From positions 33,934 through 97,933 of the forward strand of contig QCEQ01000001.1 in NCBI GenBank assembly GCA_003278525.1: a stretch of 64,000 nucleotides of DNA, in the 5' to 3' direction. Below are positions 1 to 64,000 of this stretch, piece by piece. How positions within the stretch are numbered: the first letter of the stretch is position 1; each line of letters opens with the position of its first letter. The position numbers were made by a program, and so were the translations under genes. The notes under the pieces are model-generated. The model saw only the letters and a program-made list of their open reading frames with translations, was not told the DNA's origin and searched no databases. The stretch is from Prochlorococcus sp. AG-355-P16. GTDB lineage: Bacteria > Cyanobacteriota > Cyanobacteriia > PCC-6307 > Cyanobiaceae.

Positions 1-56
1 GAAAAAGGATCAATAAAATTATTATTTGGTAAATATTGATGCTGAATATTTAATTT

Positions 57-248
57 TTGCAGCTATTATTAAATTATTTAATTAAGAAACAAATGAACTC
101 TGCATTTGCAAAAGTCTCAAATTTGAAGGTTAACAGGGCTTCTAAAATAGCTATTACTCTCACATCATCAACTTTCTTTTTATATGCCTTGGGTCAAGCC
201 CCAATTTTTAAAAATATTCTTGCAGGTGCCTTCTCTTGCTCTGGATAA
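57..248 (+). CDS. small hypothetical protein with hydrophobic segment; internal Met start possible
   Basis: ORF track; hydrophobic stretch ITLTSSTFFLYALG. Confidence 0.3.
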   Translation: MQLLLNYLIKKQMNSAFAKVSNLKVNRASKIAITLTSSTFFLYALGQAPIFKNILAGAFSCSG

Positions 249-286
249 ATAAAATACTTTTTTTTTAAGAGAAGCTAAAATAGACA

Positions 287-336
287 GTGATTGACAGTCG
301 ATCTAAACTTAGAGGGATGAACCCCTCTTTTTTAAT
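287..336 (+). repeat. copy 1 of island promoter/hairpin element (GTGATTGACAGTCGATCTAAACTTAGAGGGATGAACCCCTCTTTTTT)
   Basis: similar sequence at 2913, 3436 and 14470; AGAGG/CCTCT hairpin followed by T-run and ATG. Confidence 0.75.
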
Positions 337-393
337 GTTTAATAGATTTATTTATGAAAAGATAATGACTCTTCTTATTTCTCTTTTCTGCTA

Positions 394-510
394 ATGAATA
401 TTTCCCCGCACCTATTAATTGATGCTGTGATATTAAGCGCTGCCCTTACGATAACTTTTGTATTAAGAGCAAAAGGTAATGCTGCAAGAGAAGAAAAAGA
501 AAATAGATGA
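394..510 (+). CDS. 38-aa small membrane protein MNISPHLLIDAVILSAALTITFVLRAKGNAAREEKENR
   Basis: hand translation; hydrophobic helix plus charged tail; stop overlaps next start (ATGA). Confidence 0.55.
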   Translation: MNISPHLLIDAVILSAALTITFVLRAKGNAAREEKENR

Positions 511-647
511 TTATTAAAGAAGAAGAAAAAGAATTTAAAAAACCTAAATTATATAGATTTTGGAACTTTCTTTTTTATGGAAGTTCCATTGCTATTGGAG
601 TTTTCTTAGTTTATCTATATTCTGCTTATGTCTTTATAAATAAATGA
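507..647 (+). CDS. 46-aa small membrane protein MIIKEEEKEFKKPKLYRFWNFLFYGSSIAIGVFLVYLYSAYVFINK
   Basis: hand translation; ATGA overlaps on both sides; one TM helix. Confidence 0.6.
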   Translation: MIIKEEEKEFKKPKLYRFWNFLFYGSSIAIGVFLVYLYSAYVFINK

Positions 648-739
648 CCTACATGTACGGCATAGCGATTACTTATGGAGTTGTGAGTCTTTTATTGCTT
701 GGTGGGTTTGCATACTTTACTTTTAAAATGAAACGCTAA
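644..739 (+). CDS. 31-aa small membrane protein MTYMYGIAITYGVVSLLLLGGFAYFTFKMKR
   Basis: hand translation; ATGA overlap; one TM helix. Confidence 0.55.
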   Translation: MTYMYGIAITYGVVSLLLLGGFAYFTFKMKR

Positions 740-744
740 TTTCT

Positions 745-908
745 ATGTCCTCTTCAATGAAAGATTTCTTAGATAAATTTTTTGATTTATGTAGAGAATA
801 TCAACAAGAAATTCCACCTCAGAAGATGAACATTTAAATCTTTTCCAATATGCAGACACGGCATCAGAAGCATGGAAAATTATCAAATCATCAAAAAAGC
901 CAGCCTAG
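745..908 (+). pseudogene. small hypothetical protein, apparently frameshifted (MSSSMKDFLDKFFDLCREYQQEIP / STSEDEHLNLFQYADTASEAWKIIKSSKKPA)
   Basis: coding-like sequence continues in another frame after position ~820; stop codon of first frame at 835-837. Confidence 0.45.
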
Positions 909-948
909 AAAACTATAAGCTGACTTGATAACAAATGTAGAAGAATGA

Positions 949-1065
949 TTAATAAGTATTTGATATCTTGTTTTTCATGCTTTCAATCTTATTGATTAAT
1001 TCATCTAACCATTCTGTATTATTTTGCTCTTGTCTTTTATGGCTTTGGCTTTTTTGAGTACTCAT
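949..1065 (-). CDS. 38-aa NTxWL-family small protein MSTQKSQSHKRQEQNNTEWLDELINKIESMKNKISNTY
   Basis: hand translation; shares core motif with ORFs at 1864, 5042 and 16978. Confidence 0.65.
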   Translation of the reverse strand: MSTQKSQSHKRQEQNNTEWLDELINKIESMKNKISNTY

Positions 1066-1285
1066 AAATTTCTTATTTTTATATTTTATTTAATATATCT
1101 TCAGAAATTAAAGGAATCAATAAGCAATATTACCAAATCGATTGATAAAACAAGCTTTAGTAGCATTTCAGACAAACCTGCCATCACAAATTAACTAAGA
1201 AAACCTAAATCTCTTTAGTTAAGTATTTTCTACGATGTTTTTATTTGAAATTCTGATTTGAATTAGTAAAGGTATAGATGTTCCT

Positions 1286-1393
1286 ATGGAAAAATCATTT
1301 CTGAATTTTATTTATTGGATCCTATTAAAGTCAGCTGAAAGTTACTACGGAGATTCATTAAAAACGGAAGTACCTTATACACCTTATTTTTAA
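1286..1393 (+). CDS. 35-aa small ORF MEKSFLNFIYWILLKSAESYYGDSLKTEVPYTPYF
   Basis: hand translation only. Confidence 0.3.
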   Translation: MEKSFLNFIYWILLKSAESYYGDSLKTEVPYTPYF

Positions 1394-1696
1394 TTTTTGG
1401 GGACCTTAACTTTTAATATTAGATCTCTACTTTGAGAGTTATTAGTTTGGAATTAATTTATTAAAAAACACAATATCGGTTACTTATAGATTCACTACAA
1501 AATAATCTCTTACGTTGAATTTCTTTGACTGATTGTGAATAAATTATAGCGGTAAGAATCGTTCCAAAATTAACTAAAACTATAATTACAAGGAGTAGCT
1601 CAATTGCAAGGTTGGTCAAAAGATTACCCTACTTAAATTTATATAAAAACCTTATAACGGCAGAAAAGGTATTGAATAGAGTTTAAATTCCTATTT

Positions 1697-1861
1697 TTAG
1701 CCATCGAGATTCTTTGGTACTGGACTAGGTTCACAATTTTCGACGCATTCTTCCAAAGACTTTTCAGAATTACATTTAATTTCGCAACTACGAAGACAAT
1801 CATAGAAGGCATACTTGGGATCTAATTCATTTTTGAATTGTTTATTTCTAAATGTGTTCAT
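1697..1861 (-). CDS. 54-aa cysteine-rich small protein with CxxxC pattern
   Basis: MNTFRNKQFKNELDPKYAFYDCLRSCEIKCNSEKSLEECVENCEPSPVPKNLDG; begins 2 nt after the stop of the upstream minus ORF. Confidence 0.5.
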   Translation of the reverse strand: MNTFRNKQFKNELDPKYAFYDCLRSCEIKCNSEKSLEECVENCEPSPVPKNLDG

Positions 1862-1863
1862 GA

Positions 1864-1971
1864 TCAAACTCCCTTTGATTTTTTTTCAAGTTGATTAATT
1901 AATTTATCCAACCAAAGAGTGTTATTGATCTTTTTTGTGTTTTTAAAGTATTTCGTTTTGTAAGTACTCAT
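1864..1971 (-). CDS. 35-aa NTxWL-family small protein MSTYKTKYFKNTKKINNTLWLDKLINQLEKKSKGV
   Basis: hand translation; family motif NNTLWLDKLINQLE. Confidence 0.65.
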   Translation of the reverse strand: MSTYKTKYFKNTKKINNTLWLDKLINQLEKKSKGV

Positions 1972-2161
1972 GAAGTGAAACCTCCAATCAGTGGATCTAA
2001 TTTAAAGGTGATGATTCAAATTTCCTAGAGCAAAAATACTGATTATGAATTTAGTGAAATATTTTAAAAACGATTAATTTATAGTTTGTATTTTAGGTAT
2101 TAAAACTCTTGATTTTTTTAAATAACTAATACTAAATAACTTCTAAAAAAGGGGGTTAATT

Positions 2162-2332
2162 ATGACTTACGGAAATCTAATTAAAAATAAAATTCAATAT
2201 ATATTTGGTGGTTTGTTTGATACGTTATTAATTAGGAGAAAACTAACTGATACTCAAATGGAATGTATGCAATTCGGAATTTGTAATTATGCTCCAAGAC
2301 AAGTTGAGGAAGTTCCCTTTTTTCATTTTTAA
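2162..2332 (+). CDS. 56-aa hypothetical protein
   Basis: MTYGNLIKNKIQYIFGGLFDTLLIRRKLTDTQMECMQFGICNYAPRQVEEVPFFHF. Confidence 0.4.
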   Translation: MTYGNLIKNKIQYIFGGLFDTLLIRRKLTDTQMECMQFGICNYAPRQVEEVPFFHF

Positions 2333-2359
2333 TTTGAATTTATTTTAAACGTAGAGCAA

Positions 2360-2674
2360 TTAGCTCCTCCTCACCCAATCAGGAGATCCACTAAACCAAT
2401 CAGCAAGATCATCATTTTTGGGATCGAAATGATTTTCAGTTTCTAGACCATCAAGGCCAAGATTCTGGATAAGTCCATTTATTCCATCTGATTTTTGCTT
2501 GCCATATCTCCTTAAGCTATTAGCTTTCTTAAGCCATGTCCATATAGTTGAATTATGTTTTGCAAACTTTTCTACATAAATTCTTTCTTCCAATGCAACA
2601 GGTTCATCTAGTGAAATCCTTTTTACAATATCCTTGATTTTTAAACGAGTCTTGTTGGTTAGGAACATATTCAT
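2360..2674 (-). CDS. conserved-looking hypothetical protein, 104 aa
   Basis: ORF track; coding composition. Confidence 0.7.
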   Translation of the reverse strand: MNMFLTNKTRLKIKDIVKRISLDEPVALEERIYVEKFAKHNSTIWTWLKKANSLRRYGKQKSDGINGLIQNLGLDGLETENHFDPKNDDLADWFSGSPDWVRRS

Positions 2675-2912
2675 AAAAGAAGTTAATGTTTTATAAAAGT
2701 TTTTTTTATGAATGTCTTGTCAATCTTTATTTCAAGAAAAAGTATTTTTTAGTGGCTTTTCAAGGACAAATATATTTATTTAACAACAGGTATATTGAAT
2801 TGGTAAAAAAGACTACTTAATTCGATTTATATAACTTATATAAAAACGACTTCTATATAAGTTTCTCTACAAAATTTTAGATTTAATTTATAAAATTGAA
2901 TAAGGAAAATTT

Positions 2913-2960
2913 ACATTGACAATCAATCTAAAATAAGAGGAAATATGCTCCTTTTTTATG
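2913..2960 (+). repeat. copy 2 of island promoter/hairpin element
   Basis: ACATTGACAATCAATCTAAAATAAGAGGAAATATGCTCCTTTTTTATG; diverged copy. Confidence 0.55.
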
Positions 2961-3218
2961 AATACCTTAATAGTCTCTACTTTTGATTGTCTTTTTGAAG
3001 ATTTCGATAGATTTGTAGCTGATTTCCACGAAAAAGAGGGATATAAATATGTCGAAGAATATGAACTCATCAAGGTAAATGACCATAAAAGTCACTTAAT
3101 ACTTAAAGTTAAAGATTTAGAAGGATTTGCTGCGGCTACAAGTACTCCAGAGATGAAAGAGTGGGATCAAGAAAATGGTTATAAAGACATTTGTTATTCA
3201 CTAACTCCAGTAGAATAA
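2958..3218 (+). CDS. small hypothetical protein, possibly DUF3764-like
   Basis: ORF track; start codon immediately after repeat element; weak similarity in size and layout to 10400 ORF. Confidence 0.6.
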   Translation: MNTLIVSTFDCLFEDFDRFVADFHEKEGYKYVEEYELIKVNDHKSHLILKVKDLEGFAAATSTPEMKEWDQENGYKDICYSLTPVE

Positions 3219-3400
3219 TGAGTACTAAATGGGATGACACTTCTTGGCAGAAAGACTTCTTGAACATGAAGTCACATTCTCCCTCAGATGCAAAACTCCT
3301 AATGGGAGGTGTAAAAGGATTGAAAGATGCTTGGCGTCTAGGTGTTCTGCATGTTGAATACGAAAAACTAAAGAAGATTCAAAATCAACAGCAACAATAA
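3218..3400 (+). CDS. 60-aa hypothetical protein (start shifted from ORF track 3191)
   Basis: ATG overlaps stop of upstream ORF (TAATGA); MSTKWDDTSWQKDFLNMK... Confidence 0.6.
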   Translation: MSTKWDDTSWQKDFLNMKSHSPSDAKLLMGGVKGLKDAWRLGVLHVEYEKLKKIQNQQQQ

Positions 3401-3435
3401 GTTCTATAAAAATAGGTAAAGATTTAGGATAATTT

Positions 3436-3486
3436 GTGATTGACAGTCGGTCTAAACTTAAACGGATAAAACCCTCTTTTTTAGAT
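3436..3486 (+). repeat. copy 3 of island promoter/hairpin element
   Basis: GTGATTGACAGTCGGTCTAAACTTAAACGGATAAAACCCTCTTTTTTAGATG, closely matching copy 1. Confidence 0.75.
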
Positions 3487-3519
3487 GAGAAACAAATTTA
3501 AAAGATCAGCTTTTTTGAT

Positions 3520-3657
3520 ATGTCAGATGACCTTTTCTATCTAATATCATTAATAGGATTTTTAGTTGTTTTTAGCTCAATGGTATTTTTCCTAACGAAA
3601 TATAGAGAAAAAAAAGTTAATAATATAAGCCAGATTTCCATAACTGAACAAATTTAA
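3520..3657 (+). CDS. 45-aa small membrane protein
   Basis: MSDDLFYLISLIGFLVVFSSMVFFLTKYREKKVNNISQISITEQI. Confidence 0.5.
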   Translation: MSDDLFYLISLIGFLVVFSSMVFFLTKYREKKVNNISQISITEQI

Positions 3658-3671
3658 TTTTTAGAGCAGTA

Positions 3672-4028
3672 ATGCAAAGATTTATAATTTCACCGTTATT
3701 TGCTTTATCGAGGTTTTTTATAAATATTTACGGAATATTTTTAAAGTTTTTTCTTCAATTAAATGGTGGTTATTGGTCAAGAATTGGTTTAGCCGAAAAT
3801 ATTACAGAGGAAAGAATAAAAAAAAGAAGATTTTATATCCTGCCTTTTTATATTCTTCTAGCTTTATTGTTTGGATTAGTATCTGCTCTATATTGGTATT
3901 TTGTTATTCTCCATGTGCCACTTACAATAGAAAGATATTTAAGTCCATTAAATAACAATATTGCTTTAATAATTGCTTCTGCTACTTTCTTTGGTTGGCT
4001 TTATATTCTTTATAAAACAAACAAATAA
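3672..4028 (+). CDS. membrane protein, 118 aa
   Basis: ORF track; at least two hydrophobic helices. Confidence 0.7.
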   Translation: MQRFIISPLFALSRFFINIYGIFLKFFLQLNGGYWSRIGLAENITEERIKKRRFYILPFYILLALLFGLVSALYWYFVILHVPLTIERYLSPLNNNIALIIASATFFGWLYILYKTNK

Positions 4029-4446
4029 AATGCTTACTGAGAGAGGATGTGGTCCGCGGATTAAAGATTTAATTAATCATGATTAAATCATTCTTAAGGA
4101 TTCATGCCAAATATTTATGACCGATTACTTTGTATATACGACAGTTCTGGTGATCGACTCGTCCAAGGTTGACCAACTAGATCTTCACTAATCCATGGTC
4201 TGCAACACCAAGGTAAATTAACTTATCTAACCTTTACGGTAAGAAAGTTAAGTGATCAGAAATTAATCTTTAGGGATTAATTCTGAACTATCTTAAAATT
4301 AAAGTCGTTTGTAAAGCATGAAGAAGTGAGTAATCACTTTTACATCCAAAACTTATTTCTAAGAAAATTCTTAATCTGATTATTAAATAGATCTCCTTTC
4401 TGTCGTCACCATTTAAAAAAGACCTGTAAAAGGGTCTTTTTTTTTA
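4029..4446 (+). ncRNA. candidate structured non-coding RNA ending in a terminator
   Basis: ORF-free; hairpins TTAATCATGATTAA, CAGAAATTAATC-TTTAG-GGATTAATTCTG and AAGTGA..ATCACTT; terminator AAAGACC-TGTAAAA-GGGTCTTTTTTTTT. Confidence 0.35.
4415..4446 (+). terminator. Rho-independent terminator
   Basis: AAAGACCTGTAAAAGGGTCTTTTTTTTT. Confidence 0.75.
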
Positions 4447-4631
4447 TGTCTTAAATTTTATTTATTTACTGTTAATCCACAAATAATTAAATATTTTTAT
4501 CTCGCTCTTTCACGATCAGTTAATACTTTTTCAAAAGTAAAAAAGAAAGTACAGATGCTATCCAATGCAACCAACAAAAAACTACTGATCTTCCATGTTG
4601 ATTTAATTGAAGTGATCTGCGAGTCATACTT

Positions 4632-4814
4632 TTAATAATCTTCATTGTAATCGGATGGACTACCAGTTAAAGAACAAACAACTGATTCCTCTTTTTTCAT
4701 TTCTTTTATTTCCATTATTGGTCTGCCCATTTTCTTAAGAACATCTATATCTTCTTTAGTCTGACAGCGAGCAATTATGTTTCCTTTTTGATCAAAGCAA
4801 CTGTAGTAAGTCAT
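4632..4814 (-). CDS. small hypothetical protein, 60 aa
   Basis: ORF track. Confidence 0.5.
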   Translation of the reverse strand: MTYYSCFDQKGNIIARCQTKEDIDVLKKMGRPIMEIKEMKKEESVVCSLTGSPSDYNEDY

Positions 4815-5041
4815 TTTACTAAATGCAATTTAAAGTTCATAGTTGATTTTAGTTGCAGCAACGCAACCGACTTATGACAACCATTTTTCTAGTTTAGGTC
4901 AGCCATAGATTTAAATGGCTAAAAAAACATACCTCTTTCCGTACCTAAATGTTCCTCAAACCGCACACATTAGATACGCAGTGTTTTAGTCAAATCAATT
5001 AGAACAAAGAGGTAGTTAAACGAATATACAAAGGAGAATTT

Positions 5042-5179
5042 ATGAGTGGAGATTTTGAGACTCTTGAAATTAATCAACCAAAAATTAAATATTTAAAACC
5101 AGAAGACAATACAGAATGGTTAGACAAATTAATTAATAATATTGAGGACATGAAGAACAAGTTATCAAAAGATTCTTAA
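5042..5179 (+). CDS. 45-aa NTxWL-family small protein MSGDFETLEINQPKIKYLKPEDNTEWLDKLINNIEDMKNKLSKDS
   Basis: hand translation; near-identical N-terminus to 16978..17130 (MSGD[FY]ETLEINQPKI). Confidence 0.75.
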   Translation: MSGDFETLEINQPKIKYLKPEDNTEWLDKLINNIEDMKNKLSKDS

Positions 5180-5576
5180 AATTTAAGAAAAAAACTTTTT
5201 TATTTGATCTTTAGTTTGAATGAGAAGCAATTCAAAAAAGAATTTAAACTTTGTATTTAAGGTAACCGCTTTTTTGTGAGCATTATTCAGAATAAGAGTC
5301 CGACTATTTTTTTTATGAAAAAAAATTTAGATGAAAATTCTTATGAAAAAAGAATTGAAAATATAGAAAAAGGAAAATCTTATTTAAAAAGTAATGGATT
5401 TTTTAAATCAAAATCTAATCTATTCGAAGACATTCAAAAATTTATTTATAAAAGGTAATTTAAAAAAAATTTTTTACTTTTGATTAATTAAATCTCTCCA
5501 TAAGCAAGCCATCAAATAAAAGAAAGAAAGACTTGAAAAGGTGGGGAGAAAAAAAGAATGGGTCAATTTTCTATAA

Positions 5577-5681
5577 CTAAATTAATCCCAATAATCCTGC
5601 AGTAAAACCAACAGCAGAAAGGAAAACGAACTCAATTAAATCTCTTGGGGCAGAGTTCATAAAAAAACTGATTTGAGTCAT
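5577..5681 (-). CDS. 34-aa small membrane protein MTQISFFMNSAPRDLIEFVFLSAVGFTAGLLGLI
   Basis: hand translation; one TM helix. Confidence 0.4.
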   Translation of the reverse strand: MTQISFFMNSAPRDLIEFVFLSAVGFTAGLLGLI

Positions 5682-5685
5682 AATT

Positions 5686-5880
5686 TTATGACTTGAAAGA
5701 ATCTCTTAAATCAAACTTTTCAGCTTTTTCAATTTGACACTCAGTATCATCTTCAGCACATTTGATTTCAGCTTTTTTGTTCATGTGGCTACTACAACCG
5801 CCTGCTATAACTGGCAACCCGGTCGTAGCCGTAAAACCAGTTAAACATGCAAAAGCTATATAAGGAAAAAGTCTTTTCAT
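5686..5880 (-). CDS. small secreted/lipoprotein-like protein
   Basis: ORF track; N-terminal signal-like segment. Confidence 0.5.
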   Translation of the reverse strand: MKRLFPYIAFACLTGFTATTGLPVIAGGCSSHMNKKAEIKCAEDDTECQIEKAEKFDLRDSFKS

Positions 5881-6080
5881 TTAATTATTACTTTATGTAA
5901 ACTTATTATGTTACATAAAAAGCTCAAGTGTGAGTAGCTGATAATTCGCGTGCACCCTATACCAATCATCTAAAGTGATTTAGCAAACCTATGAGTTTTA
6001 TTTTATCTGAGTATTTTTACTTATATGTTGAGTTGAAGACTTTAAATAATAAATGTTTGTTTTGGGTTTATATATAAATC

Positions 6081-6236
6081 ATGGATAAAGAACACTTAAT
6101 TGATTTAATATCTAATAGCATAATTTCTGAGATTAAATATCTCGAAATTAATGAGGAAAAATTGATTGCAAATAATTATTTAAATAATCTGAATTTAAAT
6201 CAGCTTAGAATAATTTCTAAAGAATTTATTTTGTAA
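6081..6236 (+). CDS. 51-aa small protein, paralog of 11769 ORF
   Basis: MDKEHLIDLISNSIISEIKYLEINEEKLIANNYLNNLNLNQLRIISKEFIL versus MNKNQLINFITFSIL...YLTQLNKRQLKAITSEFII. Confidence 0.55.
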   Translation: MDKEHLIDLISNSIISEIKYLEINEEKLIANNYLNNLNLNQLRIISKEFIL

Positions 6237-6284
6237 TTTTTATTGAATATTTATTTAAATAAATGAGATTTTCTTTACTATCAC

Positions 6285-6500
6285 TTGAATTTTAATAAGT
6301 TAATATCTTTTAATATGAATGATTCAGAAGAATTTAAACCTAGCCTTAAACAAATAAATGAGGATATCAGACCTACATGGGAAGATATCAAAAAACAATC
6401 AGAAGTTTTGGTTAACAAACTTGGTTGCCCTAGATCATTTGTAGGAGGGATGCTTCATGCAATAGCAAGCGACTTCTCTGATATGAAAACTTGGGAATAA
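6285..6500 (+). CDS. small hypothetical protein
   Basis: ORF track; start may be the internal Met MNDSEEFK. Confidence 0.5.
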   Translation: MNFNKLISFNMNDSEEFKPSLKQINEDIRPTWEDIKKQSEVLVNKLGCPRSFVGGMLHAIASDFSDMKTWE

Positions 6501-6650
6501 ATGAAAAACTTTTTACTTACACCACTTTTCAAACTATTCAAAAAAAGCACTTTCCTCTTATCACTAAATCAAAACTCGTGCCCTGTTTTAGATGTTGAAG
6601 ACATAAAAAAGCAAGAACAGAAAGAAGCTATTGAAAGGTTGTACCCGTAA
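6501..6650 (+). CDS. 49-aa hypothetical protein
   Basis: MKNFLLTPLFKLFKKSTFLLSLNQNSCPVLDVEDIKKQEQKEAIERLYP; starts directly after previous stop. Confidence 0.45.
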   Translation: MKNFLLTPLFKLFKKSTFLLSLNQNSCPVLDVEDIKKQEQKEAIERLYP

Positions 6651-6704
6651 ACTTTTAACAGAAATGTATTAGATCATGTAAAGGATGAAGCATGGTCCTA
6701 TGCA

Positions 6705-6874
6705 CCCCCATGCCACCCATTACTTTCCTAAATTGTGACTTTGATGGATAATAAATATATAAAAGCGAATAGTATGATATTACATTCACGATTCGTTCAC
6801 GATATGCAATTTCCTCCAAACCCATTGATATGACTAAAGAAAATTTTTGGCTAATGAAGAGCGAACTGGATGCT
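6705..6874 (+). repeat. copy A of duplicated EVE-gene upstream region plus 5' codons
   Basis: CCCCATGCCACCCATTACTTTCCTAAAT...TTTGATGGATAATAAAT...TTCACGATTCGTTCACGAT...ATGACTAAAGAAAATTTTTGGCTAATGAAGAGCGAA aligns along its length with 24370-24540. Confidence 0.85.
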
Positions 6875-6889
6875 ATAAAGTATTCTTAA
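6830..6889 (+). pseudogene. truncated 5' remnant of EVE-domain gene (MTKENFWLMKSELDAIKYS*)
   Basis: matches MTKENYWLMKSEPDAYS of the intact gene at 24495, then stops. Confidence 0.8.
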
Positions 6890-6924
6890 ATCTGAATCAA
6901 ACCGCAAGATCTTTATTAGAGTCT

Positions 6925-7248
6925 TTAATTATTCAATTTATAGTTCGTCTTAATAGTTTTTATTATTGAATCTTGTGGTTCTTCACTTGGATAACAATTA
7001 ATAATTCTATATTTTCCGCCTTTCTTATCAGTCTCTACAACTGTAAATTCCACATACTTACCTATTCCATCTATTAAATCTTTAACTTCTATATTAATTA
7101 TCTCTTCATTCTCATTTTCGATAATACGAGATTTCCCACCGCAACTAATTAATGCATTTTCTTTAGTAACAAAAAAATCTTTATCATTACTGCATGAGGA
7201 CAGAAAAGATAAAGAAAATACTATTAAAAGAAGTTTTTTCATAGTCAA
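6925..7248 (-). CDS. lipoprotein, paralog of 11905 ORF
   Basis: signal peptide with SSCS lipobox; shared CGGKSRIIE.ENEEII.IEVKD...GGKYRI.NCYP...IKTIKTNYKLN. Confidence 0.75.
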   Translation of the reverse strand: MTMKKLLLIVFSLSFLSSCSNDKDFFVTKENALISCGGKSRIIENENEEIINIEVKDLIDGIGKYVEFTVVETDKKGGKYRIINCYPSEEPQDSIIKTIKTNYKLNN

Positions 7249-7407
7249 AAGTTTTTATACATAGTTATCTTATGAGGCAATTTTATTAAGTAGAAGTTAA
7301 ATATTTTTTGATTAATATAATTAAAAAAATTTGAATGTCAATTAATTATTAAAAAAATTTTAGCTACGTATCTTTATTTACTAATGCTAATCAGAATTTA
7401 TACATTA

Positions 7408-7426
7408 CTTAAATTTAATTTAACCC
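7408..7426 (+). promoter_or_regulatory. possible Pho-box-like repeats CTTAAATT-TAA-TTTAACCC
   Basis: two 8-mers with 3-bp spacing, imperfect match to the cyanobacterial Pho-box form; about 75 bp upstream of 7499. Confidence 0.25.
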
Positions 7427-7498
7427 TAATAAAAAATCTTTAATTAGTGACAAACAAATTGTTACCACACCTAAATTATAGAATTCGCAAATTACAAA

Positions 7499-9583
7499 AT
7501 GAAAAGAAAACTCTTTTCTGCGATATTAACAGGCACGATGCTAGTAGCTCCTGCCAGTACTCTTGCAGAAACAAAACGTATTGGTGAGACCAGAGCTCTA
7601 ATCCCTGAAGCAGGTCTTGCTTTGAACCCTGTCCTGGATGGTAGTAACGGAAACGTTAACTTCCCATATGGAAACTTTAAAGCACTCGCTACTGTTGGCG
7701 AAGTAGGAGACAACGGACTTGCACTGACTGGATATCCAGATGGACAGGCAGCATATCTGCTTGATAACGATACTATTCGAGTTGTTTATCAGTCCGAATC
7801 TTATGCGACCATGGGTAAAGCACCAGTCCCTGAGACTTATAACTGGGTTATGAAAAATGGTGTAACTTTCAGTGGTTCTCACATTCACACGATTGATTAT
7901 GATCGTGCAAAATTTGCTAAATTCATGCGAAATGGTTCTTCTGCAGAAGGAATGGTCAAGGACTCTGGTAAATTATTCAACACAATCTACAACGTATTTG
8001 GTGATGAAGTAACGAAGGAGAATTTAGTCTGGGGTAATCAAGCACTTCCCAGTCAACGCATTGTTCCTTTCCTAGATAAATACAAACTTTCTGAAGCCGA
8101 CTTCTTCCTACAGTCCTTTTGTGGTGCATGGTATGAACAAGCAAATAAATATGGTAATGGCATAGGGCTTGAGGATGATGTATGGTTTACTGCTGAAGAG
8201 TGGGAAATCGGTCGTATGTTCACTGGCTCTAAAAAGACTGGTAGAACAGAATCTGATAAAACGATGGGTCTTGCATCAATAGCTGTTGATGTTAAGAACG
8301 AAGTTGCCTACACTGCACCTGCTTTAGGTCAGACTGGTTATGAAAAACTCATGCCAATCAACCCTCAACACAAAGACTATGTTGTTATTGTTGGTGCTGG
8401 TTATAATCACAATCAAGAACCAGCTCCTCTTAAGGTTTATGTCGGCATGAAGGATCGTCTTCCTGATGGTTCTGAGATTGATTACTCTACTGCTAATGAG
8501 CGCGATGCCTTCCTTGGACGAAATGGTTTGCTCTACGGTCGCATCTACGGATTTGCAATGCCTACAAAATCTTATGCTGCACTAGGTCTTGAAGCAAATC
8601 CTGCCGCAAAGATGATGGATGAGTATTTGCAGAATGCTGATGCGCCTAACTCCTTTGAGGGTCGTTTCTATCCTACTTCCTATCAATGGGGTGGCTGGGA
8701 TAATCCAGTCGCAGTAAACAATACTGAGATGATGTTGTGGGAGCAAGCAGATGAACAACCTGAGGGTTACACCTTCTTTAACGGAGATTCAAAAGCCGAA
8801 CACCCTGCAGTAGATCCTGATATCAACCGTACTCGTTATGTTCAGAACATGACTAACAAAGGAGGGATTCTTGGTTTCGATTTTGGTTTCATTGGAGCCA
8901 CTCTAGACGCTGCTGATGGTGATCTCCCTGAATTCCTTCCTGCTACTGGTATTCGTGTTGTTCCTGCCATTGATGGAGCTCTTGTTCTTAAGACTGGTGG
9001 TGAAGGTGTTGTGAAGGATGGCTCTGCCGCAATTCATGTTGAGAAAAATAAGGCAGCAATGGTTGCTCCAGATGGACTTTATTGGACTAAACACGCTGAT
9101 GGTTCTTTCCTTATCGTTGATGAGGATTCTGGAAACGACTTTGGAGAGCGTAAGTATGTACTTCCCATCAAAGAGTCAGATATGACTTTAAGTGAACCGA
9201 ACACTGGCTACCTATTAGGTCTTGCTGGTGGTAAGCACTCTTCACGTTACGAAGCAGGTGTATCTGCTCTTGGTGGTGCATTTTCCAAAGCAACTACTTC
9301 CGAGTTCTCTGGTTCTTGGAACGTAACTGCTCTGACAGCTAAGAAGTCAAATGGTTTATTCGGAAGCAAATTCTACTCTATGGATGAACTTGCAGGAACT
9401 GGTGAACAAGAGATCATTCAGGGTATTGACACTGACGATCAACTCTTCATCGGTGTTGTTCAAGCCCGTGGTGAATCAGGTGGTGCGGTTGCTGCAGAAG
9501 GTGGTGATGCTGGTGGACAAGTTTTCCAATTCACTTTCAACTTGCCTGAAGAACCAGAGGAAAAGAAAATTGCTAAGTTCTGA
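7499..9583 (+). CDS. secreted PhoX/DUF839-like protein, possible alkaline phosphatase
   Basis: 694 aa with signal peptide; family resemblance by eye; Arg codons often CGT/CGC unlike neighbouring ORFs. Confidence 0.5.
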   Translation: MKRKLFSAILTGTMLVAPASTLAETKRIGETRALIPEAGLALNPVLDGSNGNVNFPYGNFKALATVGEVGDNGLALTGYPDGQAAYLLDNDTIRVVYQSESYATMGKAPVPETYNWVMKNGVTFSGSHIHTIDYDRAKFAKFMRNGSSAEGMVKDSGKLFNTIYNVFGDEVTKENLVWGNQALPSQRIVPFLDKYKLSEADFFLQSFCGAWYEQANKYGNGIGLEDDVWFTAEEWEIGRMFTGSKKTGRTESDKTMGLASIAVDVKNEVAYTAPALGQTGYEKLMPINPQHKDYVVIVGAGYNHNQEPAPLKVYVGMKDRLPDGSEIDYSTANERDAFLGRNGLLYGRIYGFAMPTKSYAALGLEANPAAKMMDEYLQNADAPNSFEGRFYPTSYQWGGWDNPVAVNNTEMMLWEQADEQPEGYTFFNGDSKAEHPAVDPDINRTRYVQNMTNKGGILGFDFGFIGATLDAADGDLPEFLPATGIRVVPAIDGALVLKTGGEGVVKDGSAAIHVEKNKAAMVAPDGLYWTKHADGSFLIVDEDSGNDFGERKYVLPIKESDMTLSEPNTGYLLGLAGGKHSSRYEAGVSALGGAFSKATTSEFSGSWNVTALTAKKSNGLFGSKFYSMDELAGTGEQEIIQGIDTDDQLFIGVVQARGESGGAVAAEGGDAGGQVFQFTFNLPEEPEEKKIAKF

Positions 9584-9626
9584 TTTTAAAACTAAAGTAA
9601 GCAATTAAAAATTGCAAGTTTATGAG

Positions 9627-9667
9627 ACCTATAAACTCATTAATACAATGAGTTTATAGGTTTTTTA
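9627..9667 (+). terminator. strong Rho-independent terminator after 7499..9583
   Basis: ACCTATAAACTCATT-AATAC-AATGAGTTTATAGGT-TTTTT, perfect 15-bp stem. Confidence 0.9.
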
Positions 9668-9810
9668 TATTTTAGAAAAAGAGTTGAAATTCTGATTTAT
9701 TTATTTTGAGTTAGTCAATTTTTAATCAGATTTGACCAGGGAATTAAATAATTTTTAATTTATTTTTAACTTTATAAATTTATCGTAAATGCATTTTAAG
9801 AAATAAAAAT

Positions 9811-10347
9811 ATGATAATTCCTGAAAAGCAAAATATAGAATTTAAAGAAAATACAATTCTAGAAGTCAAATCAGGAATATTAATAATGCAATCAAAAATC
9901 AAGAATAAGAAAAATATTGTTGGGATAATAAATGAAAATGTTGTAATAAATTTGGAATTATGTAACTACGAAAATATTAAATTAATTGCGTTGACAAATT
10001 GCGAAATTAAAACAATTAAAAGAGGGCTATTTTTTTCATCTACAGACTTATTAACAAAAAGTCTAAAAAGAATTGATCAATTGGAAAAACTTTTATTAAT
10101 AAGTAATATAAAAAAATCAGAAGAAAAACTAAAAGAATTTCTTTTATACTTATCTTCAATTATTGGCTTAAAAAAAGATAAACATATTTATCTAAATTTA
10201 AAAGAATTTAATTTTACCCATAAAATTATTGGTAATTCAATTTCTTCAACAAGAGTAACCGTAACAAGAAATTTAAAAATACTAGAAAAAAAAGGTTGGC
10301 TCAAATTTGAAAAAAAAGGTATTTTAATTCCGTTTAAAGATAATTAA
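9811..10347 (+). CDS. Crp/Fnr-family-like transcriptional regulator
   Basis: C-terminal winged-helix pattern IGNSISSTRVTVTRNLKILEKKGWLKFEKKGILI. Confidence 0.7.
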   Translation: MIIPEKQNIEFKENTILEVKSGILIMQSKIKNKKNIVGIINENVVINLELCNYENIKLIALTNCEIKTIKRGLFFSSTDLLTKSLKRIDQLEKLLLISNIKKSEEKLKEFLLYLSSIIGLKKDKHIYLNLKEFNFTHKIIGNSISSTRVTVTRNLKILEKKGWLKFEKKGILIPFKDN

Positions 10348-10399
10348 CCAAGCCTTAATAAAATAGATTTATTTTATATATACAAACAATATCTTTATT

Positions 10400-10705
10400 A
10401 TGTCTTGTTCTATAACATCTGTTTTTACTTTTAGAATTGAAAGCACTTTCGATGAATGGGCAGCAATATTTGATAGTGCAGAAGCAGATAAAAGGCATTC
10501 AGAATTTGATATTAAGCCACTTTTTAGAGGAGTAAGTAAGAAAGATCCTCAAAAAGTTATTGTTATTCATCAAGCTCCAGAAGGTAATGTTCAAAAGTTT
10601 GTAGAAGCTAATGGAGACTGGATGGCAACTCATAGAGTTGACTTATCAACAATGGAAGAATCATCTTGGACTTCTTCAGCAACAACGGAGAATTGTTGTG
10701 ATTAA
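10400..10705 (+). CDS. DUF3764-like small protein
   Basis: ORF track; recognised by pattern only. Confidence 0.55.
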   Translation: MSCSITSVFTFRIESTFDEWAAIFDSAEADKRHSEFDIKPLFRGVSKKDPQKVIVIHQAPEGNVQKFVEANGDWMATHRVDLSTMEESSWTSSATTENCCD

Positions 10706-10708
10706 GAA

Positions 10709-10957
10709 ATGAAAAGACTACTATTCCCACTACTAGCTCTCTCCACTATTTTCGTTGCGAGTTGTTCTAATAACTCAAACAAAATAGATACTCAAAAGAT
10801 TTCTGAAACCCAAAAGCAGAGAGAAATTTGTCTCAATTGGTATGGCTACAGAATTGATACCAATAAAGCAATTAATGATTTAAATCTAAAAATTGAAACC
10901 GAATCAGAATTAATGGCTTACTGTGATTTCTTTAAGAATGTAGCTGATACGAAATAG
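10709..10957 (+). CDS. small lipoprotein
   Basis: MKRLLFPLLALSTIFVASCSNN lipobox. Confidence 0.65.
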   Translation: MKRLLFPLLALSTIFVASCSNNSNKIDTQKISETQKQREICLNWYGYRIDTNKAINDLNLKIETESELMAYCDFFKNVADTK

Positions 10958-10973
10958 ATTTTTACAAAAGAAT

Positions 10974-11144
10974 TTATTTTTTGGTATCTTGCGATCTCAT
11001 TTCTTTTTGTGCTTCCCTAATTCTTTCTTCAAAGACTGATCTTCTATATGGAGTAACTTCTCCATTTTTAGTTGCCAAGATTTGGGCTTCATAAAGCCTC
11101 TTGGCTCTTGTAATTTTTTCTCTTATTTGAGAGAGCTCATTCAT
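10974..11144 (-). CDS. 56-aa hypothetical protein
   Basis: MNELSQIREKITRAKRLYEAQILATKNGEVTPYRRSVFEERIREAQKEMRSQDTKK. Confidence 0.55.
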   Translation of the reverse strand: MNELSQIREKITRAKRLYEAQILATKNGEVTPYRRSVFEERIREAQKEMRSQDTKK

Positions 11145-11296
11145 GATCTTATGCAGTTAATGAGAATCCCGTTCCCTATTCTCATATCATGCGTCCAAAT
11201 AAATTGGATGAACGTAAAAGTAAGCTAACATTAAAAAAAGAAGTTCGGATTTAAGATATATTTAAAAAATCTTTAAAAGTAGTTTTTAATAAAATT

Positions 11297-11551
11297 TTAA
11301 ATAGAAATTTTATCTAGAGGTAAAATATTCTGGGCATCAATTGAGTCCAAATGAATTTCATTCTCTGTATCTTTATACAATCTTCTAGATTGTGGTGATT
11401 TAAGGGCGTTATTGTAATTTTCAATAAATTCCGAATCATCCAAAATAGATTTATTTTCTCTTTTAAAACTTTCTTTATAAGAATATTTGATATGCCCTAT
11501 TTCTTGGGATTGATTTGAGTTTTTGGGAGAAGGTGAATTTTTTTTTAACAT
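11297..11551 (-). CDS. hypothetical protein, 84 aa
   Basis: ORF track. Confidence 0.5.
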   Translation of the reverse strand: MLKKNSPSPKNSNQSQEIGHIKYSYKESFKRENKSILDDSEFIENYNNALKSPQSRRLYKDTENEIHLDSIDAQNILPLDKISI

Positions 11552-11768
11552 TTATTATTTTTTTTATATGATTGTCTTCAATATTCAAGGCGATAAAATA
11601 TAAAAGACTAGTTTAACCTAAGATTATTGGATTAAGAAGTTATTAAGTAAAAAATAAATTTGTTTAAAAAATTTCTAAATTTCTAAATTAAATATTTTTT
11701 CTAATAGTCAAAAGTTTATTTAATAAGAATTTAATTAAAAGTTAACAATAGAGACCTATGAGATAAAT

Positions 11769-11921
11769 ATGAACAAAAATCAACTTATTAACTTCATTAC
11801 ATTTTCAATTCTTGAAAGTAAAAGAGTTGAAGACAGATTATGTAGAAAAGAAATTTATAGCTATCTTACCCAACTAAATAAAAGACAATTAAAAGCAATT
11901 ACAAGTGAATTTATCATTTAA
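11769..11921 (+). CDS. 50-aa small protein, paralog of 6081 ORF
   Basis: MNKNQLINFITFSILESKRVEDRLCRKEIYSYLTQLNKRQLKAITSEFII. Confidence 0.55.
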   Translation: MNKNQLINFITFSILESKRVEDRLCRKEIYSYLTQLNKRQLKAITSEFII

Positions 11922-12351
11922 AAAAAATATGAAAAAGCTTCTGGTTGTATTTGTTCTTATTCTTACTTCTTGCAGTACAAAAGATGAATTATCCATTACC
12001 CAAGATGAATTATCCATTACCCAAGATGAATTATCCATTACAAAAGATGAAATTTCGATCACGAAAGGTGAATCATCCATTACTGATGAAAAAAAATTAT
12101 TTTATGTAACTAAAGAAACTGCTGTTCGTCTTTGTGGAGGTAAATCCAGAATAATTGAAAGTGAAAATGAAGAAATCATCAAAATAGAAGTCAAAGATTT
12201 TTCAAATGTTGAAAAAGAAAAATTTGTTCAATTTACTCTCGTTGAGACAGATAGAAAAGGTGGTAAATATAGAATTGTTAATTGTTATCCAAATAAAGAT
12301 CCTAAAAAATCGGTAATTAAAACAATCAAGACTAATTACAAATTAAATTAG
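11905..12351 (+). CDS. lipoprotein with 7-aa tandem repeats, paralog of 6925 ORF
   Basis: lipobox LTSCS; KDELSITQDELSITQDELSITKDEISITKGESSIT; C-terminal domain shared with 6925..7248. Likely start is MKKLLVVFVLI (about 11929). Confidence 0.75.
   Translation: MNLSFKKNMKKLLVVFVLILTSCSTKDELSITQDELSITQDELSITKDEISITKGESSITDEKKLFYVTKETAVRLCGGKSRIIESENEEIIKIEVKDFSNVEKEKFVQFTLVETDRKGGKYRIVNCYPNKDPKKSVIKTIKTNYKLN
11982..12082 (+). repeat. 21-bp coding tandem repeat (GATGAATTATCCATTACCCAA)
   Basis: three near-identical units followed by two diverged units. Confidence 0.85.
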
Positions 12352-12371
12352 TCTTAGGTCAACTAGATAAA

Positions 12372-12725
12372 ATGAAAATATTTAAATTTCTATTTGTAAT
12401 TCCTGTAATAACTTTAATAATTATTTTTCAAACCTCTTTGCAAAATAGATATCTAATGGCTTCTGAAATTAGAGATGGAGAAACAATTTTTAGAAATGTT
12501 TGTACAGGCTGCCATGTAAGAGGTGGATCAGTTGTTCTTAAAGGATCCAAATCATTAAAACTTTCCGACCTTGAAAAAAGAGGAATTTCAGATGAGAAAT
12601 CAATAGCAAAAATAGCTAATGAGGGGATAGGTTATATGAAGGGTTATAAAAATAAATTAAAGGATGGAGAGGATAAGGTTCTTGCACAATGGATTATTCA
12701 AAATGCAGAAAAGGGTTGGGAGTAA
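12372..12725 (+). CDS. c-type cytochrome, cytochrome c6-like
   Basis: N-terminal hydrophobic segment, NVCTGCHVRGG heme motif, IANEGIGYMKGYKNKL Met-ligand region. Confidence 0.8.
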   Translation: MKIFKFLFVIPVITLIIIFQTSLQNRYLMASEIRDGETIFRNVCTGCHVRGGSVVLKGSKSLKLSDLEKRGISDEKSIAKIANEGIGYMKGYKNKLKDGEDKVLAQWIIQNAEKGWE

Positions 12726-13094
12726 ATGAAAAGTGTACTTCTTGCATCGTTTTTATTTCTATTAGCTGAATTCTCTTTTGCTGAGGAATTAACTAATTAC
12801 ACAATTACATCTGATTCTCAAGTTAATACTTTAGAAGGAGATTTAGAGGCTAAGGGAAATGTAGTCATTAAGAGTAATAGTAGTAATTTTGAGGCTTATT
12901 CTGACAAGCTTTCTTTTGACAAGGATGATAAATCTCTAAAACTTATTGGTAATGTATATGTTAAAAATTTAGAGTCTGAAGGAATTTCAATTGAAGAAAC
13001 GTCTGGAGATGAGTTGACCATATTTACTGATACAGGAATTTTTGAATTCAAATCTCAAAATAAAAACAGAGTAACAACAAAAATTAAATTCTAA
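12726..13094 (+). CDS. OstA/LptA-like periplasmic protein
   Basis: signal peptide; DSQVNTLEGDLEAKGNVVIKSNSSNFEAYSDKLSFDKDDKSLKLIGNVYVK beta-repeat pattern. Confidence 0.65.
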   Translation: MKSVLLASFLFLLAEFSFAEELTNYTITSDSQVNTLEGDLEAKGNVVIKSNSSNFEAYSDKLSFDKDDKSLKLIGNVYVKNLESEGISIEETSGDELTIFTDTGIFEFKSQNKNRVTTKIKF

Positions 13095-13205
13095 ATAAAG
13101 GCTTGCTTTTAAAAAAAAATTTGTATTAAAAGGAAATTTTAAATGAGATTTAAAGCTGCTTTAATCTAGATAATCTAAAAGGAAATAGTAGAAATAATTA
13201 TTATT

Positions 13206-13370
13206 ATGCATCCAAGCAAAGTAATAACTGATCCAAGAATTAATGACACTTATTATGATCCAGATTTAGATAAGCTTTATCAATACGTTAAACTTGGAGA
13301 TTATCCTCCAGAATGGATTGATACAACTCCATATAAAGAGGATGATTTTTTTTCTTCATTCGGATACTAA
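13206..13370 (+). CDS. 54-aa hypothetical protein
   Basis: MHPSKVITDPRINDTYYDPDLDKLYQYVKLGDYPPEWIDTTPYKEDDFFSSFGY. Confidence 0.5.
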   Translation: MHPSKVITDPRINDTYYDPDLDKLYQYVKLGDYPPEWIDTTPYKEDDFFSSFGY

Positions 13371-13375
13371 AGCAA

Positions 13376-14332
13376 TTGTATATCAATACTTTTTCAAACC
13401 TTAAAAGGTTATTCAAAATTGGGATATTTACTGCCCTTTTATCCACCTTTAAAGTCTATTGTTATGAAGGCCCGCTTTTTGATGCAATGGCCCAATTAGA
13501 TGAAAGACCAGGATTTGAAAAATCCATTTCTAGAGTGAGAGATGCTGGAATTTATAAGATTGCTCTTTTTGCCAGAAGTAGAAAATACTTAGGTGAAAAT
13601 GAAAAAGCATTACTCAATTTGCATAGAGACAACAAAGATTTAATAGTGCTTGGTGCACCAAAGTATTTTTTGCATGAAAATGACATTGGTAAATCCTTCA
13701 CAAAGCGAACTTTGAAAAATATTGATAAATATAAATATTCTTTTGTAGGAGAAATCTTATTCACTCATGCAGATAAGACTCATGGTAGACAGCATGAATC
13801 AGGAGAAACATATTTAGACCCATCAGGAAAAGGGTTTACTGACTTTTTAGTGAAGTTTTCTTCAAAGAATATTCCTGTTATGACACATTGGGAGTTTTAT
13901 GATTGGGAAAGAGACTGGCCTAAATTTTCTAAACTTTTCCTTGATTTCCCAAATCAAAAATTCATAATACCTCATATGGGTTTTGGGAGTCCAAAACAGG
14001 TTAGATTAATCCTTTCAACTCATGACAATGTATATATGACAATATCGAAAAAAAGTAGAGATAAAGGAAACATCTCTGATCCTATTAAACAATCTAAATT
14101 TGGATCTGGATTTTTAAATTATAAAAAGCAATTAAAAGATGAATGGAAAAAAATCTTAATCGAGTATCAAAATAAATTGTTATTTGCCACTGATGCGCAT
14201 AAAAAGCACCGTTGGAAAAAATATTCAAAAACAGTGAAGTTATATCGTGATATTTTAAATCAATTACCTGAAGAAGTTTCTAAAAAGATTGCTTACTTAA
14301 ATGCTGAAAGGATTTATGACATAAAAAATTAG
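13376..14332 (+). CDS. TIM-barrel amidohydrolase-like protein with signal peptide
   Basis: VMTHWEFY, IIPHMGFG and LFATDAHKKHRW motifs, amidohydrolase-2-like. Confidence 0.6.
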   Translation: MYINTFSNLKRLFKIGIFTALLSTFKVYCYEGPLFDAMAQLDERPGFEKSISRVRDAGIYKIALFARSRKYLGENEKALLNLHRDNKDLIVLGAPKYFLHENDIGKSFTKRTLKNIDKYKYSFVGEILFTHADKTHGRQHESGETYLDPSGKGFTDFLVKFSSKNIPVMTHWEFYDWERDWPKFSKLFLDFPNQKFIIPHMGFGSPKQVRLILSTHDNVYMTISKKSRDKGNISDPIKQSKFGSGFLNYKKQLKDEWKKILIEYQNKLLFATDAHKKHRWKKYSKTVKLYRDILNQLPEEVSKKIAYLNAERIYDIKN

Positions 14333-14469
14333 AGAATTAAAAAAAGATTTAAATACTAGTAAACGTTTTTGGGATGGCTGATAAGAAAAAGAAAAAGAAA
14401 TGCAAAAAGAAAAAATGTTCAAACTGGAAAGGGGGTAAATGTATTTGTTATGGCCAATAGACTAGATAC

Positions 14470-14521
14470 GGTGATTGAAAGTCGATATAAAATTGGAGAG
14501 ATAAAACCCTCTCTTTTTGTG
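14470..14521 (+). repeat. copy 4 of island promoter/hairpin element
   Basis: GTGATTGAAAGTCGATATAAAATTGGAGAGATAAAACCCTCTCTTTTTGTG. Confidence 0.65.
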
Positions 14522-15568
14522 AAAAAATTATTATACATTTTTCTAGTATTGATGTCTTTTACCACTGGTAATTCATACTCATGGGAAAAGGTACCTGTTC
14601 CAGATTCTGTAGATAAAAAAACAAAATCTCCTTGGAATTTTTCTGAAGACTTTGAAAATCAAGAAGAAGGAAAATTAAAAGTTGCCAACCCTAACTCTTC
14701 ATCCTCAAATTCTCCTTCTGGTGGGGGTACAGAAAAATCATTCAACCAAATATTTCGAATCTACGATAAGGGAGCAGGTTTAAAACCATTTAGAATTAAA
14801 AAAGATCTTGATGGCAATAAGTATCTTGAAGTTACAGTGAAACATGGATGGAATAATGATCCTCTTAAAGAAGGTTCAGGAAAAGAAACAGAAAGAGCAA
14901 TATTTGAGACAAAGCAAAGAAGCACTTTAAATAAAGAAATATGGATTGGTTTTAAAACAAGACTTCCTAAAGATTTTAAACATACAGATGGCAGAGTAAC
15001 GTTTTTTGAATTTAAAAATCGACATGTATATATGAGAACGCATCCTCTTGTAAGAATAAGTTTTGATGACACTGGAAAAACATTAAAAATATCAGGTAAT
15101 ACTGCCGGTACTGGTTTCAATAGAAGGAATAAAGAAGATAATATTAAGCATCGCATTGATATAAAATATAAAAAAAATGATTCAAATTGGTTTGTGCGTA
15201 ATGAAAAAACTAGAGGTGAAAAAAAAATAAAAAATAATTTTAAACTCACACCGAACAAAACATTTAGTGTGACTCAATTAGGTGAATGGAGCACGTATAA
15301 AATTGGAATCTACAATACAAAGGATGATGATGGTTTTGTAAAAGTCTTCAAAGATAAGAAATTAATATTTGATTACAAAGGTATAACATCTGACTGGAAA
15401 GGAAAATACACTGGTACTAATGTAAGAATAGGTGTTTATAGACACTCGGGAAAACAAATTGGAATTGAATACCCCGATCAATCTATCCATTTTGATGATT
15501 TTATTGTCGTCTCAGATCAAAAAACTTTAGACCAATTGATCAGAAAGAATGAAAAACCCAATGATTGA
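14519..15568 (+). CDS. secreted heparin-lyase-like polysaccharide lyase (GTG start proposed; ORF track start 14369)
   Basis: GTG start gives VKKLLYIFLVLMSFTTGNSYS signal peptide directly after repeat element; jelly-roll-like pattern ERAIFETK...EIWIGFKTRLP...DGRVTFFEFKNR. Confidence 0.55.
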   Translation: MKKLLYIFLVLMSFTTGNSYSWEKVPVPDSVDKKTKSPWNFSEDFENQEEGKLKVANPNSSSSNSPSGGGTEKSFNQIFRIYDKGAGLKPFRIKKDLDGNKYLEVTVKHGWNNDPLKEGSGKETERAIFETKQRSTLNKEIWIGFKTRLPKDFKHTDGRVTFFEFKNRHVYMRTHPLVRISFDDTGKTLKISGNTAGTGFNRRNKEDNIKHRIDIKYKKNDSNWFVRNEKTRGEKKIKNNFKLTPNKTFSVTQLGEWSTYKIGIYNTKDDDGFVKVFKDKKLIFDYKGITSDWKGKYTGTNVRIGVYRHSGKQIGIEYPDQSIHFDDFIVVSDQKTLDQLIRKNEKPND

Positions 15569-15702
15569 TTAAATTAAATTAAATTGAAAGAGTGGTAACT
15601 ATATTCTTAACGATATTATGTAGATAATTTAACCAGAATTTAAAGTGAGGGACTCGCATTTTGAAGAAAAGAAAGAGAATATAAAGAAAAAAGGTAATTC
15701 CA

Positions 15703-15906
15703 ATGGAATCAACCAAAATACCAAAAATGATTATTAAAAAACAACTTAAAAAGGGAGTTATTAAGAAACAGCTTAAAAAGGTTGATAAAGCAATTGTTGA
15801 AATTGCAGAAATGAAATTTGAAAATTATGAAGAAAAAGAAGAAAAACTAGATGCGCTTGTTTTTTTAAAGAATCAAATATTGACAGAAGCTAGGGAATTA
15901 CTATGA
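15703..15906 (+). CDS. small charged hypothetical protein
   Basis: ORF track; internal repeat IIKKQLKKGVIKKQLKK. Confidence 0.5.
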   Translation: MESTKIPKMIIKKQLKKGVIKKQLKKVDKAIVEIAEMKFENYEEKEEKLDALVFLKNQILTEARELL

Positions 15907-16065
15907 ACGGAAGACTAGACAAGGTTGCTATGACCAATAAACTAATGCAACTCAAGAGAGAACTGCACTACAAATGTGCGATTGGTGAAAAGGGGAAATG
16001 GGAATGTATAGGAGCAAACGATTATCTCAACAGAGTGTTTGATGTATTAGATGAATTTTGGCAGT
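15904..16065 (+). CDS. 53-54-aa hypothetical protein
   Basis: MNGRLDKVAMTNKLMQLKRELHYKCAIGEKGKWECIGANDYLNRVFDVLDEFWQ; ATGA overlap with upstream ORF. Confidence 0.6.
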
Positions 16066-16129
16066 AAATACTAAACAAAAAAAAAAATTGATATAGCGAC
16101 TTGTTGGGCTACTAAAAGAATTTCTGTTA

Positions 16130-16288
16130 TGGATAATCTAGAAAGATATGAAGACAGTTATGCAATAGCAGAAGAATTTAGAGAGTGGATACTGCATATA
16201 GGAGAAAAGAATGAAAATTTAAGAGATTCTTTATTAAACTTACCAAAGGAATTAAAAGAATTATTAGACCAAAAAGTCAACGATTAAA
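16130..16288 (+). CDS. 52-aa hypothetical protein
   Basis: MDNLERYEDSYAIAEEFREWILHIGEKNENLRDSLLNLPKELKELLDQKVND. Confidence 0.5.
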
Positions 16289-16800
16289 TGAAACGCTTAG
16301 CTTTATTTATTGTTTTCCCACTTATATTTGGTTTCGGAAACGATAAAGCAAGATTATGCGAAGACCTTAAATTTGCAATAAATAAATCAAAAAATGATTA
16401 TCAGCAAAAAATATCATTTGCAAAACAAAGCAAAGAATTTGCTAATGATAAAGTTACCAAAATTTATGCAATAGAGACAAAATGGGAGGATCTTTTTGAT
16501 AGTCCTTATGAAATAGAAAGCTTATGTAATGAATATTTCTTAATAAAAGAATTTAATATTGATTTATCTAGTGAATGTTATTTGTTTGAAACTATCTTAA
16601 AAAGTGGAAATTATAGTGATGAAGATTTTGATTTTATGCCCAAAGAAAGAAGACAAAATGCTCAAGCTCTTATAGAAGAATTTAAAGCCAAATATGATCC
16701 AATTAATAAACAAGCAAAAGAAGATTATTTATCAGAACAAAAAGAAATGCAGAAAATATATCGAAAGAAAAAATGCGATAAAGTCACTTATGGTTTTTAA
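16288..16800 (+). CDS. secreted hypothetical protein, 170 aa
   Basis: ORF track; signal peptide. Confidence 0.65.
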   Translation: MKRLALFIVFPLIFGFGNDKARLCEDLKFAINKSKNDYQQKISFAKQSKEFANDKVTKIYAIETKWEDLFDSPYEIESLCNEYFLIKEFNIDLSSECYLFETILKSGNYSDEDFDFMPKERRQNAQALIEEFKAKYDPINKQAKEDYLSEQKEMQKIYRKKKCDKVTYGF

Positions 16801-16977
16801 ATGAAACGCTTGATATTACCTCGACCCAAAGACTAAATTAATGGAATTTTTAAATGAGCTTTAGCAAAATCATTATGACCCATACCATACAATTCTTGGT
16901 ATAGGTGGAATAATATTATTGTTGGTAATTTACAATAGATTACTCAATAAATATCATTAATCACAAACCATCGGAGA

Positions 16978-17130
16978 TTAAGCAGCATCAGATATATTGT
17001 TATTCGTATCTTCAATCTTTTCAATTTCTTTAATCATTTCCTCTAGCCATAAAGTATTATCTTCTGATCTCTTTTTAAAATAAGAAATCTTAGGTTGATT
17101 GATTTCTAATGTCTCATAATCTCCACTCAT
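16978..17130 (-). CDS. 50-aa NTxWL-family small protein MSGDYETLEINQPKISYFKKRSEDNTLWLEEMIKEIEKIEDTNNNISDAA
   Basis: hand translation; paralog of 5042..5179. Confidence 0.75.
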   Translation of the reverse strand: MSGDYETLEINQPKISYFKKRSEDNTLWLEEMIKEIEKIEDTNNNISDAA

Positions 17131-17287
17131 AAAATTTTCCTAAATTTATAACCACTTAAATTTTAGTTAGTTTATTTATTAGTTTTACTAAGGGGAAAAT
17201 AAGAAAAAATTAATTTATGGTTAATATGAACTAAGACAAATTAAATATTATTTATAAAAATATCGGAAACACTTAATTTACCTAATG

Positions 17288-17521
17288 CTAACCACCAGTA
17301 CAGAAACGAACCGCATCAGCTGTTGGCGAACCAGTCGCTTTCATTTCTTCAACACATTCATTAAAGAACTTTGATTCTTTTTTTAATGAGCAAAAGCTTA
17401 GTGCAATAGCTACTAAGGCAACAGCTGATACAACTGCTGATCCTAGTTGTATCACTCCGTAAGCAAGCATAGCTTTATTCTTTTTTAAATCTTTTTTTGT
17501 ATCTTTTTTTTTATCAGACAT
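17288..17521 (-). CDS. small membrane protein (start MSDKKKDTKK preferred over ORF track start 17572)
   Basis: Lys-rich N-terminus then TM helix LAYGVIQLGSAVVSAVALVAIALSF. Confidence 0.55.
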   Translation of the reverse strand: MSDKKKDTKKDLKKNKAMLAYGVIQLGSAVVSAVALVAIALSFCSLKKESKFFNECVEEMKATGSPTADAVRFCTGG

Positions 17522-17818
17522 TTTTTTTAAAATTCTTAGCTTATTATATTCAACTAAATAACTAGACTCCACATAAAGAAAAGGTAAGTTATAAAGTTAA
17601 ATGTTAAATGTATATTGTTATTCCCATAACCAAATTCTGAAGAGGAAAAGCTCAAACTAAAAAGTAGAAAAAGTGATGAGAAAATTAATTAAAAATTTAT
17701 TTGAAATTAATTATTTTGTAATTGTTTTCTGAAAATAATTTTATTTCTTAAAGATAACTTTTTCTTAAATTATTTTTAAATTTCATATGAGATTAATATA
17801 GGTAATTGAATAATCTTA

Positions 17819-18220
17819 ATGCATATAGATGATGCAGTGTTTTTAGAGGATTTATGCCCTAAGCTCAAATTAAGATTTTGGCGAAAGTCCATTCATACAT
17901 TTACGGGCAAAAGATGTATATATTGCGGAAAACCTTCAGAATCTATTGATCATATATTGCCAAGAAGTCAAGGAGGATTAAACATAACAGAAAATTGTGT
18001 TCCAGCTTGTCTTTCATGCAATGGAGACAAATCAGATGAGAATGTTTTTGATTGGTATAGAAAGAAAAAATTTTATGATCCTAGAAGAGCTATGGCTATT
18101 AGAGCATGGTTAGATGGAGACTTAATATTATCTATAAGATTATTACAATGGGCTAATCAAGAAATTAAGGAAAATAAAGCAAATTTTGAACAAAAAGAAT
18201 CTAATCTAGAAGCTGCTTAA
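17819..18220 (+). CDS. HNH endonuclease family protein
   Basis: RCIYCGKP...SIDHILPRSQGG...ENCVPACLSCNGDKSD HNH pattern with paired Cys. Confidence 0.85.
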   Translation: MHIDDAVFLEDLCPKLKLRFWRKSIHTFTGKRCIYCGKPSESIDHILPRSQGGLNITENCVPACLSCNGDKSDENVFDWYRKKKFYDPRRAMAIRAWLDGDLILSIRLLQWANQEIKENKANFEQKESNLEAA

Positions 18221-18941
18221 ATATCAAAGATAATTAAGTTAATTAAGTTAATGGAATTTATTAAATATAAATAAGAGATAAACATAAAAAACTTTTACAG
18301 GAAAGCTTTGTAAATTTTGACTAGAATAATCAATTACAACTGCTATTCCAAAATCAGAGAAATAAAAAAATAAAGGAATGCATTAACTCTGCAAGGAAAT
18401 TAGAAAAAAGAAAAAATCGTCATTTGTTTATATTTTGAGGAACCAATAACTAAATTTAAACTTGACATCTTATGGAATTTTTTATGCGTAAAATTACAAA
18501 ATTCATTTTCATCTGAAAAGTTAATTAAATCAACTGCATTAATATTTGAATCAAACCACTGGTCATATTCAATGTAATTTGGCTCTGCAAAATAAGTCAT
18601 ACCAAATTAATTTCAAAAAGAAAATGCTTCTATTTTTCGTGTGAGGAGAATATAAAGCTATCTCCAGCTTAAAATATTTAATGAACTCTTCTTTAAGAAT
18701 TAAATAAGATACAAATAAGAAAAAATAAAATATTATTTTAAAATCAAAAAATGATTAGTTGTAGACTATATAAATTTGCATCCAAGACCACTGCTTTGCT
18801 TTAGGAGAATTGAATGCATTACTAAGAGTCACATTTTAGGGTTATAAGCAGGTTATGAATTGTTTAAAAAAAAAAAGAAAAAAATTGATTGAAACTTTTG
18901 ATGAGGATTATTAATAATCAAGTAGTTTTTTAAGATCTAGT

Positions 18942-19131
18942 CCCCCCATGCCACCCATCACTTTCCTTTATGGGAACTTTCTTCGACTAATATTGTTCGA
19001 TAAACTAAATAAAATGCTTTTAATTTGGCTGATTTACAAAAAAGTTAACAGCATGCCATACCAGCAGCCCTATTTCCCGCAAATTATAGACTATGACTGA
19101 ATCTAACTACTGGCTAATGAAAAGTGAGCCA
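18942..19131 (+). repeat. copy B of duplicated EVE-gene upstream/5' region, interrupted
   Basis: CCCCCCATGCCACCCATCACTTTCC...GGAACTTTC then, after ~110 bp of unrelated sequence, ATGACTGAATCTAACTACTGGCTAATGAAAAGTGAGCC. Confidence 0.8.
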
Positions 19132-19164
19132 GTAGTCATATCAATGGATTTCAAAAACCGTTAA
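19093..19164 (+). pseudogene. truncated 5' remnant of EVE-domain gene (MTESNYWLMKSEPVVISMDFKNR*)
   Basis: matches MTKENYWLMKSEP of the intact gene at 24495. Confidence 0.8.
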
Positions 19165-19227
19165 AAAAATGTTCACGATATGTTCACGATTTTTACAGCT
19201 AAAATTTATTGAAAAAATTTGTTACTA

Positions 19228-19374
19228 ATGGCAATTTCACACTACAGAAAACAAAGGATAATGCTTTTAGCAAGACTCAATCTTGGTTTAGCTAGTGAAG
19301 ATAAAGAAGAAATTGATCTTTATAATCACTACCAAAAAAATATTTATTCAAAACAAAATCAACAACAGCAATAA
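19228..19374 (+). CDS. 48-aa hypothetical protein
   Basis: MAISHYRKQRIMLLARLNLGLASEDKEEIDLYNHYQKNIYSKQNQQQQ. Confidence 0.5.
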   Translation: MAISHYRKQRIMLLARLNLGLASEDKEEIDLYNHYQKNIYSKQNQQQQ

Positions 19375-19568
19375 TTAAACTAGGAAACCATCCTCGAAAA
19401 GATAGACAAAAAAAAATAAATAGTATATTTTATTAGTAGGTAAACCATCAAATTGGGAAATTAAACCCTCACTATTCTTTCGTTGTCTGTCTTACGATTA
19501 AAACAGTCCTAGAAAAAGAAAGTTAATAAATCATACCTATAACTAATCCACCTATTAAGGGCACAATT

Positions 19569-19856
19569 ATGGCTATTAATGCTTTAAAAAAAGATGAAAT
19601 GTTGGCATCTATAAAATCAACATTTACCGTCGAAGGTAAAACTTTTGACTCCAAAGAAGAAGCTGAAAAGTATTTTCAAAACCAACAGAAAATTAAGGAA
19701 GCTTCAAAAAAACTAGTATGTTTTTTCAAAAAAACTTCAATTCATGATCGTTTTTCTTTTTTTGATTCAAAAGATTTTGCCAAATGGCTTTTTGAGAATC
19801 GCCATCAAATTGGAGAAGTTCTTGTTGATTTTGGTGCTGAAGAGCATCTCTTTTGA
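19569..19856 (+). CDS. hypothetical protein, 95 aa
   Basis: ORF track. Confidence 0.65.
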   Translation: MAINALKKDEMLASIKSTFTVEGKTFDSKEEAEKYFQNQQKIKEASKKLVCFFKKTSIHDRFSFFDSKDFAKWLFENRHQIGEVLVDFGAEEHLF

Positions 19857-19882
19857 TAATTTTTTTTTGATTGAATGTAAAT

Positions 19883-19908
19883 AAAGGGGCTAATTAAGTC
19901 CCTTTTTT
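19883..19908. terminator. bidirectional terminator between convergent genes
   Basis: AAAGGGGCTAATTAAGTCCCTTTTTT. Confidence 0.75.
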
Positions 19909-20407
19909 ATTTTCCTTTTCGCATTACTTCAAACATACTTAAATATTGAAGTGGAAATACAGTAGCGAGATTCTCTATTCGTTCTTCATCAAGTTCTATT
20001 CCTTCTGGTAATTTTTTAATCAATTTTGGGATTGCTAATTTTGTTTCTGCTTTGCAGAAATTTATCCGGTAAGTTGCTTCTCTTCTAATGTTGGCTTTTA
20101 TTAATCCATCTTCAGTGAAAGCAGAATTTATATCTAACTTGTTGCCCTTAAGGAGTGCAATTAAAACTTGATCCGCAATTCTCAAAGCTTTATTTGGTTC
20201 CGTGCCCTTTGTTATTCCAAATATCCAAGTACAGGCTCCTACACCAAATGAACGTGCAATACATTCATCATTACCGATTTCATCACAGGGTAACCTAAAA
20301 GACTTTTCAAGTTTCTCTAGATCATAACCACTTTCACCTTCCGGGAATCCCGCAAAAGTAGTCACTGGAAATATCAAAAAGAAGGTTAAAGCTATTAATT
20401 TTTTCAT
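19907..20407 (-). CDS. secreted hypothetical protein
   Basis: signal peptide MKKLIALTFFLIFPVTTFAG; last gene of minus-strand operon. Confidence 0.7.
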   Translation of the reverse strand: MKKLIALTFFLIFPVTTFAGFPEGESGYDLEKLEKSFRLPCDEIGNDECIARSFGVGACTWIFGITKGTEPNKALRIADQVLIALLKGNKLDINSAFTEDGLIKANIRREATYRINFCKAETKLAIPKLIKKLPEGIELDEERIENLATVFPLQYLSMFEVMRKGK

Positions 20408-20577
20408 TGCACTACCTCATCAATCAAAAGATGAAAAAGACTGCATGTGAATAATCTGTCTAGTATCTCTAATCTTTGCCTTTCTTCGTATGAAATTGTC
20501 TCTCCATTTGAAATTTCATCCAAGGTATTTCTTATAGTCACAATCATTCGTAAAAGGCAGGTTGATGGTTTATTCAA
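20404..20577 (-). CDS. 57-aa small protein, TTG start (tandem paralog 3)
   Basis: MNKPSTCLLRMIVTIRNTLDEISNGETISYEERQRLEILDRLFTCSLFHLLIDEVVQ; overlaps both neighbours by about 4 nt. Confidence 0.55.
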   Translation of the reverse strand: MNKPSTCLLRMIVTIRNTLDEISNGETISYEERQRLEILDRLFTCSLFHLLIDEVVQ

Positions 20578-20804
20578 AATACTTCCTCCTCCTCTTCTTC
20601 CAACTTTAGATTAATTTCAATATTCATCTCGTAGCAAAGGTATCGAACCAAAGCATCTGATAAAAAATAATCTTTTTTCATTAATGGATCAATTTTTGAG
20701 ACAAATGGCTGATTATAATTTTCAACTTTAATAAGTTCTTTTCTTACTTTAAGAAGGTCTTTTAAAATTCTTGTACTTGGTCTTGCATTTGTTGGGATGT
20801 TCAT
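20574..20804 (-). CDS. 76-aa small protein (tandem paralog 2)
   Basis: NARPSTRILKDLLKVRKELIKVEN... aligns with 20807 and 20404 ORFs. Confidence 0.65.
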   Translation of the reverse strand: MNIPTNARPSTRILKDLLKVRKELIKVENYNQPFVSKIDPLMKKDYFLSDALVRYLCYEMNIEINLKLEEEEEEVF

Positions 20805-20806
20805 AA

Positions 20807-20980
20807 TTAAAGTTCCTCTCGTAAATAATTAAATAAAAGTTCTGACATCATTTCATCTAGCGTCTCAAGTCGAGTAATTTCATGAAAAGAAGCGGGCTTT
20901 CCATGTTCAATCCTGTCTAAAGATTCACGAACACTTGCCAATATTCGCAGAATCCTAGTTGATCTTTTTTCTTCATACAT
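20807..20980 (-). CDS. 57-aa small protein (tandem paralog 1)
   Basis: MYEEKRSTRILRILASVRESLDRIEHGKPASFHEITRLETLDEMMSELLFNYLREEL; start overlaps previous stop. Confidence 0.6.
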   Translation of the reverse strand: MYEEKRSTRILRILASVRESLDRIEHGKPASFHEITRLETLDEMMSELLFNYLREEL

Positions 20981-21225
20981 TAGAAATTATCCGTATCAGG
21001 TAAATGTCCTTCTTCATCTTTTGGCATCTTTTCGAGCCATTTATCAATTAGATCCTTATGCTCTTTAGATACGTAATCATCTAATTGATGTTGAAGGGTT
21101 GCAACTTCACATTGGAGTGCATTTATTTGTTCTTTTAAAAGGAAGTTCAGTTCCTTTTGTTTAGCAATTTCAACAAAAAAAATTTCTCTAAATTGAAGGA
21201 ACTCTTGTGCTATTGATAAGTCCAT
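20980..21225 (-). CDS. 81-aa coiled-coil-like protein
   Basis: ORF track; heptad-like KQKELNFLLKEQINALQCEVATLQHQLDDY. Confidence 0.65.
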   Translation of the reverse strand: MDLSIAQEFLQFREIFFVEIAKQKELNFLLKEQINALQCEVATLQHQLDDYVSKEHKDLIDKWLEKMPKDEEGHLPDTDNF

Positions 21226-21233
21226 CTCCTTGT

Positions 21234-21953
21234 TTAAAGAAAATGACTAGCATCTGCAGTTACTTCATGAGAAGTTTCAATAGCTTTAGGACAACCTAAT
21301 TTCCACTCGCAATATCTGCAATTATTTGCCGATGGCTTTGCCTCAGGCATATCAGTAGCACTTGAAACTCTTAAGATATTTCTGATTCTCTTTTTAGTAG
21401 ACTCCGGCAAAACTTCATCTGTTGCATTATCGCCTGTAATTGTAAGAAACTGTTTATTTTCTTTATCCGACTTACTAGAGTTTTCCTCACCATAACAAAG
21501 TGCAAAACCAATAATCTTAGGAATTGGTTTTTTCTTAGACCAAGCAGCAGCCTGGAGCATCACTCCATAAATTCCACATTGAATCCAATGACTTTGACTT
21601 TTTTTACCACTTTTGGCATCGGCAATAAGAAGATCTCCATTAGAAAATTCAACAACTGCATCAGGTGTGCCGTATAAAACATTTCCATAAAGAGGAATCT
21701 TCTGAGTTGGACACTCCATGTGAATTTTTTCATTTGGGTATTCAGTCTGTAAATGTAAATTCAATTTGTTTAAAACTGAAGTATGTTCTAGTTGCCATTT
21801 AGAAAATGAATCATCCGTTTTATTAGCCTTATAACGAGTTGCCATCCACATACTCAAGTCACAAGAATTTTCAAAAGTTGCTGCCTTAGCTAGAACGCTT
21901 GGTCCCAAGCACTCCCAACCTCTGGCTTTGGGTTTAAAAAGATTAAAGTCCAT
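21234..21953 (-). CDS. PD-(D/E)XK nuclease, Cas4/RecB-like with Cys cluster
   Basis: GTPDAVVEF, LLIADAKSGK, QCGIYGVML and C-terminal CRYCEWKLGC. Confidence 0.75.
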   Translation of the reverse strand: MDFNLFKPKARGWECLGPSVLAKAATFENSCDLSMWMATRYKANKTDDSFSKWQLEHTSVLNKLNLHLQTEYPNEKIHMECPTQKIPLYGNVLYGTPDAVVEFSNGDLLIADAKSGKKSQSHWIQCGIYGVMLQAAAWSKKKPIPKIIGFALCYGEENSSKSDKENKQFLTITGDNATDEVLPESTKKRIRNILRVSSATDMPEAKPSANNCRYCEWKLGCPKAIETSHEVTADASHFL

Positions 21954-21980
21954 AATAAAAATTAGTTAAGTTTGATAAAT

Positions 21981-22814
21981 TTATTTTTTATATTTTTTTG
22001 GAGGCAAACATATGCCTATAAACATAGGAAGTCCAAAATCATGACATTTTTGAGTTGCTGTTGCCATAAGATTCTCAAGAATATTTAAAGTTTCTTCCTG
22101 ATCACTATCTTCAAGATCTAGTACTTCGTTCTGAGCTACAGTTTCTGCTCTAGTTGCTGATACTGGCGGAGTTGCTGTTGTTGATGGTGGAGTTGCTGTT
22201 GTTGATGGTGGAGTTGCTGTTGTTGATGATGGAGTTCCTGTTGTTATTGATGGTGGAGTTCCTGTTGTTGGTGGTGGAGTTGCTGCAACTTCATCAATTA
22301 GGTCTGCTCTACTATCTGCACCAGTTGTAGTTAACACTTCATCAACTAGTTCTTTTTCATTGCTAGGTATCAATGAAGGTGTTGTATCAACAGAGCCTGC
22401 CGCAATACCTTCTAAACGTTTCTTTGCATCTACTTCAACAAGGTCATCAAAACTTTTAGTGAAAAGTTTACCAGTTCCAGGTTTTTTACAAGGCTTAATA
22501 TATTCGCCTTTAAGTGCAAGTCCAGTGGAATAGTTATAGTCAGAGCCTTGCTCCAAGCAAATAAGAAAAACTCTTTCTTCTCCATTATTGGCAATTACTC
22601 CATTAAGGTATGGTCCATAAAAACTATTATTCAAACCAGGCATAACTCTCACACACATACCTTCATCAATAGTTGTTTCATCATTTTTTTTGCTGCCATC
22701 TAATATTTCTGAAAATGGCGTGGTCCAGGCATTGAACCATCTACTATTTTTAGTCTTCATGGCAGTAGTACTCGCTATCGGGAACATGAGGATTATTTCT
22801 CCAATAATCTTCAA
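21981..22814 (-). CDS. hypothetical protein with Thr/Pro-rich repeat linker
   Basis: TGTPPSITTGTPSSTTATPPSTTATPPSTTATPPVSAT; start probably an internal Met. Confidence 0.65.
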   Translation of the reverse strand: MKIIGEIILMFPIASTTAMKTKNSRWFNAWTTPFSEILDGSKKNDETTIDEGMCVRVMPGLNNSFYGPYLNGVIANNGEERVFLICLEQGSDYNYSTGLALKGEYIKPCKKPGTGKLFTKSFDDLVEVDAKKRLEGIAAGSVDTTPSLIPSNEKELVDEVLTTTGADSRADLIDEVAATPPPTTGTPPSITTGTPSSTTATPPSTTATPPSTTATPPVSATRAETVAQNEVLDLEDSDQEETLNILENLMATATQKCHDFGLPMFIGICLPPKKYKK

Positions 22815-22947
22815 AGAGAGTTTTTTTCTTAATCTGCACCAAATTATTTTTTGGTAATTGCTTCTTACTTTTCTCCTGAGAAGACAGTTTAGAGCTGGAG
22901 ATTACTTTAGTTTCCTGCTGATACATAAAAAATGTTATATAGTATTA

Positions 22948-22970
22948 CTAATTTTAGTATCTAATTTTAG
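22948..22970. promoter_or_regulatory. tandem operator-like repeat CTAATTTTAG-TAT-CTAATTTTAG
   Basis: two identical 10-mers, 13-bp period, each with CTAA..TTAG dyad, in the divergent region upstream of the nuclease operon. Confidence 0.45.
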
Positions 22971-23169
22971 TAATGTCAAGCAACTAATCCATCAAACACA
23001 AGTAAATTTTCCCCATTTAATTTAAAATTCCAAAATAATTAAAAAAATATTTAAAGTTTTGCAAAAGTGTTTAAAGATTAGACTACTAAATTTATCTATT
23101 TTAAATTACTATTGTTAAGTATATTTTTTATAATATAATTAAGTAAAACATTTTTTAATTATTTTAAGA

Positions 23170-24252
23170 ATGGCTGAGAATATTAAAGATCTCCCAATAG
23201 AAAAAATTGAATCGATAATTTCTTCTGCAAAAAGATGTTTAATTTTTATAGACCATTTTGGATATCTTTTAGGAAATTACTCATTAATGAGTAATGATCA
23301 AGAGAAAAAGAATCTAAATTTTGATGATACTATTGACCAGATAGAGAATGAAGAGGCATATCTTTGGTTTTTGAATTTAATTAATGCAAAATATACTCCA
23401 GGGAAAAATGAGGATTTATCTGATAAAAGAGACGGTTTTATTCCTTTTTTAAAGGTTTTTGATTATTTAAAAGACAACAATATTCCTCTCTTACCTTGGA
23501 GTTACATTTATCAAAATGCACATATTTATAATCAAAATGTTGAGGATAATTATCTCTCTTTGGAGGAAGAATTTACAAATGAAATTACAACTGAGAAAGA
23601 TTATTTAGGAAAATATTATTTTGATGACTTGTTTAAAATAGTAACCTCAAAAATGAGGCAATTTCCAAGATCAAATGAAATTTATCAACTTTTATCTGTA
23701 TGTCTAATATCAGAATTTATGGGAAAGGAGTATGAATTAAAAGAATTAACCAAAAGTAAAATTGATAAAAATGTAATTAAAGAACTATTTGTTAAATATT
23801 ATGAAAAGTTTGAATTAGATCTCAAATCAAAAATACCTACAGTTGTGAAAAGCCAGGAGAAAAGCTGGACAGATCTAAGCAACTATATGATTTCATTACA
23901 GAAAAAAATAATTGAAATTAGGACAAAATATTTAAAATCATATAAACAGTTAATTCATGATGAAAAAGTTAAATTAACAATTAAGAGAGAAAAATTAGAA
24001 AAGTTATTCTCTGAGATTAATCATTTTTTAGATATTAATAACATTGATCCAAGAAGTTGGGAATCAAGCTCAAATTTTCCATCTATTTCAGAAGTTAAAC
24101 AAATGAGTTTAGGTCCAACATTGCTTTCAAAAATTCAAATTGGAGATGGTGATCAAATTAAAGGATTTCCAAAAATAAGGGAGGCTTTTTTCGAAGACCT
24201 TAAAAATAATTCTCTTAATGAAAGTAATTTACCCCAACCAACAAATAGGTAA
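23170..24252 (+). CDS. hypothetical protein, 360 aa
   Basis: ORF track; no recognised family. Confidence 0.7.
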   Translation: MAENIKDLPIEKIESIISSAKRCLIFIDHFGYLLGNYSLMSNDQEKKNLNFDDTIDQIENEEAYLWFLNLINAKYTPGKNEDLSDKRDGFIPFLKVFDYLKDNNIPLLPWSYIYQNAHIYNQNVEDNYLSLEEEFTNEITTEKDYLGKYYFDDLFKIVTSKMRQFPRSNEIYQLLSVCLISEFMGKEYELKELTKSKIDKNVIKELFVKYYEKFELDLKSKIPTVVKSQEKSWTDLSNYMISLQKKIIEIRTKYLKSYKQLIHDEKVKLTIKREKLEKLFSEINHFLDINNIDPRSWESSSNFPSISEVKQMSLGPTLLSKIQIGDGDQIKGFPKIREAFFEDLKNNSLNESNLPQPTNR

Positions 24253-24369
24253 CAATCCCATAGTTATTCAAAACGATATTGTAAAACTGATAAAAATAAG
24301 CAATGTGGATGGAAAAAAAGTTTTATAAATTTTTTAGAACTCACAACGATATTTAAATAATTCTAATTA

Positions 24370-24540
24370 CCCCTATGCCACCCATCACTTTCCTAAATAG
24401 GAACTTTGATGGATAATAAATCTAATAAAGCAAATCACATAAAATTATGTTCACGATTTGTTCACAATTAATAATTTCCTCATAATCTATTGGTATGACT
24501 AAAGAAAACTACTGGCTAATGAAAAGTGAACCTGATGCTT
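24370..24540 (+). repeat. copy C (parental) of duplicated EVE-gene upstream/5' region
   Basis: aligned with 6705-6874 and parts of 18942-19131. Confidence 0.85.
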
Positions 24541-24953
24541 ACAGCATAGATACTTTAAAAAAAGACGGTGTAACTTTATGGGACGGAATAAGAAATTATC
24601 AGGCTCGAAATTTTATGAGAAAAATGAATAAAGGAGATAAAGTTTTTTTCTATCATTCGAACTGTAAACCTCCAGGAATTGTAGGACTTATGGAGGTAAT
24701 AGATCTAAATATTGTTGATCCTACTCAATTTGATAAAGATTCAAAATATTTTGATCCAAAATCAAAACCTGATAATCCGAGATGGGATTGTGCAAAAGTA
24801 AAATTTAAATCTAAATCAGTTAAGATTTTAAGTCTACCTGAATTAAAGATTTTATTTAATGAGGATGAGTTATTAGTAGTAAAAAAAGGAAATAGGTTAT
24901 CTATACTACCTGTCAGAAATGATATTGCAAAAATACTGCTAGAAAAAATATAA
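24495..24953 (+). CDS. EVE domain-containing protein
   Basis: NYWLMKSEPDAYSIDTLKKDGVTLWDGIRNYQARNFMRKMNKGDKVFFYHS. Confidence 0.92.
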   Translation: MTKENYWLMKSEPDAYSIDTLKKDGVTLWDGIRNYQARNFMRKMNKGDKVFFYHSNCKPPGIVGLMEVIDLNIVDPTQFDKDSKYFDPKSKPDNPRWDCAKVKFKSKSVKILSLPELKILFNEDELLVVKKGNRLSILPVRNDIAKILLEKI

Positions 24954-24959
24954 AAAATC

Positions 24960-25211
24960 TTAATCCTTAAAATTCATTGAAAACATATTACCAATATAGA
25001 GTCTCGTTAAATCCCTGTTTTGAAATCCTTTTTGCATCAAAAATCCTGCAATAGCTGCTTGTAGTATCCTGTATTGATCCCAGTTAGGATGCTCCTCAAC
25101 GAATTCTTTCATAGCCTTTTGAAGATTTTCTTGAAGTTCACATTTAAAACTTATTACTTCATCTTTATCATTTAATACTTTTGAATTTTTGTCGTAATTT
25201 AGCTCTTGCAT
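24960..25211 (-). CDS. DUF2811-like conserved protein
   Basis: ORF track; ...FVEEHPNWDQYRILQAAIAGFLMQKGFQNR. Confidence 0.75.
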   Translation of the reverse strand: MQELNYDKNSKVLNDKDEVISFKCELQENLQKAMKEFVEEHPNWDQYRILQAAIAGFLMQKGFQNRDLTRLYIGNMFSMNFKD

Positions 25212-25408
25212 ATTGAAGAAATTTTTGAAATTTGAAATCTACTAAGATTTAGTTTTCTCCAAAAATACTAAATCGTCAACAAGAATTATTAAGAGACAGT
25301 CTCAGGTTATAGAATAATGAGAATTTAGTCATAATGGGGAAAGTCATTGAAATTAATTTTGTAAAATTAAATCTTACTTAAATATAAAGATTTATATATA
25401 ATCAGAAG

Positions 25409-25471
25409 TTTTCCACATGCTTTAGATCATCAAATATTTTTTAAAAATAAACTGTGGAAAAGTTGTGAAAA
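25409..25471. promoter_or_regulatory. pair of inverted DnaA-box-like sequences plus a partial third
   Basis: TTTTCCACA (25409-25417), TGTGGAAAA (25453-25461), TTGTGAAAA (25463-25471). Confidence 0.4.
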
Positions 25472-25524
25472 AATTTTTTTTGGAGGGGGAAATATTTTCT
25501 AAAATTTCCAATTTTATTTATCTT

Positions 25525-25896
25525 TTAATCCATTGATTCCCACATGTTTTTTATTTCATAAAATAAATTTTGTGCTATTGGTATCGGCCAATACATTTCG
25601 AAGGATCTAGTTTGATCTTGACTTTCAAAAACGAACCTTAAACTCCATTCATTCTTTTTCCCTTCTAACTCAATGTACCAAGGTAGTTGTTCTAATTCTA
25701 AAGTAATAGACTCTTCGTCCATTAGTTCGTTCTTGATGCCTAATAGTTGCTCATTAATTCTTAAAAGTAAAAGATAAAGCGAATGGAATTCACTTTTTTG
25801 TAACTCGATTGACCAATTATCAATACCAATCAAAAAGCAAAATTTGCCTTTTTTCAAATCTTTAAGTAATCTCCAACTTTTTTGGTCTTTTACCAA
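25525..25896 (-). CDS. DUF1818-like conserved cyanobacterial protein
   Basis: ORF track. Confidence 0.65.
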   Translation of the reverse strand: MVKDQKSWRLLKDLKKGKFCFLIGIDNWSIELQKSEFHSLYLLLLRINEQLLGIKNELMDEESITLELEQLPWYIELEGKKNEWSLRFVFESQDQTRSFEMYWPIPIAQNLFYEIKNMWESMD

Positions 25897-25898
25897 AA

Positions 25899-26135
25899 TT
25901 AGCCTGGAAGTAAATCTGGTTGATCTTGTTCATCACTTAGTTCAATAATTGACCTTTGAACAGGTTTAATAGTTGACTCTTCTAATAAGCCATCAAAATC
26001 ATCAAAACGTCTTTGTTTAGCTCTGAAAGCAATTTTCACTGTAGTTAGATATCTATTAGTTGATTTTCTTATCAAGCTCTCACCTCTCTTTGCAAGATCA
26101 TTAGAATCAATTCCTGCATTATTAGATATGTTCAT
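25899..26135 (-). CDS. rpoZ: RNA polymerase omega subunit
   Basis: [19 protein letters not shown] cyanobacterial omega pattern. Confidence 0.8.
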
Positions 26136-26231
26136 TAAAAAAAGTTTTTACTATAAAATGTATTTTACAATTTATTCGACCGTTTCAAAACATAAATTAC
26201 AAAAAGAACTTAATTGATTAAATAATTTCTT

Positions 26232-27800
26232 ATGGAAGAGAGTTTATCTGGAACACTTGCTATCGATTTAGGGAACACTAATACTGTTGTAGCTTTTCAA
26301 GATCAAAAAGATATAAATTCTGTTTTAGTTGAAATACCGAATATTACATCATCTCCAGGAGTTATACCTTCAGCAGTTTGGTTCGAAGAACCTTCAAAGA
26401 TTACCAAGATTGGTATTAGTGCTCTAAACATGAGGGATAACTCAAATTCTGATTTATTTTTTCATTCGAACTTTAAAAGATTAATTGGAAATTCTATTGA
26501 AAAAAATAACCCAAAAAATATCTTAAAACCTAATGAATGTGGTGAAAAGTTTTTTCAAATTTTATGGGCAAACATTCCGCACAAGTATGAGATCAAAAGG
26601 CTTGTTTTAACTGCTCCTATAGATACATACAAGGGGTACAGAGAGTGGTTGGTTAACCTTTGCGAGAAAATATCTGTAGATGAAATAGCCCTTGTTGATG
26701 AGCCTACTGCTGCAAGTTTGGGAATAAATGTACCATTTGGCTCAAAAATTATGACATTAGATATTGGAGGAAGTACAGTTGATATGAATATAGTCAAAAT
26801 AGAAGGAGGAGAAGGGAAATCTGGTCCAATAGCTGAACTATTAAAATTCAAAGGAAATGATGTAAGCTCAATTTCAAAACAAAAAATAAGGTGTGCCGAA
26901 ATAATTGGCAAAACAGGCTCCAAAATTGGTGGGAAAGATATTGATCAATGGATAGTTGATTATTTTATTCCAGGTAATAATTATGTCACTAATCTTTCAA
27001 AGGCAGAAGAAATAAAATGTAAACTCAGTTCATCTGCAATCAAATATGAAAATAAATATCCAATAAAATTATTTACTGAACAAAATAAAGAAAATAATTT
27101 TTACCTAAGTAAAGAAATATTTGAGGAAATACTCATTGCCAATAATCTTCTTAATCACCTTAACTCTTTACTAAAAGATTTATTAAATCAAGCAAGGGGT
27201 AAATTTTGTACAATTGAAGACTTAAATGCAATTGTTTTGGTTGGTGGAGGAACTCAAATACCATTAATTAAAGAATGGATTACAAAAAAAATTCCAAAAA
27301 TTCAAATAAAGTCGCCACCACCTATTGAATCAATAGCCTTGGGAGCTTTAGCAATGACCCCGGGGGTAAAAATTAAAGACATATTAAACAAAGGATTATC
27401 TATAAGATTATTTAATAAAAGAGAGCAAAAACACTTTTGGCATCCTATTTTTTGGAAAGGGCAAACATGGCCAACAGAAACACCCTTTAAACTGATTCTT
27501 CAAGCTAGTAAAAAGAATCAAAAAATATTCGAAATAATAATTGGACAGACACAAAAAGAAAGAGCATATGATGTTATTTTTGAGAATGGATTACCAAAGT
27601 TATCAGAGATTCAAAATGAAGAAGAAATTATAAGGTGGGACAAAAAACCACTTAAAATAGTATTAAAAAATAAATCTAATATTGGAGAAGACACCTTAAA
27701 ACTTTTTTTTAAAATTACAAAAAACGCTGACTTATCAGTTAAGTGTTTCGATATTAAAGATGAATTTTTTGGAGAATATAATTTAGGAAATATCCTCTGA
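26232..27800 (+). CDS. Hsp70/DnaK-like protein
   Basis: AIDLGNTNTVVAF, DEPTAASLGINVP, DIGGSTVDM, IVLVGGGTQIP. Confidence 0.9.
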   Translation: MEESLSGTLAIDLGNTNTVVAFQDQKDINSVLVEIPNITSSPGVIPSAVWFEEPSKITKIGISALNMRDNSNSDLFFHSNFKRLIGNSIEKNNPKNILKPNECGEKFFQILWANIPHKYEIKRLVLTAPIDTYKGYREWLVNLCEKISVDEIALVDEPTAASLGINVPFGSKIMTLDIGGSTVDMNIVKIEGGEGKSGPIAELLKFKGNDVSSISKQKIRCAEIIGKTGSKIGGKDIDQWIVDYFIPGNNYVTNLSKAEEIKCKLSSSAIKYENKYPIKLFTEQNKENNFYLSKEIFEEILIANNLLNHLNSLLKDLLNQARGKFCTIEDLNAIVLVGGGTQIPLIKEWITKKIPKIQIKSPPPIESIALGALAMTPGVKIKDILNKGLSIRLFNKREQKHFWHPIFWKGQTWPTETPFKLILQASKKNQKIFEIIIGQTQKERAYDVIFENGLPKLSEIQNEEEIIRWDKKPLKIVLKNKSNIGEDTLKLFFKITKNADLSVKCFDIKDEFFGEYNLGNIL

Positions 27801-27807
27801 AAGATTG

Positions 27808-28344
27808 CTATTCAAGAAAAACTCCTTCTTCATTATCTACATTATTTAAACGTAAACTAATACTTTCAATTTTACTAGTTGGCACTTTTTTACCACAAAA
27901 ATCTGGTTGAATAGGCAATTCTCTATGACCTCTATCTATCATTACCAATAACATTACTCTTTGAGGTCTGCCCCATGAATATAAAGCATCCATTGCAGCT
28001 CTAATTGTTCTTCCTGTGAAAATTACATCATCTATTAAAAGAATTTCTTGTTTCTCAATAGGAGTTGGAATATCTGCAGCTTGCATTAGACGAGTTCCAA
28101 CTCTATTTTGGTCATCTCTATAAAAAGTTGGATCAATTGATCCTTTTTTAAAGCTTATACCTGTCTTAGAGAATAATTCCTTTTCTAGCACTTCGGTCAA
28201 CTCAATACCTCTAGTCGGAATGCCAACTAATAAAAGGTTTTCAAGATTTTTTACTTTTTCGATAATTTCAGAAGTTAAACGCGAAATAGTTTTTCTAAGC
28301 TCAACTTCAGTAAGTATTACGATCTTTTTTGTATTTTTGGACAT
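27808..28344 (-). CDS. pyrR: bifunctional pyr operon regulator/uracil phosphoribosyltransferase
   Basis: LLVGIPTRGIEL; ILLIDDVIFTGRTIRAAMDAL PRPP motif. Confidence 0.93.
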   Translation of the reverse strand: MSKNTKKIVILTEVELRKTISRLTSEIIEKVKNLENLLLVGIPTRGIELTEVLEKELFSKTGISFKKGSIDPTFYRDDQNRVGTRLMQAADIPTPIEKQEILLIDDVIFTGRTIRAAMDALYSWGRPQRVMLLVMIDRGHRELPIQPDFCGKKVPTSKIESISLRLNNVDNEEGVFLE

Positions 28345-28481
28345 GATTTATCAATAAATAAAAGTCGTCTAATATTTTCATAAATTAGCAAAAGCTAACT
28401 ATGTTAAATATAAATTGTTAAATAGTAACGTTTAAAGCTAAATTTAAGGTTGGATCAGTTAAAAATGAATTTGATCTAAAA

Positions 28482-30104
28482 ATGTCAAAGATTAGCAGCA
28501 AAAATATAAAAAGATTAAGTGTTCCTCAGAGCCCTGTAGTACTTGCAATACTAGATGGATGGGGACATCGACATGAAAAATCAGATAATGCTATAAAAAG
28601 TGCCAAGACACCAATCATGGATTCATTGTGGCATGCTTATCCCCATACACTAATAAGTGCTAGTGGATCTGATGTAGGCCTCCCAGATGGTCAAATGGGT
28701 AATTCAGAGGTAGGACATCTTACCATCGGTTCAGGAAGAATAATTCAACAAGAACTTGTACGGATTTCAAATATTGTAAAAAATAATCAACTGGAATTAA
28801 TAAATGAGTTAAAAGAAATGGCGGACTCATTAAAGCGAAATAATTCTACTTTGCATATCACGGGATTATGTTCGGATGGGGGAGTTCATAGCCATATTGA
28901 TCATTTGTTAGGTTTAATAAAATGGGCATCTGAAAATGAAATTAAAAAAGTTGCAATCCACATTATTACTGATGGAAGAGATACTCCTGCAAAAAGTGCC
29001 TCTAAATATCTAAACCAAATAGAATCATGTATAAAAAAATTTAACACAGGCGAAATCGCTTCAATATGCGGCAGATACTGGATAATGGATAGAAATCTTT
29101 TATGGGATAGAACAGAAAAAGCATTTTCTAATTTGACTGATCCAGATGTTCAAATAACAAATATTTCTCCACTTGATTACATAGAAAAAAGTTATGAAAA
29201 AAACATAACTGATGAATTTTTAGAGCCCATACGAATTTCTGACAACTATCTTAAAGATGGGGATAGTTTGATTTGCTTTAACTTTCGTCCAGATAGAGCA
29301 AGACAAATTGTCACATCCCTCTCAATGAAGGAATTTTCAGGCTTTGAAAGGAAAAATTATCCAAATCTAGATATTGTCACTTTTACTCAATATGATCCTA
29401 ACTTTCCCGTTAAAGTAGCGTTTCCTCCTGAATCACTCAATAATTTTATTGGCCAAATAGTTTCAGAAAACGGACTTAAACAATACAGAACCGCAGAGAC
29501 TGAAAAATACCCTCACGTAACATACTTTTTCAATGGAGGAGTTGAAATTCCCTTACCTGGAGAAGAGAGATATTTGATTCCCTCTCCAAGAGTAGCAACT
29601 TATGATATGAAACCCGAAATGTCAGCAGAGGAATTAACTATTAGTTGCTCTAAAGCTATTAAAAGTGGTAACTATGCTTTTGTTGTAATTAATTTTGCTA
29701 ATCCTGATATGGTTGGTCATACAGGTAACATGGATGCAACAATAAAGGCCATTGAAAAAGTAGATGAATGTGTAGGTAAATTAGTTAATGCTACTGGAGA
29801 AATGGGGGGAAGCCTACTTATTACAGCCGATCATGGTAACGCAGAGGTAATGAAAGGACCTGAAGGAGAACCATGGACAGCTCACACAATAAATAAAGTT
29901 CCATTAATTTTGATTGAAGGTGAAAAAAGAAAAATACCAAATATGGGAAATGAAATTAATTTAAGAGACAATGCCGGCTTGGCAGATATTGCTCCAACTT
30001 TATTGCAATTATTAAATCTCCCAATACCTGAGGAAATGACAGGCAAGTCTCTAATTCAAGAAATTGAATTAAAAGGTTATAATAAGGTCGTTCAACACGT
30101 ATAA
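28482..30104 (+). CDS. gpmI: 2,3-bisphosphoglycerate-independent phosphoglycerate mutase
   Basis: [31 protein letters not shown]. Confidence 0.97.
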
Positions 30105-30127
30105 AGCTAATAAAAGTTTTTTAAGCA

Positions 30128-30355
30128 ATGGTTCAAATTATTAGTTGGATTTGGGTAATTTCTGGAGTTCTTCTTATTCTCTTAGTTTTACTTCACAGTC
30201 CCAAAGGTGATGGGATGGGAGGAATAGCCGCCAGTGGAAGCTCTATGTTCAATAGCGCAAGTAGTGCAGAAGCCTCGCTAAATAAAATAACTTGGACTTT
30301 TTTAATCATATTTTTGTCACTTGCAATTATTCTTAGCGCTGGTTGGATTTCATAA
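30128..30355 (+). CDS. secG: preprotein translocase subunit SecG
   Basis: LLHSPKGDGMGGIAASGSSMFNS. Confidence 0.9.
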   Translation: MVQIISWIWVISGVLLILLVLLHSPKGDGMGGIAASGSSMFNSASSAEASLNKITWTFLIIFLSLAIILSAGWIS

Positions 30356-30363
30356 AAGTTGAA

Positions 30364-30397
30364 TAAAAAAAGGACCATTTTGAATGATCCCTTTTAA
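30364..30397. terminator. probable bidirectional terminator between secG and groL
   Basis: AAAAAAAGGACCATTTTGAATGATCCCTTTT. Confidence 0.6.
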
Positions 30398-30421
30398 ATT
30401 AATTACAAAACTATTGATTAG

Positions 30422-32086
<1,665 letters not shown>

Positions 32087-32110
32087 TTAATAATTTTTGA
32101 AACAAATATT

Positions 32111-32422
32111 TTAGCTTACTACAGCTAAAATATCCTTTTCTGAGAGTAAGACATAATCATCTCCTCCCAATTTAATGTCTGTGCCAGCATATTTGCTGTA
32201 CAAAACTTTATCGCCAATACTCACTTCTGGAGTTTGTCGAGAACCATCGTCATTAAGTTTGCCAGGGCCCACCTGAGCAACTTCTCCAACCTGTGGTTTT
32301 TCTTTAGCTGAATCAGGCAAAAGAATGCCCCCAGCAGTTTTTTCCTCAGATTCGGAAACTTTAATAAATATTCTATCTCCCAGTGGTTTTACTGTAGAGA
32401 CTGTAAGTGAAACAGCTGCCAT
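32111..32422 (-). CDS. groS: co-chaperonin GroES
   Basis: [32 protein letters not shown]. Confidence 0.98.
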
Positions 32423-32638
32423 AGATTAATGGAGGATCATAATTGAGACGCTTTGCGCCATAAAAATGGAGAGAGAATTTCTCTATCCGTATCTTCAACA
32501 AGATAATCTGCAAAGCGGCAATTAAACCATACTTAAACTGTGCGGGTGGCCGAACCCATTTAACGAATCTACCCATGAGGTGGTAGTATTTTCGGATTAT
32601 GAGCTGTTTAAAATCAGCTATTCATCACCAATTAATAA

Positions 32639-34102
<1,464 letters not shown>

Positions 34103-34146
34103 ATATTTGTATATCTATATATTTAACCTTCAATAATTTTAAATTT

Positions 34147-34551
34147 ATGGCAATTTCTCTAAAAGTTTTAGCTCCTAATAAAAATGTATATCAAGGCGAA
34201 GCTGAAGAAGTAATCCTTCCTAGTACTACTGGTCAACTTGGTATATTACCGGGACACATCTCTTTAGTTACTGCCATAGATATTGGTGTTTTAAGGCTAA
34301 GAATGAATTCCCAGTGGAAATCAATAGCTCTAATGGGAGGCTTCGCTGAAATCGAATCAGATGAAGTCATAGTTTTAGTGAATAATGCTGAAATTGGTTC
34401 TGAAATTAATGTTCAAAATGCTGAACAAGATCTTAAAGAAGCAAAATTAGCAATTAGCAAATTTTCTGAAAATGAAAAAACCCCAGAAAAAATAAAAGCT
34501 TTGAAAGAGATTTCTAAGGCAGAGGCTAGGATTCAAGCTGCAAAGAACTGA
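34147..34551 (+). CDS. atpC: ATP synthase subunit epsilon
   Basis: [22 protein letters not shown]; downstream of atpD. Confidence 0.96.
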
Positions 34552-34554
34552 TAT

Positions 34555-35031
34555 TTAAGCGGTTCCACAAAAAGTTACTTCTGGAAACTTTAATTTGGCT
34601 TCTTCCAATTTTTTTGTTTTACCTTCTTCCTGCCAATAATTTATTACTTCAGTAGCTTTATTCAATATTTCTACTCTTTCGTTATCCGTAATCCAACCTT
34701 TATTTTCAAGCTCACTTTTTAATTTTTCCCAAGCATCATCCCTCGGCCAAAAATAGTAAGCAGTAAGAGGGCTTGGACCTCCACCTACTATTTGATCGAC
34801 TGCTAAAGCAACATTATCAGGCAACCACAATACTTTTATTATAAACCTTCCTTCGTCAGGTTTTGGTGTATAACCAGTAGGAACTCCATCCTCATCAATT
34901 GTGGCTGATGCTAATACAGCTGTAGCTCCCATCATTCCTGAATTTGGAGAGGAATTTCTAGAATTTGGGGCATTACTGTTTTTTTCTTTTTTTTCTATTG
35001 AATTTTGATTTGACTTATCTGATGAGGTCAT
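34555..35031 (-). CDS. 30S ribosomal protein PSRP-3 / Ycf65-like
   Basis: [43 protein letters not shown]...INYWQE. Confidence 0.85.
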
Positions 35032-35137
35032 TCATTTATTTATGTTTAATAAATAATTTATCAGTTGATGGTCACATTTTGATTGATTTACTCAAAATTT
35101 CTTGATTTTAGTTATTGATAGCTTCTTAACAGGAATT

Positions 35138-35296
35138 TTATCTATCATGAGATACTTCATAAAAGTCATAAATAGTAGCTTCCAATGAATCCCAAAGATC
35201 TTTAGGGATATCGTTTTCTTCTGCGAACATTCCAAGCTGACTAGCTAAGCTTCTTGCTTGAGAGAGTTTCGAATCATATGAATCTGATTTATTCAT
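35138..35296 (-). CDS. 52-aa conserved-looking protein
   Basis: MNKSDSYDSKLSQARSLASQLGMFAEENDIPKDLWDSLEATIYDFYEVSHDR. Confidence 0.6.
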   Translation of the reverse strand: MNKSDSYDSKLSQARSLASQLGMFAEENDIPKDLWDSLEATIYDFYEVSHDR

Positions 35297-35349
35297 TTTT
35301 GAGCTTTAAACTTAATAAAAATAGATCTATTAACTAGATAAGTCAAATT

Positions 35350-36675
35350 TTAAAATTCTAAATCAGAGATTTCTTTTAGTGCAGCAATACTTAAAATTTC
35401 TGGGTTTGTATCTGTGACTAAAATATCATCTTCTATCCTAATCCCTATGCCTTTCCATTTCTCATCAATGACGGGTTGTCCCTGAGGGACTGGAATCCTA
35501 TCACTAATATAGATCCCTGGTTCCACCGTAAGAATCATTCCATTCTGTAATGGCACTTCATAGTCGCCCATTCTGTATGCTCCAACATCATGAACATCTA
35601 AGCCGAGCCAATGTCCAGTTCTATGCATATAAAGATGTTTATAAGATTGATTCTCAATGATCTCATCAGTGCTGCCCGACAATAAACCAATTTCTTTTAA
35701 TCCTTCTATCAAAATCTTTAAGGCAACATTATGAACAGCATTAGAATTTGAACCTTTTACTGCACTTTTAATAGCATTTTTCTGCGCACTCAACACAATT
35801 TCATAGATAATTTTTTGCTCACTAGAAAATTTACCACCTATTGGAATAGTTCTAGTTATGTCTCCATTGTAATAATCAGTTAGTGAGCAGCCAGCATCCA
35901 CTAATAATAAATCTTCCTTTTTCAAGGGTGAGTTATTTGAAGTGTAATGTAAAATGCATGCATTATCACCTGAAGCAACAATAGAGTTATAAGCTGGTCC
36001 TCTCGCCCCTTTTTCCAAAAAGAAACCCTCCAGAAGACCCTGAATTTGTCTTTCATTTTTCTTTGATGTGATAGATTCTCTAACTAGTTCATGAGCTTCG
36101 GCTGAAATTTGTATAGCCTCTCTCATTCTGTTAATTTCGAAATCACTTTTAATTAATCTCATCTCATTTAAATAATTTTCAGGAGATTTTATTGAATTTG
36201 CACCAATCCCTGATCTTGATCTATTTTCAAGTTGCTGTGAAAAAATCTCGAGTACTATTTTCTCAATTAATGGATACTTACCTATTGAAAAAACAAGTTC
36301 ATCGGATCCATTAATATAACCTGGAAGTAAATCTCTTAGTTCGGTTATTGAGTGAGCCTTATCAGCCTTAAACTCTTTTTCTGCGCCTTCTAAACCCCAT
36401 CTAAAGCCATGCCAGACTTCACTTATAACATCTTTGGGAGCGACAAACATAATAAATCTCTCTCCCCTGGGCTTATGCGACAAGAAAAGAGCAATTGCAT
36501 CCGGCTCATCGAAACCAGTTAAGTACCAAAAATTACTATCTTGTCTAAAAGGGTATTCACAATCGGCATGATGCTTTACAAGATTAGCTCCAGGGATAAT
36601 GGCAGCTTTTCCATCTAATTTATTAAGGAAAATTTCTCTTCTCTCTTCAAAAACTTTATGGTTAGTTTCAAACAT
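35350..36675 (-). CDS. pepP: Xaa-Pro aminopeptidase P family (M24B)
   Basis: VDAGCSLTDYYNGDITRTIPIGG; HMHRTGHWLGLDVHD-like. Confidence 0.93.
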   Translation of the reverse strand: MFETNHKVFEERREIFLNKLDGKAAIIPGANLVKHHADCEYPFRQDSNFWYLTGFDEPDAIALFLSHKPRGERFIMFVAPKDVISEVWHGFRWGLEGAEKEFKADKAHSITELRDLLPGYINGSDELVFSIGKYPLIEKIVLEIFSQQLENRSRSGIGANSIKSPENYLNEMRLIKSDFEINRMREAIQISAEAHELVRESITSKKNERQIQGLLEGFFLEKGARGPAYNSIVASGDNACILHYTSNNSPLKKEDLLLVDAGCSLTDYYNGDITRTIPIGGKFSSEQKIIYEIVLSAQKNAIKSAVKGSNSNAVHNVALKILIEGLKEIGLLSGSTDEIIENQSYKHLYMHRTGHWLGLDVHDVGAYRMGDYEVPLQNGMILTVEPGIYISDRIPVPQGQPVIDEKWKGIGIRIEDDILVTDTNPEILSIAALKEISDLEF

Positions 36676-36748
36676 GAATTGTGTATTGGCGTGTTTTAAA
36701 AAAAAATGGAAGAATAAATTAAACGGATTTAGTACCTAATCTAGTTTA

Positions 36749-37741
36749 ATGGAACCAAGTGTTTACGGTTTAATTTTTCTAATATCGATTATTTTAATTG
36801 GATCTGCATGTTGTTCGGGAGTAGAAGCAGCTTTTTTAGCTGTAAATTCAATAAGAATTTTGGAAATTGCATCAAAACAAAAGCCAAAAAGTTCTGCAAA
36901 TCAACTTCTAAAACTTAGAAAACATCTTGGACGGACACTAACTGTAATTACTATTACTAATAATGGATTTAATATAATTGGAAGTCTTATTTTAGGAGTT
37001 TACGGAGCAATGGTAATTAATAATAATTTTGGTTTAACCCTTTTTTCAATAGCTTTTTACATACTAGTTGTTTTAGTAGGAGAAGTACTACCCAAAGCTC
37101 TTGGCACAAGATTTTCAGTTCAAATAGCATTATTATCGGTTCCTATCTTGAGAATATTAAATAACTTAATGAGACCATTTTTGATATTAATTGAACAGAT
37201 ATTTCCAGTCATTACAGCAGAAAACGAAATTTCAACTGATGAAGAAGAAATTAGACAAATGGCAAAAATTGGGAGTCAGAAAGGTTTTATAGAAGCTGAT
37301 GAGGCAGCAATGATATTTAAAGTTTTTCAATTAAATGATTTAAAAGCTAAAGACTTAATGACTCCTAGGGTATCGGCACCTTGTCTTGATGGGTCTTCAA
37401 ATCTTGATGAAATTTCAAAACTTATAATGTCTGACAGCTCTCCATGGTGGGTTATTTTGGGAGATAAAGTTGACAAAATACAAGGGGTAGTAAAGCGTGA
37501 AAAAATGTTGTCAGAATTAATTAATGGGCAAAATAAAAAACTATTATCAGAAATTTGCGAACCTGTGGACTACATTCCCGAAATGATTAAAGCAGATCAA
37601 TTATTAACTAAATTTGACAAGAATCATAAAGGAGTAAAAGTAGTAGTAGATGAATTCGGGGGATTCGTGGGAATTATTGGTGCAGAAGCTGTGTTATCTG
37701 TATTAGCCGGTTGGTGGAAAATAAATCATGAAACAATTTAA
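36749..37741 (+). CDS. CNNM/CorC-type membrane protein with CBS domains
   Basis: GSACCSGVEAAFLAVN; DLMTPRV. Confidence 0.88.
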   Translation: MEPSVYGLIFLISIILIGSACCSGVEAAFLAVNSIRILEIASKQKPKSSANQLLKLRKHLGRTLTVITITNNGFNIIGSLILGVYGAMVINNNFGLTLFSIAFYILVVLVGEVLPKALGTRFSVQIALLSVPILRILNNLMRPFLILIEQIFPVITAENEISTDEEEIRQMAKIGSQKGFIEADEAAMIFKVFQLNDLKAKDLMTPRVSAPCLDGSSNLDEISKLIMSDSSPWWVILGDKVDKIQGVVKREKMLSELINGQNKKLLSEICEPVDYIPEMIKADQLLTKFDKNHKGVKVVVDEFGGFVGIIGAEAVLSVLAGWWKINHETI

Positions 37742-38969
37742 AATTAAAGAAAATTATTTACTTTTAAAAAAATGGTGGGAGACTATTGATCTTACCAATT
37801 ATGAAAAAAGTTTTCATAATAGAGAAATAATTGCTTTTAATCAACAACTTTTAAGACTCAAAGAAAAAAAAATAAGAATTGGCACATATGGTAAATCAGG
37901 AGTTGGAAAATCTTCTGTTTTAAATTCTTTATTAAATAAAGACATATTTAAAACAGATATTATTAATGGGACTACAAAAGAAATACAATCGGAAACTTTG
38001 ACTCTAAAAGATCAAACAATCAATAGTTTAGAGTTGCTAGATTCTCCAGGATTTGATTTCTGCAATATTAAATTCCCAGATAAAGTTTACTCTTGTATAA
38101 ATCATTCAGACCTTATTTTATTTATAGTTTCGGGAGATTTAAATAGAAATGAATTAAGAGAAATTGGCTCTTTTATAAAAGACGGGAAAAAAATTATTGT
38201 GATTTTAAACAAAATCGATCAATTTAATAAAAATGAATTAAAAGAAATAATTGAAAATATAAAGTTTAAGCTTCCAAAAGATTTAAATATTCCAATAATT
38301 ATTAATAATGAAAATAATCTAAAAAATTACATAACAAAATTAATAAATCAATATGGTGAGATACTGTTAACACTAAATTCTATTCAATTAGCTGACAAAT
38401 TATTTCTGCGAATAAAAGAGCAAAGATTGAAAAGAAGGCAGAAATTAGCTCAATCAACTATAGGTAAATTTTCGACTATAAAGGCATCCGCAGTAGCTTT
38501 TAATCCTTTTATTTTATTTGATGTTGCTGGTAGTTTCGCACTAGATACCGCATTGATTAGCGAATTAAGTAAGATTTATGGCTTAAAGTTGAAAGGTGAA
38601 TCTACAAGAAAAATATTTAAAAATATATCAATTAATAATTTATGTTTGGGAGTCACGCAAGTGGGCATCAATACCTCTTTCAACCTTATTAAGAAAGTAA
38701 TTCTATTAGCAGCACCTTTTACCAACGGAATTTCATTATTACCCTATGGACCAATAGCAATTATTCAAGCAGCAATTGCAGTGCACTCTACAAAAATTCT
38801 AGGGAAATTAGCAGCAAAAGAGATATTCATAAGAAGCAAAGCTTCTTTTATAGATCCCGCTATTACGATCAAAAATATGACTTTAAATGACCCAGAAATT
38901 TTTAACCACATAAATATTTATTTTTCAAATAGAAATTTAAATAATAAATTTATTAGCATTCTGCCTTAA
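37728..38969 (+). CDS. Era-like GTPase with DUF697-like C-terminus
   Basis: GKSGVGKSSVLNSLL; LLDSPGFDF; LNKID. Confidence 0.85.
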   Translation: MKQFKIKENYLLLKKWWETIDLTNYEKSFHNREIIAFNQQLLRLKEKKIRIGTYGKSGVGKSSVLNSLLNKDIFKTDIINGTTKEIQSETLTLKDQTINSLELLDSPGFDFCNIKFPDKVYSCINHSDLILFIVSGDLNRNELREIGSFIKDGKKIIVILNKIDQFNKNELKEIIENIKFKLPKDLNIPIIINNENNLKNYITKLINQYGEILLTLNSIQLADKLFLRIKEQRLKRRQKLAQSTIGKFSTIKASAVAFNPFILFDVAGSFALDTALISELSKIYGLKLKGESTRKIFKNISINNLCLGVTQVGINTSFNLIKKVILLAAPFTNGISLLPYGPIAIIQAAIAVHSTKILGKLAAKEIFIRSKASFIDPAITIKNMTLNDPEIFNHINIYFSNRNLNNKFISILP

Positions 38970-38976
38970 AACTTTA

Positions 38977-39555
38977 ATGGGAAAAAACATTGCATTATTT
39001 GGTACCAGTGCAGATCCACCTACCATTGGACATAAAAAAATACTTGAAGAATTATCCAAAATATATGCTTTTACAATTAGTTATGTTAGTAACAACCCTA
39101 AAAAAAATCACAAAGAGGATATCTCAATTCGTAGCCATTTATTAAAAACTCTCATTGAAGATTTAGATAATCCTAAAATTTTATTTAATCAAAGTGTTAG
39201 TAGCCAATGGGCAGTAGAGTCAATTAAAAAATGTAAAAGAATTTATAAATTAAATAATTTAGATTTTGTTATTGGGAGCGATTTAATTAAAGATATTATT
39301 TACTGGAAAAATTTTGATAAAATTGTTGATGAGGTTAGTTTTTTAGTAATTTCAAGAGAGGGATATCCTGTTGAATCAAATACTCTTAAAATGTTAGAAA
39401 CTTATAAAGTGAAATTTAAGATTTCAACTATAAAAATCCCAAATATTTCAAGTTCTAATCTCAGGTCAAATTTTAATTATTCTAATTTACCAACTTCATT
39501 AATTGATATTGTTAAAAAGAATAATTTATATGAATCCATTAAATTAGTTGAATGA
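38977..39555 (+). CDS. nadD: nicotinate-nucleotide adenylyltransferase
   Basis: LFGTSADPPTIGHKKI; ISSSNLRSN. Confidence 0.87.
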   Translation: MGKNIALFGTSADPPTIGHKKILEELSKIYAFTISYVSNNPKKNHKEDISIRSHLLKTLIEDLDNPKILFNQSVSSQWAVESIKKCKRIYKLNNLDFVIGSDLIKDIIYWKNFDKIVDEVSFLVISREGYPVESNTLKMLETYKVKFKISTIKIPNISSSNLRSNFNYSNLPTSLIDIVKKNNLYESIKLVE

Positions 39556-41249
39556 AGTTTTTACTTGCTCAAATTAATCCAGTTGTTGGTGATTTAGAGG
39601 GTAATGCAAAAAAAATACTTTGTACTGCTTCGAAAGCTGGCTCAACTTCTGCTGATTTAGTTCTTACTCCAGAATTATCACTATGGGGTTATCCAGCAAA
39701 CGACCTACTTCTAAAAAAAAATTTAGTCAAAAATCAATATCAAATTCTTGACCAATTAGCCTTAGATATTAAAAAAAAATATGGAAACTTGAGTATCACA
39801 GTGGGGATAGCTGAGATAATAAATGATTCTTTTTTCCCAAATCTTTATAATTCTATTGCAATGCTTGAACGCGGTGAGTGGAAAATAATTGCTCGTAAAA
39901 TTATTCTTCCCACCTATGAAGTATTTGATGAAAAAAGATACTTTAGATCAGAAGAAAAAGTTTCCGTATTAACAAAAGAAATTAATAATAAAACTTGGCG
40001 AATTGGCCTCACTATATGTGAGGATTTATGGGTCAACAAAAATATAGAGGGTAGAGGGATTCATAAAAAGAATCCTATTTTTGATTTAAAGAAAAAAAAA
40101 GTTGATATCTTAGTGAACTTATCGGCCTCCCCATATACCTTCAAAAAGTTAGAAATAAGATCCAAAGTTTCCAGTTTTGCTGCTCAATATCTTCAAGTAC
40201 CGCTAATATATGTAAACCAGATTGGAGCAAATGATAATTTAATTTTTGATGGAAATAGTTTTATTTTAGATAAGAATGGATCTAAAATTAAGCAATTAAA
40301 ATCTTTTTCAGAAGACCTCTCCATCTGGGACATTGAGCAAACAAAACCTCAAAAAAATAAATTTGAAAAATCTGAAATGTCATCAATTTTTGATGCATTA
40401 GTCCTTGGTGTTAGAGATTATGCTAAAAAATGCAGTTTTAAAACAGCTTTAATTGGACTAAGTGGTGGCATTGATTCAGCACTAGTCTCAGCAATTGCGA
40501 CAGCTGCTCTTGGCAGTAATAATGTTTATTGCGTCTCAATGCCATCTAAGTGGAGTTCATCTCATTCAAAGAGTGATGCGAAAGATTTAGCTAGAAGATT
40601 GAAAATAAATTTTAAAAGTATCCCAATTGCAAACTTGATGAGCTCTTTTGAAGAATCTTTTATAAAAACGATATCTTTTGAAATGGCTGAAATAACCAAT
40701 CAAAATATTCAATCAAGGATCAGAGGAACGCTTCTAATGGCTTTAGCAAATCAAGAAAAGCATTTATTACTTTCAACAGGAAATAAATCGGAGCTAGCTG
40801 TAGGATATTGCACACTATATGGGGATATGAATGGGGGATTATCGGTTATTGGGGATTTATATAAAACTAATGTTTTTAAATTATGCAACTGGCTTGATAG
40901 TGAAGATTCAATTAATCATAGAAAGTCATATATGTTAGATACTAATGTAGATATAATTGGAGAAAATATACGTATGAAAGCCCCAAGTGCCGAATTAGGT
41001 CCTGATCAATTAGATACAGATTCTCTCCCACCTTATTCTGTTTTAGATAATATCCTTAAAGGAATTATTGAAGAGAAAAAAGATGTAAAGCAACTAGAAG
41101 AAGATGGTTATAAAAAAGAATTAATTTTAAAAATAATCTCACTCATAAAAAAAGCGGAATTTAAAAGAAAGCAAGCTCCCCTTATCCTGAAACTGAGCAG
41201 TCAATCATTAGGAAGCGACTGGAGAGTTCCAATAGCAATATCTTATTAA
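39552..41249 (+). CDS. nadE: glutamine-dependent NAD+ synthetase
   Basis: nitrilase-like N-terminus; LIGLSGGIDSALVSAIA; overlaps nadD by ATGA. Confidence 0.96.
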   Translation: MKFLLAQINPVVGDLEGNAKKILCTASKAGSTSADLVLTPELSLWGYPANDLLLKKNLVKNQYQILDQLALDIKKKYGNLSITVGIAEIINDSFFPNLYNSIAMLERGEWKIIARKIILPTYEVFDEKRYFRSEEKVSVLTKEINNKTWRIGLTICEDLWVNKNIEGRGIHKKNPIFDLKKKKVDILVNLSASPYTFKKLEIRSKVSSFAAQYLQVPLIYVNQIGANDNLIFDGNSFILDKNGSKIKQLKSFSEDLSIWDIEQTKPQKNKFEKSEMSSIFDALVLGVRDYAKKCSFKTALIGLSGGIDSALVSAIATAALGSNNVYCVSMPSKWSSSHSKSDAKDLARRLKINFKSIPIANLMSSFEESFIKTISFEMAEITNQNIQSRIRGTLLMALANQEKHLLLSTGNKSELAVGYCTLYGDMNGGLSVIGDLYKTNVFKLCNWLDSEDSINHRKSYMLDTNVDIIGENIRMKAPSAELGPDQLDTDSLPPYSVLDNILKGIIEEKKDVKQLEEDGYKKELILKIISLIKKAEFKRKQAPLILKLSSQSLGSDWRVPIAISY

Positions 41250-42304
41250 TCGCTAAAAGTACATTTTTGGATTTTTTTTAAAGGCCGTTTAATTGACTTA
41301 AGGTTGATACCTTTTTTGATGGCAAGAATTATGCCTGCAGCTTCTAAATAATTATCCACTTCAAAAAGATTGGGATAATCATAAAACTTATTTGTCACTT
41401 TTAATGTATTTTGATTTTTTACAGAAATAATATTTAAACCTTTTTCAATCCCTGCTAACACTGCTTCTCCACCTAGTGCCCCATTAGGAACAACAATAGA
41501 TTCAATCTGATCAGGGTGTATTGTTATTGATTCATTTTTAGCGGGCAATTCAACAATGTCAGGTGCATTGCTTAACCCAATGAGTACTGATGGTAAAAAG
41601 GTGTATCCTATTTCCTCTGCAGCTGCACGAGGATCTAAATTTTCATTCAATTCAATTGGATTTAAAGCAGGAGCGTGAGCACAGGGAACTTTTAAATATT
41701 TGCTAATTAAATGACTTATAACTGCTTCGACTCCAGAAATAGGATCAACCCCTTTCCCCTCTCGATAGATATTTGTTTCTAGAGAATCTGCATCATCTGG
41801 AAATTTTGCCACAATTGCTATTGCCGTGACTCCTTTTTCTATTAAACATTTTCCAGCATCAATTAGAGTATCAGGATTTTCAATTGTGCCACCACTGATT
41901 TTTGAAGAATCAGGATCAATAACTATGTTTAATGGCTTTTTTGTAATCACATAAGAATGAATATTAATACCTAAAGTAGAAACACATGCATCAGCAACTT
42001 GTAAATGTCTCACTAATATTTCTTTCTCAATGGCTGAATCAAAAATTATTCCAATTTTCTGTTGCTTTACCCTTTTTAAAGCGATTTCTCCTTTAGCAAG
42101 TCGGTCTAAACTATAACCCTCAACATAAAAAATATTTTTATCTTTTTCAGAAAGAGTGCCGCCATTCATAACATTTGGATGAGTAATTAAACATCCACTT
42201 GCCGATGCTAATAATTTAGCGGTTGGAAGTGCATCCCCAGCAAAACCTCCTACTTCACAACCAATGCCCGTTGGGACAATAAATATTGTTGGTGAATTTT
42301 CCAT
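41246..42304 (-). CDS. DUF3326-like conserved protein
   Basis: IFIVPTGIGCEVGGFAGDALP. Confidence 0.8.
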   Translation of the reverse strand: MENSPTIFIVPTGIGCEVGGFAGDALPTAKLLASASGCLITHPNVMNGGTLSEKDKNIFYVEGYSLDRLAKGEIALKRVKQQKIGIIFDSAIEKEILVRHLQVADACVSTLGINIHSYVITKKPLNIVIDPDSSKISGGTIENPDTLIDAGKCLIEKGVTAIAIVAKFPDDADSLETNIYREGKGVDPISGVEAVISHLISKYLKVPCAHAPALNPIELNENLDPRAAAEEIGYTFLPSVLIGLSNAPDIVELPAKNESITIHPDQIESIVVPNGALGGEAVLAGIEKGLNIISVKNQNTLKVTNKFYDYPNLFEVDNYLEAAGIILAIKKGINLKSIKRPLKKIQKCTFSD

Positions 42305-42331
42305 TATTAAAAATATTTCACTTTATATTTT

Positions 42332-42523
42332 TTAATTAGCTAAGACAACTTTAATTTTAAGTTTTTTTGTTCCAAAAGAATCAATAGAATCTTGAATATC
42401 AACAATTGACCATCGAATTAAATCACCTTTTTTTTCTAAATTTGCAATGATAAATTTCCTTAAATTTTTTAATTTTATTGAAATTGGCCAATTTAAATAA
42501 TAATCAACTGAACTTAATTTCAT
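42332..42523 (-). CDS. small conserved hypothetical protein
   Basis: ORF track; overlaps ferredoxin gene start. Confidence 0.65.
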   Translation of the reverse strand: MKLSSVDYYLNWPISIKLKNLRKFIIANLEKKGDLIRWSIVDIQDSIDSFGTKKLKIKVVLAN

Positions 42524-42846
42524 TTTTGATATTTACCAAATTGATCATTATATAAATCATCTTCAACTTCTTTACCAATAACAATATGCATATCTGACTT
42601 AGGATATGCCACACATAAGAGTGCAAAGCCTTTTTCTCTTAGATCATCATTTAATCCCATCGCATCCTCTTGATCTACAGATCCTTCCAATATGATGGAT
42701 GCACAATCTGTACAAACTCCTGAACAACAACTACTTGGTAAATCTATTCCATTCATTTTTGCCGCTGAAATAATATCTTGATCATCAGAACATAAAAAAC
42801 TAAATGTCTTTTGCTCAAATTGAACTTTGATATTGTATTCAGGCAT
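42520..42846 (-). CDS. 2Fe-2S ferredoxin
   Basis: LPSSCCSGVCTDCASIILEGSVDQ. Confidence 0.93.
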   Translation of the reverse strand: MPEYNIKVQFEQKTFSFLCSDDQDIISAAKMNGIDLPSSCCSGVCTDCASIILEGSVDQEDAMGLNDDLREKGFALLCVAYPKSDMHIVIGKEVEDDLYNDQFGKYQK

Positions 42847-42862
42847 ATCCTAAATCTAATTA

Positions 42863-43813
42863 CTAAACTGCTGAACCTCCTACAACTTCTAATATTTCTT
42901 GAGTGATAGCTGCTTGTCTGGCTTTGTTATAGGTTAGATTCAAAGTACTTGCTAATTCTTTAGCATTATCACTCGCATTATTCATCGCAGTCATCCTGCA
43001 AGCGAGTTCTGAAGCTGCCGACTCTTGAAGAGCTCTTAGTACCTGATTCTGTAAATATAATGGTAATAACGAATCTAATAGTTGATCAGGACTTTGTTCA
43101 AAAACAATATCTGATGGTAATTTCTCTGAATCACTTTTTTCAATATTGGATTTTTCAACAAGTAACTTACTATCTTTAGTAGTCAACCTAAAAATTTCAT
43201 CGTTTTCCTCAGCAATTCCCTGAGGGTCAAGTGGCAATAGTGTTTGAACGACAGGCGCGCAGCTAACTAGAGTAATGAATTTCGTGTAAATAATTTCCAC
43301 CCTATCAGAATTTTCTGAAAGAAATTCAGCTAAAATCTCATTTGTAACTCCTTCGGAGTCCTTGACTGTGGGAACCTGTTCTAGTTCTTTGAAAGTACTT
43401 TTAATTACATATCTATCCTTTCTATTTTGAAAATATCCAATAGCTTTCTTGCCTACCAAAATTAAATTTGGCTGATAACCTTGTTTGACTAATTCTCCGT
43501 ATCTTATTTCAACCTTTTTTATAATATTTGTGTTGTAACCACCGCACAAACCTCTATCCGCAGTTATACAAACCAAGGTGATACTCTTTACTTCTCTCTT
43601 GGATAATAGAGGAGAGTCGACAGCCTCAAATTGTACTCTAGATTGAATATTTTCTAAGACTCGTGCAAGTTTATCTGCAAAAGGTCTACTCTTAAGAACT
43701 TGATCTTGAGCTCTCCTAACTTTTGCAGCTGCAACAAGTCTCATAGCCTCCGTTATTTTTCTTGTATTTTTAACGGAAACTATTCTATCTCTAATCTCTT
43801 TAAGATTTGCCAT
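42863..43813 (-). CDS. atpG: ATP synthase subunit gamma
   Basis: [30 protein letters not shown]. Confidence 0.98.
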
Positions 43814-43831
43814 GGTATCTCCTAAATAAAT

Positions 43832-45361
<1,530 letters not shown>

Positions 45362-45379
45362 TTAAGGTTGATTTAAAAA

Positions 45380-45922
45380 TTACTTGGAAAGAGATAAGCC
45401 AAGTTTTCTTATTTGTGAAGCAAGAGAAGCATCAATTACTTTTGATCCTACACTGGCGACGAAACCACCAATAAGAGATGGGTCGATTTTAGTTACAAGT
45501 TCTAATTTTTCTGTTCCAGCAATATTGATGATCTTTTTGGTAATTAAACCTTTCTGTTCATCAGTAAGCTCGACTGCAGAAGTAACAGTTGCTAAAGCTA
45601 TATTACTATTTTCTCGGTAAATCTCTAAAAACCTTTCAAAAATTGAAGTAAGGATTCCAATTCTTTGCCTATCGGCCAATAATTTTAAGAAATTTAATAA
45701 AGAAGAATTAACCTTATTTGAAAAAATTTCAATAATTATTTTCTTCTTAGCATCTGTCTCTAAAATGGGAGAGGATAGTGCCTTCTCCAATTCAGGGGAA
45801 TCATTTATTAATTCCAAGAGTTGTTTAACCTCAGAAACTATCTCTTCAGTTTGCGAATTTTCATTCACAACTTGAAGTAATGCCTCTGCGTATGGTGTAG
45901 TGACTGAATTTAAAAGTGGCAT
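45380..45922 (-). CDS. atpH: ATP synthase subunit delta
   Basis: PYAEALLQV; position upstream of atpA; DPSLIGGFVASVGSKVIDASL. Confidence 0.96.
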   Translation of the reverse strand: MPLLNSVTTPYAEALLQVVNENSQTEEIVSEVKQLLELINDSPELEKALSSPILETDAKKKIIIEIFSNKVNSSLLNFLKLLADRQRIGILTSIFERFLEIYRENSNIALATVTSAVELTDEQKGLITKKIINIAGTEKLELVTKIDPSLIGGFVASVGSKVIDASLASQIRKLGLSLSK

Positions 45923-46434
45923 TAGTTAACCTCAATATTGTTTATTGATTGAGTTACCAAATTTTCTTGTGTTGTTTTATCAAGTCGATTTGGTAGAGAA
46001 TCTAAAGCTTTCTTAATTGCCAGTTCAACAGCTTCTTTTCGAAGTTGAGAAATTGCTCTGGATACTTCAGAGCTCTCATCAGAGATTGCACTTTGTTTAA
46101 TTCGTGCCATCTCCTCTATAGCTTTTTTCTCACTTTCCATTCTGATTGATTCAGATCTTTTAAGGGAATCTGCTTTTATTTGAGAAGCTTTTTCTTCTGC
46201 TGAAGATAAATCTTTCTTCGCTTTTTCTAAAGCTTGAGTTGCATTTAGTAGTCGATCTTCAGCATCCTTTAATTCAAGAAGGATTCCTTCTCTCCTTTTT
46301 TGAAGCATTTTACCTAGAAAACCAGGCAAAAATTTATAAAGACCGAAAACTACTACAGCCCAATTAAGGATATTAGTTTCGAATAAGTTGAAGTTCAATC
46401 CAAAACCTTCTGTAGCTAAAAGAGTTAAATTCAT
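45922..46434 (-). CDS. atpF: ATP synthase subunit b
   Basis: cluster position; long helical charged protein. Confidence 0.95.
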
Positions 46435-46892
46435 TTTTCTAGAATCAATCTATTAACAATAAGTTCGCTTAGATCATCAGCCTGTTTAGAAAGTTGATCA
46501 CGAGCAGCAGACGTCTGACTTTCAATTTCTAGTCTTGCTTTTTCTTTTGAAGCATTTGCTTCATTGTTAGCAAGTTCTAGTGCTTCTTTATAAAGCTTGT
46601 CAGACTCATTTTCAGCTTCGCTCACAATTCTTTGGGCCTCTGTACGAGCACTTTGAAGCTGAGTTAATAAATCAGCTTCTAATTTTTTAACCTCAGAAAG
46701 TTTATTTTTGGCCTCAATAATATTATTACTTACAAACTTTTCTCTTTTTTCTACAACATTGCCAACAGGCTTAAAAAAGAGAGAATTTAATATGTAAGTA
46801 AGTGCAACTACTTGTATCGCCATTAGTGGCAAAGTGGCATTTATATCAAATAATCCACCTTCTGTAGCACCAAAAAAATTAAAGGCCAACAT
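46431..46892 (-). CDS. ATP synthase subunit b'
   Basis: cluster position; [22 protein letters not shown]. Confidence 0.95.
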
Positions 46893-46960
46893 ATGTTTTA
46901 GTTGAAGTTAAAAAATTAAGTTTAAATATTGCTAATAAGGATTAGAAGCAATAATAACTT

Positions 46961-47224
<264 letters not shown>

Positions 47225-47370
47225 TTAATACTTGTGATAATCTTTGTTGTCATACACGCTTGGACATCCTTTGTTTTAAGAATGGGTCTGATATTTTCAG
47301 ACCTACGCGATTAGATATTTTGCCAGATTATAGACCCTTTGTAAAAGCGTCTGAATATATTGGAAGACAG

Positions 47371-48096
47371 CTAATGATGTTCTTCAACAGCTTCTCCAAT
47401 GTAGTAGGCAGCTAGAGTTGCAAAAATCAATGCCTGAATTGCACTAGTAAATAATCCTAGGAACATAACAGGTATTGGGAGAATTAGCGGAACTAAAAAG
47501 ACTAGAACACCAACAACAAGTTCATCAGCCAAAATATTTCCAAATAGCCTGAAAGACAGTGATAAAGGTTTCGTAAAATCCTCTAAAATTTTGAAAGGAA
47601 GCATAATCGGAGTTGGGTGAACATAATATTCGAAGTATCTCCAACCCTTATTGCTTAAACCTGCATAGAAATAAGAAAGTGAAACCAATAAAGCCAAAGC
47701 TATAGTTGTATTGATATCAGCAGTAGGTGCTCCTAATTCTCCACTTGGTAACTTAATCAATCTCCAAGGAATTAAAGCCCCTCCCCAATTACTAACAAAG
47801 ACGAATAAAAATAAAGTACCTATAAATGGCATCCAATCTCTATAAACTTTTTCACCTATTTGCGTCCTAGCAAGATCTCTTATGTAATCCCAAAGGAACT
47901 CAAGCAAGTTTTGAAGGCCTTTGGGATCATTTTCCATCTTTTTAGTTCCTAAAGAAATAAAAACTAATAACGCTCCTAATAAAATCCAAGATGTTAAAAA
48001 TACCTGCCCATGTAGTCTGATATTTCCAATTTGCCAATAAAGATGTTGACCAACTTCTAATGATGCAAAATTTGTTAGCAAGTAATTAAAAAACAT
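47371..48096 (-). CDS. atpB: ATP synthase subunit a
   Basis: [25 protein letters not shown]-like. Confidence 0.98.
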
Positions 48097-48119
48097 TTGT
48101 TTTGAATAAAAAAATTTAC

Positions 48120-48596
48120 TTAAGAACGTGAAAAATAAAGAATGAGTGAAGGCTTATAAATGAAAAAACCTATCATTGCGGGAAAAATATCCAAAGATCC
48201 TAGCTTGCTCGCAAAAATAAAGAGGCAAACTGGAACTAATAGTTGCAATTTTGATACACCTGACGATTCTTTACCAAGTTTCCCTATACTTTTGGCAAGC
48301 AAACGTAGGTAAAAAATGCCGGCTATTGCACCTATAAGAATACTAAAACCAAAAGTAAATCCTAGAAAAATTCCAGTTATTGAAGCTAATAAAATAGAAA
48401 CAATAAAAGTAATTACAAAAATTGTTAATTGCAATTTTGTGTATTCATCATTTTGAGAAAGCAAATTATCAATTTGATTGGCAATGCCAGATTTACTTTC
48501 TTTGATGAACGAATTATTCAGGGAATGAGGAAATTGAACATTCTCATTAGAAGGATGCTCAAGTTTTTTTCTATTTGAGTCCACTGATGTGAACAT
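48120..48596 (-). CDS. AtpI-like (ATP synthase cluster protein I)
   Basis: first gene of cluster; membrane helices. Confidence 0.8.
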
Positions 48597-48812
48597 AGTT
48601 TAGAAACCCCTCTGAATGGTTTTAAGTAAGTATATAAACTCACGGAATCTATCACGGAGAGGTGCCTTTTAGCTAGTTTTTTTTTATAAAAAATTAATTC
48701 TTAAGATTTATGATGAATCTGTAGGCCATTTTTTACTTTATTCTTCAAAAATAAGATTTATGAAAAGTCATCTTTTTAATTGCGTTAACGCTTTAAAACG
48801 TTAATAAAAGAC

Positions 48813-50099
48813 TTGGCAAAATCTCAATTAAACGTCTCAATAGTAAATATACATCTAAAAACATTGGAGATAAGTCAAGAAAAAATAAAATATAAAAGAA
48901 TTTCAAAAAGAAAAAAAACATTTAGTTCTAATTACAAAAAAAATTTCAGCAATTTAACAGAGTTTATATTTCCCTTACCTTGGGCGATATGGCCTTATGA
49001 AGCAAAAATCCTCATTGTTATCATTGGAATTTGGTCAATATTAGGAATATGCATACTAGGATCATCAAGTTGGTGGGTGGCTAGTAGGGAAATGGGAAAT
49101 TGGGCTTACTTCTTAAAAAAACAAATCATTTGGACAATTCCAGGAATTGGTTTGTTCTATTTCGTACTTAATACAAACATTAGAAATCTTTTAAAGTTTT
49201 CAAAAATTATTTTTTATATTTTATTTTTTTTGATTTTCCTTACCAATCTTACTGGAATTACGGTAAATGGATCTTCAAGATGGCTAGTGCTTGGCAATTT
49301 TCGTCTGCAGCCATCTGAATTAATTAAACCTTTTCTAATTCTAGAAGCTTCTAATCTTTTCGCACATTGGAATCTAGTAAAGAATGATAAAAAATTAATT
49401 TCAATTATAACCTTTGGTTTATTGATTTTATTAATACTTAAACAGCCTAATTTAAGTACTGCATCGTTAACTGGAATTCTTCTTTGGGTAATGGGTTTAT
49501 GTGGAGGAGTAAAACTTAGCTCTCTTTTTTCATTTGCTTCAATAGGATTAATTACTGGATGTATCAGCATCCTTAATAACGAATATCAAAAACTTAGAGT
49601 TACTTCATTTATAAATCCTTGGAAAGATCAACAAGAAAATGGATTTCAATTGGTTCAGAGTTTATTAGCTATAGGTTCAGGTGGACTATTTGGACAAGGT
49701 TTTGGACTATCAATACAAAAATTACAGTATCTACCTTTTATGTATACAGATTTTATTTTTGCCATTTTTGCGGAAGAATTTGGTTTATTGGGTTGTACTT
49801 TATTCTTAGGATTTTTAGCAGTATTCTCTTACATCAGCCTAAGAATTAGTCTTAAGTGCAGGAATAACTATACAAAATTAGTTGCTATCGGATGTGGCGT
49901 ATTGTTGACAGGTCAATCAATAATCCATATTGCTGTAGCAACAGGTTCAATGCCTACTACAGGCTTACCACTACCTTTCATTAGTTATGGTGGCAATTCA
50001 TTAATAGCTTCTTTTTTTATTGCAGGGATGTTAGTGAGATGTTCATTAGAGTCAACAGGATTCATTGGTATGATTAGTACACGAAAGACTCTTAATTAG
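48813..50099 (+). CDS. ftsW: FtsW/RodA/SpoVE family protein (TTG start)
   Basis: GSSRWLVLGNFRLQPSELIKP; TGLPLPFISYGGNS. Confidence 0.92.
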   Translation: MAKSQLNVSIVNIHLKTLEISQEKIKYKRISKRKKTFSSNYKKNFSNLTEFIFPLPWAIWPYEAKILIVIIGIWSILGICILGSSSWWVASREMGNWAYFLKKQIIWTIPGIGLFYFVLNTNIRNLLKFSKIIFYILFFLIFLTNLTGITVNGSSRWLVLGNFRLQPSELIKPFLILEASNLFAHWNLVKNDKKLISIITFGLLILLILKQPNLSTASLTGILLWVMGLCGGVKLSSLFSFASIGLITGCISILNNEYQKLRVTSFINPWKDQQENGFQLVQSLLAIGSGGLFGQGFGLSIQKLQYLPFMYTDFIFAIFAEEFGLLGCTLFLGFLAVFSYISLRISLKCRNNYTKLVAIGCGVLLTGQSIIHIAVATGSMPTTGLPLPFISYGGNSLIASFFIAGMLVRCSLESTGFIGMISTRKTLN

Positions 50100-50181
50100 T
50101 TAGAATTTAAAGGATCTTAGTCAAGCCATCGAATCCTTCAATTTAGTTATTTCAGAATTATCTCAAAAGGGTAATCTGCTT

Positions 50182-50838
50182 ATGCAGAACGGTCTTAATA
50201 GTCCTGGTCCATTTACTATATTTTTGGTTTTCAGCGCAGGACTTTTAACAAGTCTTGGGCCATGCTCTTTATCATTACTTCCAGTAACGATTGCATATAT
50301 AGGAGGAACTGAGAAAAATCAATTTAAACTTATTAGTTTTTCAGCAGGAGTAGTTTTTTCTCTTGTTGCACTAGGGGCTGCAAGTGGATTTTTAGGAAAG
50401 ATATATGGGCAAATTCCATCTTATTACACTTCATTTGTTGCCCTAATAGCAATTATAATGGGTTTGAATTTATTAGGAATTCTAAAATTTCAGTTTCCCA
50501 ACGGGCCTGATCTAAAAATAATAGAGGACAAGATACCATCCCTCATAGCACCTTTCACAATAGGAACTACTTTTGGATTAGCCTCTTCACCTTGCATAAC
50601 TCCAGTTTTGGCAACCCTTCTAGCTTGGGTATCTCAAGCTAAAAACCCAATAATTTCAATTATTTTTTTATTTTTCTTTGGAATAGGACAAGTCACTCCA
50701 TTAATTATTGCGGGAGCCACGGCAGAAAACTTAAAAAAATTTTTAGAGCTTAGAAAATTTAGTCAAGTAATTCCCACCTTAAGTGGGATTTTTTTATTAG
50801 CACTAGGATTATTAAATTTATTTTCAAATTGGATTTAA
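50182..50838 (+). CDS. ccdA: CcdA-like cytochrome c biogenesis protein
   Basis: GLLTSLGPCSLSLLPVTIAYIGG; SSPCITPVLATLL. Confidence 0.9.
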   Translation: MQNGLNSPGPFTIFLVFSAGLLTSLGPCSLSLLPVTIAYIGGTEKNQFKLISFSAGVVFSLVALGAASGFLGKIYGQIPSYYTSFVALIAIIMGLNLLGILKFQFPNGPDLKIIEDKIPSLIAPFTIGTTFGLASSPCITPVLATLLAWVSQAKNPIISIIFLFFFGIGQVTPLIIAGATAENLKKFLELRKFSQVIPTLSGIFLLALGLLNLFSNWI

Positions 50839-52125
50839 ATGATTATTTTTAAGAATCTAATTTTAAAAATATCAAGTTTAAGATTCGCCATATCACTGAT
50901 AATCTTCATAGCTTTTGCCAGTGGCATAGGTACTTTTATACCTCAAGGTAGTAATAAAAATTTCTATATTGATAATTTCGATAATGCTCCCATTTTTGGA
51001 TTTTTAGATGGAGAAAAAGTCTTAAAACTTCAATTAGATCATATTTATACTAGCTTTTGGTTTTTATTTACATTAATACTTCTTTGCATTTCCCTTGCAG
51101 CTTGTAGTTTCAGGAGACAAATTCCTTCATTAAAAGCTTCATTAAAATGGGTCGAATATAAGAGCGAAAAAAAATTTAGCAAATTACAATTAACTTCAAG
51201 TCACCCAATCAATCAAGATGGAGACCTCATTTCAATAATTGATTTAATACTTATAAAAAGAGGATGGAAAACATACAAATTTGAAAGTCATATTTCTGCA
51301 AGAAGGGGTTTAATTGGAAAAATCGGTCCTTTAGTTGTACATATTGGATTAATAATCTTACTTATAGGTTCTGCATATGGAAGTTTAACAAGTCAATCAA
51401 GAGAACAATATTTACTGCCTGGAGAAAGTTTGGATCTTGTAAATGAGAGCACAAACTCAAAAGCCAATATAAAATTGGTCGATTTTTCTATAGAACGAGA
51501 AAGTGATGGCATACCCAAACAGTTTATTTCAAAGTTAAATTTTTCTTCTGAAGATCTAAAGTTAAATAAAATAAAAACCGCAAAAGTTAATCACCCTATA
51601 AGGTTTAAAGGATTAACTATTTATCAAGCTGATTGGGCAATATCAAATGTTGTTTTAGAAATAGATGATATCCTTTATCAATTACAATTAAAGGAGATTC
51701 CCGAAATCGGCAATCAAGTTTGGGGGGTTTTAGTTGAATTAGGACCAGAGAATAAAAAAAATTTCCTTTTAACAATAGATAATGAAAATGGTCCACTTAA
51801 AATTTCCAATACAGAAAATTTTTCCGGGAATAATCTATATATCAATGACAATACTTTAGAAGTTAACTCCTCAAAAGTATCTTTAAAAAAAATTATCCCC
51901 AGCACTGGATTAATAATCAAAAATGATCCGTCTATACCATTTATTTACTCATCTTTTATTTTAATAATTTTTGGAACAATAATAAGTCTTATACCAACAA
52001 ACCAGTTATGGATTCTTGTAGATAAGGAATCACAAAAGTTATTAATTGGAGGTCTTAGCAATAAAAATCTTGTTGGTTTTAAAAAAGAATTTTTTAAATT
52101 ATCAGAAAAAATTAAAAATTTTTAA
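50839..52125 (+). CDS. ccs1: Ccs1/ResB cytochrome c biogenesis protein
   Basis: ResB pattern; [24 protein letters not shown]; follows ccdA. Confidence 0.92.
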
Positions 52126-52531
52126 TTTTTTTCTGGCCACTAAAAATATCCAACTGCATTGAAACATTCCCTCTAGGGTTAAATGCAGCATTTAAATGTA
52201 TCCAGTGAGGCGAGCCCTCATTCACTAAATCATCCATAATTCTATTAACAACTTCCTCATGTGATATCCTTATATCTCTAAAATTATTAATATAAAGCTT
52301 TAAAGACTTCAACTCATAAACTTTCAAATTAGGTTGATAAATAATATTTAGCTTTGCAAAATCTGGATAACCAGAAAAGGGGCACTTACATGTAAATTCA
52401 GGCAACTGTATAGAAATTTCATAAATTCTTTTCTTATTTGGATTCTCGAAACAAATTATTTTTGATTCTTCAATGATTCTCTCACCATAAAGAGGTCTTT
52501 GGGTCGAATCATCTAATTTAGCTGTACTCAT
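52112..52531 (-). CDS. queF: NADPH-dependent 7-cyano-7-deazaguanine reductase
   Basis: [32 protein letters not shown]. Confidence 0.94.
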
Positions 52532-52709
52532 TTTTAGTAGAACTTATTTACTAAAGCTATATAAAAAGATCAAAACCTGCAAAAATCTCAACAAGCTTAA
52601 GTATTACAATTGAATAAGTCAAAAGCTGTTAAATCTTATTTTTGTATCATCAATAACATTCATAATGTCGGTTGAGAGGGTTATATGTGTTTAGTTCAAT
52701 GAAAAATTA

Positions 52710-52955
52710 ATGGACATTTGTTTGATAACTATCGATAACAACTTAAATAAAACCCTTCAACCAAAAAGCGCAATTGGAATGTTATGGCTTCAAACACACT
52801 TTGAGAATGATAAGTGGGAAGCGTTATCAAATAGTACAGTAATAATTTCTGATGAAAATTCCCAATTATTAATTGAAGACGCCACCAATGCAGGCCTTGA
52901 TATTAAATGTTTTTCTGATATTTCAATGTTGGATGTTTTCCCAAAAAACAATTAA
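52710..52955 (+). CDS. conserved small hypothetical protein upstream of glnB
   Basis: ORF track. Confidence 0.7.
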   Translation: MDICLITIDNNLNKTLQPKSAIGMLWLQTHFENDKWEALSNSTVIISDENSQLLIEDATNAGLDIKCFSDISMLDVFPKNN

Positions 52956-53318
<363 letters not shown>

Positions 53319-53319
53319 T

Positions 53320-54132
53320 TCAAAGAGTTTCTTTTACTAAATTTTGTATATATTCATTATTAATCCTCTTATTTGAGTGACTTCCTAAGGTCATCCAAGC
53401 TAGATATTCATGATTTCCAGCAGGACCTACCAGCGGAGAAGCTATCAAATTCTTTATATTCCATTGGAAATTTTTAGCAGCACATATAACAGACTCTATA
53501 GCCTCAGTATGGAATTTAGGATTGCGAACAACGCCACCTTTACTGACTTTATCTTTACCCACCTCAAATTGGGGTTTAATTAAAAATATGCCCTCAATAC
53601 AATCACCTTCTAATAAATTGCCAATAGATTTAAAAACTAACTTTAATGAAATAAAAGATAAATCAGCAACCACAAAATTTGGTAATTCATTACTTCTAGA
53701 TAAAAGATCATTAGGTTTTAAATTTCGAATATTAGTTCTTTCAAAAAGTATGACTTTTGGGTTATTTCTAATCTCCCATGCAGTCTGTCCATAACCAACA
53801 TCTATCCCATAAACTAACTTTGCTCCTTGTTGCAATAAGCAATCAGTAAATCCCCCAGTAGAGATTCCTGCATCAATACATATTTTATCTTTTACTTTAA
53901 TTTCAAGTTTTTTAAATGCCTCTAATAATTTCTCGCCGCCTCTTGATACAAACATAGGTTCGGAATCAATAAAAAATTCAGATCCAATTAATACTTGTTG
54001 TCCAGGTTTATCCAATACTTTTCCATTGATATCTCTAACCTTGCCCGCAAGAATTAAACCTTGGGCCTTTTGACGAGTTTCACATAAACCTTTATTTAGA
54101 AGATAAAGGTCTAATCTACTTTTTTTAATCAT
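53320..54132 (-). CDS. TlyA family rRNA methyltransferase/hemolysin
   Basis: S4-like N-terminus; DAGISTGGFTDCLLQQGAKLVYGIDVGYGQ. Confidence 0.93.
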   Translation of the reverse strand: MIKKSRLDLYLLNKGLCETRQKAQGLILAGKVRDINGKVLDKPGQQVLIGSEFFIDSEPMFVSRGGEKLLEAFKKLEIKVKDKICIDAGISTGGFTDCLLQQGAKLVYGIDVGYGQTAWEIRNNPKVILFERTNIRNLKPNDLLSRSNELPNFVVADLSFISLKLVFKSIGNLLEGDCIEGIFLIKPQFEVGKDKVSKGGVVRNPKFHTEAIESVICAAKNFQWNIKNLIASPLVGPAGNHEYLAWMTLGSHSNKRINNEYIQNLVKETL

Positions 54133-54412
54133 CTATTAATCAATAAAACAAGACTGAATAATGAACTAATTAAAGATTAAAATCAAAATTCTTTAATGCC
54201 TCCCAATTTTAAATAAGAACTAAATAATTACCCATTTTTAACAAAATAAATCAATGTAAAATTTTTTATTTAAGCTATCTTTATTAGCCAGAAAAATGTT
54301 ACATAAGAAAATAATAATAAGACAAATATGTTCAATGGCAAGTACATCTTGAAGGTATAGAGCAATAATTCGATTTTGGTTATAAAGTTTAAATTGATAA
54401 TTAATAAAAATT

Positions 54413-55708
54413 GTGATCGAGCGTTACACATTACCCGAAATGGGGAAAATCTGGACTGAAAGCGCAAAATTCCAGAGTTGGCTTAAAGTTGAAATAGCCG
54501 CATGTGAAGCAAATTTTTCACTCGGAAAAATTCCTGAGAATGCCATTAAAGAGATACGTTCAAATGCAAAGTTTGATGAATCTAGAATTACAGAAATTGA
54601 GAAAGAAGTAAAACATGATGTTATAGCATTTCTTACAAGCGTTAATGAATTTGTAGGAGATTCTGGAAGATACATTCATGTTGGAATGACTAGTAGTGAT
54701 GTCCTTGATACTGGGTTGTCTCTTCAGTTAAAAGATTCTTGCGAATTGTTATTAGAAGAAATTGAGAACCTAGAAAATGAAGTCAGATTATTAGCAAGGA
54801 AGCATAAAAATACATTAATGATTGGCCGATCTCATGCAATTCATGGAGAGCCAATTTCCTTCGGTTTTAAACTTGCTGGATGGCTAGCAGAAATAATAAG
54901 GAACAAAAAAAGGTTGTTAACTCTGAGAGAATCTGTAGCAATTGGACAAATAAGTGGTGCAATGGGAACTTACGCTAATACGAATCCCAGAGTAGAACAA
55001 ATAACTTGCGATTTACTCGGCTTAAAACCAGATACGGCAAGTACGCAGGTTATATCAAGAGACAGACATGCAGAATATGTGCAAACCATTGCACTAGTTG
55101 GAGCGTCTTTAGATAGATTTGCGACTGAAATAAGAAATTTACAAAGAACTGATGTTTTAGAAGTTGAGGAGGGCTTTACAAAAGGGCAAAAAGGAAGTTC
55201 TGCCATGCCTCATAAAAGAAATCCTATTCGAAGTGAAAGAGTGAGTGGTTTAGCAAGAATTTTGAGGAGTTACGTTTTAACAGCACTGGAAAATGTTCCA
55301 CTATGGCACGAAAGAGATATAAGCCATAGTTCAAATGAACGTATCATGTTACCAGACGTATCAATCTGTTTGCATTTTATGCTCAGGGAAATGAAAGATA
55401 TAGTAAGCAATTTGGAAGTTTATCCAAAAAATATGCTCAAAAATTTAAATATATATGGAGGTGTAATCTTTAGTCAGAAAGTCTTACTTTTGCTTGTAGA
55501 GAAGGGCTTGTCTAGGGAAAAGGCTTATAGCTTAGTACAAAAAAATGCGCATCAGGCCTGGAATACTCAGAATGGAAATTTCAAACAGAATATTGAGAGA
55601 GATAATGAAATAATGGATTTTATTAATCAAAGTGACCTAGAAGAATGTTTTAATCCTTCAATTCATCTCAATAATTTAAGTGTAATATGGGAGAAGTTAG
55701 GTATCTAG
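54413..55708 (+). CDS. purB: adenylosuccinate lyase (GTG start)
   Basis: GQKGSSAMPHKRNPIRSE signature. Confidence 0.97.
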   Translation: MIERYTLPEMGKIWTESAKFQSWLKVEIAACEANFSLGKIPENAIKEIRSNAKFDESRITEIEKEVKHDVIAFLTSVNEFVGDSGRYIHVGMTSSDVLDTGLSLQLKDSCELLLEEIENLENEVRLLARKHKNTLMIGRSHAIHGEPISFGFKLAGWLAEIIRNKKRLLTLRESVAIGQISGAMGTYANTNPRVEQITCDLLGLKPDTASTQVISRDRHAEYVQTIALVGASLDRFATEIRNLQRTDVLEVEEGFTKGQKGSSAMPHKRNPIRSERVSGLARILRSYVLTALENVPLWHERDISHSSNERIMLPDVSICLHFMLREMKDIVSNLEVYPKNMLKNLNIYGGVIFSQKVLLLLVEKGLSREKAYSLVQKNAHQAWNTQNGNFKQNIERDNEIMDFINQSDLEECFNPSIHLNNLSVIWEKLGI

Positions 55709-55756
55709 GATTACTGAAAACCTTATCTAAGTTAAACCAGTGTTTTCAGAGGAATA

Positions 55757-57142
55757 ATGACAAAAAAATTTAGAATTGAAAAAGATAGTATGGGAACAAT
55801 AGAGGTTCCCATTGAAGCTTTGTGGGGTGCTCAAACACAAAGATCGATACTAAATTTTTCTATTGGAGAGGAATTAATTCCAATTGAGTTAATTTATTCA
55901 CTCACCCGCATAAAAAAAGCTGCTTCAATTGCGAATTTCAATTTAGGTTTAATAGATAAAAGGAAAAAAGATTTGATTGTAGAGGCATGTACGGAAATAC
56001 TTGATGGGCTTCACGATTCACAGTTTCCCTTAAAGGTTTGGCAAACAGGTAGTGGTACGCAAACAAATATGAATGTTAATGAGGTAATTTCAAATATTGC
56101 AGCTTTAAAAACTAATTCAAAGCTTGGTAGTCATCAACCAATTCATCCGAATGATGATGTAAATAAATCTCAGTCAACTAATGACACTTTTCCTGCTGCT
56201 ATTCAAATATCTGTTGTTAATGAAATAATCAACAATTTAGTTCCTACGATCAAAGAACTTACTAAGATCCTTGATAAAAAAAGTGTAGAATGGAAAGACC
56301 TTATCAAGATAGGAAGAACCCATTTTCAAGATGCAGTTCCCCTTACTTTTGGTCAGGAAATATCAGGATGGTCAGAGCAACTTAAAGATGCTGAGAATGC
56401 AATTATTATGAGTCTGAATGAATTGTATTTCTTACCTCTGGGAGGAACTGCAGTTGGTACAGGGATAAATTGTCCAGAAGGATTTTGTGAAGAGTCTATA
56501 AAATTTATTTCCGATGATACCAATCAAATGTTCTACAAATCAAAAAATAATTTTTCTATCATGGCCTCGCATGATCGTCTTGCTCAAGTAATGAGTCAGT
56601 TAAAAATATTAGCAGGTACATTATTTAAAATTTCAAATGATATAAAAATTCTATCTTCTGGTCCAAGATCAGGAATATATGAACTAATTATTCCTCAAAA
56701 TGAACCTGGAAGTTCTATTATGCCAGGTAAAGTGAATCCAACTCAATGTGAAGCCTTATCAATGGTTTGCACGCAGATAATGGGTCTTGAATATGCAGTT
56801 TCAATCGCAAATTCTAGCGGCACTTTACAGATGAATGAATATAAGCCTCTTATTGGATTTAATATTCTCACAAGTTTAAAATTACTTAAAAATGTAATTG
56901 AAAACTTCAGAATAAAACTAGTTGATGGGATGGAACCTAATCAAAAGAAAATGCAGTTAAATTTAGAAAATTCACTAATGTTGGTTACAGCCATAGTGCC
57001 AAAAGTTGGTTATGAAAAAGCAGCTGAAATTGCAAACCTGGCCTTCAAAGAATCATTAAACTTAAAAGAGGCAACACTTAAATTAGGTTATTTAAACGAA
57101 GATGAATTTGATCAAGCAATGAATATCAATTCGATGATTTGA
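55757..57142 (+). CDS. fumC: class II fumarate hydratase
   Basis: ALWGAQTQRSILNF; PGSSIMPGKVNPTQCEA. Confidence 0.97.
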   Translation: MTKKFRIEKDSMGTIEVPIEALWGAQTQRSILNFSIGEELIPIELIYSLTRIKKAASIANFNLGLIDKRKKDLIVEACTEILDGLHDSQFPLKVWQTGSGTQTNMNVNEVISNIAALKTNSKLGSHQPIHPNDDVNKSQSTNDTFPAAIQISVVNEIINNLVPTIKELTKILDKKSVEWKDLIKIGRTHFQDAVPLTFGQEISGWSEQLKDAENAIIMSLNELYFLPLGGTAVGTGINCPEGFCEESIKFISDDTNQMFYKSKNNFSIMASHDRLAQVMSQLKILAGTLFKISNDIKILSSGPRSGIYELIIPQNEPGSSIMPGKVNPTQCEALSMVCTQIMGLEYAVSIANSSGTLQMNEYKPLIGFNILTSLKLLKNVIENFRIKLVDGMEPNQKKMQLNLENSLMLVTAIVPKVGYEKAAEIANLAFKESLNLKEATLKLGYLNEDEFDQAMNINSMI

Positions 57143-57152
57143 TTAAAAAAAT

Positions 57153-59879
57153 TTAAGAATTATTGTCAATTCTTTTTGTTGCAGGATTAGTATCTTCATA
57201 GACTTTGATTAGGTCATTAGATTCAGAAACAGGAAAACGATTAATAGCTTTTAATGCTAACCTAGCATTACTTTTTAATTTATTACTAACACCAATACAG
57301 TATTGCACTTGAGAAAGGACATCAATTGATCTTCTAATAATCCTCACTACATCACCTTCGTCTAATGAAGTATTAAAAACCAAATCTTTCCATTTTTTTC
57401 CTCTTGCCCATTCAGAAATAATTCCAGTCAACTCTGTTTCTAAATAGATTGGAATTTCAATGTGAAACTTATTTTGTTGAAAAGAGACTATTTTTCTTAA
57501 ACCATCTAATTCATTAAAAACATCTATTACCTTTAAAGAAGGCTTAAAATTGCACCAAAGATTAGGCCTCCTCATATCAACACATATAGCTTGAATAATT
57601 GCAGCTAACTCAGGAGGATCTAAATCGTCTAAATAACCACTAACTAAAACAAGACCAATCCATAGTTCATTTTCACTTCTTATTGCACCGACTGTTTGTC
57701 CAACTTCTGTCAATTCCAAATCATTTAAACATCCAAAATGATTCAGAATTTTAATCAAATCAGTAAAAGTTCTCCAGTTATGATTTTCTTTATCCTCAAG
57801 AAGTTTTTTTCTAATATTTATTTCTTGTTCAATATCAATAATTCTTTTTCTATATTTCTTTAATTTCTTGGAGTCTCCAAATCTATGTGCAGGATGATCA
57901 GTAACTGTTTCTTCTAAATTATTAATTTGTTGCTGTTGTGCCAAAACTTCCTTTGTCAAATCATATTGTGGAGTTTGTAAATCATTTTTTTTAGAAACTT
58001 CTAAAATTCGATCCGCATAACACTGCGACATATCATCTCCCCTAAATACCTCTCCAGAAAAATACATCTTTGGTACTTCAAGTCCTAAGACGTCAATTGT
58101 ATCCAAATCATTAAAAATACTGACTATGTAGGAGGGTTTTATAAGGATAAATAAATTATCAATTGTCAAACACAATAAACTCTTAATTTTTTGGGATTCA
58201 TATATTTTCTTACAAATTAATCCTGGAACAATTTTTCTTTTGATTTGAGGAGCTTTGATTGAAATTAAGCTTCCATCTTTAATATATGGGAGTGCATTAG
58301 TTATCTCTTCTGATAATTTTTCTGTTGACTGTTTTTCTAAAATTTTCAAGATTCTTCTCTCTTCTTTAAGACGATTTTTTAACTTTTCGTATGCATCAAA
58401 ATCTTTCCATGAAACGTTAGATGTAATTTTTTGTAATTCAATTAAATCCTTATCTAAATTTTCAAGAATTATATTTTCACCTGATGATTCTCCTAAATAT
58501 AAAAAACTACCAAAACTTCTTTTAATTAATTCTTTAGACTTCTCTAAAGTATAACTTTGTAAAAGATTAAGTACCATTCCATAGCTAGGAGTGAATTGAC
58601 TTTCTAAAGAATTTGGTTTGCTAATAGCCAGTGCACTTGCTTCTTTGGCACCTTCGAATCTTGTTTGCAATGTAACAACATATCCCTGGGTATCTTTTCC
58701 TCTTCTTCCAGCTCTTCCTGACATTTGCAAAAATTCACTGCTAAATAATAATCTATGCCCATCATCTGTCCTTTTTGATAAAGAAGAAATGACAGTTGTT
58801 CTTGCAGGCATATTTATTCCTGCAGCAAGAGTTTCAGTTGCAAAAACAACTTTTATTAAACCTTGCTGAAATAATTCCTCAACCAATTCTTTCCATGCAG
58901 GCAATAATCCAGCATGATGAGATGCAATACCGCGTTTTAATGCCTCGCATTGAGATTTATCTTTAATAGCCTCCTGATTATTTTTAAGATAAGCATCTAA
59001 TTTTTGGGATATCATACTTGCTTCTGAATAACTTACTAAAGTTAAATCTTTTATATTCTCAATAGCCTTGTCACATCCTCTTCTACTAAAAATAAAATAA
59101 ATAGCTGGCAACATATTTCGTTCAGCTAGTTTTGAGATCACAAAGCCAATTGAGGGAGACTTTGGTTGCATTATCCTGCCCACTTTTCCTCTTATTTTCT
59201 GACCTTTAGGAGCTCTCCAAATCTTACAGTTTGGATGAATTCCATTACCCTTATTATTTAAGAGTGGATGGAGGCCTTTAAAACTACAAAAAATAAAATC
59301 AAGTGGGACTGGTCTCTTATCACTATTAATTAGTACTGTGGGCCCATGAACTTTTTCTATCCAATTTTGTAATTGATCTGCATTGGCTATTGTTGCTGAT
59401 AAAGCTATTATTTGAGTTCTAGTAGGGCAATGGATTATAGTTTCTTCCCAAACTGTGCCTCTTTGGGGGTCATTCATATAATGACATTCATCAAGAATCA
59501 CAGATTCTAAATTTTCTAAGGGATCATCAAATTCATCAAAATCGCCATAAAGCATGTTCCTAAAAATCTCAGTCGTCATGACTAAGATTGGTGCTTCTCT
59601 ATTTATGCTTATATCTCCAGTTAAAAGACCAACTTTATTCTCACCATATTGATTACCAAAATCTCTAAACTTTTGGTTTGATAAGGCTTTTAAAGGTGTT
59701 GTATAAAAAACTCTGCTGTCATGAGATAAGCCTCTATATATAGCAAATTCACCTATCAATGTTTTACCCGAACCTGTTGGTGCCGTTAAAACAACAGAAT
59801 TTCCGCTATTAATAGCTCGTATTGCTTCTAATTGGAAATCATCTAGCGGAAAGGGGAAATATTCCTCTAAATTAAGCAA
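57153..59879 (-). CDS. DEAD/DEAH box helicase, SKI2/DOB1-like
   Basis: TAPTGSGKTLIGEFA; DECHYMNDPQRGTVWEE; QMSGRAGRRGKD. Confidence 0.95.
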   Translation of the reverse strand: MLNLEEYFPFPLDDFQLEAIRAINSGNSVVLTAPTGSGKTLIGEFAIYRGLSHDSRVFYTTPLKALSNQKFRDFGNQYGENKVGLLTGDISINREAPILVMTTEIFRNMLYGDFDEFDDPLENLESVILDECHYMNDPQRGTVWEETIIHCPTRTQIIALSATIANADQLQNWIEKVHGPTVLINSDKRPVPLDFIFCSFKGLHPLLNNKGNGIHPNCKIWRAPKGQKIRGKVGRIMQPKSPSIGFVISKLAERNMLPAIYFIFSRRGCDKAIENIKDLTLVSYSEASMISQKLDAYLKNNQEAIKDKSQCEALKRGIASHHAGLLPAWKELVEELFQQGLIKVVFATETLAAGINMPARTTVISSLSKRTDDGHRLLFSSEFLQMSGRAGRRGKDTQGYVVTLQTRFEGAKEASALAISKPNSLESQFTPSYGMVLNLLQSYTLEKSKELIKRSFGSFLYLGESSGENIILENLDKDLIELQKITSNVSWKDFDAYEKLKNRLKEERRILKILEKQSTEKLSEEITNALPYIKDGSLISIKAPQIKRKIVPGLICKKIYESQKIKSLLCLTIDNLFILIKPSYIVSIFNDLDTIDVLGLEVPKMYFSGEVFRGDDMSQCYADRILEVSKKNDLQTPQYDLTKEVLAQQQQINNLEETVTDHPAHRFGDSKKLKKYRKRIIDIEQEINIRKKLLEDKENHNWRTFTDLIKILNHFGCLNDLELTEVGQTVGAIRSENELWIGLVLVSGYLDDLDPPELAAIIQAICVDMRRPNLWCNFKPSLKVIDVFNELDGLRKIVSFQQNKFHIEIPIYLETELTGIISEWARGKKWKDLVFNTSLDEGDVVRIIRRSIDVLSQVQYCIGVSNKLKSNARLALKAINRFPVSESNDLIKVYEDTNPATKRIDNNS

Positions 59880-60018
59880 TAATTGTGATTGAAGAGAGGA
59901 TGAGTTAACTTCTTAATATATGATCTATATAGATATTAATAAACAAAAAATACCTTGCAAACTTTGCTAGTAAATCTAAATCTTTTTAATTAAATCCACT
60001 TTATTTTATTTTGTCGAA

Positions 60019-61158
60019 ATGAAAAAAGTAAAAATTCCAAAAAATAGAATCCGTAAATTAAAAACATTTTCTTTAGGTAAAAAATCATTCGAACTTCTAA
60101 GTTTAAATTCGCAAAATAAAAAACTTATAGACTTATGCAGTAATGATTATTTTGGATTAAGTAGGGACAAGGATTTAATAAAAGCTGCTTACGAAATAAG
60201 CTTGTTAGAAGGTATTGGTTCAGGAAGCTCTAGGTTTATTACAGGATCAAGACCAATACACCAATTATTAGAAACAGAACTTGCCAAGTGGCTTTATCAA
60301 GAGAAAGTATTACTTTTCCCAAGCGGATTTCAAGCAAATATAGCCGCTATACAGGCTTTAGCAAACAGAAATAGTATCGTGATAGCAGATAAATTGATCC
60401 ATAACTCTTTATTGGTTGGAGTCAAAGCTGCTCAAGCAAAACTGGTTCGATTTTCACACAATAATTTAAAAGATTTAGAAGATAAAATTATTAAATCTAA
60501 CCCCAAAAAAAATTCCATTTTAGTTGTTGTTGAATCTCTTTATAGCATGGAGGGATCGATTGCTCCGCTCAAAGAAATAACGGAAATTTGCAAAAAAAAT
60601 AGTGTTCAATTATTAGTTGACGAAGCTCATGCAATTGGGATATTGGGCCCTGAAGGCAAGGGTTTAAGTTTTAATTATCGTTCAGATATAACTATGATTA
60701 CTGGAACTTTTGGAAAAGCATTTGGAAGCGGTGGAGCTTTCATAGCTTCCAATTCAGAAATTGGAGAATATCTTATCCAAACAAGTGGTGCATTTAGATA
60801 TACAACCGCTCTTGCTCCATCTTTAGCTGCTGGGGCGCTAGAGGGTTTAAAAAAAATTTTAGAAAATAAAGAGTGGGGTAATGATTTGTTATCTTCTGCA
60901 AATATATGGAAAAATGAAATTATTAAAAATTTTAGTTTTCCAGTTCAGGGGGACTCTCACATTTTATCAATTATTGTTGGCAAAGAAGAGAAGGCAATTT
61001 ATCTACAAAAATATCTCGAAGAAAATGGGTTTTTAGCAATTGCGATAAGACCTCCAACTGTTCCAGTAGGACAATCAAGAATCAGAATAACAATACGAAG
61101 AAACTTGGATTTTAATCTGCTAAAGGATTTCATCGCAGTATTAAAAGATTTTAAATGA
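60019..61158 (+). CDS. bioF: 8-amino-7-oxononanoate synthase
   Basis: LCSNDYFGLSRD; DEAHAIGILGPEGKG; TGTFGKAFGSGG. Confidence 0.95.
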   Translation: MKKVKIPKNRIRKLKTFSLGKKSFELLSLNSQNKKLIDLCSNDYFGLSRDKDLIKAAYEISLLEGIGSGSSRFITGSRPIHQLLETELAKWLYQEKVLLFPSGFQANIAAIQALANRNSIVIADKLIHNSLLVGVKAAQAKLVRFSHNNLKDLEDKIIKSNPKKNSILVVVESLYSMEGSIAPLKEITEICKKNSVQLLVDEAHAIGILGPEGKGLSFNYRSDITMITGTFGKAFGSGGAFIASNSEIGEYLIQTSGAFRYTTALAPSLAAGALEGLKKILENKEWGNDLLSSANIWKNEIIKNFSFPVQGDSHILSIIVGKEEKAIYLQKYLEENGFLAIAIRPPTVPVGQSRIRITIRRNLDFNLLKDFIAVLKDFK

Positions 61159-61859
61159 AACAAATTATTACTCAACATGGTTGGGGACTAAATAAATATT
61201 TGTGGGATGATTATAAAGTTGATTTTTTGAATAATAATTGGCATTGGCAAGATAATGAAAGGGGCTATTTTTCGATAAATAATTATCAAGCAAAATGGAT
61301 TAAAAGCGAATCTAAAAAAGAAATCAGAATGATTTTATGCCATTCATTTGGTTTTCATTTAATGCAAAAAAAAATTTTAAAAGAAGCAACTCATATTGTT
61401 CTTATAAATTCTTTTAATAATTTTCTTCCTTTAAGTAATAAGAGAAACTTTATTATGAGGTCTCTAAAAAGAATGGAAAGAAAAATCATAAAAGATGAAC
61501 CTAAGGATTTGTTGAAAGAATTTATACATAGATCATTTATGCCAAATCATATGAATAAAAGTTTTAAACATATCTTTTATAAAAGTCTAGAGAGTTTAAA
61601 TAAAACTCTTCTTTTAAGTGATTTAAAACAACTTTACATTAATAGAGACTTTCCAGTTTTTTTAAGAAAAGATTGCAAAATTATTTTTATAAAATCAGAA
61701 AATGATTTGATTCTTGACAACGAAGCAAATAATAACTTTCTTGATTCCTTAAATAAAACACTTGATAGAAAGCCAATTTTAATTAAATTAGCTCAACAAG
61801 GTCATTGCTTAAATAATTTAAATTTATATGAGATCTTACTTAATAAACTTAATGATTGA
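61155..61859 (+). CDS. alpha/beta hydrolase in biotin operon, probable BioK-type pimeloyl-ACP methyl ester esterase
   Basis: HGWG N-terminus; MILCHSFGFHLM nucleophile elbow; between bioF and bioC. Confidence 0.7.
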   Translation: MKQIITQHGWGLNKYLWDDYKVDFLNNNWHWQDNERGYFSINNYQAKWIKSESKKEIRMILCHSFGFHLMQKKILKEATHIVLINSFNNFLPLSNKRNFIMRSLKRMERKIIKDEPKDLLKEFIHRSFMPNHMNKSFKHIFYKSLESLNKTLLLSDLKQLYINRDFPVFLRKDCKIIFIKSENDLILDNEANNNFLDSLNKTLDRKPILIKLAQQGHCLNNLNLYEILLNKLND

Positions 61860-62622
61860 AATGGATAGTAAAAAGTGGAATGAGAAAATAAAAAATAATT
61901 TCAATGATGCTTCATCTCGGTATTTAGAACATTCAAATATTCAGAAATTTTTTGCAAAAAAGATCGTTCAATTTATCAAAGAATTAAATCCCCAAAAAAA
62001 AGGTGAATGGATAGATCTTGGATCAGGACCAGGACTATTAGCAGATGAAATAGAAAAAAAATTTTCTTCCCAAAAAGTATCAAGAATTGATTTCAGCAAG
62101 AAAATGCTTCTTGAGAATAAATTATCTAGAAAAAAAATTTTATGGGATTTGAATAATGATTTACCTCCGGAAATAAATAACTGTTCTCTATTAACATCTA
62201 ACTTTTGCATACATTGGTTAAACAACCCAGAAAAGATAATAAAAAATTGGTTTAGCAAATTAACACCTGGAGGTTTTTTAATCATTTCATATCCAACAAA
62301 AGATTGTTTTCCTGAATGGAAAGATACTTGTAAAAAAATTGATATTGAATATAGTGGTCTTAATTTCCTTTGCTCTAAAGAATTATTAAAAAATTTCAAA
62401 TCAACTGAAATACATTATTCAGAACAGTTTAATTATCTTGAAAATTTTAAAGATGTATATAAGCTTTTTAGAAGCATTAAAAATGTAGGGGCACAATCAA
62501 CAAATTGTAAACGCAAAACAGTCAAAGAGTTAAAGGAAATGCAAAAGTTTTGGCCAAAGAATTACAATAATACAGTGAACCTTTCATGGCAAATTGAGAT
62601 TCAAATAATAAAGAAATTATGA
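61828..62622 (+). CDS. bioC: malonyl-ACP O-methyltransferase
   Basis: SAM motif WIDLGSGPGLLADEI; operon position. Confidence 0.87.
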   Translation: MRSYLINLMIEMDSKKWNEKIKNNFNDASSRYLEHSNIQKFFAKKIVQFIKELNPQKKGEWIDLGSGPGLLADEIEKKFSSQKVSRIDFSKKMLLENKLSRKKILWDLNNDLPPEINNCSLLTSNFCIHWLNNPEKIIKNWFSKLTPGGFLIISYPTKDCFPEWKDTCKKIDIEYSGLNFLCSKELLKNFKSTEIHYSEQFNYLENFKDVYKLFRSIKNVGAQSTNCKRKTVKELKEMQKFWPKNYNNTVNLSWQIEIQIIKKL

Positions 62623-63284
62623 GTAGTCAGGATAGTATTTTCAAATTTGTAATTTGTGGAACAGATACTGATATTGGGAAAACTTTAATAAGCTCTTTTT
62701 TCGTTAAAGGATTAAATTCTTTTTATTGGAAGCCTATTCAAAGTGGTATTGAATCGCAAACTGATAGTCAAACTGTTGAAAAACTTGCACAAGTAAGTAA
62801 AGAGAAAATAATCAAAGAAGCTTATGTCTTTACAAAACCTCTATCTCCTCATTGGGCTGCTGAAATAGATCAAAAAACTATTTACTTTGACAAGTTGAGA
62901 TTGCCAAAAGTGCAAAGCGCACTAATTGTAGAAACTGCAGGTGGATTAATGGTTCCAATAACACGTAATTTTTTGCAAATAGATCAAATAAAACAATGGA
63001 ATCTTCCGGTAATACTTGTATGTAAGAGCTCACTTGGTACTCTGAACCATACCCTACTTAGTATTGAGGCTTTAAAACGAAGAAATATTGAGATTTTAGG
63101 TTTAGTAGTCAATGGTGAAAAACACCTCGATAATCCAAAAACTCTAGTTGATTTTAGTGGTGTACCTTTAATTGCTGAATTTCCTTACATCAAAAAAATG
63201 GACCCAAATAATTTAGATATACTATGGAAAGAATTAGACATCAAGAATAAGTTGATCTCACTATTAAACGCAAAAATAAGTTAA
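62619..63284 (+). CDS. bioD: dethiobiotin synthetase
   Basis: VICGTDTDIGKTLISSFF; ETAGGLMVPI. Confidence 0.95.
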   Translation: MSSQDSIFKFVICGTDTDIGKTLISSFFVKGLNSFYWKPIQSGIESQTDSQTVEKLAQVSKEKIIKEAYVFTKPLSPHWAAEIDQKTIYFDKLRLPKVQSALIVETAGGLMVPITRNFLQIDQIKQWNLPVILVCKSSLGTLNHTLLSIEALKRRNIEILGLVVNGEKHLDNPKTLVDFSGVPLIAEFPYIKKMDPNNLDILWKELDIKNKLISLLNAKIS

Positions 63285-64000
63285 ATGAAATCTTTGGATT
63301 CAAATACTTCAAATCAAGTATGGCACCCAAATATTTGGCCACCTTTTACACAAATTAATAACAGCAAACCGCAAATAGAAGTAACTCATGGTAAAGATGC
63401 CCTTCTATTTACTAAAGATCCAGAAAAAGAGCTAATAGATGCAATTAGTAGTTGGTGGGTAACTCTTCATGGTCATAGTAACGAATATATTGCGGATGCC
63501 ATTTTCGATCAATCAAAAAAGCTTGAGCAAGTTATATTTGCTGATTTCTTACATCCACAGGCAAAAAAATTAGCAGAAAGACTTAGTAAATTAACAAAAC
63601 TAGAAAGATTATTTTTTTCTGATAACGGTTCTACTGCAGTGGAAGTCGCTTTAAAAATTGCCTTCCAATCATGGCAAAATAGAGGAGAAACAAGAACTCA
63701 AATAGTAGCTTTTGATGGAGCCTATCATGGTGATACATTTGGAGCAATGGCTTTAGGTGAAAGAAATATTTTTAATGAGAATTTCGATAATCTTATGTTC
63801 CCAGTTAAAAGAGTCCCATGGCCTTCAACTTGGATTAACGATGAAGAAGTAGAAAATAAAGAAAATGAGTCGATCCAAAAATTAGGAACTCTACTTAAAA
63901 CTCCAACAGTTGCAGTAATCCTTGAGCCACTTGTTCAAGGAGCAGGAGGGATGAATATGGTTAGGCCTCAGTTTATAAAAAAAGTTTCAGAAATTATAAA
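63285..64000 (+). CDS. bioA: adenosylmethionine-8-amino-7-oxononanoate transaminase, partial (runs off window)
   Basis: VWHPNIWPPFTQ; ISSWWVTLHGHSN; FFSDNGSTAVEVALKIAFQ; AFDGAYHGDTFGAMALGE. Confidence 0.93.
   Translation, partial: MKSLDSNTSNQVWHPNIWPPFTQINNSKPQIEVTHGKDALLFTKDPEKELIDAISSWWVTLHGHSNEYIADAIFDQSKKLEQVIFADFLHPQAKKLAERLSKLTKLERLFFSDNGSTAVEVALKIAFQSWQNRGETRTQIVAFDGAYHGDTFGAMALGERNIFNENFDNLMFPVKRVPWPSTWINDEEVENKENESIQKLGTLLKTPTVAVILEPLVQGAGGMNMVRPQFIKKVSEII

Follow-up and report, generated by a model that had tools for sequence, protein, structure and literature searches.

EVE locus and its repeated gene starts

The window, that is the whole stretch of 64,000 nucleotides of Prochlorococcus DNA that was analysed, includes one intact EVE-domain gene with two truncated copies of its 5' end and upstream region lying before it. 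The copies bracket two segments of other genes, and no tRNA gene was found in the whole window. The main features of the locus are the following:

6705..6874, + strand: displaced 5' block A, a type-c right end with ATG at 6830 and core at 6848-6864; lies directly before EVE in genome G170 (L076)
6784..6805, + strand: arm pair ATTCACGATTC GTTCACGATAT within block A
6865..19110, + strand: composite island segment, its left part common to genome G190 (L150) and its right part to G114 (L145)
18942..19131, + strand: displaced 5' block B, a type-i right end with a hybrid upstream part; ATG at 19093 and core at 19111-19127, both on the + strand; lies directly before EVE in G114
19128..24529, + strand: integrated element of 5402 bp, type c at both ends; absent from G114 (L145), in which the flanks are joined at the core
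24495..24953, + strand: intact EVE-domain gene, 152 aa (PF01878, E 3.5e-52), the probable attachment gene
24513..24529, + strand: active core TGGCTAATGAAAAGTGA, from EVE codon 7, probable attR of the presumably newest element; crossover mapped to TGGCTAATGAA

When the window was read again, the three EVE 5' blocks were found at the coordinates of an earlier sequence-only reading, which had proposed that two truncated copies precede the intact gene and differ from one another. Both points held. In blastn against its own genome the block at 6704-6874 had 80% identity to the EVE region (E 1e-38), and the interrupted copy matched it in two parts, 18943-18980 and 19092-19130 (E 3e-7 and 2e-6). Beyond these copies the EVE region had no further blastn match in the genome (1.46 Mb, 45 contigs). 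The exact core TGGCTAATGAARAGYGA is present three times in the window with zero mismatches, at 6848, 19111 and 24513. The truncated frames starting from the ATGs of blocks A and B read MTKENFWLMKSELDAIKYS and MTESNYWLMKSEPVVISMDFKNR, respectively, each ending in a stop. Block B was also considered as an ancestral empty promoter. It carries the ATACCAGCA pair, however, and therefore marks another element end.

The two bracketed segments, of about 12.2 and 5.4 kb, had both been suggested to be cargo segments. The shorter one is a single element, but the longer one is composite and not one unit: window positions 6829-10507 match G190 (L150) with 97% identity, and parts of 9676-19130 match G114. 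A Glutamine-II riboswitch (53 bits) is present at 11160-11217 on the minus strand, within the composite segment. HNH homing (17819-18220) was rejected as an explanation, as that gene sits in the composite segment and outside the 5.4-kb element. A left-end family without arm repeats (ACTGGATGCTAWAAAG...) was found at 6865-7250 of the window and at L149 10713, L150 1008 and L158 15791; in this family a minus-strand gene (107 aa in the window and L149) ends 61 bp inside the element.

States of the locus with and without the inserts

The insertions were precise. Comparison of strains with and without the island genes, as proposed in the sequence-only reading, revealed insert-free joins in G170, G114, L082 and L159. 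In G114, positions 17524-19161 of L145 correspond to 17501-19130 of the window (97% identity), covering the sequence up to the core at 19111, and positions 19123-19885 resume at 24494-25258, so that EVE follows directly after this core and exactly 19128-24529 is missing. In G170, positions 12984-16444 of L076 correspond to 3414-6874 of the window (95.5% identity over 3.4 kb), up to the core at 6848, and positions 16277-18908 resume at 24369-27000, with the intact EVE gene directly after that core. A second, independent case is a type-e element of 5.7 kb, which L074 has and both L082 and L159 lack. In other strains the EVE locus is occupied by different elements. Many of the genomes are single-cell or draft assemblies, while G170 and the L074/L082 pair come from nearly closed genomes. 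As the locus is known without the segments of the window, with some of them and with all of them, its states fit the prediction of serial accretion.

The 5.4-kb element and its cargo

The element at 19128-24529 bears GTTCACGAT arms at its left and right ends and has seven frames of at least 70 aa. Its ends and cargo include:

19169..19191, + strand: left arm pair GTTCACGATAT GTTCACGATTT, type c
19907..20407, - strand: 166-aa protein of family F11, a family present in four island segments
21234..21953, - strand: PD-(D/E)XK nuclease, Cas4-like, 239 aa (PF12705, E 4e-9; PADLOC Cas4 models, E 7e-7)
21981..22814, - strand: 277-aa protein with a Pro/Thr-rich linker
23170..24252, + strand: 360-aa protein without an assigned family
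24366..24512, + strand: right end of the element, supplying the EVE upstream region, the start codon and the first six codons
24449..24470, + strand: right arm pair GTTCACGATTT GTTCACAATTA, type c, with 11-bp spacing

Most gene families of the element recur in L161, there too between type-c ends. The 360-aa protein had no Pfam or PADLOC match and only a non-significant PHROG match (E 0.31). It was rejected as a recombinase because it had no match and was present in only 7 of the 200 genomes. The cargo of other elements includes a LOG-like protein, TPR proteins, a beta-lactamase-fold protein, a PrsW-type protease, an HNH protein and others, and no gene was common to all elements. A minus-strand unit of three genes, coding for an unknown protein, a metallophosphoesterase and a CobW C-terminal domain, recurs at the EVE island in many species (e.g. 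L065 15600-17921).

Core and crossover point

For the anatomy of the sites, 108 core copies from 41 loci were aligned, and TGGCTAATGAA was invariant or nearly so among them. Core positions 12, 14 and 15 were linked to the type of the 3' flank (p-value 0.0005 for each, the floor of 2000 shuffles and uncorrected for relatedness of the genomes), and no linkage was found between these positions and the type of the 5' flank. Since the variation follows only the 3' flank, the exchange is placed 5' of position 12, within TGGCTAATGAA. The crossover is also clustered: the extra matches of the 170-bp block, those to remnants, ended at the core, and the match at the EVE gene itself continued past it. Scattered breakpoints, which the sequence-only reading had named as evidence against its proposal of recombination inside the conserved core, were thus not found, and both the clustering and the one-sided linkage of the core polymorphism agree with that proposal. 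A short shared core with the crossover inside it is a feature of the att sites of phage-type tyrosine recombinases.

Arm repeats at the element ends

Direct repeats matching at 9 or more of 10 positions were present in 62 of the 97 left ends and 78 of the 136 right ends, when all loci, other genera included, were counted; shuffled sequence gave 0.8 and 0.6%, respectively. The spacing of the repeats was exactly 11 bp in 139 of 140 cases, and the arms started at +58 (IQR 58-59) and -66 (IQR -67 to -65) from the core start. Phage-type att sites likewise have arm-type direct repeats of about 10-11 bp, placed at a fixed distance on either side. Also the suggestion that an element brings a replacement promoter and 5' end stood, but the upstream block is not merely a promoter: it is the element's own right end, with arm repeats of the recombinase type.

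At least eight arm types were distinguished (CAAACTT, TTCACAC, TTCACGA, TCTAGCA, TTCGAAC, TCCACAC, ACTAGCA and ACCAGCA), most of which fit the loose pattern TNCNNRC. These words were taken from the same alignments, and the spacing and position statistics are independent of them. The arms are coupled within elements: the left arm and the next right arm agreed in 30 of the 57 typed pairs of successive cores (permuted 15.3 ± 2.6, maximum 25 in 20,000 permutations). The arms were unlike in the remaining 27 neighbouring pairs, for which either the loss of internal cores or an exchange between blocks has to be assumed.

The sequence 3' of the remnant cores is non-random and falls into few families, e.g. 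GCGCGACTAGCTATTACTGGGATCTCAAGGAATCGTAAT, most of which then have a direct-repeat pair; a pair of similar kind is also present 5' of the cores. In many cases the left end introduces an in-frame stop after only a few codons, and because of this the remnants encode short peptides only.

Three further observations concern single loci. L151 has at 2201-2324 a 'solo' element of 123 bp, in which type-d left and right ends are fused at a shared arm pair, like a deletion between arms. L180 is an unrelated prophage (58% GC) with a type-i arm pair, CATACCAGCAGCATACCAGCA, at 1348-1369, about 50 bp after a tRNA-like sequence. Its integrase has 403 aa and an Arm-DNA-bind_3 domain, and the presence of the pair in an integrase-bearing prophage supports, from outside the EVE system, the interpretation of the arms. 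Type-a left ends joined to other sequence at ATGAAAAGTGA were found far from EVE in L162 (~4455) and L163 (~4245). They were initially read as secondary integrations, but the L163 flank is a displaced copy of EVE-island sequence, and either secondary integration or rearrangement could account for them.

Distribution in the genus and family

The EVE gene was found in 173 of the 200 genomes of the genus, many of them having multiple core copies. Among the 66 near-complete genomes, 35 had two or more cores when at most one mismatch was allowed, a count that includes a few second matches off the locus. The system extends to other genera of the family, in which arrays of up to seven copies and the same kinds of arm words were found; most genera with genomes of 2-4 Mb have one core copy. 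Every named record with the commonest left end is a single-cell genome of Prochlorococcus.

Search for the recombinase

In the 41 EVE islands (1952 open frames) a profile of Prochlorococcus integrases did not detect any recombinase, and a corresponding profile search of the EVE loci of other genera gave none either. The sequence-only reading had recognised no integrase in the window; none was found in the island either, and the missing integrase proved to be a property of the whole system. An integrase beside EVE was rejected, as there was no strong PF00589 match near the gene among the matches listed for the 200 genomes, the closest of these on the same contig being 44 kb away (G026). A serine recombinase (PF00239) was also considered. 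In G171 and G109 a conserved copy lies downstream of EVE at a distance of about 87 kb, and none was seen at the island.

Because the 41 islands include no recombinase, the elements are probably moved in trans. For the same reason the assignment of the enzyme class is based on the anatomy of the att sites, which points most likely to a tyrosine recombinase.

Proposed mechanism and alternative explanations

The start of the EVE gene is very probably a bacterial attachment site that has been used in serial site-specific integration by small elements, with a recombinase acting in trans. The elements, mostly of 1-6 kb, would integrate when the copy of the 5' block that they carry recombines with the core in the chromosome at codon 7 (TGGCTAATGAA). 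The inserting element would bring an upstream region, a start codon and first codons of its own, so that EVE would stay intact, and the previous 5' end would be displaced upstream as a remnant, with the left end of the element directly after it. Repeated insertion would produce a one-directional array, the segments of which may have been inserted in the order in which they now lie, and the elements may excise as circles. The short core together with paired 11-bp direct-repeat arms on both sides corresponds to the anatomy of phage-type arm-binding tyrosine recombinases, and the enzyme, being absent from the elements, would be supplied in trans.

Two explanations do without any such enzyme. That the 5' end of EVE was duplicated in tandem long ago and has since been immobile agrees with the divergence of the copies (80% identity for block A), but the sequence-only reading had pointed out that remnants in one place with the same flanks in all strains would be expected from it, and G170, G114 and the window instead show different states of one locus; static duplication can practically be dismissed. 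Homologous recombination between diverged EVE 5' blocks could also build an array. The blocks are similar enough to recombine, and both the unlike arm pairs and the hybrid block at 18942-19131 suggest that exchange occurs, yet clean insertions at an 11-bp core would be unexpected, as would the fixed arm distances, the 11-bp spacing, the coupled arms and the joining of left ends of several sequence families to the core at one place. Homologous recombination as the builder of the array is thus highly improbable.

Given site-specific integration in trans, the enzyme could come from outside or from the core genome. The elements may be satellites whose movement depends on several phages or larger mobile elements, the integrases of which would each recognise particular arms and all use the EVE core as attB; this is a serious possibility, falling somewhat short of probable. 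The number of arm types (at least eight) and their coupling within elements argue for it, as do the type-i arms in the integrase-bearing prophage L180 and the presence of other tyrosine recombinases elsewhere in many genomes. Against it, no phage record matches the element, and scans of viral contigs with the core and six arm patterns did not reveal a helper that has the EVE core in its context: the matches to the core pattern all lacked the block, and those to the arm patterns were the tRNA-linked prophage L180 and four others without core context. A more tentative and rather unlikely candidate is a conserved single-copy tyrosine recombinase of 389 aa, by which the array would be a domesticated cassette platform, served as cassettes are by a chromosomal integron integrase. 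Its gene (L171 3911-5077) lies between hemH-like and pyrH-like genes, neighbours that we take from their sequence to be hemH and pyrH. The enzyme is the sole PF00589 match of the genome of the window among the matches listed (G000:C14, another contig). It has 70-96% identity over 21 genomes, its N-terminal domain of 88 aa being about as conserved as the catalytic domain, and one loose pattern, TNCNNRC, covers most arm words. The N-terminal domain is predicted to fold as alpha-beta-beta-beta-alpha (pLDDT 90); only the model of this domain was used, as the model of the full protein (pLDDT 57) was too uncertain. The topology resembles that of arm-binding domains. However, fold searches gave no significant match, with a few viral integrases among the weak ones, there was no Pfam arm-binding match, and a single enzyme would not simply account for arm words that vary among elements and are coupled within each. 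The wider idea, a two-part chromosomal cassette system unlike integrons, in which EVE arrays lacking a recombinase and having coupled, diversifying arms are moved in trans by a vertically inherited tyrosine recombinase of the core genome, is doubtful.

Comparison with known systems

Among the photosynthetic cells of the ocean Prochlorococcus is the most abundant, and the tRNA-linked tycheposons explain only part of the gene gain and loss in its islands. The EVE gene start would add a further kind of integration site, one that lies in a protein gene and is present throughout the genus as well as in further genera of the family. As the ends are exact, element boundaries, cargo and turnover can be computed in many single-cell genomes. 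The system raises two questions: what enzyme moves elements that have none of their own, and why both arms of one element share a sequence that varies among elements.

In the literature found in a limited search, EVE was not named as an attachment gene. T7-like cyanophages integrate at tRNA-Leu (PMC8776855) and a siphovirus uses a tRNA-Met-related site (PMC2784084). The ssrA-specific islands of Dehalococcoides are similar in that many cargo islands are found at one gene, but their target is the tmRNA gene and an integration module is present in 16 of the 31 islands (McMurdie et al. 2011, PMC3146451). Integron cassette arrays share with the EVE arrays small cargo units that have no recombinase of their own, a fixed site and a single orientation. 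In integrons, however, the integrase lies by the insertion site, while the 41 EVE islands have no tyrosine recombinase, and the EVE sites differ also in their arm repeats and in that their core lies within a coding gene.

The nearest precedents are the tRNA-linked tycheposons and the dusA 5'-end islands. Tycheposons are found in the same genus, form islands by site-specific integration and carry cargo genes. They reportedly carry a tyrosine recombinase (work of Hackl et al. from 2023), whereas the elements of the 41 EVE islands are without one. Tycheposons are located at tRNA genes, seven in number (PMC10872708); the EVE site is in a protein gene, and no tRNA gene was found in the window or in the EVE loci scanned. 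The dusA islands lie at the 5' end of a conserved protein gene, bring a replacement 5' end and promoter, and have 21-bp semiconserved direct repeats and diverse cargo (Farrugia et al. 2015, PMC4482086). They are thus similar in their insertion at the 5' end of a protein gene, there dusA and here EVE, and in the replacement of that end. The dusA islands share a universal integrase gene (PMC4482086), whereas the EVE elements examined (41 islands) carry no integrase, are small and form stacked arrays with many arm types.
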